A DNA stretch of 64,000 nucleotides from Cryobacterium shii (lineage in GTDB: Bacteria; Actinomycetota; Actinomycetes; Actinomycetales; Microbacteriaceae), in the NCBI RefSeq assembly GCF_004402595.1, contig NZ_SOFY01000074.1, positions 1 to 64,000 on the forward strand. Direction: 5' to 3'. Made by a program: the position numbers and the translations under genes. This document shows, in pieces, positions 1 through 64,000 of this stretch. The notes below the pieces were generated by a model. That model ran no database searches. It saw only the letters and a list, made by a program, of their open reading frames with translations, and had not been told where the DNA came from. Each line of letters starts with the position of its first letter. Position 1 is the stretch's first letter.

Positions 1-147
1 GCCCGACCCCCGCCCCGCCGACGTCGCCCGCACCCGCGTCGCCCGGCCCCCGCCCCGCGTGCTGCGCCCCGCGTGCTGCGCCGTTACGCGGGTGGCACGC
101 CACGCGCGGAGCGGCGCACAACCCGCGCTCGCCCACCCGGGCCAGTG
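1..147. other. GC-rich non-coding stretch, no gene seen
   Basis: I see no convincing gene between the window edge and the start at 320. The first 147 bases are very C-rich and hold short reiterations, including two copies of CCCCGCGTGCTGCG near 53-81. The reading frames here have no ribosome binding site and no recognisable protein. The hairpin element at 148-211 is listed separately. Confidence 0.5.
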
Positions 148-211
148 AGAGTGCCCGTTCCGGTCGAGAGTGACCGCAGTACCGGGCACTCTCGACCGGA
201 ACGGGCACTCT
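148..211. repeat. Hairpin element, arm family E (perfect 25-bp inverted repeat)
   Basis: Positions 148-172 (AGAGTGCCCGTT...GAGAGTG) are the exact reverse complement of 187-211, around a 14-nt spacer at 173-186. A perfect 25-bp inverted repeat this long is far beyond chance. It lies about 110 bases upstream of the gene at 320 and is not followed by a T-tract, so it is not an ordinary intrinsic terminator. It resembles the other hairpin elements of the window in being intergenic, but its arms and loop are not related to theirs by eye. Confidence 0.85.
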
Positions 212-319
212 TGGGAAGCGGGAGGCGCGGCGGCGCAAGCGCGGCGGCGCGAGCGCGAAGGGGGTAAGCGGGAAGGGGCGGGACGAGGGGACGGGACGGC
301 CGGGCTCTACACTGGCGGG

Positions 320-1126
320 ATGGAAACCGAGACTTCGCACGCGGACGCCTCCGTCGGGGCGCCGGCCAGGCGGCGCGCGCTGGTGCGCCGGCCCGCACTC
401 AACCTGGCCGAGGGGCAGCTGACGCACATCGAGCGCAGCCCGATCGACCTGGCCTTGGCGGTCGAGCAGTGGCGCGGCTACCTGGCGGCGCTGGCCGACG
501 AGGGCTGGGACACAATCGAGGTCGAGCCGGCCCTGCACCTGCCGGACTCCGTCTTCATCGAGGACGCGGTCATCCTCTTCGGCAATCTCGCCGTCGTGGC
601 CAGCCCGGGCGCTCCGAGCCGCCGCGGCGAGACCGTGGCCGCGGAGACGGCCGTGCGCGCCCTCGGCCTGCCGGTGCACCGCCTCGAGCTGCCCGGAACC
701 CTCGACGGCGGCGACGTGCTCAAGGTCGGCCGCACCGTCTACGTGGGGCGCAGCCTGCGCACCAACGACGCGGGGATCGCGCAGCTGCGCGAGATCCTGG
801 CTCCGGCCGGCTACACGGTGCTCGCCGTGCCGGTCACGAAGGTGCTGCACCTGAAGACCGCGGTCACCGCGCTGCCGGACGGCACCGTGATCGGCTACCC
901 GCCGCTCGTCGACGACCCGAGCGTGTTCCCGAGCTTCCTGCCCGTTCCCGAGCCCGAGGGCACCGCCGTGGTCGTGCTCGACGACCACACCGTGCTCATG
1001 TCGAGCGCAGCGCCGCGCTCGGCCCAGCTGTTCGCCGCCCACGGCTACCGGGTGGTCACGGTCGACATCTCCGAGTTCGAGAAGCTCGAAGGCTGCGTCA
1101 CCTGCCTGAGCGTGCGGGTGCGCTGA
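320..1126 (+). CDS. ddaH: Dimethylarginine dimethylaminohydrolase family protein
   Basis: A 268-residue protein of the DDAH branch of the guanidine-modifying (amidinotransferase-fold) superfamily. Enzymes of this family hydrolyse Nw-methylated arginines to citrulline and methylamines. The visible signatures are FIED near residue 78, the LDGGDVLKVG segment near residue 130, a histidine in LHLKTA (about H177), and the C-terminal nucleophile region EGCVTCLSVRV with C262 as the probable catalytic cysteine. The family is usually 250-290 residues long. The ATG at 320 was chosen because the upstream extension runs through the inverted repeat at 148-211 and is not protein-like. The true substrate, methylarginine or another guanidino compound, cannot be read from the sequence. 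The stop codon lies in an 18-nt tandem repeat. Confidence 0.85.
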   Translation: METETSHADASVGAPARRRALVRRPALNLAEGQLTHIERSPIDLALAVEQWRGYLAALADEGWDTIEVEPALHLPDSVFIEDAVILFGNLAVVASPGAPSRRGETVAAETAVRALGLPVHRLELPGTLDGGDVLKVGRTVYVGRSLRTNDAGIAQLREILAPAGYTVLAVPVTKVLHLKTAVTALPDGTVIGYPPLVDDPSVFPSFLPVPEPEGTAVVVLDDHTVLMSSAAPRSAQLFAAHGYRVVTVDISEFEKLEGCVTCLSVRVR

Positions 1127-1176
1127 GCCTGCGGGGTGCCCTGAGCCTGCTGGGTTCGCTGAGCCTGCGGGTGCCC
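1123..1176. repeat. Three imperfect 18-nt tandem repeats over the ddaH stop codon
   Basis: Three consecutive 18-nt units start at 1123, 1141 and 1159, each beginning CTGAGCCTGC. The first contains the stop codon of the preceding gene, so each later unit supplies a further in-frame TGA. A comparable 16-nt array overlaps the stop codon near 18178. Slipped-strand duplication is the simplest origin. Confidence 0.75.
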
Positions 1177-1223
1177 CGAGCGGGCGGCACGGTGTCCCGC
1201 CCCGTCGAATCCCGAATTAGGTC

Positions 1224-1252
1224 TTGCGCGGGGCGACCAGGGAACATATCCT
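1224..1252 (+). promoter_or_regulatory. Candidate promoter for leader peptide and ABC exporter
   Basis: TTGCGC at 1224-1229 and TATCCT at 1247-1252 are separated by 17 bases and fit a housekeeping sigma promoter. They lie about 60 bases upstream of the leader ORF at 1310. The call rests on motif match only. Confidence 0.4.
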
Positions 1253-1309
1253 GAAAGGCTGCCTGATCAGGGGGGCACAGTTCAGACACGACGCGCTCAG
1301 GAGGCCGAC

Positions 1310-1399
1310 ATGACCAAGACAGCACCGTTCACGCTCGCAACGTTTGCGAACGACGGCGCCCGCATTGGCGCATCCGCCCCGTTCCGTCGCACCGCCTAG
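1310..1399 (+). CDS. Putative 29-residue leader peptide upstream of ABC exporter
   Basis: An ATG at 1310 is preceded by a strong Shine-Dalgarno AGGAGG at 1299-1304 with 5-base spacing. It opens a 29-codon frame ([16 protein letters not shown]...) that ends in TAG at 1397-1399. It is the only well-placed ribosome binding site between the candidate promoter at 1224 and the GTG start at 1609. Heterodimeric exporters such as BmrCD of Bacillus are known to be controlled by a translated leader ORF, so an attenuating uORF is a reasonable inference. The peptide has no recognisable domain. It could also be a small free-standing protein or a chance frame. Confidence 0.5.
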
Positions 1400-1608
1400 C
1401 GCGCACCAGAACGCCGAGCACCGCCAACACCGGCCAACACCGGCCGACACCGAACACCGCCAGCCGCCCCACGGGCCGCAGGCCGGCAGTAACGCTGCCG
1501 CACCGGGAGGCTCCGGCCTCCCCCTCGCCGACTCGATCCCGTCTCGTCGGCATTCTGCGACGCCCCCCGGCGCCGTTCAGTTCTCCACGTACCGTTCAGG
1601 ACTCTTTC
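1400..1608 (+). other. Long structured leader between uORF and ABC exporter gene
   Basis: This 209-base interval precedes the GTG at 1609. It contains tandem CAACACCGGC units (1425-1434, 1435-1444, degenerate third at 1445-1454), a compact hairpin GGGAGGC-TCCG-GCCTCCC at 1505-1522, and a GCCGAC/GTCGGC inverted repeat at about 1526-1550. No T-tract follows the hairpin, so it is not a classic terminator. The length and secondary structure fit a regulated leader, but this is inference. Confidence 0.4.
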
Positions 1609-3465
1609 GTGACCACGCTCACAGACCACACCCATCCGCCCGATCCCGCGGCTGGCCCCGGCCCCGCGCGCCAGAACACTCTCCAGGTGATGCTGCGCCT
1701 GTACCCGTTCGCCCGTCCGGCGGTGCCGCGGCTCGCCCTCGGCATGCTCGCCGCCCTGCTCGCAGCCCTCGTCGCCCTCGCCATACCGCAGGTGCTGCAG
1801 CGCCTCGTCGACGGCACACTGTCCCGGCAGGAAGCCGGCCAGATCTGGCCGGCCGTGCTCCTCATCCTCGGCCTCGGCGTGATCGAGGCGGTGCTGATCG
1901 CGCTACGGCGCTGGTTCGTGCTCGGCCCCGGAACTCACATTGAGGCGAGAATGCGGAACGCGCTCTACGCGCGGCTGCAGGACCTGCCGGTCTCCTTCCA
2001 CGACAAGTGGCCGAGCGGGCAGCTGCTGTCCCGCATGGTCAGCGACCTGAACCTGATCCGCCGGTGGATCTCGTTCGGCCTTGTTCTCCTCGTGGTCAAC
2101 GTGGTGACGATCCTGATCGGCGCCGTCATCCTGGTCTCGATGAACTGGGTCCTCGGGGTCATCTTCCTCGTCTGCTCCGTGCCGCTCTGGGTGGTCGGCT
2201 ACCTGTTCGAGGGCAAGTATTCCGCCGTCGCCCGCCGAAGCCAGGACCAGGCCGGCGACCTCGCGACGGCCGTCGAGGAGTCGGTGCACGGCATCCGTGT
2301 GCTCAAGGCGTTCGGGCGCGGGAAATTCGCGCTGAAGAACTTCTCCGTGCAGGCCGAGAGCCTGCGTGGCACCGAAATCGAGAAGGCCCGCGCGATCGCC
2401 GGCATCTGGCTCTGGCTGCTGATGGTGCCCGACGTCGCCTTCGCCCTCTGCCTGGTGGCCGGCGTCTGGCTGGCGAGCCAGAATGAGCTGAGCGTGGGGT
2501 CACTGGTGGCCTTCTTCGCCACTGCGACGGTGCTGCGCTGGCCGGTCGAATCGATCGGCTTCCTACTGTCGATGACCTTCGACACCCGCACCGCGACCGA
2601 CCGGTTCTTCGACGTGCTCGACGCGCCGAACTCGATCACCGACCCGGAGCATCCGGTCACGATCGACCGGCCCCGCGGACGCCTCGCGTTCACGAACGTG
2701 CACTTCCGCTACCCGGATTCGCCCGCCCGCTTCCTCGACCTGCTCGACGGCGTCGACCTGGTGCTGGAACCGGGGGAGACCATGGCCCTGGTGGGTCTGA
2801 CCGGCTGCGGCAAGTCCACCCTGACGGCGCTCACCACCCGCCTCTACGACGTGACCGAGGGCGCGGTGACCCTCGACGGCGTCGACGTGCGCGACCTCGG
2901 CCGCGAGGAACTGCGGCGCCACCTGTCGATGGCGTTCGAGGATGCGACGCTGTTCTCGGCATCCGTGCGCGATAACGTGCTGCTCGGCCGGCCCGAGTGG
3001 TCCGAACGCTCGATTGAAGCGGATGCCGCGCTCGAGCAGGCCCTGCAGGTCGCCCAGGCGGGTTTCGCCCACGACCTCCCGCAGGGCGTCGATACGCTCG
3101 TCGGCGAGGAGGGGATGAGCCTCTCCGGCGGCCAGCGGCAGCGGATCGCGCTCGCCCGGGCCGTGGCGGCACGGCCCGCAGTGCTCGTGCTCGACGACCC
3201 CCTGTCTGCGCTGGACGTGGACACGGAGGCCCTCGTCGAAGCCGCCCTGCGCGAGGTGCTGTCCTCCACCACGGCGCTGATCGTGGCGCACCGGCCGTCG
3301 ACGGTGATGCTGGCCGACCGGGTGGCCCTGCTCGAGAACGGGCGCATCACGGCGGTGGGCCGGCACTCCGACCTGCTCCGCGAGAGCGAACACTACAAGT
3401 TCGTGATCTCGAGCCTGGAAGACGAAGAGCGACGAGAGTCACTGCGAGAGGAGGTGGCACGATGA
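1609..3465 (+). CDS. Heterodimeric ABC exporter, subunit with degenerate ATP site
   Basis: A 618-residue half-transporter with an N-terminal six-helix ABC_membrane domain (about residues 30-330) and a C-terminal nucleotide-binding domain. Walker A (GLTGCGKST) starts near residue 396 and the signature LSGGQ is at 505-509. Walker B ends LVLDD, so D530 replaces the usual catalytic glutamate. The H-loop is LIVAHR. This asymmetry is typical of heterodimeric multidrug exporters of the BmrC/BmrD and TM287/288 type. The GTG at 1609 has AGGA about 8 bases upstream. It overlaps the next gene by 4 bases (ATGA), so the two products are surely co-translated partners. Likely role is export of a drug or lipid at the plasma membrane; the substrate is unknown. 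Confidence 0.9.
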
Positions 3466-5267
3466 GTGTCACCGGAGTCGAAGGAGAAGACCGCAGCACC
3501 TTCACCGCCGCGGAGAGCAAGCAGATCCGGACCCGGTCGCTGCGGCTGCTCGGGTCGCTGCTGAGCCCCGTGCGCTGGCCGGTGATCGCGGCGATGCTGA
3601 TCGTGGTCGCCTCCACGGCCGCGCAGGTGGCCGGGCCGGCCCTGATCGCGTACGGGATCGACCTGGGTCTGCCCGCGCTGATGGAACAGGACTGGGTGCC
3701 GCTCGCCGCGACCGGGGTGCTCTACCTCGGCACGGGCGTCCTCGGTGCCCTGCTGATCGCCTGGTACACGATCATGTCGGCGCGGATCAGCCAGGCCGTG
3801 CTGATCGACCTGCGCAAACGGGTGTTCCTGCACACGCAGCGGCTGAGCCTCGAATTCCACGAGTCCTACACCTCGGGCCGCATCATCTCCCGCCAGACCA
3901 GCGACCTCGACGCGATCCGCGAGCTGCTGGACTCGGGCATCAACCAGCTCGTGCAGGGCCTGCTCTACATGGTGTTCACCGGGATCGCCCTGTTCGCGCT
4001 CGACGGCACCAGCGGCCTCGTACTGCTCGGCGCGCTGGTGCCCCTGCTGGCGCTCACGCGCTGGTTCCAGCTGCGCTCGCAGACGCTGTTCCGGCAGTCC
4101 CGGGTGGCCTCGGCGAGCCTGATCGTGCGGTTCGTGGAGACCATGACCGGCATCCGTGCGGTCAAGGCCTTCCGGGCGGAGAAGCGCAACGAGGCCGTGT
4201 TCGGCGAACTCGTCGAGGACTACCGCAAGGTCAACGGGCGGGTGATCCAGCTGTTCGGCATCTTCGACCCCGGCCTGGTCCTGATCGGCAACGTGGCCGT
4301 CGCGGTCGTGCTCCTGGTCGGCGGGTTCCGCGTCGTCGACGGGCAGCTCGCCATCGGCGCGCTCCTCGCGGCGCTGCTGTACACCCGGCGATTCTTCGAC
4401 CCGATGGAGGAGATGGCGATGTTCTACAACTCCTACCAGGCGGCCCAGGCTGCGCTCGAAAAGATCTCCGGGGTGCTCGAGGAACACCCCGGTGTGCCCG
4501 ACCCGGCCACGCCGGTCGACCTCTGGGCGGCGAAGGGCGCGGTCTCGTTCGAGGGTGTGCAGTTCGAGTACCAGAGCGACCGCGTCATCCTGCCCCGCTT
4601 CGACCTGGCCATCCCGGCGGGGGAGACCATCGCCCTGGTGGGCTCGACCGGGGCCGGCAAGTCGACCCTGGCCAAGCTGATGGCCCGCTTCTACGACCCG
4701 ACCGAGGGCCGGGTCGCCCTCGACAGCGTCGACCTGCGCGACCTGCACCCCAAGGACCTGCGCCGGGCGATCGTCATGGTCACCCAGGAGGCCTACCTGT
4801 TCAGCGGGTCGGTCGCCGACAACATCTCGATCGGCAAGCCGGATGCCACGCCGGCCGAGATCGTGGCGGCAGCTCGGGCGGTCGGGGCGCACGAGTTCAT
4901 CGAGGGACTGCCCAACGGGTACGACACCGACGTGAACAAGCGCGGCGGGCGTGTGTCCGCCGGGCAGCGTCAGCTGATCTCGTTCGCGCGGGCGTTCCTG
5001 GCCGACCCGGCCGTGCTCATCCTCGACGAGGCCACCTCGAGCCTGGACATCCCGAGCGAGCGACTGGTGCAGCAGGCGCTGCAGACGCTCCTGTCAGACC
5101 GCACGGCCGTGATCATCGCCCACCGCCTGTCGACGGTGGCGATCGCGGACCGGGTGCTCGTGATGGAGCACGGGCGCATCGTGGAGGACGGCACCCCCGC
5201 CGACCTGATCTCCGGCACCGGGCGGTTCGCGCAACTGCACGCCGCGTGGCGGGAGTCGCTGGTCTAG
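3462..5267 (+). CDS. Heterodimeric ABC exporter, subunit with canonical ATP site
   Basis: A 601-residue half-transporter with an N-terminal membrane domain of six helices and a C-terminal ABC domain. Walker A (GSTGAGKST) starts near residue 394. The signature is VSAGQ at 498-502 instead of LSGGQ. Walker B ends LILDE with the catalytic E523, followed by ATSSLD; the H-loop is IIAHR. The altered signature would pair with the altered Walker B of the upstream subunit in one composite site, leaving the other site fully canonical. That is the expected complementary pattern of an asymmetric exporter. The start overlaps the upstream stop by 4 bases. Confidence 0.9.
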
Positions 5268-5424
5268 AGACGGGCTGCGGCGCCCGCCCGCGGCGCCCGC
5301 CCGCCAAGCCCGCTCGCCGAGCCCGCTCGCGGCGCAGGTTCGAGTCGCGGGCGCAGGGTAGAACCTGCGCCCGCGCGCACAGGGTGCGCCACGACGGATG
5401 CGCGGTGCGGGTCGCCGGGACGGG

Positions 5425-5778
5425 CTAGCCCGGCCGCGGGCCCAGCGGCTCGCGGGGTGAAGGAGCCGTCGGCGCGGCCGGCGGCTCCTTCAGATCGACG
5501 AAGATCGTGTGCGTCGGCGTGGGGCCGGTGTTCCGCCCGGAATGGTGCTGCCCGGGCAGCCACCGCGCGACCCCGGCGGGAATGTCGACGTCGACCTCCC
5601 GGCCGTCCGACTCCAGGTGCCGGGAGAACGCGCTCAGCGTGATCATCACTGAGTCCGGGTGCGCGTGCGGAGTCGTCTGGTCTCCGGGGGCGTCGAGGTA
5701 CTCGAGCACGCGCACGCGCTCGTTCTCCAGGATCACCCGGTAGAGACCGGGATTGGTGGCCGCCGGGTCGTTCGTCAT
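5425..5778 (-). CDS. Small cupin-domain protein, tandem copy 1
   Basis: A 117-residue single-domain cupin. The metal-site-like motif is PHAHPDSVMITL, followed by the strand ARWLPGQHHSGRNTG, with paired histidines in both cupin motifs. Cupins of this size bind a metal or small ligand, or act as simple isomerases or dioxygenases; the substrate is not readable. It is 53 bases downstream of a paralogue on the same strand with clear identity throughout (for example PGLYRV and LDAPGDQT in both), so the pair arose by tandem duplication. Start MTNDPAATNPG at 5778. Confidence 0.75.
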   Translation of the reverse strand: MTNDPAATNPGLYRVILENERVRVLEYLDAPGDQTTPHAHPDSVMITLSAFSRHLESDGREVDVDIPAGVARWLPGQHHSGRNTGPTPTHTIFVDLKEPPAAPTAPSPREPLGPRPG

Positions 5779-5830
5779 AGCCGCAGGTTAGTCCCGCGCG
5801 ACGGGAAGGGAACCCGCAGGAGGAGCGGCG

Positions 5831-6274
5831 CTAGGCGAATCCCCACGCCTTCTCTTCGTCGCTCGAGGCGTCGGAGAGCGGTGTGCCGGTCAGGGGACGG
5901 GGGGCCAGCGGGCGGGCGGCCGGGCCGAGCGGTTGGTGGCCGGGCTCCGGCGGCGTGACGGGGGCCTGTTTGAGCTCCACGAAGATCGCGTGCGTGGGCG
6001 TGGAACCGATGTTCAGGCCGGTGTGTTCCTGGGCCGGGAGCCACCGTGTCTCGCCGGCGGGCAGCTCGACGTCGATCTCGCGGCCCTCCGACGACAGCCG
6101 CCGGGAATAGGAGCTGAGGGTGATCATCACGCTGTCGGGATGCACGTGAGGATGGGTCTGGTCGCCGGGGGCGTCCAGGAACTCGAGCACGCGCACGCGG
6201 TCGTTTTCGAGCAGAACCCGGTAGAGGCCCGGGTCGGAGGCAAGGGGGTCAGTGGAGGTCGATTCGCTGGGCAT
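5831..6274 (-). CDS. Small cupin-domain protein, tandem copy 2
   Basis: A 147-residue cupin paralogous to the product of 5425-5778. Shared segments include PGLYRVLLENDRVRVLEFLD and HPDSVMITL, and the cupin histidines are HPHVHPD and QEHTG. It carries an additional proline-rich C-terminal tail of about 30 residues. The start at 6274 (MPSESTSTDPLASDPG) was chosen by alignment with the paralogue; an ATG at 6289 is also possible and neither has a strong Shine-Dalgarno. Function is unknown beyond the fold. Confidence 0.7.
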   Translation of the reverse strand: MPSESTSTDPLASDPGLYRVLLENDRVRVLEFLDAPGDQTHPHVHPDSVMITLSSYSRRLSSEGREIDVELPAGETRWLPAQEHTGLNIGSTPTHAIFVELKQAPVTPPEPGHQPLGPAARPLAPRPLTGTPLSDASSDEEKAWGFA

Positions 6275-6337
6275 GAGGAACGGTAACATCCCTGACCCAG
6301 CCCGAACAAGGGGTTGCGGGTGACCGGAATCCAACCT

Positions 6338-6652
6338 TCAGCCGTGGCTCCACCGCGCCGCCGGGTAGTCGATCCGGTAGCTCTCCGGCAGGTCGCGAAG
6401 TGGTGTGCCCTCGTCCCGGTAATGCGGGAGCGCGCGGTCCTCGTGCCCGGCCGGCGGGTGGCCGCCGGAGCGGATCACCCGCCACCAGGGCAGGTCTGTG
6501 CCGTACCGCGCCATGATCTGGCCGACGGCGCGGGCGCCGCGGGAGCCGAGCACGGCGGCGACGTCGCCGTACGTCATCACCCGCCCGGGCGGAATCGAAG
6601 CGACGATGGAGCACACATGCTCGACGAACTCGTCACCCGATGGTGCAGCCAC
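6338..6652 (-). CDS. Alkyltransferase-like (ATL) DNA repair protein
   Basis: A 104-residue protein of the MGMT DNA-binding-domain family. The N-terminal half shows the conserved PPGRVMTYGDVAAVLG and GARAVGQIM helix-turn-helix region. The O6-alkylguanine transferase active-site motif PCHRV is replaced by PWWRV (residues 55-59), so the acceptor cysteine is a tryptophan (W56). That replacement defines ATL proteins, which bind O6-alkylguanine lesions and channel them to nucleotide excision repair without removing the alkyl group. Transcribed with the upstream GNAT gene, 12 bases away. The start lies just after that gene's stop. Confidence 0.88.
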   Translation of the reverse strand: MAAPSGDEFVEHVCSIVASIPPGRVMTYGDVAAVLGSRGARAVGQIMARYGTDLPWWRVIRSGGHPPAGHEDRALPHYRDEGTPLRDLPESYRIDYPAARWSHG

Positions 6653-6664
6653 GTCGGCCCTGGA

Positions 6665-7117
6665 CTACAGCTGCATCGCGCCGATGACCTCGCCGTAGAC
6701 CGTCTCACCGACATTCGTGAACCCGATCCGGTGGAAGAACGTCTCCGGGCCGCCCTCGCCCGGCTCCCAGATCACCGTGATGCGCTTGAAGCCCCGCTTG
6801 CGGGCCTCCTCAGCCAGCGCGTCGGCGGCGAACTTGCCCACCCCGCGGCCCTGCGCATTCGCGTCGACGTTGATGCGCCAGAGGCAGGCCCGGAACTCCT
6901 CGTGCTCGGAATCGGGGTCGAAGTTGCCGTGGATGAACCCGGCGACCTCACCGTCCAGGAGCACGACCCGCTGCCAGGCGGTGGCCGGATTGATAACGGA
7001 TGCCGCGACCGCGTAGGAGACCGGAGCGATGAATTGTTCCTGGCCCGGCTTCAGGCTCAGGTTGTTGGCCGCAACGATGTTGCGTGCGGACAGTTCTTCC
7101 AGTCGTAGTTCACCCAT
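6665..7117 (-). CDS. GNAT family N-acetyltransferase
   Basis: A 150-residue acetyltransferase. The acetyl-CoA-binding motif is RINVDANAQGRGVGKFA (residues about 80-96), followed by the helix ADALAEEARKRGFK and the late strand FFHRIGFTNVGE, the standard GNAT order. The overall pattern resembles polyamine/diamine acetyltransferases of the SpeG/BltD type, but the substrate cannot be assigned with confidence. It is the first gene of a short minus-strand unit with the ATL gene downstream. Confidence 0.8.
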   Translation of the reverse strand: MGELRLEELSARNIVAANNLSLKPGQEQFIAPVSYAVAASVINPATAWQRVVLLDGEVAGFIHGNFDPDSEHEEFRACLWRINVDANAQGRGVGKFAADALAEEARKRGFKRITVIWEPGEGGPETFFHRIGFTNVGETVYGEVIGAMQL

Positions 7118-7209
7118 GAGAACAGGCTAACCTGCGGCAGACGAGGTGAGGTAGTCGGGTTTTCGGCCGAGCATCGGCGGCCGCTGCCGGGCAGGGCCGG
7201 ACCGAAAAC

Positions 7210-7227
7210 TATCTCGATGTCAAGATA
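7210..7227. promoter_or_regulatory. Palindromic operator in the icd promoter region
   Basis: TATCTCGATGTCAAGATA is an 18-bp imperfect palindrome with 7 of 9 half-site positions matching. It overlaps a GATAAT -10-like hexamer at 7224-7229 and a plausible -35 near 7201-7206, so a bound protein would block this promoter. The shape fits operators of MarR-like dimeric repressors, but the regulator is not identifiable here. It lies 65 bases before the icd start and about 90 bases upstream of the divergent GNAT gene. Confidence 0.45.
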
Positions 7228-7291
7228 ATTGAACCCCTCGACTAGGATTGACGTGGCCATTAGGCCCCCGCAAAAGTCTGAGGAGATTTCA

Positions 7292-8506
7292 TTGGCGAAG
7301 ATCAAGGTTGAAGGCACTGTCGTCGAGCTCGACGGAGATGAGATGACCCGCATCATCTGGCATGCGATCAAGGAAACCTTGATCCACCCGTACCTCGATA
7401 TCGACCTCGAATATTACGACCTGTCGATCCAGAAGCGCGACGAGACCGACGACCAGATCACGATCGACTCGGCCCACGCCATCCAGAAGCACGGCGTCGG
7501 CGTCAAATGCGCGACCATCACCCCCGATGAGGCCCGGGTCGAGGAATTCGGCCTCAAGAAGATGTGGGCGTCGCCCAACGGCACCATCCGCAACATTCTC
7601 GGCGGCACGATCTTCCGTGAGCCGATCATCATCTCGAACATCCCGCGTCTCGTGCCGGGCTGGAACAAGCCCATCATCATCGGCCGCCACGCGTTCGGCG
7701 ACCAGTACAAGGCGACGAACTTCCGGTTCGAGGGCGAAGGCACGCTCAGCATGACCTTCACCCCGAAGGATGGCGGCGAGCCCCAGTCATTCGAGGTCTT
7801 CCAGGCGCCCGGCAGCGGCGTCGCGATGGGAATGTACAACCTCGACAACTCCATCCGCGACTTCGCCCGTGCCTCGCTCAACTACGGCCTCGAGCGCAAG
7901 TACCCGGTCTACCTGTCGACCAAGAACACGATTCTCAAGGCGTACGACGGCCGTTTCAAGGACATCTTCCAGGAGATCTTCGACGCCGACTTCAAGGCCC
8001 GCTACGACGCGGCCGGCCTGACCTACGAGCACCGCCTGATCGACGACATGGTCGCCTCGGCCATGAAGTGGGAGGGCGGCTACGTCTGGGCCTGCAAGAA
8101 CTACGACGGCGACGTGCAGTCCGACACCGTTGCCCAGGGCTTCGGCTCGCTGGGCCTGATGACCAGCGTGCTCTCCACCCCCGACGGCAAGGTCGTCGAG
8201 GCCGAGGCCGCGCACGGCACCGTGACGCGCCACTACCGTCAGCACCAGCAGGGCAAGCCCACCTCGACCAACCCGATCGCGTCGATCTACGCCTGGACCC
8301 GGGGCCTCTCGCACCGCGCCAAGCTGGACGGCAACCCGGCGCTTGCCGAATTCGCGAACACGCTCGAAGACGTGGTGATCAAGACCGTCGAGAGCGGCAA
8401 GATGACCAAGGACCTCGCCCTGCTCGTGGGCCCGGAACAGGGTTTCCAGACGACCGAGGAATTCCTCGCGGCCATCGCCGAGAACCTGCAGACGCGCCTG
8501 GCGTAA
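7292..8506 (+). CDS. icd: NADP-dependent isocitrate dehydrogenase
   Basis: A 404-residue enzyme of the dimeric, eukaryote-like NADP-IDH subfamily. It oxidatively decarboxylates isocitrate to 2-oxoglutarate with NADPH formation in the citric acid cycle. Diagnostic stretches are [49 protein letters not shown], the metal-site region [12 protein letters not shown] and the NADP-site region [13 protein letters not shown] chose the TTG at 7292 because GAGGAG lies at 7280-7285 with 6-base spacing and the product then begins [10 protein letters not shown], as in homologues; the in-frame ATG at 7229 sits next to the operator and would add an unrelated extension. A terminator follows at 8522. Confidence 0.93.
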
Positions 8507-8521
8507 TTCGCCCGCGGCTTC

Positions 8522-8563
8522 GACGGCGGCAGCCCCTCCCTTTCGGGTGGGGCTGTCGCCGTC
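8522..8563 (+). terminator. Intrinsic terminator after icd
   Basis: GACGGCGGCAGCCCC (8522-8536) and GGGGCTGTCGCCGTC (8549-8563) form a 15-bp stem with one G-U pair and a 12-nt loop, followed by TTGCATG. It sits 16 bases after the icd stop. Confidence 0.75.
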
Positions 8564-8631
8564 TTGCATGCTCCGCCGGGTGTCAGGGGAGCCTTTCCTT
8601 GCTGGCGAAGCCCGCCGACCGAGACCATAAT

Positions 8632-10569
<1,938 letters not shown>

Positions 10570-10578
10570 GCCCGTGTG

Positions 10579-10663
10579 AACCAATTCGACGGAGATTTTG
10601 ATCTCAGCGCGCGATTCCAGCCTGTTTCGGACCGTATTCGGCAGAATCTCCGTCGAATTGGTT
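10579..10663. repeat. REPIN-like hairpin element, family A copy 1
   Basis: Left arm 10579-10600 begins AACCAATTCGACGGAG; right arm 10642-10663 is its reverse complement with one mismatch in 22. The loop is 41 nt. It starts 10 bases after the ATPase stop. The loop read on the minus strand contains CGGTCCGAAACAGGC, which is shared in modified form with copy A3 and with family C. There is no T-tract. Copies A2, A3 and A4 lie at 27858, 42092 and 47540. Confidence 0.9.
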
Positions 10664-10770
10664 GGGGGCGGGGGGCCGGGGCCGGATCGAGGGGGCGGGG
10701 CTCGGGTGAGGAGTTGAGGCTCGGGCGCCGCGCGGCGACTCGGGACCGGCCGAAGGCTTAACCTGAGGTA

Positions 10771-12009
10771 ATGCGTGCACGATTCCGCCGCGGCGGCCCG
10801 ACCCCCGACGGTGTGACCCCCGGAGGGAGCCCGCGGCTGTCCCGCGAGGTGTACGTGCTCGGCGTGATCGCCTTCTTCGTGATGGTGGGCTTCGGTGTCG
10901 TCGTTCCGGTGCTGCCCGTGTACGTGCGCAGCTTCGGGGTCGGCAACCTGGAAATCGGGGCCGTCGTCTCCGCCTTCGCCCTGATGCGTTTCGTGTCCAG
11001 TCCCTTCACCGGGCGCATGATCGACTGGGCCGGCGAACGAGCCGTCCTGGCCACCGGGATCGGAATCGTCGCCGTCTCCAGCGGCCTGGTCGGCGTGGCT
11101 CAGAACTATCCCCAGCTCCTCCTGCTGCGCGGCGCCGGCGGCATCGGTTCGGCCATGTTCACCGTGGCGGCGATGACCCTGCTGCTCGGCTCCACCGCGC
11201 CCGGGATCCGGGCCCGCGCCATCGGATTCTACCAGGGCGGTTTCCTGCTCGGCGGGATGGCCGGCCCGGCCCTCGGCGGGCTGCTCGCCACGATCTCCCT
11301 CACCGCACCGTTCTTCTTCTATGCGGGCACCCTCTCCGTCGCCGGGTTCCTGGGCCTGGTCCTGCTGCGACCGGTGCGGGGCACGGGGCCGAAAACGGAT
11401 GCCGCACCGGCCCCGCGAGTCCCGTTCCGCACCGTACTGAAGGACGAGCGTTTCCGAGCGGCGTGCCTGGCCAGCTTCTCCACCGGCTGGACCTCGTTCG
11501 GTGTGCGCAACGCGCTGATCCCCGTGCTGGTGGTCGAGGTGCTCCGCGGGCCGACCGCTTGGACCGGCATCGCGTTCGCCTTCGCGGCCGTCGCGCAGAC
11601 CATCGCGCTCGCCCCGGCGTCGCGCTTCGTCGACCGGGTGGGCCGCCGGCCCGCCATCATCGGGGCGTTCCTGGTGGCCGGGCTGACCATCTTCGCCGTC
11701 CCGTTTGCGCCTGACATCGTGGTTCTCACCGGGCTGCTCTGCGTCTACGGGGTGGCCTCGGCGTTCATGGGCACCGCCCCGGCGGCCGCCGTCGGGGATG
11801 CGGCCGGGGCCGGCGGCGGGAGACCGGTGGCGGTGTTCTCGATGTTCTCCGACTTCGGCGCGATCATCGGCCCGCTCGTCGCCGGCTTCCTCGCCGACCA
11901 GGTCTCCTATCCGGTGGCCTTCGGCGTGGGCGCCCTGTTCTTCCTCGCGACCTCCGGCTACGCCGCCCTGCGGATGCCGCGAGGCACCCGCCTCCCTGAC
12001 GTCCCCTGA
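10771..12009 (+). CDS. Major facilitator superfamily transporter
   Basis: A 412-residue protein with about twelve hydrophobic helices. The MFS signature between TM2 and TM3 is seen as FTGRMIDWAGERA, and a second similar motif DRVGRRPAIIGAF lies in the second half, so this is a canonical two-bundle DHA1-like drug/metabolite:H+ antiporter. The cytoplasmic N-terminus is short, basic and glycine-rich. The ATG at 10771 is preceded by CCTGAGGTA. Substrate unknown. It stands alone between hairpin elements A1 and B1. Confidence 0.82.
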   Translation: MRARFRRGGPTPDGVTPGGSPRLSREVYVLGVIAFFVMVGFGVVVPVLPVYVRSFGVGNLEIGAVVSAFALMRFVSSPFTGRMIDWAGERAVLATGIGIVAVSSGLVGVAQNYPQLLLLRGAGGIGSAMFTVAAMTLLLGSTAPGIRARAIGFYQGGFLLGGMAGPALGGLLATISLTAPFFFYAGTLSVAGFLGLVLLRPVRGTGPKTDAAPAPRVPFRTVLKDERFRAACLASFSTGWTSFGVRNALIPVLVVEVLRGPTAWTGIAFAFAAVAQTIALAPASRFVDRVGRRPAIIGAFLVAGLTIFAVPFAPDIVVLTGLLCVYGVASAFMGTAPAAAVGDAAGAGGGRPVAVFSMFSDFGAIIGPLVAGFLADQVSYPVAFGVGALFFLATSGYAALRMPRGTRLPDVP

Positions 12010-12033
12010 CACCCGCTGACGCCCCGCGCGAGA

Positions 12034-12120
12034 CCCGCCGAACCGTGAGTTCCGCCCCGTTTTTTTGAATTTTGAGGAGCTTTAATCACGGCTCGGCGGG
12101 GCTCGGCGGGGCTCGGCGGG
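12034..12120. repeat. Hairpin element, family B copy 1, with GCTCGGCGGG triplication
   Basis: CCCGCCGAACCGTGA (12034-12048) and TCACGGCTCGGCGGG (12086-12100) form a 15-bp stem with one mismatch. The 3' arm end GCTCGGCGGG is then repeated in tandem three times (12091-12120). The loop holds a run of seven T. The outer arm and following GAGTTYCGCCCC are shared with the copy at 29865. It lies between the convergent MFS gene and ABC-2 permease gene, so it could also act as a terminator. Confidence 0.8.
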
Positions 12121-12198
12121 GCAAGACGGCGCAGGGCTGGGTGCGGTGGGGCAGCGCTGGGTAAGGCTCGGGGCGGGCGGGCGGGCGGGGCGGGCCGG

Positions 12199-12999
12199 TC
12201 AGGCCGCGATGTCCCGCCGACGGAACCCGAGCACGGCGAGCCCGAGGAGCACGGCGACGGTGGCCACGGCCACGAGCACGCTGGGGCCGTCCACGCCCTC
12301 CCGGAGCGGGTCGTGGCCAATGTACTGGTAGTACGGCGAGAGCTTCTGGAACGGATCGAGCCAGTCGACCAGGGGCGCCAGCGCGTTCACCACATAGGCC
12401 ACCACCGCGACGACGGCCGGGATGCCGCGGCTCAGCCCGGTCCTGCCGGTCGAGGCCGACAGCGTCAGGGCCAGGGCGCCGAAGACTACGCCGAGCAGCG
12501 CCAGGTGCAGCATGGCGGCGGCCACGTCACCGGCCGGGAGGTTCATGTCCGCGAACGACCCCAGGCCCACGAGGGAAACCCCGGTCACCGCCGCGAGCAG
12601 GAACGTGCCCAACGCCAGCGCGGTGAACTTCTCCAGGACGACCCGGGTGCGGCCGACCGGGTTGGCCAGCAGGAGGTCCATGGTGTGGTGGTCCTCCTCG
12701 CCGCCGATCACGGCCACACCCACGCCGATCGCGTAGACGAGCACGGCGATCGGGCCCATGAACGACAGGAGTTCGACCTGCACGTAGCCGACCGGGGTCG
12801 ACATGTCCGCGCCGGTCGCGGCGAACAGGTAGCGGAAGGCCTCGGGCATCTGCTTCAGGAAATCGCTCATCGACGGCTGGTCGCGCAGGCTCGGCCACAG
12901 GACCACATACATGCCGACCAGGAGCACCAGAGAGACCGACCAGCCGAGCAGACCTCGGCGCTGGTCGTACAGGGTCTTCGTGAACAGGCTAGCCAGCAT
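12199..12999 (-). CDS. ABC-2 type transporter permease
   Basis: A 266-residue membrane protein with six predicted helices and the ABC-2 pattern: an N-terminal TLYDQRRGLLGW segment before the first helix, a central GGEEDHHTMDLLLANPVGR cytoplasmic loop typical of antibiotic/polyketide exporters, and a C-terminal helix ending FRRRDIAA. It forms an exporter with the ATPase of 12989-13939, whose stop it overlaps by 11 bases. I chose the ATG at 12999 because GGTGAG is correctly spaced before it; the upstream extension to 13101 runs inside the ATPase gene. Substrate unknown. Confidence 0.85.
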   Translation of the reverse strand: MLASLFTKTLYDQRRGLLGWSVSLVLLVGMYVVLWPSLRDQPSMSDFLKQMPEAFRYLFAATGADMSTPVGYVQVELLSFMGPIAVLVYAIGVGVAVIGGEEDHHTMDLLLANPVGRTRVVLEKFTALALGTFLLAAVTGVSLVGLGSFADMNLPAGDVAAAMLHLALLGVVFGALALTLSASTGRTGLSRGIPAVVAVVAYVVNALAPLVDWLDPFQKLSPYYQYIGHDPLREGVDGPSVLVAVATVAVLLGLAVLGFRRRDIAA

Positions 13000-13939
13000 C
13001 GGTCTCACCGCCGTGTGTTTCGGTGACGGTGTCGGAGCCGGTGTCGCCCGGCCCGTAATAGCCGAGGAACGTCTCCTCGAGGTCGGTTTCGGCGCATTCA
13101 AAATCGATCACCGACCGGCGGGACACCTGTTTCAGCAGCGCATCGAGGGCGTACTGCGGCGCGCTGCAGCGAAGGCTCCGGTCGCCGATCGAGAGGTCCT
13201 GCACGCCCCGGATCCCGGCGAAATCCTCGGCCGACACCTCCTCCAGGAAACTCGCCCGAATCCGGTGCAGCGACCGGGCGCGGAGCTCCTGGAGCCGCTC
13301 GACGGCGATCAGCCGGCCGCGACGGATGACGCCGATCCGGTCGGCGACCCGCTGCACCTCCCCGAGCACGTGAGACGAGAACAGCACGGTGCCGCCGTCC
13401 CCGGTGTACTCGCCGAGCAGGGCGTGGAACTCCTGCTGCACGAGCGGGTCGAGACCGCTGGTGGGTTCGTCGAGGATCAGCAGCCGGGGCGCGGACATGA
13501 CCGCCAGCACGATCGCGAGTTTCTGCCGGTTACCGCGGGACAGCGTCCGCGCCGGGCGGCCGAGGTCGACGTCGAAGCGGGCGGCCAGAGCGGTGGCCTC
13601 GGCCCGGTCATCGCGGCCGCGCAGGTGATCGAAGAAGGCGATGTGCTGCCGGCCGGTGAGCCGGCCGTAGAGCGCCGATTCACCGGGAACGTACCCGACC
13701 AGGCGGTGCACCTCGACCGGTTGCCGCCACGAGTCCAGGCCGAAGACCTGCGCCTGGCCGGAGGTCGGACGGAGCATCCCCAGCAGCAGGCGGATCGTGG
13801 TCGTCTTGCCCGCGCCGTTGGGTCCGAGGTAGCCGAAGACCTCACCGGGCTCCAGGGTGAGGCTGATGCCGTCGAGAGCGACGCCCTCGCCGAACTGCTT
13901 CCTGAGCAGGGTCAGGCGAACCGGGGCGAGCTCGTTCAT
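12989..13939 (-). CDS. ABC transporter ATP-binding protein (drug exporter type)
   Basis: A 316-residue ATPase. Walker A is GPNGAGKTTTIRLL, the signature is the atypical LSRGNRQK, and Walker B is LLILDEPTSGLD, followed by the H-loop FSSHVL. A C-terminal extension of about 90 residues follows the ABC core, as in CcmA/DrrA-like subunits of ABC-2 exporters. The ATG at 13939 gives MNELAPVRLT directly before the fold; the longer frame needs a TTG and adds a non-conserved leader. It is translationally coupled to the permease downstream. Confidence 0.87.
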   Translation of the reverse strand: MNELAPVRLTLLRKQFGEGVALDGISLTLEPGEVFGYLGPNGAGKTTTIRLLLGMLRPTSGQAQVFGLDSWRQPVEVHRLVGYVPGESALYGRLTGRQHIAFFDHLRGRDDRAEATALAARFDVDLGRPARTLSRGNRQKLAIVLAVMSAPRLLILDEPTSGLDPLVQQEFHALLGEYTGDGGTVLFSSHVLGEVQRVADRIGVIRRGRLIAVERLQELRARSLHRIRASFLEEVSAEDFAGIRGVQDLSIGDRSLRCSAPQYALDALLKQVSRRSVIDFECAETDLEETFLGYYGPGDTGSDTVTETHGGETDAG

Positions 13940-14005
13940 GCGCCGAGCCTGCTCCGAACGGCCAGTCGCCGGAAGGGCCAATGGTCCCGGGCCGTGCGGA
14001 GGCGG

Positions 14006-14365
14006 TTAGCGCAGTTCCGCGCGGCCGGAGAGAACGCCGCTGAGCGTGGCGACGACGGCGAAGATCACACCGACCAGCGGGAGGCCGAGGTCCCACCAGG
14101 CCAGAGCTGCTGCTCCGAAGACGCAGATCTCGACCACGGCCTTGCCGAACGGGTCGAGCTTGAACACGGCCTTGGGGGAGCGGAACAGAGCCCAGAGCAG
14201 GATCGCGAAGGCCGGGGCGACGATGCCGACCACGACGCCGGGCCACGGCAGCGGCCACGCCGCGAAACCCCAGATGCCGAGGCTGATGAACGCGAACAGT
14301 TCGAGCAGGAATCGCAGGATGTCGTTGGGGCTGGTCTTCACGCTCGTATCGGTCACTTGCCCCAT
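14006..14365 (-). CDS. DUF2568 (YrdB-like) small membrane protein
   Basis: A 119-residue protein with four hydrophobic segments (around residues 16-34, 42-60, 75-92 and 95-112). The pattern LRFLLELFAFISLGIWGF and ALFRSPKAVF matches the YrdB/DUF2568 family of unknown function. It lies 20 bases after purU on the same strand and 66 bases before the ABC ATPase gene, so it may be in one transcript with purU. No catalytic residues are recognisable. Confidence 0.7.
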   Translation of the reverse strand: MGQVTDTSVKTSPNDILRFLLELFAFISLGIWGFAAWPLPWPGVVVGIVAPAFAILLWALFRSPKAVFKLDPFGKAVVEICVFGAAALAWWDLGLPLVGVIFAVVATLSGVLSGRAELR

Positions 14366-14385
14366 CTTACCGAGCAGGCGGGCGG

Positions 14386-15258
14386 CTACTTGAAGATGAT
14401 GGTGCGGGCACCGTCGAGCAGAACCCGGTGCTCGGCGAACCAGGTGACCGCCTGGGTCAGGGTGCGGCTCTCCTCGTCCTGCCCGATGGCGACGAGTTCG
14501 GCCGGCGTGCGGGAATGGTCCACGCGCACGACGTTCTGCTCGATGATCGGGCCCTCGTCGAGGTCGCCGGTGACGAAGTGGGCGGTGGCCCCGATCAGCT
14601 TCACGCCGCGGGCGTGGGCCTGCTTGTAGGGGTTGGCACCCTTGAACCCGGGCAGGAATGAGTGGTGGATGTTGATGGCGCGGCCCTCGAGCAGCGTGCA
14701 GAGCTCGGGGGAGAGGATCTGCATGTACCGGGCGAGCACGACCAGCTCGATGTCGTGCTCGTCGAGTGCCTCGATCACGCGCGCCTCGAAGGCCGCCTTG
14801 CTCGCGGCATCCGTCACCGGTCGGGACTCGAACGGCACCCCGTAGAACCCGACCAGGTCGCGCAGCGTGCCGTGGTTGCTGAGCACCAGGGGGACCTCGA
14901 TCGGGAGCTGCCCGCCGCGCTGGCGGAACAGCATGTCGTTCACGCAGTTGCCCGCCGTCGACGCGAGCACGAGGGTGCGCACCGGGCGCCCCACCACGTC
15001 GATGGCGGAATTCATCCTGAAGTGGGCGACGACGGGGGCGAGCTCCTGCTCGAGCTCCTCGCGCGGGGCGGGGGACTCCACCTGCAGGCGCATGAAGAAC
15101 CGGCCGGTGTCGGCACTGGCGAACTGCTGGCTCTCGGTGATGTTGCCCCTGGCGCGCACGATGGCACCGCTGACCGCGTGCACGATGCCCGGCTGGTCGA
15201 CGCAGACGAGGGTGATCACCCAGTGGTGGCGCGGGTTCGGCGACAGAGAAGAAGTCAT
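14386..15258 (-). CDS. purU: Formyltetrahydrofolate deformylase
   Basis: A 290-residue enzyme that hydrolyses 10-formyl-THF to formate and THF, balancing one-carbon pools and supplying formate for purine synthesis. The N-terminal ACT domain (about residues 12-85) begins HWVITLVCVDQPGIVHAVSG. The C-terminal formyltransferase fold carries VLASTAGNCVNDML, VLSNH, LARYMQILS and the catalytic region NIHHSFLPGFKGANPY with a following IGATAHFV and DEGPIIEQ. Length is normal for the family. With glyA and folD nearby it adds to a one-carbon theme. Confidence 0.93.
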   Translation of the reverse strand: MTSSLSPNPRHHWVITLVCVDQPGIVHAVSGAIVRARGNITESQQFASADTGRFFMRLQVESPAPREELEQELAPVVAHFRMNSAIDVVGRPVRTLVLASTAGNCVNDMLFRQRGGQLPIEVPLVLSNHGTLRDLVGFYGVPFESRPVTDAASKAAFEARVIEALDEHDIELVVLARYMQILSPELCTLLEGRAINIHHSFLPGFKGANPYKQAHARGVKLIGATAHFVTGDLDEGPIIEQNVVRVDHSRTPAELVAIGQDEESRTLTQAVTWFAEHRVLLDGARTIIFK

Positions 15259-15432
15259 CCGACTAGGTTACCGGCCTCTCTGGCCGCGCCGGCCACCCGT
15301 CGGCTAGGCTGGGACGTGGTCGGCGCAGCATGCCGGCCCCGGGCGCGCACGTCGGCGCGCAGCCGATCCGGACCGGCCCCGCGACGCGAGAGCGGCGGGC
15401 GCCACTGTTCTCGTCTGTGAGCCACAGCCACC

Positions 15433-16752
15433 ATGTCATTCACCGCGCCCATCACCCTGCCCCCGCTCGGCGACGGGCAGGGCCGCCCGGGGTCAACTCC
15501 CGGCCCCTTCCCCTGGGTCGGGCTGATCGCCCTCGCGGCCGCCGTTTTCCTGTCGGTGACCTCCGAGATGCTGCCGACCGGCCTGCTGCCGGACATGAGC
15601 CGGTCCCTCGGCGTCAGCGAGGCCCAGGTGGGGCTGCTGGTCTCCTGGTTCGCGTTCACCGTGGTGCTCACGAGCACCTCCCTGGCGCATCTGACCCGCC
15701 GGCTGCCGCGGCACGGCCTGATCGTGCTCGTGCTGGTCGTGCTCGCCGTCAGTAATGTGCTCACCGCGGTCGCCCCCAACTACGCGTTCATGGTGGGCGG
15801 CCGCATCCTCGGCGGCATGGCCCACGGCCTGTTCTGGGCCGTCGTCGGCGCCTATGCGGCGCATCTCGTGCCGCGGGAGCAGATCGGCCGGGCCGTGGCG
15901 ATCACGGTGTCCGGCGGCACCCTCGCGTTCGTGCTCGGCGTTCCGCTGGCCACGGCGGCCGGGCACCTCCTGGGCTGGCGGCTGTCGTTCATCGCGCTCG
16001 CCGTGCTGATGCTCCTCGGCGCCGTCGTCGTGTGGCGTTTCCTGCCGCACGTCTCGCACTACGGTGCCCGGCGCACGGATGCCGAGGCGACCGAGGCGAC
16101 CGAGGCTGCCGAGGCGGCCGCGCTCGCCGCGGCGGAACCCGCCGCCGTGCCCGCCCTCGAAACGGCCGCCGAACCGCGCCGCGACCCGACGATGCCAGCC
16201 GTGATCCTGCTCTGCTCGATCACGGCCCTGACGATGGTCGGGCACTACACCTTCTATACCTACATCGCCCCGTTCCTGATCGACGGGATGGGCGTGGACG
16301 GCGCGGCCGTCGCGCCGCTCCTGTTCGCGTACGGCATCGCCGGCGCGGTCGGGCTGGTCCTCTCCGGCACCGTGTTCGGCCCTCGGCCCCAGCTGGGACT
16401 GGTGATCGGCATCGCCGTCTCCGCGATCAGCGTCAGCGTCCTCGCCCTGTTCGCGTCGACGCTGCCGGTGGCCATCGGCGCCTTCGTGCTGTGGGGGCTG
16501 GCCTTCGGCACGCTGCCGCCGCTGCTGCAGACGCGACTGCTGCGCACAGCCTCGCGGCGCATCCGTGACACCGCGAGCGCCATCTACACCACCGCGTTCA
16601 ACGCCGGCATCGGCGGCGGCGCACTGCTGGGCGCCGCGCTGCTGAACACCGTGGGCATGCCCGCCGTGCCGTTGGCCTACATCGGCATCCTGTCGCTGGC
16701 GTTCGTGCTCGTCATCGTCAGTCACGCGGTCACCTGCCGCCGCGCCGTCTGA
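15433..16752 (+). CDS. MFS transporter, AraJ/chloramphenicol-efflux-like
   Basis: A 439-residue, twelve-helix MFS protein of the DHA1 sugar/drug efflux group (AraJ/CmlA-like). Characteristic pieces are EMLPTGLLPDMSRSLGVS in TM1, the GGRILGGMAHGLFWAVVG motif in TM4 and an AEAAHLVP-like loop. The central cytoplasmic loop is an Ala/Glu-rich low-complexity linker encoded by four 9-nt repeats (GAGGCGACC and variants) at about 16086-16121. The ATG at 15433 gives a normal start before TM1. Substrate unknown. Confidence 0.82.
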   Translation: MSFTAPITLPPLGDGQGRPGSTPGPFPWVGLIALAAAVFLSVTSEMLPTGLLPDMSRSLGVSEAQVGLLVSWFAFTVVLTSTSLAHLTRRLPRHGLIVLVLVVLAVSNVLTAVAPNYAFMVGGRILGGMAHGLFWAVVGAYAAHLVPREQIGRAVAITVSGGTLAFVLGVPLATAAGHLLGWRLSFIALAVLMLLGAVVVWRFLPHVSHYGARRTDAEATEATEAAEAAALAAAEPAAVPALETAAEPRRDPTMPAVILLCSITALTMVGHYTFYTYIAPFLIDGMGVDGAAVAPLLFAYGIAGAVGLVLSGTVFGPRPQLGLVIGIAVSAISVSVLALFASTLPVAIGAFVLWGLAFGTLPPLLQTRLLRTASRRIRDTASAIYTTAFNAGIGGGALLGAALLNTVGMPAVPLAYIGILSLAFVLVIVSHAVTCRRAV

Positions 16753-16812
16753 CCTATCCGGAGTGCGGGCGGAAGCCTAGGGTGAGGGCACCGAGCTGGA
16801 GGAGGCCCCCCG

Positions 16813-18179
16813 ATGGACGCTCGGCCTCGACCGGGCACCCGACCGCGCCGAACGCCGGGCCCCCGTCTCGTGTGCGTCGCAGCGCTGGCCGCGCTCCTGC
16901 TGGCCGGGTGCGCCGGCGGAACAACGGCGCCCCCGGCCGGTCCCGGCGGGACAGCGCAGCCGTCGGTAGACCCCGGCGGGTCCGTCGGCACGGTGTTCAC
17001 CGACGCGCAGCTGACGGCGTTGCTCGCCACGCTCGCTGACGGCGCCGGCAACACCGTCATCCCCTACAGCGACGCCGGCAGCGTGAGAATCGCCTTCAAG
17101 GACGGCGCCGACCTTCCGCCACGACCCGCCGCCGAGCCCGCGGCCTGTGCCGCATTCCAGCCCGAGAGCATGCTGACCCGGCCCGAAACGCTGAAAATGC
17201 AATTCGCGGCGGGTGCGTTGCCCGCCAGCACCCCGTTCGGCACCGACACCACCATGATCCTGCTGAAGAGCGCCCCGACCGGCGAGCTGACGAACGCGAA
17301 CTTCGCCTGCACGGATGACCAGGCCTCCGCCTGTTCGACCTTCACGCTCACGCAATCAGGCACCGAGACCCCTCAGGACGCACGCTTCGTGAAGGTGCCC
17401 GCGGTCGGCGATCGGACGTTCGCCACCGTGGTGACCGGCGGCCTGAAACCGGGAGACGTCACCGTCAGCCTGCAGGCGCTGGCCGGAACGGTGTCCATCG
17501 GAATGGGTCGCATGGTGGCGACGGCCGACGCCGACGCCACGGCCGCCGACCTGGCCGAGCTGGCCACGCGAATCGTCGCCGTGGTGCGGGACGGAGCGCC
17601 GTCGGTGCCCGCACCACCGAGCAACGCCTTCACGCCCGAGCAGCTGGCCGGCCTCCTGGACGGGGTCACCGGCCCCACCGGGAAAGCCATCGACGTGGCC
17701 GGAGGATCGACGATCCGGCCGGGGGACACGGCTGTGATGCCTTCATCGGAGGCGTGCTCTACGACGAGGTGGCCTACACGGGCTCGCAGGCCGGAGCGTC
17801 CACGGCCGACGGTGATATCCAGGGGGAGGAGAAGCTGGACGGGATCAGAGTGCGGGTGACAAGCCTGCCGCCGGCCGCCGCCCCGCCGTATCCCTTCGAC
17901 GCCAAGGCGGCCCTCTTCCAGGACTGCACGTCGGTTCAGGGCACCCGGCCCGGCGCCGTGACACGCACCTGGGACCTGTTGCAACTCGAGGTGACGACCA
18001 ACGGTGAGGCCTCCTACGCCGTCGCGTATCGCGTCGGCGACGAATGGTCGGTCCTGGTCGGCGCCCGGAACGGTTCCCTCTCCGTGGAGGCGGAGACCGG
18101 GGCCCGGTCCGAGAGCGACCTCCCGCAGGCGGCAGCCGGTCTGGCCGCCGTCGTCGACGAGGTGCTGGCCAGAGCGTGA
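16813..18179 (+). pseudogene. Internally duplicated lipoprotein, split by a frameshift
   Basis: The gene opens at 16813 after GGAGGAGG with a signal peptide and lipobox LLAGC (Cys about residue 34). The first frame runs to a stop at 17859; the second, shifted by one base, is open through 17754 to 18179. The protein has two homologous halves: FTDAQLTALL pairs with FTPEQLAGLL, PAACAAF pairs with TACDAFIGG, and both halves end in a similar Ala/Asp-rich helix. Aligning the halves puts the frame change at about 17728-17736 (GACACGGCTGTGATG): one missing base there would restore DTACDAFIGGVLYDEV. It is therefore a 1-base deletion, a sequencing error or, less likely, -1 frameshifting. Function unknown; secreted and membrane-anchored. 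Confidence 0.75.
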
Positions 18180-18221
18180 CCTGGCCTGAGCGTGACCTGA
18201 CCCGGGCGTGACCTGACCGGC
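18174..18221. repeat. Three 16-nt tandem repeats over the lipoprotein stop codon
   Basis: Units GCGTGACCTG(G/A)CC... start at 18174, 18190 and 18206. The first unit contains the stop codon TGA. It resembles in position, not in sequence, the 18-nt array at 1123-1176. Confidence 0.7.
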
Positions 18222-18252
18222 GCCGGCCGGTAACCGGCCCCGGCGCCCTCCG

Positions 18253-19848
18253 CTAGCCCTTCCGGCCCGCATCCGTCGGGTCCGTGCCGCGCATCTGGTC
18301 GGCGAGCGGGCGGTTGGGGATGATCGGCACCTGGCCGGTGAAGCCCTCCCGGGCGGCCGCGATCTCGAGGATGCGCCCGCGCGAGGCGTACCAGCCGACG
18401 ATCAGCAGCGGGATGATGATCACGAGCGAGCTGATCGTGAGCGTGCCGACCGGCCAGTCGAAGGCCATCAGCACGAGTACCGCGACGAGGAAGGCCAGGC
18501 TGGCGTAGCCCGTGTAGGGGGCCCCGAACATCCGGAATGCCGGCCGCTCGAGGATGCCCAGCTTCGACCAGGCGTGCAGGCGCAGCTGGCAGAGCACGAT
18601 CATGCCCCAGGCGCTGATGATGCCGATGGCCGCCATGTTCAGCACGATCTCGAAGGCGGCGTCGGGGACGACCGCGTTCAGGCCGACGCCGAGCAGCGTG
18701 ACCGCGCCGGTGAGCAGGATGCCGCCGAACGGCACGCCCGTGCGGCTCACCTTGCCGGCGAATCGCGGCGCCGAGCCCGCAAGGGACATCGAGCGCAGGA
18801 TGCGTCCGGTCGAGTAGAGGCCCGCGTTGAGGGAGGAGAGGGCCGCCGTGAGCACCACCAGGTTCATGATCACGTCGACGCCGTCGATGCCGATCGTGCC
18901 GAAGAATGTCACGAACGGGCTCTCGCCGGCCTGGTACGCGGTGTACGGCAGCAGCAGCGACAACAGCAGGATCGAGCCGACGTAGAACACGGCGATCCGC
19001 ACGATGACCGTGTTGATGGCCTTGGGCATCACCTTCTCCGGGTTCTTCGTTTCCCCGGCGGTCGTGCCGACCAGCTCGATCGACGCGTAGGCGAACACGA
19101 CGCCCTGAACGACCAGCACGGATGCGATCACCCCGTTCGGCAGCCAGCCCCCGTTGTCGGCGATGAGGCTGAAACCGGCCTCCTGCCCGGGAATCGGCGT
19201 GCCGAAGATGACCATCCACGTTCCCACCAGCAGGAACGCGACGATGGCGAGCACCTTGATAAGTGCGAACCAGAACTCCAGTTCGCCGAACACGCTCACC
19301 GAGAGCAGGTTCAGGCAGAGCACGACCGCGAGGGCGAAGAGCGCGTAGAGCCACTGCGGCACGTCTCCGAACGGCGCCCAGTACCGGGCGAAGAAGTTCA
19401 TGTAGAGCGCCACGGCGGTGACGTCGACGATCGCGGTCATCACCCAGTTGAGCCAGTACAGCCAGCCGGTGACGAAGGCCGTCTTCTCGCCGAAGAACTC
19501 ACGGGCGTAGGAGACGAAGGAGCCCGACGACGGGCGGTGCAGCACCAGCTCGCCGAGAGCGCGCAGGATCAGGAACGCAAAGAATCCGCAGATCGCGTAC
19601 ACGAACACCAGGGACGGGCCCGCGGTGGCGAGACGGCCGCCCGCGCCGAGGAACAGCCCGGTGCCGATGGCCCCGCCGATCGCGATCATCTGCACCTGCC
19701 GGGCCTTGAGGCCCTTATGCAGCCCCTCGTCCTCGTGCACGTTGACGGCGTCCGCGATGTGCTCGAGGGGGGTCTCCGTGCCACGACCGTGGTACTCGTG
19801 GTGTTCATGTTTGAGGGGCACTTCTGGCCCCTGATTTGCACGCGTCAT
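18253..19848 (-). CDS. Amino acid permease (APC superfamily, AnsP/GabP-like)
   Basis: A 531-residue permease with twelve helices. The family motifs are [14 protein letters not shown] in TM1, [19 protein letters not shown] in TM3 and the conserved [21 protein letters not shown] loop. This places it in the amino-acid transporter family that includes the asparagine (AnsP), GABA and lysine permeases; the L-asparagine type is the closest by eye, but that is uncertain. The N-terminus is extended and His/Glu-rich (KHEHHEYH), possibly a regulatory or metal-sensitive tail. The downstream gene is convergent. Confidence 0.85.
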
Positions 19849-19986
19849 GGGGCTCTTCCGATAATCGGGTTTTCCTCAACACTATCGGCCTCCCGCACGG
19901 GGTGTGTGCCGCGCGTGCCGGGATGCGGTCAGGAGCCTCTCGGTTAGACTGGAGTTCGACACTCAGAGAGAGAGCCGGGAGGCCGC

Positions 19987-22941
19987 ATGGCGACAATCCT
20001 GCTGGCTTTTTGTGTCGTCTCCGCCTTCACCCCGCTGCTGACGCGCCTCCTGTCGGTGCGGGCCTTCTACCTGATCGCCCTGCTGCCGGCGGCCGCTTTC
20101 GCCTACACCCTCGGCCAGACCGCCACCGTGACCGCGGGAGACGCGGTGACCGAGAGCATCCCGTGGATCCCGACGCTGGGTATCTCCCTCTCCTTCCGCG
20201 TCGACACCCTGGCCTGGCTGCTGGCGCTGGTCGTGACCGGGGTCGGCGCGCTGGTCCTGCTCTACTGCGCCCGCTACTTCGCCGCCGACGAGCTGTCCCT
20301 CGGCCGGTTCGCGGCCCTCCTGCTGGCCTTCGCCGGCACGATGTACGGGCTGGTGACCGCCGACGACATCGTGGTGATGTTCATTTTCTGGGAGATCACC
20401 AGTGTGCTCTCGTACCTGCTGATCGGGCACTACACGAGCCGCCGGGCGAGCCGCGGCGCCGCTCTGCAGGCTCTCCTGGTGACCACGTTCGGCGGGCTCG
20501 CCATGCTGGTGGGCGTCATCATGCTCTCCGTGGCGGCGGGAACGACCTCCCTGGCCGTGATCGTCGCCGACCCGGTCTCCGGGCCCGCCGCGACCTGGGC
20601 GATCCTGCTGATCCTCGTCGGCGCGCTGTCCAAGTCGGCGCTGATCCCCTTCCACTTCTGGCTGCCCGCGGCAATGGCCGCCCCGACCCCGGTCAGCGCC
20701 TACCTGCACGCGGCAGCCATGGTCAAGGCCGGCATCTACCTGGTCGCCCGGCTCGCCCCCGGCTATGCCGACACCGACGCCTGGATGCCGGTGCTGGTGA
20801 CCATCGGCGTCTGGACGATGCTCGTCGGAGCGTGGCGCTCGCTCCGGCAGCACGACCTCAAGCTGCTGCTGGCCTACGGGACCGTCAGCCAGCTCGGGTT
20901 CCTGATGGTCTCGGTCGGATTCGGAACCCGGGACGCTGCGCTCGCCGGGGCGGCGCTGCTGCTCGCCCACGCGCTCTACAAGGCCACGCTGTTCCTCGTC
21001 GTCGGCATCATCGACCACCGGGCCGGCACCCGCGACCTGCGCCGGCTGTCCGGCCTCGGCCGCAGCCAGCCCGCGCTCCTGTTTATCGCCGTGCTCGCCG
21101 CCGGTTCGATGGCCGGACTGCCGCCCCTGTTCGGATTCGTCGCCAAGGAGGCCGTATTCACCGCGCTCCTGGAGGCCGGGCGGGCCGGCGACGGCTGGGG
21201 TTGGATCGCCCTGGTGGGCACGGGCATCGGCTCGGTGCTGACGGTCGCTTACAGCATCCGTTTCATTTGGGGTGCGTTCGGCACCCGGCCGACGATGGCT
21301 CCCACCGCGCTGCACCCGGACCGGTGGGGCGTGCTGCTGGCCCCCGTCGTCCTCACCGCCGGCACCGTGCTGCTCGGCCCGCTGAGCGCCGGGATCGACC
21401 CGTTGCTGGCCCCCTACGCCGACACGGTCGGCGGCGGCGGCGACTACCACCTCGCGCTCTGGCACGGCCTCGAGCCGGCGCTGCTGATCAGCCTGGTCCT
21501 GGTCCTCCTCGGCGCGCTGATGTTCGCAGCGCGCCGCCGGGTCGCGCTCCTGCAGGCCACCGTCCCCGCCTGGGTCGACGCCGGCCACGGCTACGGCGTG
21601 ACCGTGCGCGGCATCGACCGGGCCGCGGCCCGCCTCACCCACTTCGCCCAGCGCGGTGGCCTGCCGCAGTACCTCTCCACCATCCTCGTGGTATTCGTGC
21701 TCGCCCTCGGCTTCGCGGCGCTGGTCAACCGCACCTGGCCCGACGCCCTGGTGCCCTGGGACTACCCGGCCCAGGTCGTGATCGCCCTGATCATGGGCAT
21801 CGCGGCGGTCGCGGCCGCACGGGTCGGCCAGCGGATGACGTCGGTGCTGCTCGCGGGCGTCACCGGTTACGGCCTCGTGGCGTTGTTCGCCCTCCACGGC
21901 GCACCCGACCTCGCCCTCACCCAGGCGCTGGTCGAAACGATGACGCTGGTCGTGTTCGTGCTCGTGCTGCGCCGCCTGCCCACCGGGATCATGCAGCACA
22001 ACCGGCCGATACACCGCCGCCGCCGCGCCCTGATCGGCGTGCTGGTCGGCGCCGTGATGGGAACCATCGGCGTGATCGCCCTCGGCGCACGGCAGGCGGT
22101 GAGCATCTCCGCCGAACTGCCGCGCCTGACCCAGGAGGCGCACGGCACCAACATCGTCAACGTCGTGCTCGTCGACATCCGGGCCTGGGACACCATGGGC
22201 GAGATCTCCGTCCTGATCGTCGTCGCGACCGGGGTGGCCAGCCTGCTCTTCGTGTCCGGACGCAACGAGGTCGTGCCGCGACTGAAGGGTTCCCGCACCC
22301 AGCGGTCGCCGCGGAACCGCCGCCGCGTGGTCGCCGACCCGCACGCGTCCTCCGCCGGGCACGCGGTCACCCGCCAGTCCTGGCTGCTGGCCGGGCGCAC
22401 CATCCCCGCACCGGACCGGTCCATCCTGGTCGAGGTGCTCGTGCGGCTGCTCTTCCACCCGGCGATCGTCGTCTCCGTCTTCCTGCTCTTCGCCGGCCAC
22501 AACGCCCCCGGCGGCGGATTCGCCGGCGGACTGCTGGCGGGCCTGGCCCTCGTGGCCCGGTACCTGGCCGGCGGCCGCTACGAACTGGGCGAGGCCGTGC
22601 CGGTGGACCCCGGCAAGATCCTCGGGCTCGGCGTCATCCTGGCGGTCGGTTCGGCGGTCGGGTCGCTCTTTTTCACCGGGATCCCGCTCGAGTCGGCGTA
22701 TTTCAGCGCGGAGGTCCCGGTGCTCGGGGCCCTCTCGTTCGGCACCTCCACCATCTTCGACATCGGAGTGTACCTGGTCGTGATCGGCCTGGTGCTGGAC
22801 ATCCTGCGCAGCCTCGGCAGTGAGATCGACCGGCAGAGCGACGCCGGCACTGCCCCGACGCCCGAGCAGGAGACGCCGAGCGGCGGCGAGCCCAGCGGTG
22901 CCGAGCCCGAGGCCCTGGCCCGAACCGAGGTGCTGCCGTGA
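19987..22941 (+). CDS. mnhA: Mrp-type Na+/H+ antiporter, fused subunits A and B
   Basis: A 984-residue membrane protein, the largest subunit of the multi-subunit Mrp/Mnh cation:proton antiporter. Residues about 1-500 form the NuoL/ND5-like proton-channel domain (MFIFWEITSVLSYLLIG, SKSALIPFHFWLPAAMAAPTPVSAYLHAA). Residues about 560-700 are the MrpA-specific extension, and about 810-960 is an MnhB domain with GHNAPGGGFAGGL. The A-B fusion is common in Actinobacteria and explains why the operon has six genes instead of seven. It starts at ATG 19987 after AGAGCCGGGAGGCCGC and overlaps mnhC by 4 bases. Confidence 0.93.
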   Translation: MATILLAFCVVSAFTPLLTRLLSVRAFYLIALLPAAAFAYTLGQTATVTAGDAVTESIPWIPTLGISLSFRVDTLAWLLALVVTGVGALVLLYCARYFAADELSLGRFAALLLAFAGTMYGLVTADDIVVMFIFWEITSVLSYLLIGHYTSRRASRGAALQALLVTTFGGLAMLVGVIMLSVAAGTTSLAVIVADPVSGPAATWAILLILVGALSKSALIPFHFWLPAAMAAPTPVSAYLHAAAMVKAGIYLVARLAPGYADTDAWMPVLVTIGVWTMLVGAWRSLRQHDLKLLLAYGTVSQLGFLMVSVGFGTRDAALAGAALLLAHALYKATLFLVVGIIDHRAGTRDLRRLSGLGRSQPALLFIAVLAAGSMAGLPPLFGFVAKEAVFTALLEAGRAGDGWGWIALVGTGIGSVLTVAYSIRFIWGAFGTRPTMAPTALHPDRWGVLLAPVVLTAGTVLLGPLSAGIDPLLAPYADTVGGGGDYHLALWHGLEPALLISLVLVLLGALMFAARRRVALLQATVPAWVDAGHGYGVTVRGIDRAAARLTHFAQRGGLPQYLSTILVVFVLALGFAALVNRTWPDALVPWDYPAQVVIALIMGIAAVAAARVGQRMTSVLLAGVTGYGLVALFALHGAPDLALTQALVETMTLVVFVLVLRRLPTGIMQHNRPIHRRRRALIGVLVGAVMGTIGVIALGARQAVSISAELPRLTQEAHGTNIVNVVLVDIRAWDTMGEISVLIVVATGVASLLFVSGRNEVVPRLKGSRTQRSPRNRRRVVADPHASSAGHAVTRQSWLLAGRTIPAPDRSILVEVLVRLLFHPAIVVSVFLLFAGHNAPGGGFAGGLLAGLALVARYLAGGRYELGEAVPVDPGKILGLGVILAVGSAVGSLFFTGIPLESAYFSAEVPVLGALSFGTSTIFDIGVYLVVIGLVLDILRSLGSEIDRQSDAGTAPTPEQETPSGGEPSGAEPEALARTEVLP

Positions 22942-23483
22942 GCGCGTCCCTGACCCTCGTCATCGTCATGGCCGTGATGTACGCGGCCGGCGTCTACATC
23001 ATGCTCGAGCGGAGCCTGACCCGGGTGCTGATCGGTTTCGTGCTGGTCGGCAACGCCACGAACCTGCTGATCTTCATCATGAGCGGCCGCCCGGGCAGCT
23101 CCCCGATCATCACCGGCACCGCCCGGGACCTGAGCATGGTCGACCCGATGCCGCAGGTGCTGATGCTGACCGCGATCGTCATCAACTTCGGCATCACGGC
23201 GCTCCTGCTGGCGCTCATCTACCGCTCCTGGTGGCTGGCGCAGCTCGGCGACGAGGGCGACAACCTCACCGACGAGCACGCCACCGAAGCTCCGGGCCAG
23301 AACGAGCGGGACTTCCGGTCCTCCAGCGACGACGACGCGGCCGTGGAAGCCTCGCTCGACGAGGATGGCGAGCACGACGACGACGACGAGCACGATGACG
23401 AGGATGGCGGTGCGAACGTCGGCGCTCGAGACGCCGCGAACACGTCCGGCCGCGCCGCGCGCCCGGACGGGGGTGCACGGTGA
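22938..23483 (+). CDS. mnhC: Mrp antiporter subunit C with acidic tail
   Basis: A 181-residue NuoK-like subunit. The first 110 residues are the normal three-helix MrpC core (GVYIMLERSLTRVLIGF, GNATNLLIFIMSG, ALLLALIYRSW). It then has an unusually long, hydrophilic C-terminal tail of about 70 residues rich in Asp, Glu and His (for example GEHDDDDEHDDEDGG). Typical MrpC proteins are near 115 residues, so the tail is an addition; its acidity suggests cation binding but this is inference. GTG start overlapping the mnhA stop. Confidence 0.9.
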   Translation: MSASLTLVIVMAVMYAAGVYIMLERSLTRVLIGFVLVGNATNLLIFIMSGRPGSSPIITGTARDLSMVDPMPQVLMLTAIVINFGITALLLALIYRSWWLAQLGDEGDNLTDEHATEAPGQNERDFRSSSDDDAAVEASLDEDGEHDDDDEHDDEDGGANVGARDAANTSGRAARPDGGAR

Positions 23484-25048
23484 ACCCGGCGGGCATCCTC
23501 GCGCCCCTGGTCGTGGCCCTCCCGTTGCTCGGTTCGGCGATCGCGCTGGCCCTCGGCCGGCGGCCGGGACGCCAGATCGGCATCAGCGTGCTCGTGCTGG
23601 CGGCCGTCGTGGTTATCAGTGCCGTGCTCCTCGTGCTCGTCGACCGGGGCGGCACGGTGGTCGTGCACGTCGGCGGCTGGCAGGCCCCGTGGGGGATCGT
23701 GCTGGTGGTCGACCGGTTGGCGGCCCTGATGCTGCTCGTCTCCGCGCTGATGCTGCTGGGCGTGCTCCTGTTCGCCGTCGGCCAGGGCATCCTCGACGGC
23801 GACCGGGAAACCCCGGTGTCGATCTTCCACCCCACCTACCTGGTGCTGGCGGCCGGGCTGTTCAACGCGTTCATCGCGGGGGACCTGTTCAACCTGTACG
23901 TCGGATTCGAGATGCTGCTCTCGGCCAGCTACGTGCTGCTCACCCTCGGCGGAACCGGTGCGCGCATCCGTGCCGGCGTCACCTACATCGTCGTCAGCCT
24001 GGTCTCGTCCGTGCTCTTCTTCAGCGCGATCGCGCTGCTCTACGGGGCGACCGGTACGGTGACCCTGGCCCTGCTGGCCGAGCGCGTGCCCCAGCTCGCC
24101 CCCGATGTGCAGCTCGTGCTGGGGCTGATGCTGCTGTTGGGCTTCAGCGTCAAGGCCGCCGTGTTCCCGCTGTCGTTCTGGCTGCCGGACTCCTACCCGA
24201 CCGCCCCCGCGCCGGTCACCGCGGTGTTCGCCGGGCTGCTTACCAAGGTGGGCGTGTACGCCATCCTGCGCACCCAGACCCTTCTGTTCCCGGAGAACCC
24301 GCTGTCGGTGCCGCTCCTGGTCCTGGCCCTGCTCACCATGCTGATCGGCATCCTCGGCGCGCTCGCGCAGGCCGATATCAAGCGGCTGCTCTCCTTCACC
24401 CTGGTCAGCCACATCGGATACATGATCTTCGGCATCGCCCTGGGCACCCCCCAGGCCATCGCCGCCACCATCTTCTACGTGGTGCACCACATCACGGTGC
24501 AGACGACCCTCTTTCTCTGCGCCGGGCTGATCGAACGCGTCGGCGGCACCACCTCGCTGGCCAGACTGGGCGGGATGCTCAAGACGGCGCCCCTGGTGGC
24601 CGGCCTCTTCTTCGTCGGCGCGCTCAACCTCGGCGGAATCCCGCCGTTCTCCGGCTTCCTCGGCAAGGTGGCGCTCTTCCAGGCCGGGGCCGAACTGGGC
24701 GGCCCGCTCCCCTTCATCGTGATCGCCGCAGGCGCCGCGACGTCCCTGCTCACCCTGTACGCCCTCACCCGGGCCTGGAACATGGCCTTCTGGCGCCCGC
24801 GCCGGGAGATCGAGGACTACGAGTCGCCCATGCTCGACCGGCTCACGGACGACCCGCACGATGAGGGAACCGTCATCACCAAGACCATTTCGCCGCTGAT
24901 GATCGGGGCGACGACGGCCCTGCTCGCGCTGACGCTCAGCCTCACGGTCTTCGCCGGACCGGTCTTCGCGTTTGCCGCCCGGGCCGCCGCCGAGATCGAG
25001 GAACCGGCCGCGTACATCGACGCGGTGTTCCCGGACGGAGCGCCGTGA
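23480..25048 (+). CDS. mnhD: Mrp antiporter subunit D
   Basis: A 522-residue NuoM/NuoN-like subunit with about fourteen helices. Proton_antipo_M features include NLYVGFEMLLSASYVLL, FSVKAAVFPLSFWLPDSYPT and LLSFTLVSHIGYMIFG. It forms part of the proton path of the Mrp complex. GTG start at 23480 overlaps mnhC by 4 bases, and its end overlaps mnhE by 4 bases. Confidence 0.92.
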   Translation: MNPAGILAPLVVALPLLGSAIALALGRRPGRQIGISVLVLAAVVVISAVLLVLVDRGGTVVVHVGGWQAPWGIVLVVDRLAALMLLVSALMLLGVLLFAVGQGILDGDRETPVSIFHPTYLVLAAGLFNAFIAGDLFNLYVGFEMLLSASYVLLTLGGTGARIRAGVTYIVVSLVSSVLFFSAIALLYGATGTVTLALLAERVPQLAPDVQLVLGLMLLLGFSVKAAVFPLSFWLPDSYPTAPAPVTAVFAGLLTKVGVYAILRTQTLLFPENPLSVPLLVLALLTMLIGILGALAQADIKRLLSFTLVSHIGYMIFGIALGTPQAIAATIFYVVHHITVQTTLFLCAGLIERVGGTTSLARLGGMLKTAPLVAGLFFVGALNLGGIPPFSGFLGKVALFQAGAELGGPLPFIVIAAGAATSLLTLYALTRAWNMAFWRPRREIEDYESPMLDRLTDDPHDEGTVITKTISPLMIGATTALLALTLSLTVFAGPVFAFAARAAAEIEEPAAYIDAVFPDGAP

Positions 25049-25680
25049 CCACGCGCTCCGAACGCCTGAACGGATACGTCAGCCGGCTCACCCTGGGCGG
25101 CGGGCTGGTGCTGCTCTGGATGCTGCTCTGGGGCAGCTTCGACTGGAGGGGTCTGGTCACCGGGGTGCTGGTGGCGGCGCTGGTCTCCGTCGTGTTCTAC
25201 CTGCCGGCGGTGCAGTTGAGCGGGCGCCTGAATCCGTGGCGAACGGTGCTCTTCTTCCTGCGGTTGCTGGTGGACATCGTGTCGGCGTCGGTGCAGGTGG
25301 CCGCCGCGGCCGTGTCGCCGCGCTACCGCGCCAGCAATGCCATCCTCGCCGTGCCGCTGCACACCCGCAGTGACCTGATCCTGACCTGGACCGCGGTCGC
25401 CACGTCGATCGTGCCCGGCTCCCTCGTCGTGGACATCGACCGGGTCACCTCCACGCTCTACCTGCACGTGCTGAGCATGCGCACGCCGGAGCAGATCGAA
25501 CGGTTCCGGGCGAGCGTGTTCGAGACCGAACGGCGAATCGTGCTCGCGTTCGGGTCGAGAGAAGACCTGGAACGGCTGCGGGTGTGCGCCGCCGCCACCG
25601 AGAAGTCACCCCAGAAGTCACCCGAGGAGTCACCCGAGAGCTCCACCGAGACGTCCACCGAGAAGACAGGAGACGAGTGA
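25045..25680 (+). CDS. mnhE: Mrp antiporter subunit E
   Basis: A 211-residue MrpE protein with three N-terminal helices and the conserved cytoplasmic part TLLTLTPGSL-like sequence (seen here as SIVPGSLVVDIDRVTSTLYLHVL). The last 30 residues are a Ser/Glu/Thr-rich tail encoded by short repeats. Required for assembly of the Mrp complex. GTG start; the stop overlaps mnhF by one base. Confidence 0.9.
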   Translation: MTTRSERLNGYVSRLTLGGGLVLLWMLLWGSFDWRGLVTGVLVAALVSVVFYLPAVQLSGRLNPWRTVLFFLRLLVDIVSASVQVAAAAVSPRYRASNAILAVPLHTRSDLILTWTAVATSIVPGSLVVDIDRVTSTLYLHVLSMRTPEQIERFRASVFETERRIVLAFGSREDLERLRVCAAATEKSPQKSPEESPESSTETSTEKTGDE

Positions 25681-25943
25681 TGGCAATCGTCGCGATTGTG
25701 GCCGGAGTCCTCTTCGGAGCCGGCGGACTGTTGGCCCTGTACCGCATCATCCGCGGACCGTCCGTGCTCGACCGGGTGATCGCCTCGGACGTGCTCGTGG
25801 CCACGGTCATCTGCGCCCTGGGCGCGGAGATGGCCCTCAACCGGCACGTCGACACCCTGCCGGTGCTGCTCGTCCTGGCCCTGTTCGCGGTGCTCGGCTC
25901 CCTCAGCGTCGCCCGGTTCCTGTCGGTTCGGGAGCGCTCGTGA
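25680..25943 (+). CDS. mnhF: Mrp antiporter subunit F
   Basis: An 87-residue, three-helix MrpF protein (RIIRGPSVLDRVIASDVL is diagnostic). The ATG at 25680 shares one base with the mnhE stop (TGATG), which fixes the start within the longer frame. Overlaps mnhG by 4 bases. Confidence 0.9.
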   Translation: MAIVAIVAGVLFGAGGLLALYRIIRGPSVLDRVIASDVLVATVICALGAEMALNRHVDTLPVLLVLALFAVLGSLSVARFLSVRERS

Positions 25944-26278
25944 ACCAGGTGGCCAATGATGTGGTGACGGCCGTGCTGGTGCTGGCCGGGGCGGTGATGT
26001 GCTTCGCGGCCGGGGTCGGCCTGATCCGTTTCCCCGACGTGCTGACCCGCCTGCACGCGGCCACGAAACCACAGATCTTCGGCCTGATCGCGGTGACGAC
26101 GGATGTCGCGGTTAACAATTTCTCGCTCGGGACCGTGACCCTGGTGGTCGCCATCGTCGTCTTCCAGGCGCTCACCGCCCCGATGGCGGCGCACCTGGTG
26201 GCCCGGGCCGGGCACGACAGCGAGCACCTCCGCACCGACCTGCTCATCGTCGACGAGCTGGGAAAGCGCACCGGCTGA
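25940..26278 (+). CDS. mnhG: Mrp antiporter subunit G
   Basis: A 112-residue MrpG with three helices and the family motif GLIRFPDVLTRLHAATKPQ. It ends the operon; the ZTP riboswitch of glyA begins within about 30 bases of the stop. GTG start overlapping the mnhF stop. Confidence 0.9.
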   Translation: MNQVANDVVTAVLVLAGAVMCFAAGVGLIRFPDVLTRLHAATKPQIFGLIAVTTDVAVNNFSLGTVTLVVAIVVFQALTAPMAAHLVARAGHDSEHLRTDLLIVDELGKRTG

Positions 26279-26304
26279 GACCCGAGGGCGCCTGCTAAGA
26301 TCGA

Positions 26305-26392
26305 GCCTGTCGCAACTGGCGTAGCACGAAAGATGGGTCACCATCGGGGAGCGACTGACACGGTTAGTGGCCGCACGCCTGGGCTACGACGA
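26305..26392 (+). ncRNA. ZTP (pfl) riboswitch upstream of glyA
   Basis: The conserved ZTP/ZMP-aptamer parts are in order: ACTGGCG within GTCGCAACTGGCG (from 26309), the closing strand GGGGAGCGAC (to 26355; GTCGC pairs with GCGAC), a variable linker, and the downstream hairpin strand CCGCACGCCTGGGC (26371-26384). This riboswitch class senses the purine-biosynthesis alarmone ZTP/ZMP and is known to precede one-carbon genes such as glyA. A possible expression platform is ACGACG/CGTCGT at about 26385-26410 followed by AAGGAG, which suggests translational control. Confidence 0.85.
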
Positions 26393-26435
26393 ATTTTTCA
26401 TCACGTCGTTCACTCAAGACGTCTAAGGAGACCCC

Positions 26436-27734
26436 GTGCCCGATTCTGTGCAGTCCAACGTCCTTCGATCCACGTTCAACGAGCCGCTCTCGGTCGTCGA
26501 CCCGGAGATCGCCGCCGTCCTCGAGCAGGAGCTCGGGCGTCAGCGCGACTACCTCGAGATGATCGCGAGCGAGAACTTCGTTCCCCGCGCGGTGCTGCAG
26601 TCGCAGGGGTCGGTGCTCACGAACAAGTACGCCGAGGGCTACCCGGGGCGCCGCTACTACGGCGGCTGCGAGTACGTCGACGTCGCCGAGCAGCTCGCCA
26701 TCGACCGGGCCAAGTCGCTCTTCGGCGCCGAGTACGCCAACGTGCAGCCCCACTCCGGCGCCACCGCGAACGCCGCCGTGCTCTCCGCCATCGCGACGCC
26801 CGGCGACACCATCCTGGGCCTGGAACTGGCCCACGGCGGTCACCTCACCCACGGGATGAAACTCAACTTCTCCGGCAAGCTCTACAACCCGGTCGCCTAC
26901 GGCGTCGACCCGACCACCTTCCTGGTCGACATGGACGTCGTCCGCGAGAAGGCCCTCGAGCACAAGCCCAAGGTCATCATCGCCGGCTGGTCGGCCTACC
27001 CGCGCCACCTCGACTTCGCGGCCTTCCGCAGCATCGCCGACGAGGTCGGCGCGATGCTCTGGGTCGACATGGCGCACTTCGCCGGCCTCGTCGCCGCCGG
27101 GCTGCACCCGTCCCCGATCCCGTACGCGGACGTCGTCTCGACCACCGTGCACAAGACCCTGGCCGGCCCCCGCTCCGGCCTGATCCTCTCCCGCGACATG
27201 GCGCTGGCGAAGAAGCTCAACTCGAACGTGTTCCCGGGCCAGCAGGGCGGGCCGCTGATGCACGTCATCGCCGCCAAGGCGACCGCGTTCAAGCTCGCGG
27301 CCGAGCCGGAGTTCAAGGAACGCCAGGAACGCACCCTCCGCGGCGCCAGCATCCTGGCCGACCGTCTGATGGCCGACGACTCCCGCGCCGGCGGCGTGGA
27401 CGTGCTCACCGGCGGCACCGACGTGCACCTCGTGCTCGCCGACCTCCGCAACTCGCCCATCAACGGCCAGCAGGCCGAGGACGCCCTGCACGCCGTGGGC
27501 ATCACGGTCAACCGCAACTCGGTTCCATTCGACCCGCGCCCGCCGATGGTCACCAGCGGCCTGCGGATCGGCACGCCCGCCCTGGCCACCCGCGGCTTCG
27601 GCGACGAGGAGTTCACGGTCGTCGCCGATGTCATCGCGGAGGCGCTCAAGCCGGACGCCGACATCCAGGGCCTCCGCGCCCGGGTCAAGGTGCTCACCGA
27701 CGCCTTCCCGCTCTACCCCGGCCTGCAGCAGTAG
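26436..27734 (+). CDS. glyA: Serine hydroxymethyltransferase
   Basis: A 432-residue PLP enzyme that interconverts serine + THF and glycine + 5,10-methylene-THF. Conserved parts are [47 protein letters not shown] and the PLP-lysine motif [13 protein letters not shown] (K240). The start is GTG at 26436 with AAGGAG five bases upstream, directly below the ZTP aptamer. folD follows about 300 bases later on the same strand, separated by a family A hairpin. Confidence 0.95.
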
Positions 27735-27857
27735 CCCGCCCCGCGGGCGCGGCGCCCGTCGCGCCTCACCCGCCACGTCCCGCGCTGTCCCGCCCCGGGC
27801 TGTCCCGGCCCCGGCTCGGCTCCAGCTTCGGCTTCGGCCCCGGAAGCCCGGCCCCAA

Positions 27858-27939
27858 CGAATTCGACGGAGATTTCGCCTTAAAAACACGCTGACGGCAT
27901 CCGTCACCGGCGTGTCGGTCAAAATCTCCGTCGAATTCG
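27858..27939. repeat. REPIN-like hairpin element, family A copy 2
   Basis: CGAATTCGACGGAGATTT at 27858-27875 is the exact reverse complement of 27922-27939. The 46-nt loop contains its own small palindrome GACGGCATCCGTC at about 27893-27905. It lies between the co-directional glyA and folD genes, 124 bases after the glyA stop. The remainder of this 300-base gap (27735-28034) is GC-rich with no recognised gene. Confidence 0.9.
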
Positions 27940-28034
27940 CACACGCGCGGTCCGGAACCGGCAGCACTCCGGAACCGCAGCAGCCGGCCGGAACCCGCAT
28001 CTGAGAACGATCGACTGAATCGAATGGATCCACA

Positions 28035-28919
28035 ATGACGGCAATCACCCTCGACGGAGTCAAGACCGCCTCCGCGGTCAAGTCCGAACTCATCGGCCGC
28101 ATCAGCGAGCTGCGGGCGCACGGCGTCGTGCCGGGGCTCGGTACGCTGCTGGTCGGCGACGACCCAGGGTCGCGCTCGTATGTCGCGGGCAAGCACCGCG
28201 ACTGCGCCGAGGTCGGCATCGAATCGATCCGCGTCGACCTGCCGGCCTCCGCCAGCACCGCCGACGTGCGCGCGGCCATCGCCGACCTCAACTCCGCCCG
28301 GGAGGTGACCGGGTACATCATCCAGTTGCCGCTGCCGGTCGGGCACAACGACAACGCCATGCTCGAACTTATCGACCCGTCGAAGGATGCCGACGGCCTG
28401 CACCCGACGAACCTCGGCCGGCTGGTACTCGGCATCGAGGGCGAACTGGACTCACCGCTGCCCTGCACGCCGGCCGGCATCGTCGAACTGCTGCACCGCT
28501 ACGACGTGCCGATCGTCGGCCGTCGCGTCGTCGTGGTGGGCCGCGGGCTCACGGTCGGGCGTCCGCTCGGCCTGCTCTTCACCCGCAAGGGCCTGGACGC
28601 CACGGTCACCCTCACCCACTCCCGCACGGTCGACCTGCCCGGCGAGGTGCGCCGCGCGGACATCGTCGTGGCGGCGGTCGGTGTTCCGCACCTGATCCAG
28701 GCCGACTGGGTCAAGCCCGGCGCCGCCGTGCTCGACGTGGGCATCACCCGGGTGACCGACCCGATCACCGGCAAGGGCACCCTGACCGGGGACGTGCACC
28801 CGGACGTCGCCGAGGTGGCCGGTTTCCTCTCCCCGAACCCGCGGGGCGTGGGACCGATGACCCGGGCCATGCTGCTCTGCAACGTGGTCAAGGCCGCCGA
28901 ACTCTCGCTCCGTCGGTAG
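28035..28919 (+). CDS. folD: Methylene-THF dehydrogenase / methenyl-THF cyclohydrolase
   Basis: A 294-residue bifunctional enzyme converting 5,10-methylene-THF to 10-formyl-THF with NADP. Conserved segments: [19 protein letters not shown] with the catalytic Tyr/Lys region, [25 protein letters not shown], the NADP site [15 protein letters not shown] and [14 protein letters not shown]. It uses the methylene-THF produced by GlyA. The ATG at 28035 has only a weak upstream purine stretch. Confidence 0.94.
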
Positions 28920-28970
28920 CTCTCGACGGTCGTCGCGGTGCCGCCGTGTGGCGCCGGTCGCCCGGCTGGC

Positions 28971-29081
28971 CCGGTGGCGCAAGTCAACCCGGCCCGCGAT
29001 CCGGCGAGACCCGGTACGGATGCCGCCGGTGGCGCAGGTCACTCCGGCGCGCGATCCGGGCAAGCCCGGGTACGGATGCCG
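28971..29081. repeat. Tandem duplication of about 55 nt
   Basis: Two diverged copies (28971-29025 and 29026-29081) each begin CCGGTGGCGCA(A/G)GTCA and end GGTACGGATGCCG. They fill the middle of the 293-base gap between folD and the convergent carbonic-anhydrase-like gene. I see no gene in the rest of this gap. Confidence 0.7.
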
Positions 29082-29212
29082 TCGCGGCGCACGCTGTGTG
29101 CGCCGGCGCATGTTGCAGCGGGCGCCGCGAGCCACAACCTGAGCCCTGAACCGCGGTGCGCGCAGCGAGACCGGCGGGCGGACTCAAACGAGTTGTGATC
29201 CGCCGGGGCAGC

Positions 29213-29761
29213 TCAGGCCTGGGGTGCGGCGCCCACGGATGCGTGCAGCGCGGAGTGACGCAGATACTCCTCCGCGTTGTGGCTGAGGCCGGCCACCTCT
29301 TCATCCGTCAACGACCGGCGCACCTTCGCCGGGACGCCGGCGACCAGCGAGCGCGGCGGGATCACGGAGCCCTCGAGCACGACGGCTCCGGCCGCGACGA
29401 GCGACCCGGAACCGATGACGGCACCGTTCAGGACCGTCGCCGACATGCCGATCAGGGAACCGTCTTCGATCGTGCACCCGTGCAGCACGGCGCCGTGGCC
29501 GACGGACACGTCCCGGCCGAGGATGAGCGGAAACCCGTGGTCGACGTGGCAGGAGACGTTGTCCTGCAGGTTGGATCCGGGGCCGATGCGGATGGGCTCC
29601 GCCTCCGCGCGCAGCACGGCGTTGTACCAGACGCTGGCATGCTCGGCCAGGACGACGTTGCCCACCAGCACGGCGCCGGGGGCGACATAGGCGGTGTCGG
29701 CGACGACGGGTCCGGGGCGGTCGGGGAGAGTGATGATGCGGGCGGCGCTGTCGGCAGTCAT
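29213..29761 (-). CDS. Gamma-carbonic-anhydrase-like hexapeptide protein
   Basis: A 182-residue left-handed beta-helix protein. Imperfect hexapeptide repeats run from about residue 25 to 150 (GAVLVGNVVLAEHASVW, GAVIGSGSLVAAGAVV). The three zinc-binding histidines of gamma carbonic anhydrases are represented in CHVDHG and SVGHGAVLHGC. Members include YrdA, PaaY and CaiE; several have weak or no anhydrase activity, so the enzymatic role is uncertain. The ATG at 29761 (MTADSAARI) was preferred to the longer frame, which reads through the hairpin at 29865. Convergent with folD. Confidence 0.82.
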   Translation of the reverse strand: MTADSAARIITLPDRPGPVVADTAYVAPGAVLVGNVVLAEHASVWYNAVLRAEAEPIRIGPGSNLQDNVSCHVDHGFPLILGRDVSVGHGAVLHGCTIEDGSLIGMSATVLNGAVIGSGSLVAAGAVVLEGSVIPPRSLVAGVPAKVRRSLTDEEVAGLSHNAEEYLRHSALHASVGAAPQA

Positions 29762-29792
29762 ACGCGCCAGCCTATCGCCCGGCCGCGCCCCG

Positions 29793-29822
29793 GCGCCCAC
29801 GTGCGCCCACGTGCGCCCACGT
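29793..29822. repeat. Three 10-nt tandem repeats (GCGCCCACGT)
   Basis: Three exact copies of GCGCCCACGT, followed by two GC(G)GCCGGGC units. They lie 31 bases upstream of the gamma-carbonic-anhydrase-like start, in its probable promoter region. Confidence 0.75.
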
Positions 29823-29864
29823 GCGGCCGGGCGCGGCCGGGCGCGGACGGCCCTGCCCAGCCCT

Positions 29865-29940
29865 CCGCCGAGCCGTGAGTTTCGCCCCTCCACGCACCCT
29901 CCGTAGGGCCTTCAGAGGGGCGCTTCTCACGGTTCGGCGG
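29865..29940. repeat. Hairpin element, family B copy 2
   Basis: Left arm 29865-29890 (CCGCCGAGCCGTGAGTTT...) and right arm 29915-29940 form a stem over 26 positions with four mismatches and a 24-nt loop. The outer CCGCCGARCCGTGAG block is shared with 12034-12100. It sits in the divergent promoter region, ending 21 bases before the YbaK-like start, so it cannot be a simple shared terminator. Confidence 0.85.
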
Positions 29941-29961
29941 CTGACCGCTTAGGATTCCGGC

Positions 29962-30438
29962 ATGGTCAACAGCATGCATCCGTCCGTCGAACGGGTGCGC
30001 GGCACCCTGCACGGTTTCGGCCTCGATCCGGAGATCAGATGGTTCGACGAAGCGGCGACGACCGCCCAGACGGCAGCAGCCGCCCTCGGTATCCCGGTGG
30101 GCGCGATCGCGAATTCGCTCGTCTTCACGCTCGACGGGGAACCCCTGCTCGTGCTGACGAGCGGAGCGCACCGCGTCGACACCGCCTGGCTGGGCGAGAG
30201 GCTGGGCGGCACCATCGGCCGCGCCTCGAAGGATGTGGTCAAGCAGGCGACCGGGCAGGTGATCGGCGGGGTCGCGCCGGTCGGGCATCCGTCGCCCCTG
30301 CGCACCCTGGTGGATGTCGCGCTGGCCGAGTTCGCGGTGGTCTGGGCCGCCGCGGGCCACGCGCATACCGTGTTCCCCACGTCGTTCGACGAACTGCTGC
30401 GGATCACCGGCGGCGAGTCCACTGCTGTCGTTCCCTGA
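29962..30438 (+). CDS. YbaK/EbsC-family aminoacyl-tRNA deacylase
   Basis: A 158-residue protein of the YbaK/ProXp editing family, which hydrolyses mischarged aminoacyl-tRNAs in trans. The central pattern is AAALGIPVGAIANSLVF, LVLTSGAHRVDTAWL with a catalytic-type lysine in RASKDVVKQATGQVIGGVAPVGH, and a C-terminal AAAGHAHTVFPTSFDELLRITGG. The particular tRNA (Cys-tRNAPro or another) is not determinable. The stop is followed within 7 bases by repeat C1. Confidence 0.83.
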   Translation: MVNSMHPSVERVRGTLHGFGLDPEIRWFDEAATTAQTAAAALGIPVGAIANSLVFTLDGEPLLVLTSGAHRVDTAWLGERLGGTIGRASKDVVKQATGQVIGGVAPVGHPSPLRTLVDVALAEFAVVWAAAGHAHTVFPTSFDELLRITGGESTAVVP

Positions 30439-30444
30439 CAGCGA

Positions 30445-30558
30445 GAGCCGGAGGCGCCCCGAGCATAACTCCTGCAGATTCCGCGAAACGGACCGAAACT
30501 CGGCCGAAAAGAGCCCCGGCCGACCAGATTGCAGGAGTTATGCAGAGGGTGCGCGTTG
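30445..30558. repeat. 114-bp direct repeat copy 1 with family C hairpin
   Basis: Exactly identical to 30693-30806. Inside it, GCATAACTCCTGCA (30463-30476) pairs with TGCAGGAGTTATGC (30530-30543). The loop has a second perfect 7-bp stem TCGGCCG/CGGCCGA. The sequence GATTCCGCGAAACGGACCGAAACTCGG in the loop aligns with the loop of family A copy 3, although the outer arms differ. Together C1, D1 and C2 fill the whole 378-base gap between the convergent ybaK-like and galK genes. Confidence 0.92.
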
Positions 30559-30565
30559 CTCCGTG

Positions 30566-30660
30566 TGGCTGACTCAGGAGAAACGGATGCCGCGGGCCGC
30601 CTCCGCCAGACATGCAGCGGGTGCAGAGGGTGGTCCCACCGGTTCTTCCTGAGTTAGCCA
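30566..30660. repeat. Hairpin element, arm family D
   Basis: TGGCTGACTCAGGA (30566-30579) pairs with TCCTGAGTTAGCCA (30647-30660) with one mismatch, and the pairing continues weakly inward (GAAACGG with CCGGTTC). Loop about 67 nt. It is sandwiched between the two copies of the 114-bp repeat, and its loop repeats the motif GCAGAGGGTG found at the 3' flank of both C copies. Confidence 0.8.
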
Positions 30661-30692
30661 CCGAGCAAGCGCGGCTCCGGCAGGCCCTGCCC

Positions 30693-30806
30693 GAGCCGGA
30701 GGCGCCCCGAGCATAACTCCTGCAGATTCCGCGAAACGGACCGAAACTCGGCCGAAAAGAGCCCCGGCCGACCAGATTGCAGGAGTTATGCAGAGGGTGC
30801 GCGTTG
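30693..30806. repeat. 114-bp direct repeat copy 2 with family C hairpin
   Basis: Perfect copy of 30445-30558 in the same orientation, offset by 248 bases. It ends 10 bases from the galK stop. The lack of any substitution points to a recent duplication or ongoing gene conversion. Confidence 0.92.
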
Positions 30807-30816
30807 GCCCGGGCGG

Positions 30817-31977
30817 CTACTCCGCGCGGCTTGCCCCGTCTGCGGCGTGCACCACGAACAGGTCCGGGGCCGTGAAACCGCGGGCCGCGAACGCGGCCGT
30901 GACCTCCGCCGTGACCCGGGGGATGAGCGAGCGCGGGGTGAGCGCGATCGCGGCCCCGCCGAATCCGCCGCCGGTCATGCGGGCGCCGATGGCCCCCGCA
31001 CCGCGCGCGGTTTCGACGGCGAGGTCGAGTTCGGGCACCGAGATCTCGAAGTCGTCGCGCATCGACACGTGCGAGGCGTCCAGGAGAGCACCGATCGCGG
31101 TCGGTCCCTGCTCGCGCAGGGTGCGCACGGTGTCGAGCACGCGCTGGTTCTCCGTGATGACGTGCCGCACCCGGCGGAGGGTCTCGTCGTCGAGCAGCTC
31201 GGCGGCCCGCGGCAGGTCGTTCACGGTGAGGTCCCGCAGGGAGGCGACGCCCACCATCCGGGCGCCCAGTTCGCAGGATGCCCGGCGCGAGGCATACCCG
31301 CCGGTCGAGTGCGCGTGGCTGACCCGGGTGTCGATGATCAGGAGTTCGAGGTCGGCCGGGGCGAAGCCGAGCGGGATCACCTCGGCGTCGAGGCTGCGGC
31401 AGTCCAGGAACACGGCGGCGTCGGCCTGGCCGAGCAGCGACGCCGACTGGTCCATGATGCCGGTCGGCGCGCCGACCGCGCGATTCTCCGCCAGCTGGCC
31501 GACCCGGGCAAGCACGCGCCGGTCGAGTCCGAGCTGCCAGAGGTCATTCAGGGCGACCGCGACCGCGCTCTCGATCGCGGCCGACGAGGAGAGCCCGGCC
31601 CCGATCGGCACGTCGGAGTCGATGAACACGTCGAAGCCGGCCACGACGGCCAGGTCCGCGCCGAACTGGCCGAGCGCCCAGGCCACCCCGAGCGGGTAGG
31701 CGGACCAGCCGGCCAGGTTCTCCGGCGTCAGGTCGTCGAGGGACAGCTCGACGGTCTCCTCGGCGAACGAACTCGCCACCCGCAGCAGGCGGTCCGGGCG
31801 CAGGGCCATCGCGACCACCGTGCGCCGGTCGATCGCGAACGGGAAGACGAAGCCGTCGTTGTAGTCTGTGTGCTCGCCGATCAGGTTGACGCGGCCCGGG
31901 GCCGACCACAGGCTGGCCGGCTGAGCGGCGAAGCGGCTCTCGAAGCCGGCGCGCACGGACTGGGCGAGGGCGCTCAT
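30817..31977 (-). CDS. galK: Galactokinase
   Basis: A 386-residue GHMP kinase that phosphorylates D-galactose to galactose-1-phosphate. Signature: PGRVNLIGEHTDYNDGF near residue 26, the ATP-binding PIGAGLSSSAAIE near residue 118, and the C-terminal GARMTGGGFGGAAI. The ATG at 31977 overlaps the galT stop (ATGA), indicating translational coupling. Upstream frame extension lies inside galT and is not used. Confidence 0.94.
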   Translation of the reverse strand: MSALAQSVRAGFESRFAAQPASLWSAPGRVNLIGEHTDYNDGFVFPFAIDRRTVVAMALRPDRLLRVASSFAEETVELSLDDLTPENLAGWSAYPLGVAWALGQFGADLAVVAGFDVFIDSDVPIGAGLSSSAAIESAVAVALNDLWQLGLDRRVLARVGQLAENRAVGAPTGIMDQSASLLGQADAAVFLDCRSLDAEVIPLGFAPADLELLIIDTRVSHAHSTGGYASRRASCELGARMVGVASLRDLTVNDLPRAAELLDDETLRRVRHVITENQRVLDTVRTLREQGPTAIGALLDASHVSMRDDFEISVPELDLAVETARGAGAIGARMTGGGFGGAAIALTPRSLIPRVTAEVTAAFAARGFTAPDLFVVHAADGASRAE

Positions 31978-33182
31978 GAGCGGGCCTTCCCGGCGAATGC
32001 GGCGGCGGTCCCGGCGGCGGCAGCGGTCGCGGCGGCCTCGTCGGTGTCGGCTGCGGCGGACCGTTCGACGGCCAGGCGGATGTTGTCGGCCGCCTGCTCG
32101 GGCGTGACGTCGCCGATCCACGCTCCCATCGCGGCTTCCGAGCCGGCCAGGAACTTGAGTTTGTCCTCGGCCCGGCGCGGGCTGGTCACCTGCAGCATCA
32201 GGCGGATCTCGTCGCGGCGCACGTTCACCGGGGCCTGGTGCCAGGCCGCGATGTACGGCGTGGGGGTGTCGTAGAGGGCGTCGATGCCGCGCAGCAGGCG
32301 CCGGTACAGCACCGCCAGCTCGTCGCGTTCGGCGAGGACCGTCTCGGCGAAGTCGGGCACGTGGCGGTGCGGCAGCATGTGCACCTCGATCGGCCAGCGC
32401 GCCGCGAACGGCACGAAAGCGGTCCAGTGCTCACCGCTGAGGATGACCCGGCCGCCGGCCTGCTCGCTGGCGAGGATGTCGCCGAACAGGTTCGGGCCGT
32501 ACTGGTCGAGGGAGGCGATCACGCGCTGGCTGCGCGGCGTGACGTAGGGGTAGGAGTAGATCTGTCCGTGCGGGTGGTGGAGCGTCACTCCGATCGCCTC
32601 GCCGCGGTTCTCGAACGGGAACACCTGCTCGATGCCGGGCAGCTGGGACAGGGCATGGGTGCGCTCGGCCCAGGCCTCGATCACGGTGCGGGCGCGCACC
32701 ACCGACAGGCTCGCGAACGACCCCTCGTGCTCCGGGCTGAAACAGACGACTTCGCAGCGCCCGACCGAGGTCCGCGTGCGGCCCAGGCCGATCGTGGCCA
32801 GGTCGTCGAGCCCGGCGGGAGCGTCGGCATCCGTGAGCAACGGCCCGAACGACGGCGACTTGTTCTCGAACACGGCCACGTCGTAGTTGCTCGGCACCTC
32901 GGACGGGTTGCCCGGGGTCGAGGGGGCGAGCGGGTCGAGGTGGGCCGGCGGCAGGAACACCCGGTTCTGGCGGGCGGCCGCGATCGAGACCCATTCCCCG
33001 GTCAGCGGATCCTGCCGCATCCGGGCCGTGGCCGGGCGCGGGTCCAGTTCGCGCAGGTCGGCGGCACGCTCGGGGGCGAGGGTGGTCTGGGGGTCATCGA
33101 AGTAGATGAGGTCACGCCCATCAGCGAGCGTGTGGCGGTGACGGACGATGCCGGTGTCGGCGACGAAGTGTGGTGTGTTCAT
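31974..33182 (-). CDS. galT: Galactose-1-phosphate uridylyltransferase
   Basis: A 402-residue enzyme of the HIT-like superfamily that exchanges UMP between UDP-glucose and galactose-1-phosphate. The nucleotidyl-histidine motif HPHGQIYSYPY is present, and the N-terminal DPLTGEWVSIAAARQNRVFLP and second-domain PIEVHMLPHRHVPDF are normal. The C-terminal 30 residues are Ala-rich. The ATG at 33182 was chosen because the product starts MNTPHFVADTG; frame extension upstream overlaps the divergent deoR gene. First gene of the galT-galK unit. Confidence 0.93.
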   Translation of the reverse strand: MNTPHFVADTGIVRHRHTLADGRDLIYFDDPQTTLAPERAADLRELDPRPATARMRQDPLTGEWVSIAAARQNRVFLPPAHLDPLAPSTPGNPSEVPSNYDVAVFENKSPSFGPLLTDADAPAGLDDLATIGLGRTRTSVGRCEVVCFSPEHEGSFASLSVVRARTVIEAWAERTHALSQLPGIEQVFPFENRGEAIGVTLHHPHGQIYSYPYVTPRSQRVIASLDQYGPNLFGDILASEQAGGRVILSGEHWTAFVPFAARWPIEVHMLPHRHVPDFAETVLAERDELAVLYRRLLRGIDALYDTPTPYIAAWHQAPVNVRRDEIRLMLQVTSPRRAEDKLKFLAGSEAAMGAWIGDVTPEQAADNIRLAVERSAAADTDEAAATAAAAGTAAAFAGKARS

Positions 33183-33213
33183 GGCAGAAACCACGCTATC
33201 TGATCTGCGCATG

Positions 33214-33230
33214 CGAAACCAGAGGTTTCG
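33214..33230. promoter_or_regulatory. Palindromic operator between galT and deoR
   Basis: CGAAACC-AGA-GGTTTCG is a perfect 7-bp inverted repeat in the 84-base divergent intergenic region. Further GAAACC/GAAAACC half-sites lie at 33187-33192 and near 33235. The position fits an autoregulatory DeoR-family binding site controlling both transcription units. Confidence 0.65.
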
Positions 33231-33266
33231 TATTGAAAACCAAAACAAACTAAGTGAAGATGGAGC

Positions 33267-34139
33267 ATGACCATTAATGCACCAGACACAGACGCAGTCG
33301 CCACCGAGCCGACCGGCGTCGGGGTCGATCTCACCGCTGACCGGGACACCCTGTCCGCATACCAGCGGCGCGAGCGGATCCAGCGTCTGGTCGACGAACG
33401 CGGATTCGTGCGGGTCAGGGAGTTGCGCGAGGCCTTCGGGGTGTCCGGCGTCACGGCGCGGGCCGACCTCGACGTGCTCGAGAACGCCGGGGTGGTGCAG
33501 CGCGTGCACGGCGGCGCGGTGCCCGCGACGCCGACGAGCGGGCGGCCGATCCGCGAGTACTCGTTCGAGGAAGCGCTCGCGGCATCCGTTCTCCCGAAAC
33601 AGCAGATCGGCGCGCTCGCCGCCTCGCTCGTGACGAGCGGGCAGAGCGTAATCCTCGACGTGGGCACCACCACCCTCGCGATCGCTCGGGCGCTGCTGGC
33701 CCGCACCGACCTCACGGATGTCGTCATCATCACCAACGGCCTCAGCATCGCCCTCGAACTCGAACCGGCGATCCCGCGCTTCACCGTGATCGTCACCGGC
33801 GGGTCGCTGCGCCCGCTGCAGCACTCGCTGGTCGAGCCGTTGGCCCGGACCGTGCTCAGCCAGGTGCACGCCGACCTCGCGTTCATCGGCTGCAACGGGG
33901 TCGACGCCGAGCACGGCATCACGAACATCAACCTGCCCGAGGCGGGCGTGAAGACGCTCATGCTCGCCGCGGCATCCCGCGCCGTCGTCGTGGCCGACGG
34001 GTCCAAACTCGGTCAGGTGCACCTCGGCCAGGTCGGGCCGCTCCGGGCGTTCGACACGCTGGTGACGGATGCGACGGCCACCGCCGCCGCGCTGGACTCC
34101 CTCCGCGAGGCCGGACTGACCGTTCTGCAACCGGAGTAA
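33267..34139 (+). CDS. DeoR-family transcriptional regulator of galactose genes
   Basis: A 290-residue repressor. An N-terminal helix-turn-helix (residues about 33-75: RRERIQRLVDERGFVRVREL...VTARADLDVLENAG) is followed by a DeoR C-terminal sugar-phosphate sensor domain with LDVGTTTLAIARAL, VIITNGLSIALEL and FIGCNGVDAEHGITN. Divergent from galT-galK and directly upstream of galM, so the effector is probably a galactose pathway phosphate. It has a non-conserved 30-residue N-terminal lead. Confidence 0.87.
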   Translation: MTINAPDTDAVATEPTGVGVDLTADRDTLSAYQRRERIQRLVDERGFVRVRELREAFGVSGVTARADLDVLENAGVVQRVHGGAVPATPTSGRPIREYSFEEALAASVLPKQQIGALAASLVTSGQSVILDVGTTTLAIARALLARTDLTDVVIITNGLSIALELEPAIPRFTVIVTGGSLRPLQHSLVEPLARTVLSQVHADLAFIGCNGVDAEHGITNINLPEAGVKTLMLAAASRAVVVADGSKLGQVHLGQVGPLRAFDTLVTDATATAAALDSLREAGLTVLQPE

Positions 34140-34148
34140 GTTGGCATC

Positions 34149-35153
34149 ATGCGCGCAGCGACGGGGTTCCAATACGAATTGAGGGCGGCGACGCCCAGCG
34201 GGCCCGCCCTGGCGGTGGTCACCGAGGTCGCCGCCGGCCTGCGGATGTATTCCGTAGACGGCATAGACCTGGTCGAGCCCTTCCCGGCCCGGTCGGTCCC
34301 GCCGAAGGGCGCCGGGATCGTGCTGATGCCGTGGACGAACCGCATCCGGGACGGGGTCTGGCAGCAGGGCGGGGTGCGGCGCGAACTCGCCCTGACCGAA
34401 CCCGAACTCGGCAACGCCGTCCACGGCCTCCTGCGCTACTCGCCCTATCGGCTGCTCAGTCGCAGCACGGACGCGGTGACCCTGGCCGCCACCGTCTTCC
34501 CGCAGCCGGGCTATCCGTTCCAGCTCGACACGACGGTGACGTACACCCTCACCGACGACGGGCTCGATGTTACCCACACAGTGCGGAACGTGGGCACCGA
34601 GCCCGCCCCGGTCGCCCTCGGCGCGCACCCCTACCTGAAGATCGGCGGCGTGCCCACCGACGACCTGCGGCTGCGGCTCGCGGCCGACACCCACATCGAC
34701 GTCGACGACCGGTTGAATCCGGTCGGGGAAAGCCCCGTCGCCGGCACCCGGTTCGACCTGAGGGAGGGCCGGGAGGTGCGTGACCTCGACCTCGACGACG
34801 GTTTCGGCGGCGTGGGACCGGGCGCGTCGTCCTCCCACCCGCTCGGTCACCCGGCCCCCCTCGGGCACCCGGATGCGCGCAGCGAGCACTCCCTGACCGC
34901 CCCCGACGGGCGCAGCGTGATCCTCTGGGGGGACGAGCACATCCGCTACGTGCAGGTCTTCACGCCGCGGAACTTCCCCGTCACGGCTCCCGGCAGCGAC
35001 GCTGACGAGCCCGTGCCCGGGCGCGCGGTCGCGATCGAGCCGATGACCGCCCCGGCGGATGCGTTCAATTCGGGAGCGGGGCTGCGCTGGCTGGAACCGG
35101 AGGAGACCTGGACGGTGCGCTGGGGCATCCGCCACACCGGTTTCGGACTCTGA
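34149..35153 (+). CDS. galM: Aldose 1-epimerase (galactose mutarotase)
   Basis: A 334-residue galactose mutarotase-like protein. It interconverts alpha and beta anomers so galactokinase can act. Family landmarks: IVLMPWTNRIRDGVW, GNAVHGLLRYSPY (catalytic His), ALGAHPYLKIGG (second His) and the C-terminal AIEPMTAPADAFNSGAGLRWLEP with the catalytic Glu. It begins 9 bases after the deoR stop and is surely co-transcribed. A short Pro/His-rich insertion lies near residue 225. Confidence 0.9.
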   Translation: MRAATGFQYELRAATPSGPALAVVTEVAAGLRMYSVDGIDLVEPFPARSVPPKGAGIVLMPWTNRIRDGVWQQGGVRRELALTEPELGNAVHGLLRYSPYRLLSRSTDAVTLAATVFPQPGYPFQLDTTVTYTLTDDGLDVTHTVRNVGTEPAPVALGAHPYLKIGGVPTDDLRLRLAADTHIDVDDRLNPVGESPVAGTRFDLREGREVRDLDLDDGFGGVGPGASSSHPLGHPAPLGHPDARSEHSLTAPDGRSVILWGDEHIRYVQVFTPRNFPVTAPGSDADEPVPGRAVAIEPMTAPADAFNSGAGLRWLEPEETWTVRWGIRHTGFGL

Positions 35154-35193
35154 CACCGAAAAGCGCGCGACACAGAAGAGCGGGCGGCACCGA

Positions 35194-35228
35194 AAAGCGG
35201 GCCCCCGCCGATGGTAGGGACCCGCTTT
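35194..35228. terminator. Bidirectional terminator between galM and permease
   Basis: AAAGCGGGCCCC (35194-35205) and GGGACCCGCTTT (35217-35228) form a stem with A-rich and T-rich outer ends. It serves the convergent galM and permease genes. Confidence 0.75.
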
Positions 35229-35246
35229 CTGACTGCGGTGCTCTCT

Positions 35247-36752
35247 CTAGGAGAGCACATCCTGCACGAGCGCTTCGTTCTCGGTCTTGGTCCAGAGTGA
35301 GTGCAGGTAGCCGACCAGGAGCACGGCGAACGGCAGCCCGACCAGCACCCAGCCGATCGGGCTGAGGCCCCACGAGGTGACGGTCGGGTCGATGCCCTCG
35401 GCGACGGTGCCGGCGAGCAGTCCGAAGCGGCTCATCAGCAGGTATTCGCCGAGGATCAGGCCGATGGTGGCCAGCACCGGGGCGATGACGGTCTGGAATA
35501 CGTTCTCGCTGCCCTGGTTGCGGCGGAAGTAGGCGATCACCGCGATGCAGACCAGGATCTCGATCAGGACGATCGCCACGACGGCGAGTCCGCTGAACCA
35601 GTAGAACATGTTCAGAATCGGGTCGAGCCGGAACAGGGCGAAGACGGCGATGACGAGTCCGCTGACGACCGAGGTGGCGAGGGAGGCCGTGCTGGGCGCT
35701 CCGCGGCGGTTGACGTGGCTGAGCGGCTGGGGGAGTGCGCCGCCGCGGCCGAGGGCGAACAGGTAGCGGCTCGCCGCGTTCTGGAAGGCGAGCAGCCCCG
35801 CGAACAGGCTGGAGAGCACGAGGATGCCCATCACGGTGGCCATCCACGGGCCTACGTACTCGGTGGCGAGGGCGAACAGCACGGCGGCCGGGTCGGCCAG
35901 CGGCACGCCGTCGAGCGTGGAGAGCTCTACCGTCTTTTCGACCACCTGGGATGCGCCCATGCCGGTGACCATCGCGAAGGCAGTGAGCGCGAACAGCACC
36001 GTGATGACGCCGACCGCGAGGTAGGTGGCCCGGGGGACGACCTTCTTGGGGTCCTTCGATTCCTCGCCGTAGATGGCCGTGGCCTCGAAGCCGATGAAGG
36101 AGGCGAAGGCGAAGGCGAAGGCGATCCCGGCAGAGCCGGTGAGTCCGCCGGCGAGGATCGCGGCCGGGCTGAAGGAGGCCCAAAAGTTGAGGCCTTCCGG
36201 ACCGCCGTCGGTGAGGATGGCGATCGAGGTGACGATGAGGGCGCCGAGTTCCAGCAGCATCAGGACGCCGAGCACCTTGGCTCCGACGTCGACGCTGAGC
36301 AGGGAGAGCAGCGTGACGACGGCCCAGGCCAGGAGCGACCAGGCCCACCAGGGCAGCAGGCCGACCTGGGCGGCCAGGAGACCGCCGAAAAAACCGTAGA
36401 TGGCGAGCTGGATGGCCAGGTAGGCGAGGATCGACACGAAGGCCGAGGCGCTGCCGAGGTGCCGGCCGAGCCCGCGGCCGATGTAGGCGAAGAACGCGCC
36501 TGCGTTGGTGACCCGCTGGCTCATGGCGGCGTAGCCGACGCTGAACAGCAGCAGGGTGATGCCCACCGCGAGGTAGGCGCCGGGGGCGGCCGCGCCGTTG
36601 CCGAGCACGATGGCGACCGGTACCGCGCCGGTCATGCCGACCAGCGGTGCGGCGGCGGCGACAACGAAGAAGACGATGCCGATGACGCCCAGGCGGCCGG
36701 TGTGCAGGGTGGCCGGGGCGTCGGCCTCGGGGGTGGTTCGGGTGCTTGTCAT
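35247..36752 (-). CDS. APC-family permease, probable amine or amino-acid uptake
   Basis: A 501-residue transporter with about twelve helices. APC features include FVVAAAAPLVGMTGAVPVA in TM1, GYAAMSQRVTNAGAFFAYIGRGLG after TM3 and FASFIGFEATAIYGEESKDPKK. The ATG at 36752 has GAGGAG with 8-base spacing. It is followed on the same strand upstream by an AraC regulator and then a TetR regulator, opposite a copper amine oxidase, so import of a primary amine or aromatic amine is the likely job; the substrate is inferred from context only. Confidence 0.82.
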   Translation of the reverse strand: MTSTRTTPEADAPATLHTGRLGVIGIVFFVVAAAAPLVGMTGAVPVAIVLGNGAAAPGAYLAVGITLLLFSVGYAAMSQRVTNAGAFFAYIGRGLGRHLGSASAFVSILAYLAIQLAIYGFFGGLLAAQVGLLPWWAWSLLAWAVVTLLSLLSVDVGAKVLGVLMLLELGALIVTSIAILTDGGPEGLNFWASFSPAAILAGGLTGSAGIAFAFAFASFIGFEATAIYGEESKDPKKVVPRATYLAVGVITVLFALTAFAMVTGMGASQVVEKTVELSTLDGVPLADPAAVLFALATEYVGPWMATVMGILVLSSLFAGLLAFQNAASRYLFALGRGGALPQPLSHVNRRGAPSTASLATSVVSGLVIAVFALFRLDPILNMFYWFSGLAVVAIVLIEILVCIAVIAYFRRNQGSENVFQTVIAPVLATIGLILGEYLLMSRFGLLAGTVAEGIDPTVTSWGLSPIGWVLVGLPFAVLLVGYLHSLWTKTENEALVQDVLS

Positions 36753-36885
36753 GGGGTGCTCCTCATTGAGCGGCTTCTTCTCGTGGAAGCCAGTGTCACG
36801 ACTCTGGCTCAGTGCGGGGCTGCGCACTTGCCAATCCGGGAACGAAGCTTGGATCCCAGGGAAGGGTCCGGCGCCCCCGGCCGGC

Positions 36886-37854
36886 TCAGCCGCGACGGTA
36901 GGCGCTGGGCGGCTCGCCGAAGGCGGCGCGGAAGATCCGGCTGAAGTGTGCGGCGTCGATGAAGCCCCACCGCGCGGCGATGTCGCCCACCGAGCGGTCC
37001 GCCAGGATGGGGTCGCGCAGGTCCCGGCGGCAGTGCTCGAGCCGGCGGGCCCGAATCCAGCTGGAGACCGTGGTGTCGGCCGCGTGGAACACGTTGTGCA
37101 GGTGGCGGGTCGAGATGAAATGCGCCGCGGCGATGGTCGCGGGGGAGAGCCCCGGGTCGCCGAGGGCGCCTTCGATATACGAGCGGATGCTGGCGAGCAG
37201 GTCCCCGCGCGGGCCGGACGTCGGCTCGCGGTGGATGTTCAGTTCGCTCTCGAACATCGTCGCGACCAGGTCGACCGCGTTGTAGGCCAGCCGGTGGCCG
37301 GTGCTGCCGCTGAGCGCGTCCAGGTTCTCGGCCAGTTGCACCATGAACGGGCTGATCATCCGGCCCAGGCCCGCGTCGCCGGGCATCCGTCTCGCCGTGA
37401 GCTGGCCGACGGCGTCGACGGGCAGGTCGAGGGCGTCGTGGGGGAACATCAGCACCAGGGTGCGGAAATCCTGCTCGAAGGCGAGGGTGTACGGGCGGTG
37501 CGTGTCGTAGACGGCGAGGTCGCCGGGCCGGAGGGTGGCCTCTCGGTTGTCCTGGATCAGGATGCCCTGGCCGGAGAGCTGCAGGTTGAGTTTGAAGTAG
37601 TGCCGGTCCGTCCGGGCGATCAGCGCCGGGGTGCGCAGCACCTGGTGGCCGTTCGCGGTGACCTCGACGATGGAGAGCTCGTCGAGCACCCGGGACCGCA
37701 GCGTGCCGTGGAACTCGCTCGCGTCAGACCGGACGTCGAGGGGAACGAAGGAATCGGAGACGAGGGTGCGCCATTGGGCGAAGGTGTTCGCCTCTGCGCT
37801 CTGCACCCGGTCGTCTGATCCTCGTGAGATCAGGGGGAGGGTTGCCATGGTCAC
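36886..37854 (-). CDS. AraC-family regulator (FeaR-like)
   Basis: A 322-residue regulator. The C-terminal ~100 residues hold the two AraC helix-turn-helix motifs (TIAAAHFISTRHLHNVFH and SVGDIAARWGFIDAAHFSRIF). The N-terminal cupin-like domain (ELSIVEVTANGHQVLRTPAL) is of the AraC_binding_2 type seen in FeaR, the activator of tyramine oxidase in E. coli. The copper amine oxidase nearby supports a FeaR-like role. GTG at 37854 has GGAG with good spacing; an ATG at 37848 is an alternative. Confidence 0.8.
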   Translation of the reverse strand: MTMATLPLISRGSDDRVQSAEANTFAQWRTLVSDSFVPLDVRSDASEFHGTLRSRVLDELSIVEVTANGHQVLRTPALIARTDRHYFKLNLQLSGQGILIQDNREATLRPGDLAVYDTHRPYTLAFEQDFRTLVLMFPHDALDLPVDAVGQLTARRMPGDAGLGRMISPFMVQLAENLDALSGSTGHRLAYNAVDLVATMFESELNIHREPTSGPRGDLLASIRSYIEGALGDPGLSPATIAAAHFISTRHLHNVFHAADTTVSSWIRARRLEHCRRDLRDPILADRSVGDIAARWGFIDAAHFSRIFRAAFGEPPSAYRRG

Positions 37855-37892
37855 GGTAGCTCCTTTGCTGGCGTGAACGGATTCCCAGTAAC

Positions 37893-38537
37893 CTAGCCCA
37901 GCGCACCCGGCTTGTCACGCCTTTTTTCAACACTCGTTGAAAAAAGATCGGCGGTGAACAGGCCCAGGTAGCCGTCCAGCTGGGCGACGAGTTGGTCCGG
38001 AGAATTCTCGGCCGGGGAGAGCACGGCCGTGATCTGCGCCCCGAGCACGAAGTTCATCAGCAGCCCCGTGACCTCGTCGTCCGGGACGCTGCCCCGGAGC
38101 TCACCCAGCTCCCGCGCCTCGCCGAGCTGTTCGCGCATCGTGGCGCGCCATTGCAGCATCGAGTTCTCGTGTTCCGCGGCCTTCTGCGGGTCGGTCAGCG
38201 CCTTCTGCCAGAAGGGGATCACGATGCGGGCCTCGCTGAGACGGATGTCGTCGAGCGGCAGGATCTCGAGGCAGTAGGCCCGCAGGGCCGCGAGTCCGGC
38301 CTTCCCGGCCGTGGCGTCCCGCATCCGTCGACTGGTCTGGCTGAAGACGTGGCCGAAAGCGAAGGTGAGCAGGTCGTCCTTCGTCGGGAAATAGGGCTTC
38401 AGGGCGCCGTTGGCGAAGCCGGCTTCCGCGGCGATCTCACGCATGGTGGCACCCTCGATGCCCTGGCGGGCGATGATGCGCCAGGTCGCGTTGACGAGCT
38501 CCACTCGGCGCTGGTCGTGGTCGACAACCTTCGGCAT
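37893..38537 (-). CDS. TetR-family regulator (BetI-like)
   Basis: A 214-residue repressor with an N-terminal TetR helix-turn-helix ([41 protein letters not shown]) and a BetI-type C-terminal domain ([28 protein letters not shown]). Divergent from the amine oxidase gene with 107 bases between the starts, so it most likely controls that promoter. Ligand unknown, probably the amine or an aldehyde product. Confidence 0.85.
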
Positions 38538-38576
38538 GCTGCCCTCTCGTGACCGGACGGGGCCGGAAACAGACCC

Positions 38577-38606
38577 TTGCCATCGAGCTTAGTAACACCT
38601 TATTAT
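38577..38606 (+). promoter_or_regulatory. Candidate promoter of the amine oxidase gene
   Basis: TTGCCA (38577-38582) and TATTAT (38601-38606) are separated by 18 bases; TTATTA at 38600 gives 17. The A+T-rich stretch at 38590-38630 stands out from the surrounding GC-rich DNA. Confidence 0.5.
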
Positions 38607-38644
38607 TCTACAACCATAGGAAAACAGCCCCGGAAAGGGAAACC

Positions 38645-40558
38645 ATGACTCCCGTCTCGCTCGTAGTCAACGCCGCCTACGCCCTGGCCTCGGATACGGA
38701 GATCGTCGCCGTGCGCGGCATCCTCTCCGATGCCGGGCTGCTGGGCGAGAGCATCCGGGTGGCCTATCTGGGCCTGCTCGACCCGCCCCGCGGTGCCGCC
38801 GCCGAACCCGACCGCCGGTTCCGCGTGTTCCTGCACGACGTCTCCGGGGCGGCGCCGAAGGACGTCACCGTGTCCGCCACCCGGGAGCTGGTCGAGTCCG
38901 TGGTCGTGCTCGACACCGCCGAGACCGGCGAACTGCCGGTCCTCGAGGAGGAGTTCGCCGCGGTCGAGGAACTGCTCACGCATGACGAGCGCTGGCTGGC
39001 GGCGCTCGCCGCACGCGGCCTCGACGTCGACACCGTGCGCGTCGCGCCGCTGTCCGCCGGGGTCTTCGAATACCCCGAGGAGAAGGGGCGGCGCATCCTG
39101 CGCGGCCTCGCCTTCGTGCAGGACTTCCCGGAGGACAGCGCCTGGGCACACCCCGTCGACGGTCTCGTCGCCTACGTCGACATCGTCAGCAAGACCGTCG
39201 ACCAGGTGATCGACTTCGGCGTGGTCCCGATCCCGGCCGAGCACGGCAACTACACCGACCCGACGCTGACCGGTCCCCTCCGCGAGACCCTCAAGCCGAT
39301 CGAGATCACCCAGCCGGAAGGGCCGAGCTTCACGGTGACCGGCGGCAACCACGTGGAGTGGGAGAAGTGGAGCCTGGACGTGGGCTTCGATGTGCGCGAG
39401 GGCGTCGTGCTGCACAACATCGGCTTCGACGACGCCGGGGTGCGCCGCTCCATCGTCCGGCGTGCCTCGATCGCGGAAATGGTGGTCCCCTACGGCGACC
39501 CCGCACCCGTGCGCTCGTGGCAGAACTACTTCGACACCGGGGAATACCTGGTGGGCCAGTACGCCAACTCGCTCGAGCTCGGCTGCGACTGCCTGGGCGA
39601 GATCACCTACCTCAGCCCGGTGATCACGGATGGCTTCGGCAACCCGCGCGAGATCCGAAACGGAATCTGCATGCACGAAGAGGACTGGAGTATCCTCGCC
39701 AAGCACAGCGACCTCTGGACCGGAATCGACTACACCCGGCGCAACCGTCGCTTCGTGATCTCGTTCTTCACCACGGTCGGCAACTACGACTACGGCTTCT
39801 ACTGGTACCTTTACCTCGACGGCACGATCGAGTTCGAGGCCAAGGCCACGGGTGTCGTCTTCACCAGCGCCTACCCCGGCAAGGGCTACCCCTATGCCTC
39901 CGAACTGGCTCCCGGCCTGGGCGCACCGTTCCACCAGCACCTGTTCAGCGCCCGCCTGGACATGGCCCTCGACGGCGACACGAACCGGGTCGAGGAGGAG
40001 GAGGCCGTGCGCGTGCCGATGGGCGAGGGGAACGAACGCGGCAACGCCTTCAGCCGCAAGCGCACCCTGCTGGCCCGTGAATCGGACGCGGTGCGGGAGG
40101 CCGACATGAGGTCGGGGCGCACCTGGCTCATCTCCAACCCGAACGTGCTCAACCGGCTCGGGGAGCCCGTGGGCTACAAGCTCTACCCGGAGGGGCAGCC
40201 GACCCTGCTCGCCGACGAGAATTCCTCGGTGGCCCGGCGCGCGGCCTTCGCGACCAAGGACCTCTGGGTGACCCGCTTCGCCGAAGACGAGCGCTACCCC
40301 ACCGGGGACTTCGTGAACCAGCACGCCGGCGGCGCCGGGCTGCCGGCCTACATGGCGGCCGACCGGGACCTCGACGGCCAGGACATCGTGGTCTGGCACA
40401 CCTTCGGGCTGACCCACTACCCGCGGATCGAGGACTGGCCGATCATGCCCGTCGACACCGCCGGCTTCAAGCTGAAGCCCGACGGCTTCTTCGACCGCAG
40501 CCCGGTGCTGGACGTGCCGGCGAGCACCCCGGCCCCGGAGGGCCACTGCCACTGCTGA
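38645..40558 (+). CDS. Copper-containing primary-amine oxidase
   Basis: A 637-residue quinone enzyme that oxidises primary amines to aldehyde, ammonia and H2O2. The length and numbering match the Arthrobacter globiformis phenylethylamine oxidase (638 residues) closely. The tyrosine that becomes TPQ is Y381 in GNYDYG, the catalytic base is D297 in YFDTGEY, and the copper ligands are H430 and H432 (HQH) and H591 (GLTHYP). The N-terminal stalk domain of E. coli TynA is absent, as in Arthrobacter. Likely substrates are tyramine, phenylethylamine or histamine; the exact one is not decidable. The ATG at 38645 follows GGAAAGGG. Confidence 0.93.
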
Positions 40559-40679
40559 TCGCCGGTACCTGTTCCCGAGCCGGACCACTGGTGCCGTCAC
40601 ACCGGCAACAGTTGTCCGATTCGGCGGCACCTGCCCCGCACGGTTTCCTTCCCCGGCGCTGATCGGGCAGGGTGGGAGG

Positions 40680-42005
40680 ATGGCCGAACATCAGAGGAAT
40701 GACGTGACCGGGGCCGCGGCAGCGACCCTGCCGGGGGCGGGCCGCCCGCCGCTGAGCCCGCAGGATGCCGTCCGCCTCCGCGCGCTCATCCGGATGAAGC
40801 GACTCGCGATCGGCCTGCTCCTGGTCATGGCCGTCGTGTTCGCGACCTCGTTCGCCCTCCAGGACACCTACCCGTGGCTCCAGTACGTGCGCGCCGCGGT
40901 CGAGGGCGGCATGGTCGGCGCCATCGCGGACTGGTTCGCCGTGACGGCCCTGTTCCGCTACCCGCTGGGGCTGCGGATCCCGCACACGAACATCATCGCG
41001 AGCCGCAAGGATGAGATCGGGGCCAGCCTCGGCGAGTTCGTCGAGACCAACTTCCTCTCCGAGGCGGTCATCCGCGGCAAGCTGGAGTCGATGGGGGTCT
41101 CCCGCCGGCTCGGAGCCTGGCTGTCCGTGCCGGAGAACGCCCGGCGGCTCACCGACGAGGTGGCCGTGGCCGGCGCCGGACTGCTCGAGCTGCTCAGCGA
41201 CGACGCGATCAAGGATCTGATCGAGACCGTGGCGCGCGAGCACCTGCTGCGGCCGGAGTGGGCTCCGCCGATCGGCCGGGTGGGGCAGCGGATGGTCGAG
41301 TCCGGCCGGCAGCACGCCCTCGTGGACCTGCTGCTCGAGCGGGCCGAGGGCTGGCTGCTCACGCATCCGGAAGCCTTCGGCCGGGCCGTGTCCCAGCGGC
41401 TGCCGAGCTGGATGCCCGGTTTCGTCGACAAACTGGTCGACGACAAGGCCCACCGGGAGGTGCTCGCCTTCATCGCCGGCGTGCGGGCGGATGCCGCGCA
41501 TCCCCTCCGCGAGGCGATCGACCGCTACCTCGCCGAGGTGATGGACGATCTGCAGCACGACCCGGCCATGATCAACCGGATCGAAACCGTCAAGGTGGAG
41601 CTGCTCGACAGCGCCCGGCTGCGCGAGTTCGCGAGCGAGACCTGGGAATCGGTGAAAGCGTCGCTGGTCGAGGCGCTGAAGGATGCGGAGAGCGAACTGT
41701 GCGCGGGCATCCGTTCGACCGCCATGGAGGTGGGCGTTCGCCTGACCACGGATGCGGCGCTGGGCTCCCGTATCGACCGCTGGCTGGCCGACTCGGCGAG
41801 CTACGTGGTGCGCAGCTACCGGCATGAGATCGCCGGCGTGATCACCGAGACCGTGGCGCGGTGGGATGCCGCCGAGACCGCCGAGAAGATCGAACTGCAG
41901 GTCGGCAAGGACCTGCAGTTCATCCGGATCAACGGCACGGTCGTCGGCGCGCTCGCCGGGCTGCTGATTTTCGCGGCGGCGCAGGCCCTGCTCACCCTGC
42001 TCTAG
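40680..42005 (+). CDS. DUF445 domain membrane-associated protein
   Basis: A 441-residue DUF445 protein. A first hydrophobic helix (about residues 40-60) and a region GGMVGAIADWFAVTALFRYPLGLRIPHTNIIASRKDEIG typical of the family follow a basic N-terminus. A long mainly helical middle part ends in a second C-terminal membrane helix (VVGALAGLLIFAAAQALLTLL). Function unknown; both ends are expected in the membrane. ATG at 40680 has GGGAGG upstream. Confidence 0.82.
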   Translation: MAEHQRNDVTGAAAATLPGAGRPPLSPQDAVRLRALIRMKRLAIGLLLVMAVVFATSFALQDTYPWLQYVRAAVEGGMVGAIADWFAVTALFRYPLGLRIPHTNIIASRKDEIGASLGEFVETNFLSEAVIRGKLESMGVSRRLGAWLSVPENARRLTDEVAVAGAGLLELLSDDAIKDLIETVAREHLLRPEWAPPIGRVGQRMVESGRQHALVDLLLERAEGWLLTHPEAFGRAVSQRLPSWMPGFVDKLVDDKAHREVLAFIAGVRADAAHPLREAIDRYLAEVMDDLQHDPAMINRIETVKVELLDSARLREFASETWESVKASLVEALKDAESELCAGIRSTAMEVGVRLTTDAALGSRIDRWLADSASYVVRSYRHEIAGVITETVARWDAAETAEKIELQVGKDLQFIRINGTVVGALAGLLIFAAAQALLTLL

Positions 42006-42091
42006 GCCGCTGCCCTGGTCGCCCTGCGCTAGTCCTGCTCTGGCCGGGAGCCCGCCCGGTTCCCGGCGACTCCCCTGAACGACCCTGCCCT

Positions 42092-42176
42092 AACGAATTC
42101 GACGGAGATTTTGCCAAAATCGGCCCGAAACAGGCCCGATATCGTTTTTTACCGCAGAATTTCCGTCGAACTGGTT
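42092..42176. repeat. REPIN-like hairpin element, family A copy 3
   Basis: Left arm 42092-42113 (AACGAATTCGACGGAG...) pairs with 42155-42176, with four mismatches of 22. The loop contains CGGCCCGAAACAGGCCCGAT, an inner hairpin and the core shared with families A1 and C. The left arm could alternatively pair with the adjacent CAAAATC, giving a competing small hairpin. The right arm end is duplicated: GGTTACAGGCA occurs at 42173 and again at 42187. Confidence 0.9.
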
Positions 42177-42243
42177 ACAGGCACTTGGTTACAGGCAGTG
42201 ACCTGTCGGCCGACCGCAGCGGCGCAGCGGTGCTGGGGGGGCG

Positions 42244-42732
42244 TTACGCCGCCACGTCGAGCCGGGCCGGTGCCGGTCCGGGCAATCCGGGCGCGCCAGC
42301 GGAGATGCTCCGTGGTGCCATGGCTGCGGATCCGCGCCCGGCGGAGGCCGGTGCGGTGCCGACCACGCCGTCGTCCGGCACGCTCACGTCGCGGTCCAGG
42401 ATGCTGCCCGAGGCCACGCGTGCGCGCCGGCCGATGCGCACATAACTGCCCAGGCGCGCTCCGCTGCCGATGCCCGCTTCCGCGCCGACATGCACGTTCT
42501 GGCCGATGAACACCCGTGATCCGACTCGGGCGTCGTGGTCGATCCAGCTGCCCGGCCCGATCCACGCCTCCGGTCCGACCCGTGCGCCGCTTTCTACATA
42601 CGCCGTGCGGGACACGAACGCACCGGGGTGCACCCGCGCGTCGGGGGACACCAGGCCGTGCCCGTTGGCGTGGCGTCGGTACTTCGTCACGACGCCGGAC
42701 TCGATTTCAACTTCTTCATTCACTTTTCCCAT
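42244..42732 (-). CDS. Hexapeptide-repeat (left-handed beta-helix) protein
   Basis: A 162-residue protein with continuous hexapeptide repeats from about residue 28 to 115 (GAFVSRTAYVESGARVGPEAWIGPGSWIDHDARVG). This fold is shared by acyl- and acetyltransferases and carbonic-anhydrase-like proteins; no family-specific active site is seen, so the activity is unknown. The C-terminal 35 residues are Pro/Ala-rich and disordered. GGAGGT precedes the ATG at 42732 by five bases. Confidence 0.72.
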   Translation of the reverse strand: MGKVNEEVEIESGVVTKYRRHANGHGLVSPDARVHPGAFVSRTAYVESGARVGPEAWIGPGSWIDHDARVGSRVFIGQNVHVGAEAGIGSGARLGSYVRIGRRARVASGSILDRDVSVPDDGVVGTAPASAGRGSAAMAPRSISAGAPGLPGPAPARLDVAA

Positions 42733-42869
42733 CTGCGACCTCCTTCTGTCGCTGGTGCGGCTCTGGCCGCTCCATTGACGTGAAGTATGAAGGGGCTACC
42801 CGAGCGCTGACCGTGTCAACGCTGGGTGCGGGCCGGGAATTCCCGGGCAGAGCATCCGTGCGGGGCCGG

Positions 42870-44051
42870 TCAGGGTGCTGCGGGGGTCGTCTCCGCCGCC
42901 CGGGCCTGCTTCTTGGCTGCCCGGCCGCCCGCGAGTGCGGAGGCCACGACGGTGATGAGCGCCCCGAGGATCACGGCCGCCCCTTCGCCGGGCAGCAGCA
43001 GGTCTGACCGGGTGCCGATCGTCACGGCCGCGACGGGCACCCCGAGCTGGGCCGCGGACAAGACGCCGAGCGGGAGCTCCTGCCCGAGCAGCCGCGTGAC
43101 GATGTGGGCCAGCAGCGCCCCACCGCCGAGCAGCAGCCCCAGCAGGATCATCTGCGGATGGTCGACCAGGTCGAGCAGGTTGAGGGAAGCGCCGAGCCAG
43201 ACGAAGAACAGAGGCCCCAGGAATCCGTCCGCGAGGGCGAACAGCTGCCGGGCCAGCCGACGCGGCTCGCCGACCGCCGCGACCGCGAGTCCGAACGAGA
43301 AGCCAGCGAGCATGATCGACACATTGCGGTACACGGCGAGGGCGGCCATCGCGAACAGGGTGGCCAGCTGGAGCCTGAGTTCGAGGGCGAACTTGCGTTG
43401 CTCCGACAGATGGTGCACCGCGATCCGCGATCCGTTCCGCTCCAGCCAGGACAGCACCAGATACAGGGACAGGGCCGCGGCCGAGACGATGAGCGCGCCC
43501 AGGGCCGTGCGTGCGGCGTTGGGCGGATCGATCGCGAGGGGGAGCGCGATGATCGCGGCGATGTCGGCGACGGCCACCTGGGCCGTCAGCTGCAGGAGCG
43601 GGGTACCGCGCAGCCGCAGGGACTGCACGATCGGCAGTACCAGGACGGCGGACGACGACGCGATCAGCACGACGTACAGCGGGGCGTGCAGGGTGCCGAA
43701 CAGGGCGGCAATGCCGACGCCGAGGATGACGGCGGGAACCAGGACCAGGCCGGCACGGGCCACACCCGTACCGAGCGCGGAGCGAAGCTGCCCGTCCCGC
43801 ATAGGCACGTGGCTGCCGGCGACGAACATCATCAGGGCGAAGCCCACGTCCGCCAGGAAGGTGAGCGTCGGATCGGTCGGATCCACGAGCCGGAGCCCGG
43901 TCTGGCCCACGAGGATGCCGGCCAGCAGCTGCCCGAACATCACCGGCAGGCTCCACCGGCGGGGGATCGCCAGCAACGGGCCGAGCAATGCCACCACGGA
44001 GATGATCGCCAGCGTCTGGAAGGTCATCGCGAATTCCATCTCAGGTTGCAT
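42870..44051 (-). CDS. CPA2-type cation:proton antiporter
   Basis: A monovalent cation:proton antiporter of the Kef/NapA-like CPA2 group, with about twelve helices and up to 393 residues. Typical pieces are GPLLAIPRRWSLPVMFGQLLAGILVGQTGL, ALMMFVAGSHVPM and a C-terminal ALITVVASALAGGRAAKKQA. No C-terminal RCK or TrkA_N domain is present. The start is uncertain: in-frame ATGs at 44051, 44039 and 44027 are all weakly supported. The gene begins 17-42 bases beyond the tRNA-Lys on the same strand, so it may be expressed from the tRNA promoter. Confidence 0.8.
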   Translation of the reverse strand: MQPEMEFAMTFQTLAIISVVALLGPLLAIPRRWSLPVMFGQLLAGILVGQTGLRLVDPTDPTLTFLADVGFALMMFVAGSHVPMRDGQLRSALGTGVARAGLVLVPAVILGVGIAALFGTLHAPLYVVLIASSSAVLVLPIVQSLRLRGTPLLQLTAQVAVADIAAIIALPLAIDPPNAARTALGALIVSAAALSLYLVLSWLERNGSRIAVHHLSEQRKFALELRLQLATLFAMAALAVYRNVSIMLAGFSFGLAVAAVGEPRRLARQLFALADGFLGPLFFVWLGASLNLLDLVDHPQMILLGLLLGGGALLAHIVTRLLGQELPLGVLSAAQLGVPVAAVTIGTRSDLLLPGEGAAVILGALITVVASALAGGRAAKKQARAAETTPAAP

Positions 44052-44068
44052 GCCCCGAATGAAGAAAG

Positions 44069-44141
44069 TGGGCCCCGTCGGGCTCGAACCGACGACCCAA
44101 GGATTAAAAGTCCTTTGCTCTACCAACTGAGCTAGAGGCCC
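44069..44141 (-). tRNA. tRNA-Lys (anticodon UUU)
   Basis: A 73-nt cloverleaf on the minus strand. Acceptor stem GGGCCTC/GGGGCCC, D-arm with AGCTCAGTTGGTAGAGC, anticodon arm AGGACTTTTAATCCT with loop CTTTTAA (anticodon TTT, lysine), and T-arm CGACGGTTCGAGCCCGACGG-like stem with the invariant GGTTCGA. CCA is not encoded in the DNA. Normal features throughout. Confidence 0.97.
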
Positions 44142-44251
44142 GCGGTTAATAATGTACAGGGGATTGCCCGAGGGTTTTTCTCGGTACCGTGAGAGAACGT
44201 CCCGCAAGCGTCGAGACGGATGCGCCCACAGCGAACACACAGGAGGATGCG

Positions 44252-44881
44252 ATGGCCGAAGACTTCCACAAGCCGACCCAGTTCTCCGGCAGCAAATTCG
44301 AATCCTTCCAGGGGGGCGAGGACCCTGCGCTGATCAGCCGGGTCGCGCACGAAACGGCGCACGCTCTTCTGGCGCGCGTGCGCCGCGACCCTGACCCGGC
44401 CGTCGTGGATCGCCTCGTGGCCTACACCGACGAGCACGGCATCGACGCCGTGGCCGAGCTGTGGTCACGGGCGACGCCGCGCAGTCTCCCGGGCGCGCTC
44501 TGGCGGCTCTACCTGGTGCGGCTGCTGATCCGTCAGGATCCGGAAGGCACCGCGTTCCTGTACCAGCGCGGAACCGAGGTCACGGTCGCCATCGATCCGC
44601 TGGTCGCGGGCGCCGTGGCGCCCACGGGGCCGGGGGAGATCATCGCCCTGGCCGACCAGATCCTGCGGGGCATCTTCACCGGCGACTTCGCCGTGGCGCT
44701 GGACCGGGCGGCGGCGTTCTGCCGCGTCACCTCCGTCGGGTGCACGAGCATCGCCGACGACCTGGAGACGACGCAGCCGGTGCGGTCGACCGAACTCACC
44801 ACCCGCGCCCTGCGCTTCTCGACCACCGCGCAGGAGTTCGGTTCCTGCGCCCGGCTGTGGCGCAGCGAGTCGCTGGACTAG
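44252..44881 (+). CDS. Conserved hypothetical protein
   Basis: A 209-residue soluble protein I do not recognise with confidence. It has no signal peptide or membrane helix, an acidic, mainly helical middle (HETAHALLARVRRDPDPAVVDRLV and SLPGALWRLYLVRLL), and two cysteines near residue 160. AGGAGG lies five bases before the ATG at 44252, which makes the start and the coding status clear. It follows the tRNA-Lys on the opposite strand. Confidence 0.8.
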   Translation: MAEDFHKPTQFSGSKFESFQGGEDPALISRVAHETAHALLARVRRDPDPAVVDRLVAYTDEHGIDAVAELWSRATPRSLPGALWRLYLVRLLIRQDPEGTAFLYQRGTEVTVAIDPLVAGAVAPTGPGEIIALADQILRGIFTGDFAVALDRAAAFCRVTSVGCTSIADDLETTQPVRSTELTTRALRFSTTAQEFGSCARLWRSESLD

Positions 44882-44917
44882 ACGAATTCGCCGGCCGCGT
44901 CGTTTACACTGGATCCT

Positions 44918-44997
44918 GGTCGGGCCGCAGTAACCCCGGGCTCCAATATTCGCCGCTTTGAGCGGCCTCGCGCCGAGAGGCGTTCTGCGGCCCGGCC
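44918..44997 (+). ncRNA. Candidate structured RNA upstream of sigK
   Basis: GGTCGGGCCGCAG (44918-44930) pairs with CTGCGGCCCGGCC (44985-44997) over 13 positions with one G-U pair. Between the arms are two more hairpins: GCCGCT-TTG-AGCGGC (44952-44966) and CGCC-GAGA-GGCG (44971-44982, a GNRA tetraloop). The result is a three-way junction. A TACACT -10-like hexamer at 44905-44910 would start a transcript within a base or two of the first stem. I cannot match it to a known riboswitch or to SRP RNA; it may be a free small RNA or the leader of sigK. Confidence 0.5.
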
Positions 44998-45093
44998 TTC
45001 ACTCGTCCTCCCCGCGGTCTGCGGTCGCAATCGTGACCAATCCGATCCGGACTCGGCCCCGAACCTCAGTCATGGAACGGGAAAAGACCTGAC

Positions 45094-45690
45094 ATGCTTG
45101 TTCTCATGACTGCTGACTTCGACTTCGACCTAGAGTCGACGGTCCCGGAATCCAAGGAACAACTCCTCGGCCGGGTGGCGCGGGGGGACGAAGCGGCGTT
45201 CGGCGAGCTGTACGACCAGATGGCACCACGCGTGCTGGGTCTGGTCAGACGGTTGCTGGTCGATCCCGCCCAGTCGGAAGAGGTGACCCAGGAGATCTTC
45301 CTGGAAATCTGGCAGTCGGCGACACGGTATGAGGTTCAGCGTGGCGGCGCCTCGACCTGGATTCTGACGATGGCGCACCGGCGCGCCGTCGACCGGATCC
45401 GGTCGTCGCAGGCCAGTCGCGATCGTGACACGAAGATCGGCATCCGCGACCTCGCGGTCGCCTACGACGAGGTATCCGAAACAGTGGAAGTACGGCTCGA
45501 GCACGAAAGGGTGGAGAAGGCGATGTCCAGATTGACGCAACTGCAACGTCAGGCGATCAGCCTCGCCTACTACGGCGGCCTCAGCCAGAGTGAAGTGGCC
45601 GAGCGGTTGCAGATCCCGCTCGGAACGGTGAAGACGAGGTTGCGAGACGGCATGATCCGGCTGCGCGACGAATTGGGCGTGGCGTCATGA
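45094..45690 (+). CDS. sigK: ECF sigma factor, SigK type
   Basis: A 198-residue extracytoplasmic-function sigma factor. Region 2 (GELYDQMAPRVLGLVRRLLVDPAQSEEVTQEIFLEIW...STWILTMAHRRAVDRIR) contacts core RNA polymerase and the -10 element; region 4 (QRQAISLAYYGGLSQSEVAERLQIPLGTVKTRLRDG) binds the -35. The stop overlaps the anti-sigma start by 4 bases. Both ATG 45094 and ATG 45106 are possible starts; neither has a clear Shine-Dalgarno. The 213-base region upstream includes the candidate RNA at 44918. Confidence 0.9.
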   Translation: MLVLMTADFDFDLESTVPESKEQLLGRVARGDEAAFGELYDQMAPRVLGLVRRLLVDPAQSEEVTQEIFLEIWQSATRYEVQRGGASTWILTMAHRRAVDRIRSSQASRDRDTKIGIRDLAVAYDEVSETVEVRLEHERVEKAMSRLTQLQRQAISLAYYGGLSQSEVAERLQIPLGTVKTRLRDGMIRLRDELGVAS

Positions 45691-46619
45691 GCGAGAACAC
45701 CCGCCAGAACGGCGTCGAACGCGGCGACAACCCGGGCGACCTGGCCGGCGCCTACGCCCTGAACGCGCTCGGCGCTGACGACGCCGCCGCCTACGAGGGG
45801 CACCTCGCCGAATCGGAGCAGGCCCGGATTGAGGCTGCCGAGCTCGGCGACACCGCCGTCGCGCTGGGTCTGGCCGCGGCGCCCGTGCAGCCCACCCCGG
45901 GGCTGAAGGCCTCGCTGATGGCCAAGCTCGCGGCGACACCCCAGCTGCCCGCGCTGGCCGGTCCGGCGGCTGCGGTCGCTCCGGTCGCTGCCCCGCAGGC
46001 CGAACCGGGCGCGACCGAGGCCGCCCGGCCCGAGACGCTTAAGCCCGCTCAGACGAGGCCTGAGACGACGAAGCCCGAGACGACGGATGCCCCCGCGCCG
46101 GCCCCCGCGACCGTGACCCCGATCGGCGGGGCGGCCGCGCAGCGGGCCCGCAGCCGCTGGTTCCAGCGCCCGGTCGGACTCCTGCTGGCCGCCGCAGCGG
46201 CCGTGGCGCTGTTCGTGGCCGGCGGATTCGCCGGGCAGGCCTTCAACACGAACCAGTTCGAGCAGCAGCAGGCCGCCGGCCTGGCCCAGATCAACGCCGC
46301 CCCGGATTCGCAGCGGGCGTCGACGACCACGGCCGACGGGCATCCGGCCACCCTGGTCTGGTCCAGCGAGCGCCACCTTTCGGCGCTGCTGGTCGACGAC
46401 CTGCCGTCCCTGCCCTCCGACAAGGACTACCAGCTCTGGTACATCGGGGGCGACGGCGCGGTCCCGGCGGGCACCTTCGACTCCTCCGGCGCGGGCACCG
46501 TCTGGCGCGTGCTGGACGGCAGCATGACGGCGGGAGACACGATCGGCGTCACCGTGGAACCCCGCGGCGGCTCCCGTCAGCCCACCACCGACCCGATTGT
46601 CGCCATCCAGAGTTCCTGA
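45687..46619 (+). CDS. rskA: Anti-sigma-K factor RskA
   Basis: A 310-residue single-pass membrane protein. The N-terminal sigma-binding region (DLAGAYALNALGADDAAAYEGHL) resembles anti-sigma domains that lack a zinc-binding site. A long Ala/Pro-rich linker follows, then one transmembrane helix at about residues 165-187 (VGLLLAAAAAVALFVAGGFA) and an extracytoplasmic RskA domain (SSERHLSALLVDDLPSLPSDKDYQLWYIGGDGAVPAG). It would sequester SigK until regulated proteolysis. Start overlaps sigK (ATGA). Confidence 0.9.
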   Translation: MSENTRQNGVERGDNPGDLAGAYALNALGADDAAAYEGHLAESEQARIEAAELGDTAVALGLAAAPVQPTPGLKASLMAKLAATPQLPALAGPAAAVAPVAAPQAEPGATEAARPETLKPAQTRPETTKPETTDAPAPAPATVTPIGGAAAQRARSRWFQRPVGLLLAAAAAVALFVAGGFAGQAFNTNQFEQQQAAGLAQINAAPDSQRASTTTADGHPATLVWSSERHLSALLVDDLPSLPSDKDYQLWYIGGDGAVPAGTFDSSGAGTVWRVLDGSMTAGDTIGVTVEPRGGSRQPTTDPIVAIQSS

Positions 46620-46640
46620 CGCATCGTTTATGCTCGGCGT

Positions 46641-47528
46641 ATGACACTGCCATTCACGCTGCTGATCGACCCGGTTCCGGCCGATTCACCCCGCACGGAT
46701 TTCAGCGACACGTTCCATGAAGTGAACTCCGACGCGCCCGCCCTGCGCGTGGACGACCTCAGCGCCCAGCGCGGGGACGGGATCTTCGAAACCCTGGGGT
46801 TCATCGACGGGTCCCCGCAGGAGGTGGGACCGCACATCGGTCGGCTCTGCAACTCCGCCGAGATCTGCGAGTTGCCGGCGCCCAACGTCGCCCAGTGGTT
46901 CGCCGCGATCACGCATGCCATGGAGCGGCTGCCGCGCACGGGCGAGATCGCGCTGAAGATCGTGCTCAGCCGCGGGGTCGAACCCGGTCCGGTCGCCACG
47001 GCCTGGCTGCAGGCGACCGCGGCGCCCGACTTCGGGCCCGTCCGCACGGATGGCGTGCGCGCGGTCACGCTGGACCGCGGCTATCCGCGGGGCGTGGCCG
47101 AGCAGGCCCCGTGGCTGCTGATGGGGGCCAAAACCCTCAGCTACGCGGTGAACATGGCGGCGCTGCGGGAGGCGAAGCGCCGCGGCGCCGACGACACGAT
47201 CTTCCTCACCCATGACGGGTTTGTGCTGGAGGGCCCCACCTCGAGCGTCGTCATCCGGTCCGGCGGGGTCTACGTCACGCCGGTGCCGAGCGGGGCCATC
47301 CTGCACGGAACGACCCAGCAGAGCGTCTTCGAATACCTGCAGGCGGCCGGGGAGCGCACGGAGTACCGTGACCTGACCGCCCCGGAGCTGCGGGCGGCGG
47401 ACGCGGTCTGGCTGGTGTCCAGCATCCGGATGGCCGTGCACGTCACCGAACTCGACGGGCAGTCCCTGCCGACCGACCCGGAGCGCACCCTCGCCCTGAA
47501 CCGGCACCTCCTGGCCCGCACCACCTGA
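46641..47528 (+). CDS. Class IV aminotransferase / aminodeoxychorismate lyase
   Basis: A 295-residue fold-type IV PLP enzyme. The order of elements matches PabC and related branched-chain aminotransferases: RGDGIFETLGF, an Arg-rich middle, GAKTLSYAVNMAALREAK with the PLP lysine, and EGPTSSVVIRSG phosphate-binding loop, ending with SIRMAVHVTELDG. Aminodeoxychorismate lyase, forming 4-aminobenzoate for folate, is the most likely activity given the one-carbon context, but a D-amino acid or branched-chain aminotransferase is possible. A family A hairpin begins 12 bases after the stop. Confidence 0.82.
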   Translation: MTLPFTLLIDPVPADSPRTDFSDTFHEVNSDAPALRVDDLSAQRGDGIFETLGFIDGSPQEVGPHIGRLCNSAEICELPAPNVAQWFAAITHAMERLPRTGEIALKIVLSRGVEPGPVATAWLQATAAPDFGPVRTDGVRAVTLDRGYPRGVAEQAPWLLMGAKTLSYAVNMAALREAKRRGADDTIFLTHDGFVLEGPTSSVVIRSGGVYVTPVPSGAILHGTTQQSVFEYLQAAGERTEYRDLTAPELRAADAVWLVSSIRMAVHVTELDGQSLPTDPERTLALNRHLLARTT

Positions 47529-47539
47529 GCCCCGCCCGA

Positions 47540-47623
47540 ACCAATTCGACGGAGATTCTGCTCCCACGGGGCCGGATCAGGCGATTTTGGCGCGTTTTGG
47601 CCAAAATCTCCGTCGAATTCGTT
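47540..47623. repeat. REPIN-like hairpin element, family A copy 4
   Basis: Left arm 47540-47561 (AACCAATTCGACGGAG...) pairs with 47602-47623, with mismatches near one end. Outer GCCCGAAC/GTTCGGGGC flank extends the stem. Its loop contains GGGCCGGATCAGGCG, a relative of the core in A1 and A3, and GATTTTGGC at about 47583 that can pair with the right arm GCCAAAATC as an alternative fold. Located between the convergent pabC-like and pstB genes. Confidence 0.9.
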
Positions 47624-47666
47624 CGGGGCAGGCCCTCGTGCGGGGCGAGCCGGGGTGGGCGGCGGG

Positions 47667-48446
47667 TTAGCCGAAGCGGCCGGAGACGTAGTCCTCGGTG
47701 GCCTGAATGCTCGGGTTGGAGAAGATCGTGGTCGTGTCGTCGTACTCGATCAGCTTGCCGGGCTTGCCGGTGCCGGCGATGTTGAAGAAGCCGGTGCGGT
47801 CGGAGACCCGGGATGCCTGCTGCATGTTGTGAGTGACGATCACGATCGTGTATTCGGACTTCATCTCCTCGATCAGGTCCTCGATCGCGAGCGTCGAGAT
47901 CGGGTCGAGGGCCGAGCAGGGCTCGTCCATCAGGATGACGTCGGGCTGCACCGCGATCGCCCGCGCGATGCAGAGGCGCTGCTGCTGACCGCCGGAGAGG
48001 CTCGAGCCGGGCTTGTCGAGCCGGTCCTTGACCTCGTTCCAGAGGTTCGCACCCTGCAGGGACTTCTCGATCAGGTCGTCGGCGTCGGTCTTGGCCATCC
48101 GGCGGTTGTTGAGTTTCACGCCGGCCAGCACGTTGTCGCCGATCGACATGGTGGGGAACGGGTTCGGGCGCTGGAACACCATCCCGACCTGCCGGCGCAC
48201 GAGCACCGGGTCCACGCCGGGGCCGTAGAGGTTGTTGCCGTCGATGAGCACCTCGCCGGTGACGTAGGCCCCCGGGATGACCTCGTGCATGCGGTTGAGG
48301 GTGCGCAGGAACGTGGACTTGCCGCACCCGCTGGGCCCGATCAGGGCCGTCACGGTGCGAGGCTCGATCGTCAGCGACACGCCTTCGACAGCCAAGAACT
48401 TGCTGTAATAGACGTTGAGGTCGTTGACTTCAATGCGCTTGGACAT
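47667..48446 (-). CDS. pstB: Phosphate ABC transporter ATP-binding protein
   Basis: A 259-residue ATPase of the high-affinity phosphate importer. Walker [18 protein letters not shown], signature [16 protein letters not shown], Walker [17 protein letters not shown] and H-loop IVIVTHNM. Phosphate uptake also needs PstSCA encoded upstream. Typical PstB length. It is the last gene of the operon. Confidence 0.95.
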
Positions 48447-48487
48447 GCATTCCTTCGAGTTGGACGGCCAGCGGCCGCCGGTGGAGC

Positions 48488-49576
48488 CTAGCGGCCGAGC
48501 TTGGGGGAGAAGAGTTTGGCGATGATGCGGGCGAGGGCGTTCAGCAGCATCACGATCAGGACGAGGGTGAGCGCGCCGGCCCAGGCCCGGTCCAGGTAGG
48601 CCTGGGTGTCAGCGCCCTGGTTGGCGTACTGCGTGTACACGAACACCGGAAGGGTCATCATGCGCTCGTTGAACAGGTCGTAGTTCATGCTCGCCGTGAA
48701 CCCGGAGATGATCAGCAGCGGCGCGGTCTCGCCGATCACGCGTGCGATCGAGATCATGATGCCGGTGACGATACCGGCCAAGGAGGTGGGCAGAACGACC
48801 TTCAGGATGGTCAGCCACTTCGGCACGCCGAGCGCGTACGCGGCCTCGCGCAGCTCGTTCGGCACGAGCTTGAGCATCTCCTCGCTCGAGCGCACGACCA
48901 CCGGGATCATCAGCACCGACAGGGCGATCGCGCCACCGAAACCGAACCGGATGCCCGGGTCGTTGAACAGCAGGGAGAACAGGGCGAAGGCGAAGAGGCC
49001 CGCGACGATCGAGGGGATGCCCGTCATCACGTCGACGAAGAAGGTGATCGCCCGAGACAGCCGGCCCCGGCCGTACTCGGTCAGGTAGATCGCCGTGAGC
49101 AGCCCGATCGGCACCGAGATGAGGGTGGCGACTCCCGTGATCAGCAGCGTGCCCATCACGGCGTGCAGGGCGCCGCCACCCGCGCCGACCACGTTGCGCT
49201 GGGACGCCGTGAAGAACGTCGGGGTGAGGAAGGCGGGCAGGCCGTTGATCACCGTGGTGGCCACCAGGGAGATGAGCGGGAGCAGGGCCACCACGAAGGC
49301 GGCGGTGACCAGGGCGGTGACCAGACGGTCCTTGGCCTTGCGCACGCCCTCGACGAAGTAGGACAGCAGGTAGATCGCGACGCAGTAGAGCACCGTGCCG
49401 AAGAAGAGCGTGCCGGCGATGTTGAAGCTCTCGCTGGCTCCGGAGAGCTGCACCACGAAGAACACCGCGGCGGTGACCAGCCAGCTGCCCAGCAGCACGG
49501 CGAGGCCCGAGTGCTTCGGAAGCTTGCCGGCCGTGAGCGAGTTCGTCATGGGCGCCGCCATGGTGGTCGTGCTCAT
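48488..49576 (-). CDS. pstA: Phosphate ABC transporter permease PstA
   Basis: A 362-residue permease with six helices in the PstA domain plus an N-terminal extension holding one or two further helices. The EAA-like loop [31 protein letters not shown] couples to PstB. The ATG at 49576 overlaps the pstC stop by one base. Confidence 0.92.
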
Positions 49577-50520
49577 CAGTTCGCTCCCGAGAAGGCCTTG
49601 CGGCGGTTGATGATCAGGCGGGCGACCATGTTCACGGCCAGCGTGATCACGAAGAGCACCAGGCCGGTAGCCAGCAGGATGTTCACGCCGGTCCCGTGCG
49701 CCTCCGGGAAGTTCAGGGCGATGTTGGCGGCGATCGTGGTGGGGTTCTGCGAGGTGAGCAGCTGGAAGACCACCTGGGAGCTGGGTGAGAGCACCATGGC
49801 CACGGCCATCGTCTCACCCAGCGCGCGGCCCAGTCCGAGCATCGACGCCGAGATGATTCCGGAGCGGCCGAAGGGCAGCACGGCCATCGCGATCATTTCC
49901 CAGCGGGTCGCTCCGAGGGCGAGGGACGCCTCCTCGTAGAGAACGGGGGTCTGCAGGAAGATCTCCCGGCACAGGGCGGTGATGATCGGCAGCACCATGA
50001 CGGCCAGCACGATCGCGACCGTCAGGATCGTGCGGCCGGTGCCGGAGACGGGACCGGCGAAGAGCGGGATCCAGCCGAACCATGCCACCAGGGTGGCGTA
50101 GAAGGGCTGCAGCAGCGGCGCGAGAACGCCGATGCCCCAGAGGCCGAAGACCACGGATGGCACGGCGGCGAGCAGGTCGACGATGTAGCCCAGTCCCTGC
50201 GAGAGCTTGCGGGGAGCGTAGTGGGAGATGAACAGCGCGATGCCGATGGCCAGTGGAACGGCGATGAGCAGGGCCAGGAACGCGGACCAGAGCGTGCCGA
50301 AGGCGAGCGGCCAGACGTAGGACCAGAAGTTGGTGTAGCCGCCGGTGAAGTCCTCCGGCTTGGCCACGAAGGCGGGGAGGCTTTGCACCAGCAGGAAGGC
50401 GGCAACGGAGGCGAGCACGGCGAGGATCAGGCCGCCGGAGACCACCGTGGCGGTGGAGAAGATGCGGTCGCCCGGGCGCTGAGGCGCCCGGATCGTTCCA
50501 CGGGCAACTGCGGTGGTCAT
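49576..50520 (-). CDS. pstC: Phosphate ABC transporter permease PstC
   Basis: A 314-residue permease with six helices; the EAA-like loop is ETPVLYEEASLALGATRWEMIAMAVLPFGRSG. It pairs with PstA. An ATG at 50520 was chosen; an ATG at 50529 (MPGMTT) is also possible and has a purine-rich sequence too close to it. A strong hairpin lies between it and pstS. Confidence 0.9.
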   Translation of the reverse strand: MTTAVARGTIRAPQRPGDRIFSTATVVSGGLILAVLASVAAFLLVQSLPAFVAKPEDFTGGYTNFWSYVWPLAFGTLWSAFLALLIAVPLAIGIALFISHYAPRKLSQGLGYIVDLLAAVPSVVFGLWGIGVLAPLLQPFYATLVAWFGWIPLFAGPVSGTGRTILTVAIVLAVMVLPIITALCREIFLQTPVLYEEASLALGATRWEMIAMAVLPFGRSGIISASMLGLGRALGETMAVAMVLSPSSQVVFQLLTSQNPTTIAANIALNFPEAHGTGVNILLATGLVLFVITLAVNMVARLIINRRKAFSGAN

Positions 50521-50584
50521 GCCTGGCATCTCCCTGAGGTGGTGAGGTGGTGAGTGTGGGGGAGGTTCGAGCCGCTGGCCACAA

Positions 50585-50651
50585 ACCTCAGTCTGCCCGG
50601 TCCGGGAGGCGCATGCAATGCGACGCCTCCCGAACCGGGCTGACCTGAGGT
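50585..50651 (-). promoter_or_regulatory. Strong intercistronic hairpin between pstS and pstC
   Basis: GCCCGGTCCGGGAGGCG (50595-50611) pairs with 50624-50640 with one mismatch around a 12-nt loop. The pairing continues outward (ACCTCAG with CTGAGGT at 50585-50591 and 50645-50651). There is no T-tract. It probably stabilises the pstS mRNA or reduces readthrough, giving more PstS than PstCA. Confidence 0.7.
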
Positions 50652-50668
50652 GATGCTGGTGACGAGTG

Positions 50669-51763
50669 TTACTTGATGGTGGCGAGAACTGCGGAGACCT
50701 TGTCGGCGAGTTCGGTCGACAGCGGCGCGGCGCCACCGGCGGATGCGGCGACGGACTGGCCGTCGGAGCCGGCCATGTAGCTGACGTAGGCCTTGACCAG
50801 TTCGCCCTGTGCTGCGTCGGCGTACTCGGTGCAGACGACGGCGTAGCTCACGAGAACGAGCGGGTAGTGCGTCGGGTCCGTGGTGAGACGGTTGATCTTG
50901 ATGGCGAGGTCGCTCTTGTCGCGGCCTTCGACGAGGGGCGAGTCGGCGACGACGGCGGCAGCAGCATCGGCCGTGTAGCCGACGAACTTGTCGCCGACCT
51001 TGATCTTGGCGACGCCGAGGTCGCCGGCCTTCGAGGCATCCGCGTAGCCGATGGTGCCCACGCCGTTGGTGACGGCGTCGACGACACCGGAGGTGCCCTT
51101 GGCGCCCTCACCGGACTGCAGCGGGAACGGGTCGGCCGGTGCATCGGTCCACACGTCGGGGGCGGTCTGGAACAGGTAGTCCGTGAAGTTCTTGGTGGTG
51201 CCGGAGTCGTCCGAGCGGTGCACGGCGGTGATCGCGGTCGCGGGGAGCGTCGCCTTCGGGTTCAACGCGGCGATGGCCGGGTCGTTCCAGGTCGTGATCT
51301 CGCCCTTGAAGATCTTGGCGAGCGTGTCGGAGTCCAGGTTGAGGTCTTTGACGCCCTCGACGTTGAAGATCACGGCGATCGGGGAGATGTAGACCGGGAG
51401 GTCGACGGCCGAGGAGCCGGGAGCGCAGGCGGCGAACGTGCCGGCCAGCTCTTCGTCCTTGAGGTAGGAGTCACTGCCGGCGAAGTCGGAGCCGCCGCCG
51501 ATGAAGGTTTCGCGGCCGGCGCCGGAGCCGGACGGGTCGTAGTTGACCGTGACGTCGGGGTTGGCCGTCTGGAACGCTGCGATCCAGGCTTCCTGGGCCG
51601 AGCCCTGCGCGGAGGAACCGGCGCCGGTGAGGGTGCCGGTGAGAGCGCTGGCAGCGCCCTCGGTGCTGGCAGGAGTGGCGGATTCGTTCGAGGCACAAGA
51701 AGACAGTGCAAGAGCGGCAACGACGGCGATGACCGCGGGTCGGCCAAAACGCGTGAAGTTCAC
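50669..51763 (-). CDS. pstS: Phosphate-binding lipoprotein PstS
   Basis: A 364-residue extracytoplasmic phosphate receptor. The N-terminal signal has lipobox LALSSC (Cys near residue 23). The phosphate-site motifs TGAGSSAQGSAQEAWIAAF, YDPSGSGAGRETFIGG and DDSGTTKNFTDYL are present. The start is GTG at 51763 with AAAGGG correctly spaced. Earlier in-frame codons read through the promoter region. It is controlled by the PHO boxes upstream. Confidence 0.95.
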   Translation of the reverse strand: MNFTRFGRPAVIAVVAALALSSCASNESATPASTEGAASALTGTLTGAGSSAQGSAQEAWIAAFQTANPDVTVNYDPSGSGAGRETFIGGGSDFAGSDSYLKDEELAGTFAACAPGSSAVDLPVYISPIAVIFNVEGVKDLNLDSDTLAKIFKGEITTWNDPAIAALNPKATLPATAITAVHRSDDSGTTKNFTDYLFQTAPDVWTDAPADPFPLQSGEGAKGTSGVVDAVTNGVGTIGYADASKAGDLGVAKIKVGDKFVGYTADAAAAVVADSPLVEGRDKSDLAIKINRLTTDPTHYPLVLVSYAVVCTEYADAAQGELVKAYVSYMAGSDGQSVAASAGGAAPLSTELADKVSAVLATIK

Positions 51764-51848
51764 AAGGATCCCTTTCGAGGGTTGACTGCAAAGAAAATGA
51801 CTGCGTAGTCGAGACCGGTGCTGGCCTCGGGGAGACACTATTCCTCGT

Positions 51849-51889
51849 GGTTAACGACACCCCTGCACGCAGGTGAACGGAAGGTTAAC
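51849..51889 (-). promoter_or_regulatory. PHO-box-like direct repeats upstream of pstS
   Basis: On the minus strand GTTAACC (51889-51883) is followed 11 bases later by GTTCACC (51878-51872); a third GTTAACC lies at 51855-51849. The 11-base period and GTTCACC unit match the PHO box bound by actinobacterial PhoP/RegX3-type regulators. They lie 85-125 bases before the pstS start. Confidence 0.75.
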
Positions 51890-51894
51890 GCATC

Positions 51895-51920
51895 GTGGCG
51901 GGCCGCTATGGGCCCGCCAC
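51895..51920 (-). terminator. Hairpin after the ppk-mutT1 unit
   Basis: GTGGCGGGCC (51895-51904) and GGCCCGCCAC (51911-51920) form a perfect 10-bp stem with a 6-nt loop. It lies between the stop of the Nudix/phosphatase gene and the pst promoter. No U-tract follows on the minus strand, so the efficiency is uncertain. Confidence 0.6.
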
Positions 51921-51942
51921 CACGCGTTGAAGGAATGCCCGG

Positions 51943-52878
51943 TCAGACCGCGGGCGAGTGGGTTTCGATCGCGACGATCCCGGCGCTCGGATTGTCGGCG
52001 GAGAGGTGCACGACCGAGAACGATCCCGTTTCCAGCGCCGCGGCATCCGAAATGTAGGAACCGTATGTGCTGCCCGTGGCGAGGGCGATCTCGTGCAGGA
52101 TCTTCGGCAGCACCGGCCCGTGGCTGCAGATGACGGCCGTCTTGCGCGACCGCACCCGCTTGCCGATGCCGGACCGCACATCCGCGGTGCCCTGCTCGAA
52201 CGCGTCCTGACTGTACCGCTCGGTGCGCTTGACCGGGATGCCCGTGGCCGCGGCCAACGGGGCGACGGTGGTCACACAGCGGGTCGCCGTGCTCGACACG
52301 ATCCGGCGCGGCTGCCAGGCGGTGATCGTGGGCACGATGGCGGTGGCCTGCTTCACGCCCCGCTCGGTGAGGGGCCTGCTGCTGTCCGTGCCGTCCCAGT
52401 TGCCCGGCTGCACCGCCTTGGCGTGCCGGAGCGCGATCAGGGCGAACGTGCGGGTGACGCCGGTGTCGACGAGTTTCGCGAACGCGTCGATGATGTCGAC
52501 GTCGGGCGTGTAGCTCAGGTAGGTTCGGGCCTTCTTGATGGTGACCCACTCGATCGCGGCCACCTCGCCGTTCGGGACGAACGTCGACTGCTGGATGGCT
52601 TCCGGGGAGACCTCCGCGGCCCAGTAGTGCACGATCTTCTCGCGTCCGTTGAGCAGAGAGTAGGCCGAGATGCCCAGCGGCACCCCCAGGGCCACGGCCA
52701 GCCCGGTCTCCTCTTCGATCTCGCGCACGGCCGTCTGCGGCAGCGTTTCACCCGGATCGAGTTTCCCCTTCGGAATGGTCACGTCGCCGTACACGGTGCG
52801 GTGGATCAGCAGGACGTTCATCTTGCCGTCGATCAAACGCCAGCAGACGGCGCCGGCGGCGTAGACGGGGTCGGTCAT
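51943..52878 (-). CDS. mutT1: Nudix hydrolase-histidine phosphatase fusion, MutT1-like
   Basis: A 311-residue two-domain protein. Residues about 1-140 form a Nudix domain ([29 protein letters not shown] box). Residues about 155-305 are a SixA/RHG-type histidine phosphatase with [17 protein letters not shown] and a second His in ICSHGPVL. Mycobacterial MutT1 has this architecture and hydrolyses 8-oxo-(d)GTP and diadenosine polyphosphates. ATG at 52878 overlaps the ppk stop by 4 bases, matching a link between polyphosphate and nucleotide-pool control. Confidence 0.88.
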
Positions 52879-55049
52879 CGACGGCCCGTTGGGCGCTTGC
52901 GGAGGGAGATTTGTTGCATGAGCCTGTTCTGCATGTCGTCGAGCGGCTGCCCGGATTCGTCCTGGTGGTGTCTGGTCCACTCGCCCGAGCTGTCCAGCCA
53001 CCACGACGAGGTGCGGTCGTCCATCGCCCGGGTGAAGAGGGCGTCGATTTCGGTGAGGTGGTCAGGGTCGACCAGGCGCACCAGTGCCTCGACGCGGCGG
53101 TCGAGGTTGCGGTGCATCATGTCGGCGCTGCCGATGTAGACCTGCGGGTCGCCGTTCGTGTGGAAGGAGAAGATCCGCGAGTGTTCGAGGTAGCGGCCGA
53201 GGATGGAGCGCACCTTGATGTTCTCGCTCATCCCGGGCACGCCCGGTTTGAGACTGCAGATGCCGCGTACCCAGATCTCGACCGGCACCCGGGCCTGGCT
53301 GGCCCGGTAGAGAGCGTCGATGATGGCCTCGTCGACCATGGAGTTGACCTTGATCCGGATGCCGGAGGGCTTGCCGGCCTGGGCGGCTGCGGTCTCCGCC
53401 GCGATGCTCTTGAGCAGCCCTCGGCGCAGGTGCAGCGGCGCCACGAGCAGGCGCTTGAACTTCTTCTCGATGGCGTAGCCGGAGAGCTCGTTGAACAGCC
53501 GGGTGAGGTCCTTCCCGACCTGCGGGTCCGCAGTCAGGAGACCGAGGTCCTCATACATCCGGCTGGTCTTGGGGTTGTAGTTGCCGGTGCCGATGTGGCT
53601 GTAGTGGCGCAGCACCCCGCCTTCGTTCCGCACGACGAGGGCGAGCTTGCAGTGGGTCTTCAGGCCGACGAGGCCGTAGACCACGTGCACGCCGGCCTTT
53701 TCGAGCTTGCGGGCCCAGGTGATGTTCGCCTGCTCGTCGAAGCGGGCCTTGATCTCGACCAGCGCGAGCACCTGCTTGCCGGATTCGGCGGCGGCGATGA
53801 GCGCTTCCACGATGGGGCTGTCCCCGGAGGTGCGGTACAGGGTCTGCTTGATGGCGAGCACGTTCGGGTCGGCGGCGGCCTGCTCCAGGAACGCCTGCAC
53901 GCTGGTCGCGAACGACTCGTAGGGGTGGTGCAGCAGGATGTCCCGGCGGCCGATGGCGCTGAAGATGTCCGGTTCCGCGTTGGGCTCGGGCGCGAGCAGC
54001 TGCACGGCCGTCGTCGGGACATGCTTGGCGTACCGCAGGTCGGGCCGGTCGATGCGCAGGTCGAACAGGCCGCCCAGGTCGAGCGGCGCGGGCAGGCGGT
54101 AGACCTCCTGCTCGGTCACGTCGAGCTCGCGCACCAGCAGGCCGAGGGTGACCTCGTCCATGTCCTCGGTGATCTCGAGGCGGATGGGCGGGCCGAAGCG
54201 GCGACGCAGCAGCTCCTTCTCGAGGGCCTTGATCAGGTTCTCGGTCTCGTCCTCTTCGATCTCGACGTCTTCGTTGCGGGTGACCCGGAAGACGTGGTGT
54301 TCGAGGATGTCCATGCCGGGGAACAGGTCGCCGAGGTGGTTCGCGATCAGGTCCTCGAGGGTGATGAAGCGCACGCTGTCGACGTTCTCCCGGCGGTCCA
54401 CGCGCACGAAGCGCGGGAGCATGGTGGGCACCTTGAGCCGGGCGAACTCCTGCTTGCCGGTCTTCGAGTTGCGCACGCGCACGGCGAGGTTGAGCGAGAG
54501 CCCCGAAATGTACGGGAACGGGTGCACCGGATCGACGGCGAGCGGCATCAGCACCGGGAAGATCTGGTTCGAGAAGTAGTCGCGCAGGGAACGGCGGTCG
54601 GCTTCGTCCAGGGTGTCCCAGTTGACGATGTCGATCCCGGCTTCGGCCAGGGCCGGGCTGACGAGGTCCTGGAACGCGTGGGCGTGCCGGTCCTGCAGCA
54701 CGTGCGCCGTGGCGGAGATGTCGGAGAGGGCGTCCTGGGGTGCGCGCCCGATGTTGGTCGGCACGGCCAGCCCGGTGAGGATGCGCCGTTTCAGTCCGGC
54801 CACCCGCACCATGAAGAATTCGTCCAGGTTGCTGGCGAAGATGGCGAGGAAGTTCGCCCGCTCCAGCGCCGGCAGGTCGGGATCCTCGGCGAGTTCGAGC
54901 ACCCGCTGGTTGAACGCCAGCCAGCTCAGTTCGCGGTCGAGGTACCGCTCCTTGGGTAACGCCGGATCGTTCACTCCGATCAGGGGATCGAAGTCGTCGT
55001 CAAAGTCGCTGCCCAGTCCCGATTCGGTCTGGATGTTATCGCCGTCCAT
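52875..55049 (-). CDS. ppk: Polyphosphate kinase
   Basis: A 724-residue PPK1. It reversibly polymerises ATP gamma-phosphate into polyphosphate. The four PPK domains are in order: the N-terminal helical domain starting at [22 protein letters not shown], the head domain, and the two C-terminal catalytic domains with the autophosphorylated His in [14 protein letters not shown] and [12 protein letters not shown], and [20 protein letters not shown] near the end. Transcribed together with mutT1. Confidence 0.95.
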
Positions 55050-55105
55050 CTCCCCATCTTGACACTGTGAGGCACACGGATGCGACGATCCGGCATGAAC
55101 ACCGG

Positions 55106-56047
55106 CTAACGAATGTGTCGGTGGTACTGCACATCGACCGTTCGGTCGGTGAAACCGAGGGAGCGGTACAGGTTCACCGCCGCGACGCTGTCGGCCTCCA
55201 CGTAGAGATCCACGGTGCTGCAGCCGCGTTCGCGGAGGCGGTCGAGGCCGGCCTGCATGAGCCGGCGGCCGAGGCCGCGCCCGGCGGCATCCGGATGCAC
55301 GCCGATGACGTAGATTTCGCCGACGGGGGAGCCGGGCTCCACCTTGAGCCAGTTGTAGCCGAGTAGTCGGCCGGACGCGGCCTCCCGGGCGAGCAGGAAG
55401 TCGCCGGCGTCGAACCAGGATTCCGCCTGGCGGGCCGCGAGGTCCTGCTCGGTGATCAGTCCCTGTTCCGGGTGGCTCGCGAAGACGAGCGCGTTGAGCG
55501 CCACCCAGTCCGCGTCGTGCGTGCCGGGCCGGAACGCCTCGATGACGATGCCGTCCGCCGGGTGGGCGAGGTGGGCCGGGTTCGCCGGGTCGGCCCCGTC
55601 CGGAACGGGCGGGGCGGCCGTCAGGTCCTTCCGCAGCTGCAGCAGGGTGCGTTCGGCGGCGAACCCGAAGCGTTCGGCCAGGGCCCGGGCCGCCGGGTGG
55701 TCACCGTGTGACCACAGGCGGAGGTCGCCCGGGGCATCCGTCAAAAGCCGGCCGAGGGCGTCGCCGCCGTGCCCGAGCCGCCGGGCGGCGGGGTCGATCA
55801 CGAGGTCGAGTTCGCCCGCGCCGATGATCCCCGCGCCCACGACGCCGGTGTCCGCGTCCCCGGGGTGGGTGTCCGCGTCCCCGCTCGTCACGAGGAACGG
55901 CGTGCGCCGCCCGGAGGCCAGGTCGAATCGGGCCTGCTCGTTGAACGGCTGGTAGTCGTCGTGGGCCGTCGCCGCCGCGGCGACGCGGTCGAACTCGGCC
56001 GCGAAGGCCGGGTCGGAGAGGTTAGTCGCGGACCGGATGAATGCCAC
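55106..56047 (-). CDS. mshD: Mycothiol synthase
   Basis: A 313-residue protein made of two GNAT domains. It acetylates Cys-GlcN-inositol to give mycothiol, the major thiol of Actinobacteria. The C-terminal domain has the acetyl-CoA motif [26 protein letters not shown] and the active-site end [27 protein letters not shown] start at 56047 overlaps the regulator gene by 26 bases. The pairing of mshD with a GlnR-like gene is conserved in mycobacteria. Confidence 0.92.
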
Positions 56048-56714
56048 GGGTCCCGTCCTGCTCGGTCACGTTGAAGCGGTAGCCCACGTTGCGCACCGTG
56101 CCGATCAGCGATTCCTGGTCGCCGAGCTTGGCGCGCAGCCGTCGCACGTGCACGTCGACCGTGCGCGTGCCGCCGAAGTAGTCGTAGCCCCAGACCTCGC
56201 TGAGCAGCTGCTCCCGGGTGAAGACCCGCGACGGGTGGGCGGCCAGGAAACGCAGCAGCTCGAACTCCTTGTAGGTGAGGTCGAGCGGGCGGCCGTGCAC
56301 CTTCGCCGAGTAGCTGGCCTCGTCGATGACCACGCCGGCCGCGCGGATGGTGGCGGATTCCTCCGGCCGCGGGGTACGACCGGCGGCCAGACGGATGCGG
56401 GCGTCCACCTCGGCCGGTCCGGCCGTGTCGAGGATGACGTCGTCGACGCCCCAGTCCGGGCTCACCGCCGCGAGGCCGCCTTCCGTGATCACCAGCAGCA
56501 CCGGCATCAGGCTCCCGGTGGTGCGGAGGATCTGGCAGAGGGACTTGGCCCCGATCAGGTTGGTGCGCGCGTCGACCAGGACCAGATCGGAATCGGGCGC
56601 ACGAACGAGCTGATCCGGCTGGGCCGGAATGATGCGTGTGCTGTGCGACAGCAATGCGAGGGCGGGAAGAACGTCAGTGTTGACCGCCGAGGTCAGGATC
56701 AACAACTGGGCCAC
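56022..56714 (-). CDS. OmpR-family orphan response regulator (GlnR-like)
   Basis: A 230-residue protein. The N-terminal receiver-like domain (residues about 1-110) is degenerate: it has [10 protein letters not shown] where a phosphorylatable Asp pocket would be expected, so it may work without a kinase. The C-terminal winged helix is canonical ([28 protein letters not shown]...[14 protein letters not shown]...VRNVGYRFN). Location next to mshD matches GlnR (Rv0818) of Mycobacterium. Start GTG at 56714 with GGAGG six bases upstream. Confidence 0.82.
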
Positions 56715-56787
56715 GCGCACCCTCCAAAGATCGTGGCCCCATACTAGCGTGCCGCCGAATGATCGCCGGGCAGGGCAGAATAAGAGA

Positions 56788-57051
56788 GTGAGCTGGCAGT
56801 GGAGAAGTGTCGTGGGGGTCTGGGCCTTCGCCGTCGTGTGCGCGGTCCTGGTGGGAGCGTTGTCCCTGCCCGGCCAGCACCTGGTCTGGGTCGGCCTGTC
56901 CTTCGCGGGCTGCGTGATCGGAACCCTCTGCGTGCAACTGGCCACCGGCCGTAAGGACGGCTACGTGGACCGCGTGACGCGGAGCCTGGCCGGAGCGGTG
57001 GTCGTGCTCGCGGTCGCCTCCGGAATCTTCGCCCTGATTGGCCTCGTCTAG
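56788..57051 (+). CDS. Small membrane protein
   Basis: An 87-residue protein with three hydrophobic segments ([62 protein letters not shown]). The start GTG at 56788 has a weak upstream GAGA. I do not recognise the family; the position between glnR-like and FABP genes recurs in Microbacteriaceae as far as I recall, but this is not checked. Function unknown. Confidence 0.6.
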
Positions 57052-57086
57052 TAATCGAACCTCCCGCGGCGGGATAGAGTGAACGC

Positions 57087-57200
57087 ATGTCTACCCTTGC
57101 ACTCGAAATCTTCTTCCTGGGGCTCCTCGCGCTGGCGAGCCTGTCGATCGCCTGGGTCTCCGGCATGGTCCTGTTCAAGCTGTTCCGGGGGCAGCGGTAA
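57087..57200 (+). CDS. 37-residue single-pass membrane peptide
   Basis: ATG at 57087, stop TAA at 57198-57200, 37 residues: a short polar start (MSTLALEI), a hydrophobic stretch FFLGLLALASLSIAWVSGMV and a basic end LFKLFRGQR. It fits the 36-base gap to the previous gene and ends 6 bases before the next, so it looks like a genuine member of the run, but no clear Shine-Dalgarno is seen. Single transmembrane helix, cytoplasmic C-terminus by the positive-inside rule. Function unknown. Confidence 0.55.
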   Translation: MSTLALEIFFLGLLALASLSIAWVSGMVLFKLFRGQR

Positions 57201-57206
57201 CCTTCG

Positions 57207-57821
57207 ATGTTCGAGCTCCCCACCCAGCTCCCCGCCGAACTCGTTCCACTGTCGTGGCTGCTCGGTGTCTGGGAGGGCTCGGGAGTGCTCGACTATGTCG
57301 TCGGCGAGGAGTCGGTCAGCCGCGAGTTCGGCCACCGGCTCAGTTTCAGCCATGACGGCCTGCCGCACCTGAACTACAGCTCGTACACCTGGCTCGAGCC
57401 GGAACCCGGCTCCGACAACGGTGAGAAGACCCCGCTGATGACCGAAACCGGGTACTGGCGGCTGAGCCGCCCCCAGGGCGCCGGCGACCCGGGTCCCGGC
57501 CTGCTGCCAGCGGAGGGCGCGCATCCGTTCGTGACGGCGTCGGCGGTGGAAACGCTCCGCAACGCGGATGGCGGTTTCGACATCGACGTGACCATCGTGC
57601 ACCCCGGCGGTGTCGCGGAGATCTACCTCGGCGAGGTCAAGGGTCCGCGGATCGACCTCGCGACGGATGCCGTGATGCGCACCCAGGGCGCTAAACCCTA
57701 CTCCGCCGCGACGAGGCTCTACGGCCTGGTCGACGGCCACCTGCTCTGGGCCTGGGACATCGCCGCCCTCGGCCAGAGCCTGCGAACGCACGCCTCCGGA
57801 CGCCTCAAGCGCGTCGAATAA
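57207..57821 (+). CDS. FABP-like (nitrobindin) family protein
   Basis: A 204-residue beta-barrel protein of the THAP4/nitrobindin (DUF1794) family. The GxWxGxG entrance motif is LLGVWEGSGVL near residue 16, followed by Y(V)VGEES, FGHRLSFSHDGLPHLNYSSYTW and a C-terminal VDGHLLWAWDIAALGQSLRTHASGRL with the likely heme-ligand histidine region. Members bind heme and nitric oxide or a small ligand; the natural role is not established. Confidence 0.83.
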   Translation: MFELPTQLPAELVPLSWLLGVWEGSGVLDYVVGEESVSREFGHRLSFSHDGLPHLNYSSYTWLEPEPGSDNGEKTPLMTETGYWRLSRPQGAGDPGPGLLPAEGAHPFVTASAVETLRNADGGFDIDVTIVHPGGVAEIYLGEVKGPRIDLATDAVMRTQGAKPYSAATRLYGLVDGHLLWAWDIAALGQSLRTHASGRLKRVE

Positions 57822-57839
57822 CCAGCTGGAAAGAGCGCC

Positions 57840-59033
57840 ATGACCGCCGCATCCGTGCCCTCAGAAAACGTGCCCTCGGAAAACGTGTCCCCGCTGCTCG
57901 AACTCGACGGCGCCGTGCAGGCCGACGGGATCGACGCCGGCGTGGCCGCGCACTACGGCGGCCCCCTCACCGAACAGCGCCGCCTGCTCGCCGGCGAGGC
58001 CATCGTCGACTTGTCCCATTACGGGGTGCTGAGCGTCGCCGGGCCGGACCGGCTCACCTGGCTCAACTCGATCTCCAGCCAGGAGCTGCGCCACCTGGCC
58101 GCGGGAGAATCCTCCGAGACCCTCCTGCTCGACCCGACCGGCCGCGTCGAGTACGCGATGCAGGTCATCGACGACGGCGTGGAGACCTGGCTGCTCCTGG
58201 AATCGGCACAGCTGCCCGGCCTGCACGCGTGGCTCGACAAGATGCGGTTCACGCTGCGGGTGCAGATCGTCGACCACACCCTCGCCTACGCGGTGATCGG
58301 GTCGATGGCGGCGGACGTGTCCGCGCTGCCCCTCAGCCCCGCGGCCCCGAACGGTGTTCTGCTGGTCTGGCACGACCCCTGGAACCAGGTCGCGAGCGGT
58401 GGCTTCCAGTACGCGGATGCCCCCACTCACCCCGGAGCCGCCTGGCGCTGGACCGAGGTCCTGGTGCCGCGCGCGACCCTGCCCGCCCTGCGCGACTCCG
58501 TGCGCCACGGCACGGTCGGCGTCGCCGGCCTGCTCGCCCTCGAAGCCCTGCGGATCGCCGCCTGGCGTCCACGCCGGGCGACCGAGGTCGACGAGAAGAC
58601 CCTGCCGCACGAACTCGACTGGCTCCGCACCGCGGTGCACCTCAATAAGGGCTGCTACCGGGGGCAGGAGACCGTGGCGAAGGTGCACAACCTCGGCCAC
58701 CCGCCCCGGCGCCTGGTGCTGCTGCACCTCGACGGCTCGGACTCGGTCCTTCCCGCCCACGGTGACGAGGTCCAGGCGGTGCGGAAGCTGCCGGACGCAA
58801 CCGAGGAGCACCGCGGCGTCGGAATCATCACCTCCAGCGCCATCCACTACGAGCTCGGGCCGATCGCGCTCGCCGTGGTCAAACGCACGGTGCCGGCCAC
58901 GGTCACCCTGCACGTGCAGTCCCAGGGCATCTCCGTCGCCGCGGCGCAGGAAGTGATCGTGCCGCAGTCGGCCGGGTCGGTCGCCGAGATCCCCCGGCTG
59001 CCGCGCCTGGGCATCCGCACGCCCGGTCGTTAG
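57840..59033 (+). CDS. ygfZ: YgfZ/GcvT-like folate-binding protein
   Basis: A 397-residue protein of the GcvT/YgfZ superfamily. The YgfZ hallmark is KGCYRGQETVAKVHNLGHPPRRL (near residue 270), with the conserved Cys. The N-terminal domain has LSHYGVLSVAGPDRLTWLNSISSQELRHL. YgfZ helps maintain certain Fe-S enzymes using folate. The ATG at 57840 follows GGAAAG. Fe-S partners are not in the window. Confidence 0.87.
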   Translation: MTAASVPSENVPSENVSPLLELDGAVQADGIDAGVAAHYGGPLTEQRRLLAGEAIVDLSHYGVLSVAGPDRLTWLNSISSQELRHLAAGESSETLLLDPTGRVEYAMQVIDDGVETWLLLESAQLPGLHAWLDKMRFTLRVQIVDHTLAYAVIGSMAADVSALPLSPAAPNGVLLVWHDPWNQVASGGFQYADAPTHPGAAWRWTEVLVPRATLPALRDSVRHGTVGVAGLLALEALRIAAWRPRRATEVDEKTLPHELDWLRTAVHLNKGCYRGQETVAKVHNLGHPPRRLVLLHLDGSDSVLPAHGDEVQAVRKLPDATEEHRGVGIITSSAIHYELGPIALAVVKRTVPATVTLHVQSQGISVAAAQEVIVPQSAGSVAEIPRLPRLGIRTPGR

Positions 59034-59087
59034 GTCCCGCCTGCCGCGCTTACTCCCGGCGCCCGCCACATCGGTAGAGTTGAAGTC

Positions 59088-59840
59088 ATGTCAGATGCAT
59101 ACAACCTCATACTTCTCCGTCACGGCCAAAGCCTATGGAACCAGGAAAACCTCTTCACCGGTTGGGTGGACGTCAGGCTGAGCGAGCAGGGAGCCGCCGA
59201 AGCCAAGCGCGCCGGTGAACTTCTCGCCGAGTCGGGCCTGCTGCCCGACGTCCTGCACACCTCATTACTTACCCGCGCCATCCAGACCGCGAACATCGCG
59301 CTCGAGGAAGCCGACCGGCTGTGGATCGACGTGAAGCGCTCCTGGCGCCTCAACGAGCGTCACTACGGCGCCCTGCAGGGCCTCGACAAGGCGGAGACGC
59401 TGGCCAAGTTCGGCCCCGAACAGTTCCAGCTCTGGCGTCGCTCGTTCGACGTGCCGCCGCCCGTGCTGGCCGACGATTCCCCCTGGTCCCAGGCGCACGA
59501 CGTGCGTTACGCGAACCTCGGCGACGACCTGCCGCGCACCGAATGCCTCAGCGACGTCGTCGACCGGATGCTGCCCTACTGGGAATCCGACATCTCGACC
59601 GACCTCCGCGCGGGCAGGACGGTGCTCGTCACCGCCCACGGCAACTCGCTGCGCGCCCTGGTCAAGCACCTTGACGGCATCAGCGACGCCGACATCGCCG
59701 AGCTGAACATCCCGACCGGCATCCCGCTGGTCTACCGCCTGGGCGAAGACCTGATGCCTCTCGGCCCCGGCCGCTACCTCGACCCGGAGGCCGCCGCCGC
59801 CGGCGCCGCCGCCGTCGCGGCGCAGGGAAACAAGAAGTAG
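59088..59840 (+). CDS. gpmA: 2,3-bisphosphoglycerate-dependent phosphoglycerate mutase
   Basis: A 250-residue enzyme of glycolysis that interconverts 3- and 2-phosphoglycerate. Catalytic RHG motif [27 protein letters not shown] (H12), a second His region [17 protein letters not shown]. Length and pattern match dPGM. In mycobacteria gpmA precedes senX3-regX3, as it does here on the far side of phoU. Confidence 0.94.
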
Positions 59841-59866
59841 ACCGCATCCCCGCACCCCATTAAGAA

Positions 59867-59904
59867 GAAAGCCCCGGAAGCAGTCGATCGCTTCCGGGGC
59901 TTTC
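59867..59904. terminator. Bidirectional terminator between gpmA and phoU
   Basis: GAAAGCCCCGGAAGC (59867-59881) and GCTTCCGGGGCTTTC (59890-59904) are perfect 15-bp arms with an 8-nt loop. The A-rich left end and T-rich right end fit a two-way terminator for the convergent gpmA and phoU. Confidence 0.88.
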
Positions 59905-59916
59905 TCGCGCTCGGGG

Positions 59917-60573
59917 TTACGCGTTGGTGTTCTGCTGCCACGCCCCGGTGCCGAGGTACTGCACCTTCTTCGCGATCGACACGGCGTGGTCGGCGAAACG
60001 CTCGTGATAGCGGCTGGCGAGCGTCGAGTCGACCGTGTCAGCGGCCTGGCCCTTCCAGGTCTCGCCCAGCACGGCGTCGAACACGCTGAGGTGCAGGGCG
60101 TCGACCTTGTCGTCCTCGTTGCGGATGGTCTCGGCCAGGAGCATGTCCTCGTTCGTCAGCAGCTCGGTCAGCATCTTCGCGATCGCCGTGACGAGCGCGC
60201 CCATCTCCGCGAACGTGCCGCGCAGGCTCTTGGGAACGACTTTGTCCGGGAAGCGGTAACGGGCGAGCTGGGCGATGTGCGTGGACAGGTCACCCATCCG
60301 CTCGAGGGACGCGCTGATCCGCAGCGCGCTGACCACGATGCGGAGGTCGCGCGCGACCGGCTGCTGGCGGGCGAGGATTGTGATGGCGAGCTCGTCGAGT
60401 TCGATGGTCAGTTCGTCGATCTTCTCGTCTTCACTGATCGCTTCGTCGGCGAGACTCACGTCGGACTCGTTGAAGGCCCGAGTGGCTTTGTCGATGGAGA
60501 TCGCGACGAGGCGGGAGATCTCGATGAGACGATCCTGCACTTCGGCGAGTTCCTGCTGGAAAACTTCACGCAT
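59917..60573 (-). CDS. phoU: Phosphate signalling protein PhoU
   Basis: A 218-residue all-helical protein with two PhoU repeats, each carrying the metal-binding EDDK/E-xxx-D pattern (for example NEDDKVDALHLSVFD). PhoU links PstSCAB to the SenX3-RegX3 kinase and represses the phosphate response in plenty. The ATG at 60573 was chosen because MREVFQQELAEVQDRLIEISR starts the first helix. Confidence 0.93.
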   Translation of the reverse strand: MREVFQQELAEVQDRLIEISRLVAISIDKATRAFNESDVSLADEAISEDEKIDELTIELDELAITILARQQPVARDLRIVVSALRISASLERMGDLSTHIAQLARYRFPDKVVPKSLRGTFAEMGALVTAIAKMLTELLTNEDMLLAETIRNEDDKVDALHLSVFDAVLGETWKGQAADTVDSTLASRYHERFADHAVSIAKKVQYLGTGAWQQNTNA

Positions 60574-60653
60574 GTGTGTGGTCCTTCCTGGGCGCGCGGT
60601 ACGCGCAGACACGTGAGACGCACCTGGCCCCGTTCACGATCCTCGCGGACCGA

Positions 60654-60671
60654 GGTGAACGGCAGGTGCCG
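60654..60671 (-). promoter_or_regulatory. PHO-box-like repeat upstream of phoU
   Basis: On the minus strand CGGCACC (60671-60665) and GTTCACC (60660-60654) lie 11 bases apart, like the PHO box at pstS. The first unit is degenerate. A further CGTTCAC at 60631-60637 on the plus strand faces it, making an inverted CGTTCAC...GTGAACG arrangement between phoU and senX3. Confidence 0.55.
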
Positions 60672-60752
60672 AGATACTGAACACTACCTGAATCGGTCAG
60701 GGCGCCGGGTTGCTTCGTCAGACGACGCAACAAGTATCAGTAATCTGGGTAT

Positions 60753-61907
60753 ATGGAATCGACAGGGCTTGTGCTGGTGTCGCTGGCACTCGGCCTCGCC
60801 GTCGGCGCCGGATTCATGACCCTGCTGCACGTGGCCGAACGTCACGGCCGGCGGGCGGCCGAGGTCGTGAACCCCGCCGTTCCCGACGGCATCGACCAGG
60901 TGCTCGACGCGCTCGAGACCGCGGGGGCCGTCCTCGATCCCTCCAACAACGTGGTCAAGGCCTCGCAGGCGGCGGTGTCGATGGGGCTGGTCTGGAACCG
61001 CCAGCTGGTGCATCCGGAACTGCTGGAACTGGCCCAGCGGGTGCGACGCACCGGCGAGCCGGTCTCGGAGAACCTCGTGCTCTCCCGTGGGCCCTTCGGC
61101 GACGCGAGCATGCGCGTGCGCGTGCGGCTGGCCCGGCTGGGCACACGGTACGTGCTCCTCCTGGCCGAGGACCGCACGGAGGCGTTCCGCCTCGACGAGG
61201 TGCGCCGGGACTTCGTCGCGAACATCAGCCACGAACTCAAGACGCCGATTGCCGCGGTGGGATTGCTGGCTGAGGCGCTCGAGCAGGCCGCGGACGAGCC
61301 GGTGCAGGTGCGGCGCTTCGCCAGCCGCCTCACGACCGAGTCCGGCCGGCTCACCCGGCTGACCCAGGAGATCATCGAACTCTCCCGTTTGCAGGCCCAG
61401 GACGCCCTGACCGAACCCGAACTCCTTAACGTGGACACGATCGTCGCCTCCGCGGTGGACCTGAGCCGGGTGGTGGCCGACGCGGCGAAGATCACCATCG
61501 CCGTCGGCAAGAAGTCCGGCGCGCTCGTGAACGGTGACGAGCGACTACTCGTGATGGCGGTGCACAACCTCGTCGCCAACGCCGTGAACTACTCTCCGGA
61601 GGGGGCGAGGGTCGGAGTGGGGGTGCGCCGCAACGACGGCGTCGTCGAGATCACCGTCACCGACCAGGGTGTGGGCATCCAGGAAGCCGACCTGGAACGC
61701 ATCTTCGAGCGCTTCTTCCGGGTGGACCAGGCTCGGTCCAGACACACCGGCGGCACGGGCCTGGGGTTGTCGATCGTCAAGCACGTGGTGCAGATCCATG
61801 GCGGGGACATCCGCGTCTGGTCCCAGCCCGGCAGCGGCTCGACATTCACCATCCGCCTTCCAGAGGCACCACACCCCGCCCCGGCGGCGATAGGAGACAC
61901 CCCGTGA
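60753..61907 (+). CDS. senX3: Sensor histidine kinase SenX3
   Basis: A 384-residue kinase of the SenX3/PhoR group. One N-terminal membrane helix (GLVLVSLALGLAVGAGFMTLL), a PAS-like sensor region, then HisKA with NISHELKTPIAAVG (H160) and HATPase_c with NAVNYSPEGARVGVGV, DQGVGIQEADLERIFERFFRVDQ and GTGLGLSIVKHV. It senses phosphate status through PstB/PhoU and phosphorylates RegX3. It overlaps regX3 by 4 bases. Confidence 0.92.
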   Translation: MESTGLVLVSLALGLAVGAGFMTLLHVAERHGRRAAEVVNPAVPDGIDQVLDALETAGAVLDPSNNVVKASQAAVSMGLVWNRQLVHPELLELAQRVRRTGEPVSENLVLSRGPFGDASMRVRVRLARLGTRYVLLLAEDRTEAFRLDEVRRDFVANISHELKTPIAAVGLLAEALEQAADEPVQVRRFASRLTTESGRLTRLTQEIIELSRLQAQDALTEPELLNVDTIVASAVDLSRVVADAAKITIAVGKKSGALVNGDERLLVMAVHNLVANAVNYSPEGARVGVGVRRNDGVVEITVTDQGVGIQEADLERIFERFFRVDQARSRHTGGTGLGLSIVKHVVQIHGGDIRVWSQPGSGSTFTIRLPEAPHPAPAAIGDTP

Positions 61908-62584
61908 CCCACATTCTGCTGGTCGAAGACGAGCGTGCGCTCAGCGAGCCGCTGAGCTTCCTGCTCGAGCGGGAAGGGTACGAGGTCACGGTCGCCGAGG
62001 ACGGACCGAGCGCGATCAGCGAATACGATCGCACCGGCGCCGACCTGATCCTGCTCGACCTGATGCTCCCGGGCATCCCGGGCACCGAGGTGTGCCGGGA
62101 GATCCGCACCCGCTCGTCGGTGCCGATCATCATGCTGACCGCCAAGGACTCCGAGGTCGACATCGTGGTCGGCCTCGAACTCGGGGCGGACGACTACGTC
62201 ACCAAGCCGTACTCGACCCGGGAACTGCTGGCCCGCATCCGGGCGGTGTCCCGGCGGCGCACCGAGGAGGTCGCCGAGGACGACACCGTGCTGGCGGCCG
62301 GCACGGTGCGGATGGACCTCGAAAGTCACACGGTCACGGTGTCCGACGACACCGTGAACCTGCCGCTGAAGGAGTTCGAGCTGCTCGAATACCTCTTGCG
62401 CAACGCCGGCCGGGTTCTCACCAGGGGCCAGCTGATCGACCGGGTCTGGGGCGCCGACTACTTCGGCGACACGAAGACGCTGGACGTGCACATCAAGCGG
62501 ATCCGTTCACGGATCGAGTCCACCCCGTCGGAGCCGCAGATGCTGGTCACCGTGCGCGGGCTGGGCTACCGCTTCGAAGCCTGA
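61904..62584 (+). CDS. regX3: Response regulator RegX3
   Basis: A 226-residue OmpR/PhoB-type regulator. The receiver domain has the acidic pair VEDERALSE, phospho-acceptor D52 in LILLDLMLPGIPG, Thr in MLTAKD and Lys in VTKPYS. The winged helix has NLPLKEFELLEYLLRNAGRVLTRGQLIDRVWGADYF. It is the expected activator of pst and phoU genes through PHO boxes. Co-translated with senX3. Confidence 0.93.
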   Translation: MTHILLVEDERALSEPLSFLLEREGYEVTVAEDGPSAISEYDRTGADLILLDLMLPGIPGTEVCREIRTRSSVPIIMLTAKDSEVDIVVGLELGADDYVTKPYSTRELLARIRAVSRRRTEEVAEDDTVLAAGTVRMDLESHTVTVSDDTVNLPLKEFELLEYLLRNAGRVLTRGQLIDRVWGADYFGDTKTLDVHIKRIRSRIESTPSEPQMLVTVRGLGYRFEA

Positions 62585-62658
62585 CCGCTCGCGCGGCGTG
62601 CCGACGCCGGCCAAGCCCCGCGGGGCCCGGCCGGTCGCGCCTGGTCGGCTGCTGGTGG

Positions 62659-63138
62659 TTACGGCGCGGCGGTCGGAACGAGCGTGGAGTAGGTCTCCAG
62701 GGAGCCGTCCAGGACCGGAACCAGCAGTTCGATGCCGGTCTCGTTGCCGTACTGCATGAAGACGGGGAAGAGCGAGCCCGGCTGGGTGTCGGCGTCGGTG
62801 ACCGACACGTTCGGGGCATCCGGTGTACCGATGGTCACGCTCGAGTTCGCGTCGACGTTGACCTTCTGGGTGACCTTCTCCGTGGCCCCCTTGTACTGCA
62901 CGTTGAGGCTGTGCGCCGAGTCTCCGGTGTTCACGACCGTGACCAGGAGACTGGCGGTGGAGCCGTCCTCGGACAGCAGGACCGCATTGCGGATGGCGAG
63001 GTCGCCCACATCGCCGCTGACGCCGTCGCTGGCGTCATACTTCGCCGTCGTCGACTGCGGAGCCAGCAGATTGCAGCCGCTGGTTCCCAACAGGATGCCG
63101 GCCGCCACGACGACGGACACGATGATTCGAGCTCTCAC
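62659..63138 (-). CDS. Hypothetical lipoprotein
   Basis: A 159-residue secreted lipoprotein with signal peptide RIIVSVVVAAGILLGTSGC (lipobox LGTSGC, Cys near residue 21). The mature part is a beta-rich domain (SLLVTVVNTGDSAHSLNVQY...VNVDANSSVTIGT) reminiscent of DUF461/PCu(A)C-like or other immunoglobulin-like folds, but no clear family match. The start is GTG at 63138 with GGAGG four bases upstream. It lies beside carD on the opposite strand. Confidence 0.75.
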   Translation of the reverse strand: MRARIIVSVVVAAGILLGTSGCNLLAPQSTTAKYDASDGVSGDVGDLAIRNAVLLSEDGSTASLLVTVVNTGDSAHSLNVQYKGATEKVTQKVNVDANSSVTIGTPDAPNVSVTDADTQPGSLFPVFMQYGNETGIELLVPVLDGSLETYSTLVPTAAP

Positions 63139-63273
63139 AAGACCTCCACAACAGTTCACCGTTTTGCCCGATGGCCAAACGCTGCAAATTTCGCTTTGGC
63201 ACCAGCTTACTGGCTGGAGCGGGCCGCCCGGCGCGCCAATCGGCGCGGCGAACCCTACCACCGACGGCTGTGG

Positions 63274-63279
63274 TATCAT
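63274..63279 (+). promoter_or_regulatory. Candidate -10 element of carD
   Basis: TATCAT preceded by TGG resembles an extended -10 (TGn-TATCAT). It lies 27 bases before the carD start. The -35 is not evident, as is common with extended -10 promoters. Confidence 0.4.
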
Positions 63280-63305
63280 AGACGCTGCTGAAGGGATATC
63301 CATAC

Positions 63306-63788
63306 ATGCTTTTTGAGGTCGGAGAAACCGTCGTTTATCCCCACCATGGAGCCGCAACGATCACCGAGGTGAAGACGCGGATCATCAAGGGTGAAGAAAA
63401 ACTGTACCTGAAGCTCAATGTCACTCAGGGTGACCTCACCATCGAGGTGCCCGCCGAGAACGTCGACCTGGTCGGCGTTCGCGACGTGATCGGCAAAGAA
63501 GGACTCGACAAGGTGTTCGAGGTGCTGCGCGCGCCGTTCACCGAAGAGCCCACCAACTGGTCTCGCCGGTACAAGGCCAACCTGGAGAAGCTCGCCTCCG
63601 GTGACGTCATCAAGGTCTCCGAGGTCGTCCGCGACCTGTGGCGCCGCGACCAGGACCGCGGCCTGTCCGCCGGCGAGAAGCGCATGCTGGCCAAGGCCCG
63701 GCAGATCCTGATCTCCGAACTGGCCCTCGCGGAGAAGACCGACGAAGAGAAGGCCTCCACCGTTCTCGACCAGGTCCTCGCTTCATAA
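63306..63788 (+). CDS. carD: CarD-family RNA polymerase-binding regulator
   Basis: A 160-residue essential actinobacterial regulator. N-terminal RNAP-interaction (RID/Tudor-like) domain: [38 protein letters not shown]-terminal helical DNA-binding domain with conserved Trp ([32 protein letters not shown], near residue 86). It stabilises the open promoter complex, notably at rRNA genes. ispD follows 85 bases later, a common actinobacterial arrangement. Confidence 0.95.
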
Positions 63789-63803
63789 CCACGCTCTCGT
63801 TGG

Positions 63804-63829
63804 AAGGCGGCGCCGTGAGGTGCCGCCTT
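63804..63829 (+). terminator. Intrinsic terminator after carD
   Basis: AAGGCGGC (63804-63811) and GCCGCCTT (63822-63829) form an 8-bp stem with a 10-nt loop, with T residues following. Placed 16 bases after the carD stop. Confidence 0.6.
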
Positions 63830-63873
63830 TCGCGTTTCCCCTGCCGCACGACCCCACCAGATAGCCTCCTGAT

Positions 63874-64000
63874 ATGACTGAATCCCCCGCGCCCGTGGTC
63901 GCGGTCATCGTCGTCGCCGCCGGCAGCGGCAGCCGGCTCGGGCACGAGCTGCCCAAGGCCTTCGTCCCCCTGGCCGGCGCCACCCTGCTCGAGCGCGCCC
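63874..64000 (+). CDS. ispD: 2-C-methyl-D-erythritol 4-phosphate cytidylyltransferase, partial
   Basis: The first 42 codons of an MEP-pathway isoprenoid enzyme; the gene runs off the window end. VAVIVVAAGSGSRLGHELPKAFVPLAGATLLERA contains the nucleotidyltransferase loop AAGxGxR and the Lys of LPKAF that bind CTP. The position after carD supports the assignment. It may be ispD alone or an ispDF fusion; this cannot be seen. Confidence 0.9.
   Translation, partial: MTESPAPVVAVIVVAAGSGSRLGHELPKAFVPLAGATLLERA

What the first reader, a model, noticed from the sequence alone, without database searches (positions are those of the whole stretch)
10579..47623. A family of about 85-bp REPIN-like hairpin elements in intergenic DNA (family A, four copies)
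Four elements, at 10579-10663, 27858-27939, 42092-42176 and 47540-47623, share inverted arms containing TTCGACGGAGATT and a loop of about 40-46 nt. All are intergenic, and two start 10-12 bases after a stop codon. The loops vary but keep a core (see next finding). Inverted pairs of a ~20-nt unit spaced by ~40 nt is the geometry of REPINs, which are dispersed by RAYT transposases in Gammaproteobacteria. I know of no such family described in Microbacteriaceae, and no transposase is in this window. They lack T-tracts, and one sits between co-directional genes, so a simple terminator role does not explain them.
Basis: partly seen in the sequence, partly recalled or inferred. Interest (0 to 1): 0.78.

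Follow-up and report, generated by a model that had tools for sequence, protein, structure and literature searches.

The report
Curved inverted-repeat DNA elements in Cryobacterium
Some Cryobacterium and related bacteria carry about a hundred copies of a short DNA element, mostly between genes, whose two matching ends sit at a fixed distance on DNA built to bend; it looks like a docking site for a protein that has not been identified.

Summary
The host is a Cryobacterium: 116+122 exact arms genome-wide (0 for the reversed control) and 122 core pairs. The family is patchy: 27 of 57 genus genomes hold an exact arm, a few other Microbacteriaceae genera hold core pairs, and 362 sampled genomes of other families in the order hold none.

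It is not shown to be a REPIN: no Y1/RAYT transposase in 15 element-rich genomes and no covarying pairs in the spacer. Instead, spacing is fixed (73-74 bp, rarely +10) and the spacer, though its sequence is free, keeps A/T tracts every 10 bp (power 6.2 vs 1.0 shuffled). In orthologues the A/T-versus-G/C class of a column persists while bases change. That points to selection on bending of double-stranded DNA.

A copy inside the xylB coding region keeps its arms in 6 of 30 genomes read, so transcription termination cannot explain the family.

Best reading (0.5): a pre-bent site gripped at both arms by an unidentified protein. The protein, the wrapping and the role are inferred.

The parts
10579..10663 (.). 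Element 1; 13-mer arms 10585-10597 and 10645-10657, 73 bp arm to arm; both outer ends of the AACCAA type
   Evidence: tandem gap, 10 nt after a stop codon (P-type ATPase gene upstream, MFS gene downstream)
27858..27939 (.). Element 2; arms 27862-27874 and 27923-27935, 74 bp; both outer ends of the G type
   Evidence: tandem gap between serine hydroxymethyltransferase and folD-type genes; same gap occupied in L086 and L026 with unrelated spacers
42092..42176 (.). Element 3; arms 42098-42110 and 42158-42170 (right arm one mismatch), 73 bp; AACGAA end on the left
   Evidence: after a DUF445 gene; same gap occupied in G039/L031 with a poorly matching spacer
47540..47623 (.). Element 4; arms 47545-47557 and 47605-47617, 73 bp; AACCAA end on the left
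   Evidence: convergent gap after an aminotransferase class IV gene; element at the same gap in G039, G050, G012, G025; remnant in G056

Best explanation
Each element is a double-stranded DNA site for a sequence-specific DNA-binding protein, not primarily an RNA or single-strand hairpin. Two inverted copies of a ~20-bp recognition site (core CGACGGAG, usually followed by ATT; the outer 6-8 bp differ between lineages) are held about six helical turns apart, on one face, by a spacer selected for A/T tracts every 10 bp. The DNA is therefore pre-bent, so a multimer gripping both arms can loop or wrap ~85 bp. The elements spread in the past as small insertions (one into a coding linker) by an unidentified, non-RAYT route, and are now kept at individual loci as long as the protein is present. 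Their placing just after stop codons and in convergent gaps suggests an architectural or topological role like that of BIMEs, or merely that insertions are tolerated there. Shown: copy number, position, spacing, phasing, class-preserving substitution, near-intact arms at flank-found sites including a coding one. Inferred: the protein, the wrapping, the role.
For: Arm-to-arm length 73 in 51, 74 in 7, 82-83 in 3 of 61 own elements, i.e. +10 bp jumps; 24 of 29 same-gap pairs have equal lengths. Spacer identity only 0.42 on average in 84 oriented elements, yet A/T power at 10 bp is 6.24 vs 1.04 shuffled in 131 spacers, none in flanks. In 22 pairs, a G/C base in an A/T column has an A/T partner in 68% of cases vs 11% in a G/C column, and 58 of 118 substitutions in G/C columns are C<->G vs 7 of 110 in A/T columns. 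Predicted bend 46.9 degrees vs 23.1 with shuffled spacers and 19.4 for window pieces (wedge angles recalled). Same core, same spacing and stronger phasing in another genus, G155, with a different outer arm. At two sites found by their flanks, nine other-genome copies have 7 mismatches in 234 arm bases. One copy is inside xylB in six genomes; three genomes with low copy number have it decayed.
Against: No binding protein was found; neighbour genes give no candidate shared across genera. Phasing is weak in G382 (5 elements) and absent in G111 (2). Patchiness, the insertion in xylB and same-gap elements with unrelated spacers (only 11 of 29 pairs reach the 95% null point) fit a mobile element equally well. 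Spacers have a slight self-folding excess (mean z -0.52 against class-preserving shuffles). Arm conservation is measured partly on loci picked by their arms; one search also required the outer 8 nt of each arm to match.
Confidence: 0.5

Rival explanations
1. A miniature mobile element (MITE-like) moved by an unknown double-strand transposase or recombinase: the ends, their helical phase and a bendable spacer are what the transposition complex needs, and there is no host role.
For: Patchy copy number within one genus, 0 to 136/128 exact arms; insertion in the xylB linker, absent in 19 of 30 genomes read; spacers within the own genome more alike than column shuffles allow (49 of 780 pairs at 0.65 or more vs 2.5 expected); some gaps hold elements with unrelated spacers.
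Against: No consistent target-site duplication in 152 elements; no transposase neighbour seen; arms stay near intact at flank-found orthologous sites; the only near-identical spacer pair among 40 own elements is a tandem duplicate.
Confidence: 0.27
2. REPIN proper: a single-strand hairpin element dispersed by a RAYT (Y1 HUH) transposase.
For: Geometry: inverted, highly conserved ends with a variable spacer of set length, as described for REPINs (passages of PMC3116915).
Against: PF01797 absent from the own genome and from all 15 element-rich genomes searched; no compensatory pairing in the spacer; helical phasing of A/T tracts.
Confidence: 0.05
3. Transcription terminators or 3'-end RNA-stability hairpins.
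For: Median 39 nt from a 3' end and 124 nt from a 5' end; convergent gaps 21 of 56, divergent 3 of 56, against 34 and 29 of 170 gene pairs.
Against: A copy inside the open xylB frame with near-intact arms in six genomes; arm sequence, not just pairing, is fixed; no stem extension into flanks; arms A/T-rich for a 69% G+C window.
Confidence: 0.07
4. Strong gyrase sites, as proposed for BIME-2.
For: The E. coli gyrase motif has helically phased G+C content and BIME-2 elements are enriched in gyrase cleavage sites (passages of PMC6379681); convergent gaps are enriched here.
Against: The E. coli motif is 130 bp with a non-periodic centre (-16 to 19) and 10.75-bp periodicity on both sides; here the centre is periodic and the flanks are not, and gyrase does not explain invariant, lineage-specific arms.
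Confidence: 0.09

Closest known systems
REPIN (REP doublet forming a hairpin), PMC3116915
   Same: About 100 copies, intergenic, two invariant inverted ends with a variable spacer of set length; tandem duplicates occur; ISs insert in the arms
   Different: No RAYT; no compensatory pairing in the spacer; spacer carries 10-bp phased A/T tracts; arms not seen as singlets in the own loci held except where an IS interrupts them
BIME / BIME-2 of enterobacteria (gyrase- or IHF-binding)
   Same: 3'-end and convergent-gap placing; a DNA-level, protein-binding role is plausible
   Different: Not a mosaic of REP units; fixed single architecture; phasing layout differs from the E. coli gyrase motif
CGTC-tagged REPs (PMC3733652)
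   Same: Arms contain CGTC; those REPs also lack a dedicated transposase and can lie inside genes (passages)
   Different: CGTC-REPs are 20-40 bp stem-loops with an unpaired CGTC at one end, reported from five phyla that do not include Actinobacteria; here CGTC is inside a ~20-bp arm whose partner is 60 bp away
MITE
   Same: Short, non-coding, terminal inverted repeats, at least one clear coding insertion
   Different: No target-site duplication and no parent transposon found

Membership tests
REPIN | Paired inverted, highly conserved ends with a spacer of set length, many copies, extragenic | tested here: met
REPIN | RAYT (Y1 HUH transposase) in the genome | tested here: not met
   PF01797: own 0; 0 of 15 element-rich genomes; control positive in 5 of 14
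REPIN | Spacer able to pair, with compensatory changes | tested here: not met
   No covariation at mirrored positions in 84 elements; weak self-fold excess z -0.52
CGTC-tagged REP | 20-40 bp stem-loop with an unpaired CGTC tag at one end | tested here: not met
   Arm is not a short stem-loop; CGTC lies within the paired arm (definition from passages)
MITE | Terminal inverted repeats | tested here: met
MITE | Target-site duplication of constant length | tested here: not met
   Best rows of the scan are 3-9 of 152 elements at 2-5 nt with scattered offsets
MITE | Related transposase with matching ends in the genome | tested here: inconclusive
   No neighbour candidate; unpaired exact arms in the own loci were IS-interrupted copies; whole proteome not searched
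Intrinsic terminator | Lies outside coding sequence, stem followed by T-tract | tested here: not met
   Coding copy in xylB; no shared T-tract in the flank profile
Gyrase site (E. coli motif) | Non-periodic centre flanked by two periodic regions over 130 bp | tested here: not met
   Periodic centre, non-periodic flanks; definition from passages
Gyrase site (E. coli motif) | Gyrase binding or cleavage | not testable with these tools
   Needs Topo-Seq

The most novel reading that the evidence does not exclude
A Microbacteriaceae-specific chromosome-organising system: a dedicated DNA-binding protein recognises paired CGACGGAG sites on pre-bent DNA, mostly at gene ends. The outer half of the site changes genome-wide between lineages as a dialect that co-evolves with the protein, and the sites decay once the protein is lost.
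Probability: 0.3. Interest if true: 0.85.

Novelty: new variant of a known kind. Interest (0 to 1): 0.66.

Why it matters
Small interspersed repeats in bacteria are usually read as hairpins moved by RAYTs or as terminators. This family shows selection on the helical phase and bending of double-stranded DNA between two fixed ends, a signature of protein binding that a pull-down can test directly and that could be used to find similar sites elsewhere. If the outer half of the arm is a lineage dialect, it offers a natural series for studying how a protein and over a hundred sites change specificity together.

Tried and rejected
RAYT: searched, absent. RNA structure: no covariation, no stem extension, only a weak self-fold excess. 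Excision scar AACSAATTSGTT: 0 in the 1,247,981 bases then held. Flipping of elements between species: none of 30 pairs passed my flag; one, L117/L085, leans that way (direct 0.27, inverted 0.51, end polarity reversed). Neighbour gene as trans-acting factor: among 361 neighbour genes the largest similarity clusters are ABC and MFS transporters, permeases and DUF222 proteins; clusters spanning genera were looked at by eye only; not every cluster was annotated. A gene with an element on each side in own and M96 loci is a GNAT acetyltransferase. Polarity against gene direction in tandem gaps: 26 vs 17, my count, not pursued. Viral contigs: 0. Rfam: no family at the elements. Literature: searches returned no paper, two unrelated titles, eight listed of ten with nothing on Actinobacteria, (arm strings) 15 listed of 65, none on bacterial repeats; the other 50 were not seen.

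Corrected on the way: the 99.4% arm identity and the 6.9% come from loci picked by exact arms and overstate conservation; I rely. In the named loci 97 of 113 elements found could be the ones that brought the locus in, and 11 of the 113 have arm mismatches, so decayed copies are rarer than intact ones but not absent. My first view that same-gap elements are always orthologous was wrong.
Full report
WHAT WAS CHECKED. The four elements are at the stated places. The own genome has 116 forward and 122 reverse exact arms against 0 for the reversed control, 99 pairs with one R/Y position allowed per arm and 122 pairs of the 8-nt core CGACGGAG/CTCCGTCG. If arms decay independently, 238 arms and at most 99 pairs imply roughly 140 elements with each 13-mer intact about 83% of the time; this is my arithmetic, and copies that lost both arms are invisible to it.

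DISTRIBUTION. In the relatives sample 27 of 57 genomes of the genus hold at least one exact arm, from a single hit to 136/128, and 0 of 43 genomes outside the genus do. With the shorter core pair, 112 of 398 Microbacteriaceae genomes have a match, mostly 1-4; listed low-count matches look like chance coding hits and the reversed control gives up to 2. Fourteen of 398 have 7 or more: own 122, G155 55, G378 38, G297 26, G248 22, G042, G382 and G437 17 each, G026 16, G410 15, G032 and G185 13 each, G405 9, G282 7. Outside the genus I read sequences of G155, G382 and G111 only. A stricter core pattern hit only the own genome among 396 genomes of the order, 362 of them from other families. Viral contigs: 0.

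ANATOMY. In oriented elements one end reads AACGAA and the other AACCAA next to TTCGACGGAGATT. The two ends differ at that position more often than chance (pairing 0.34 vs 0.49, z -4.1, 152 elements). Spacer orientation from mixture fitting agrees with this mark in 64 of 84 elements (one search prints 20 of 84; the label is arbitrary). Arm-to-arm length is 73 in 51, 74 in 7 and 82-83 in 3 of 61 own elements, which are about half of all, taken from the first rows of capped listings. In G155 the distinct elements held span 69 bp core to core in 14 of 15 and 70 in one, the Cryobacterium spacing, yet the outer arm is mostly ACTCAAAA; in G382 it is mostly CTGCACGAA with 70 bp (5 elements), in G111 CTGACCGAA with 69 and 70 (2 elements).

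SPACER. Mean identity is 0.42 in 84 oriented elements. A/T content still peaks every 10 bp: power 6.24 against 1.04 shuffled in 131 spacers, and nothing in flanks. G155 is stronger (9.6, ten spacers), the five G050 elements 3.4, G382 2.3 and G111 0.8. In 22 same-gap pairs of length 73, not all independent, a G/C base in an A/T column has an A/T partner in 68% of cases against 11% in a G/C column; 58 of 118 substitutions in G/C columns are C<->G against 7 of 110 in A/T columns. No excess of covarying pairs in the hairpin register was seen. Predicted bend is 46.9 degrees against 23.1 with shuffled spacers and 19.4 for 140 window pieces (wedge angles recalled). Together this points to double-stranded DNA that must bend and keep its two ends on one face.

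POSITION. Of 61 own elements 56 could be placed between two genes: 21 convergent, 32 tandem, 3 divergent, against 34, 107 and 29 of 170 gene pairs in the same loci; 1 is inside a gene and 4 at locus edges. Median distance is 39 nt to a 3' end and 124 nt to a 5' end. Named loci: 43, 45 and 7 of 95 placed, 2 inside, 14 at edges, of 111. Genes were called by a script of mine.

HISTORY. Twenty-nine pairs share a gap with both flanks alignable; the loci were picked for having elements, so this is not a rate. Spacer identity reaches the 95% null point (0.61) in 11 of 29; others have weakly or unrelated spacers, so some gaps were re-occupied or changed. At window site 4, 22 of 30 loci had both flanks: 5 carry the element (own, G039, G050, G012, G025), 1 a remnant (G056), at least 6 another hairpin family, the rest none seen. 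In G050 both arms changed together to GGAGTTT.

THE CODING COPY. One own element lies in an open frame between the two domains of a xylulokinase. Of 30 genomes' loci read there, 6 carry it (own, G005, G033, G050, G006, G022; 0 or 2 mismatches of 26, all 74 bp), 3 a decayed version (G026, G032, G054), 2 a single-arm remnant (G044, G051), 12 a 34-nt linker and 7 other linkers. A terminator cannot work there. Over both flank-found sites nine other-genome copies have 7 mismatches in 234 arm bases; the finder required the outer 8 nt of each arm, and decayed copies are not counted.

MOBILITY. PF01797 is absent from 15 element-rich genomes. No consistent target-site duplication appears in 152 elements. 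Within the own genome spacers are more alike than column shuffles allow (49 of 780 pairs at 0.65 or more against 2.5), but the only near-identical pair is a tandem duplicate. The elements thus spread from common sources, not recently, by an unknown route.

AN INSERTION SEQUENCE IN THE ARMS. At 6 of the 8 places where an IS end was found in the own genome I read the junction, and in all 6 the end abuts an arm at GAGATTYT or its complement, allowing one base change; one G025 and one G012 copy do too. Relatives of this IS encode an ISL3 transposase (PF01610). In other genomes copies sit in other, mostly A/T-rich spots. ISs of other families that target REPs are known (passages of PMC1525189).

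JUDGEMENT. The element has REPIN geometry and BIME-like placing but fails the tests for RAYT and spacer pairing. The best-supported reading is a pre-bent protein-binding site; a mobile element with a double-strand transposition complex is the main rival. The protein and the role are inferred, and no candidate was found. Papers were seen as search listings and passages only (PMC3116915, PMC3733652, PMC6379681, PMC1525189).

Noticed in passing
L153-L157 and L198 (own contigs C28, C52, C29, C43, C54, C56); L199 (G025); L201 (G012): An ISL3-family IS (end GGCTCTCCTG) sits at the same point of element arms in 6 of 6 own junctions read and in one copy each of G025 and G012; the arm is an insertion hot spot for it.
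   Followed up: partly
L161, L172, L168, L178, L184, L177 (gap corresponding to window 47529-47654): Other Cryobacterium species have different hairpin families in the same gap, e.g. CGCGAGAGTGCACTTTTCGCCC (G019, G052) and CGCGAGAGCGG (G011, G002, G007).
   Followed up: no
L098:775-2319 (own contig C20): Xylulokinase gene with the element as an in-frame coding insert next to a long alanine run; linker length varies strongly among relatives.
   Followed up: partly
L160 (G050, corresponding to window 47540-47623): Both arms carry the same change, GGAGTTT instead of GGAGATT, as if the two arms change together.
   Followed up: no
L003:445-1722, L112:153-1418: DUF222 proteins, one with an HNH domain, neighbour a few elements; a weak lead for an associated factor.
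   Followed up: no
L150 (own contig C59, elements at 7835 and 8047): Two elements with identical spacers 212 bp apart, a tandem duplication.
   Followed up: no
window 26302-26391: ZMP/ZTP riboswitch (RF01750) upstream of the serine hydroxymethyltransferase gene.
   Followed up: no
window 44069-44141: tRNA gene on the minus strand (RF00005).
   Followed up: no
window 148-211: Inverted repeat with 29-nt arms, 97% complementary, 6 nt apart.
   Followed up: no
window 30445-30570 and 30693-30818: Direct repeat of 126 nt, 97% identical.
   Followed up: no
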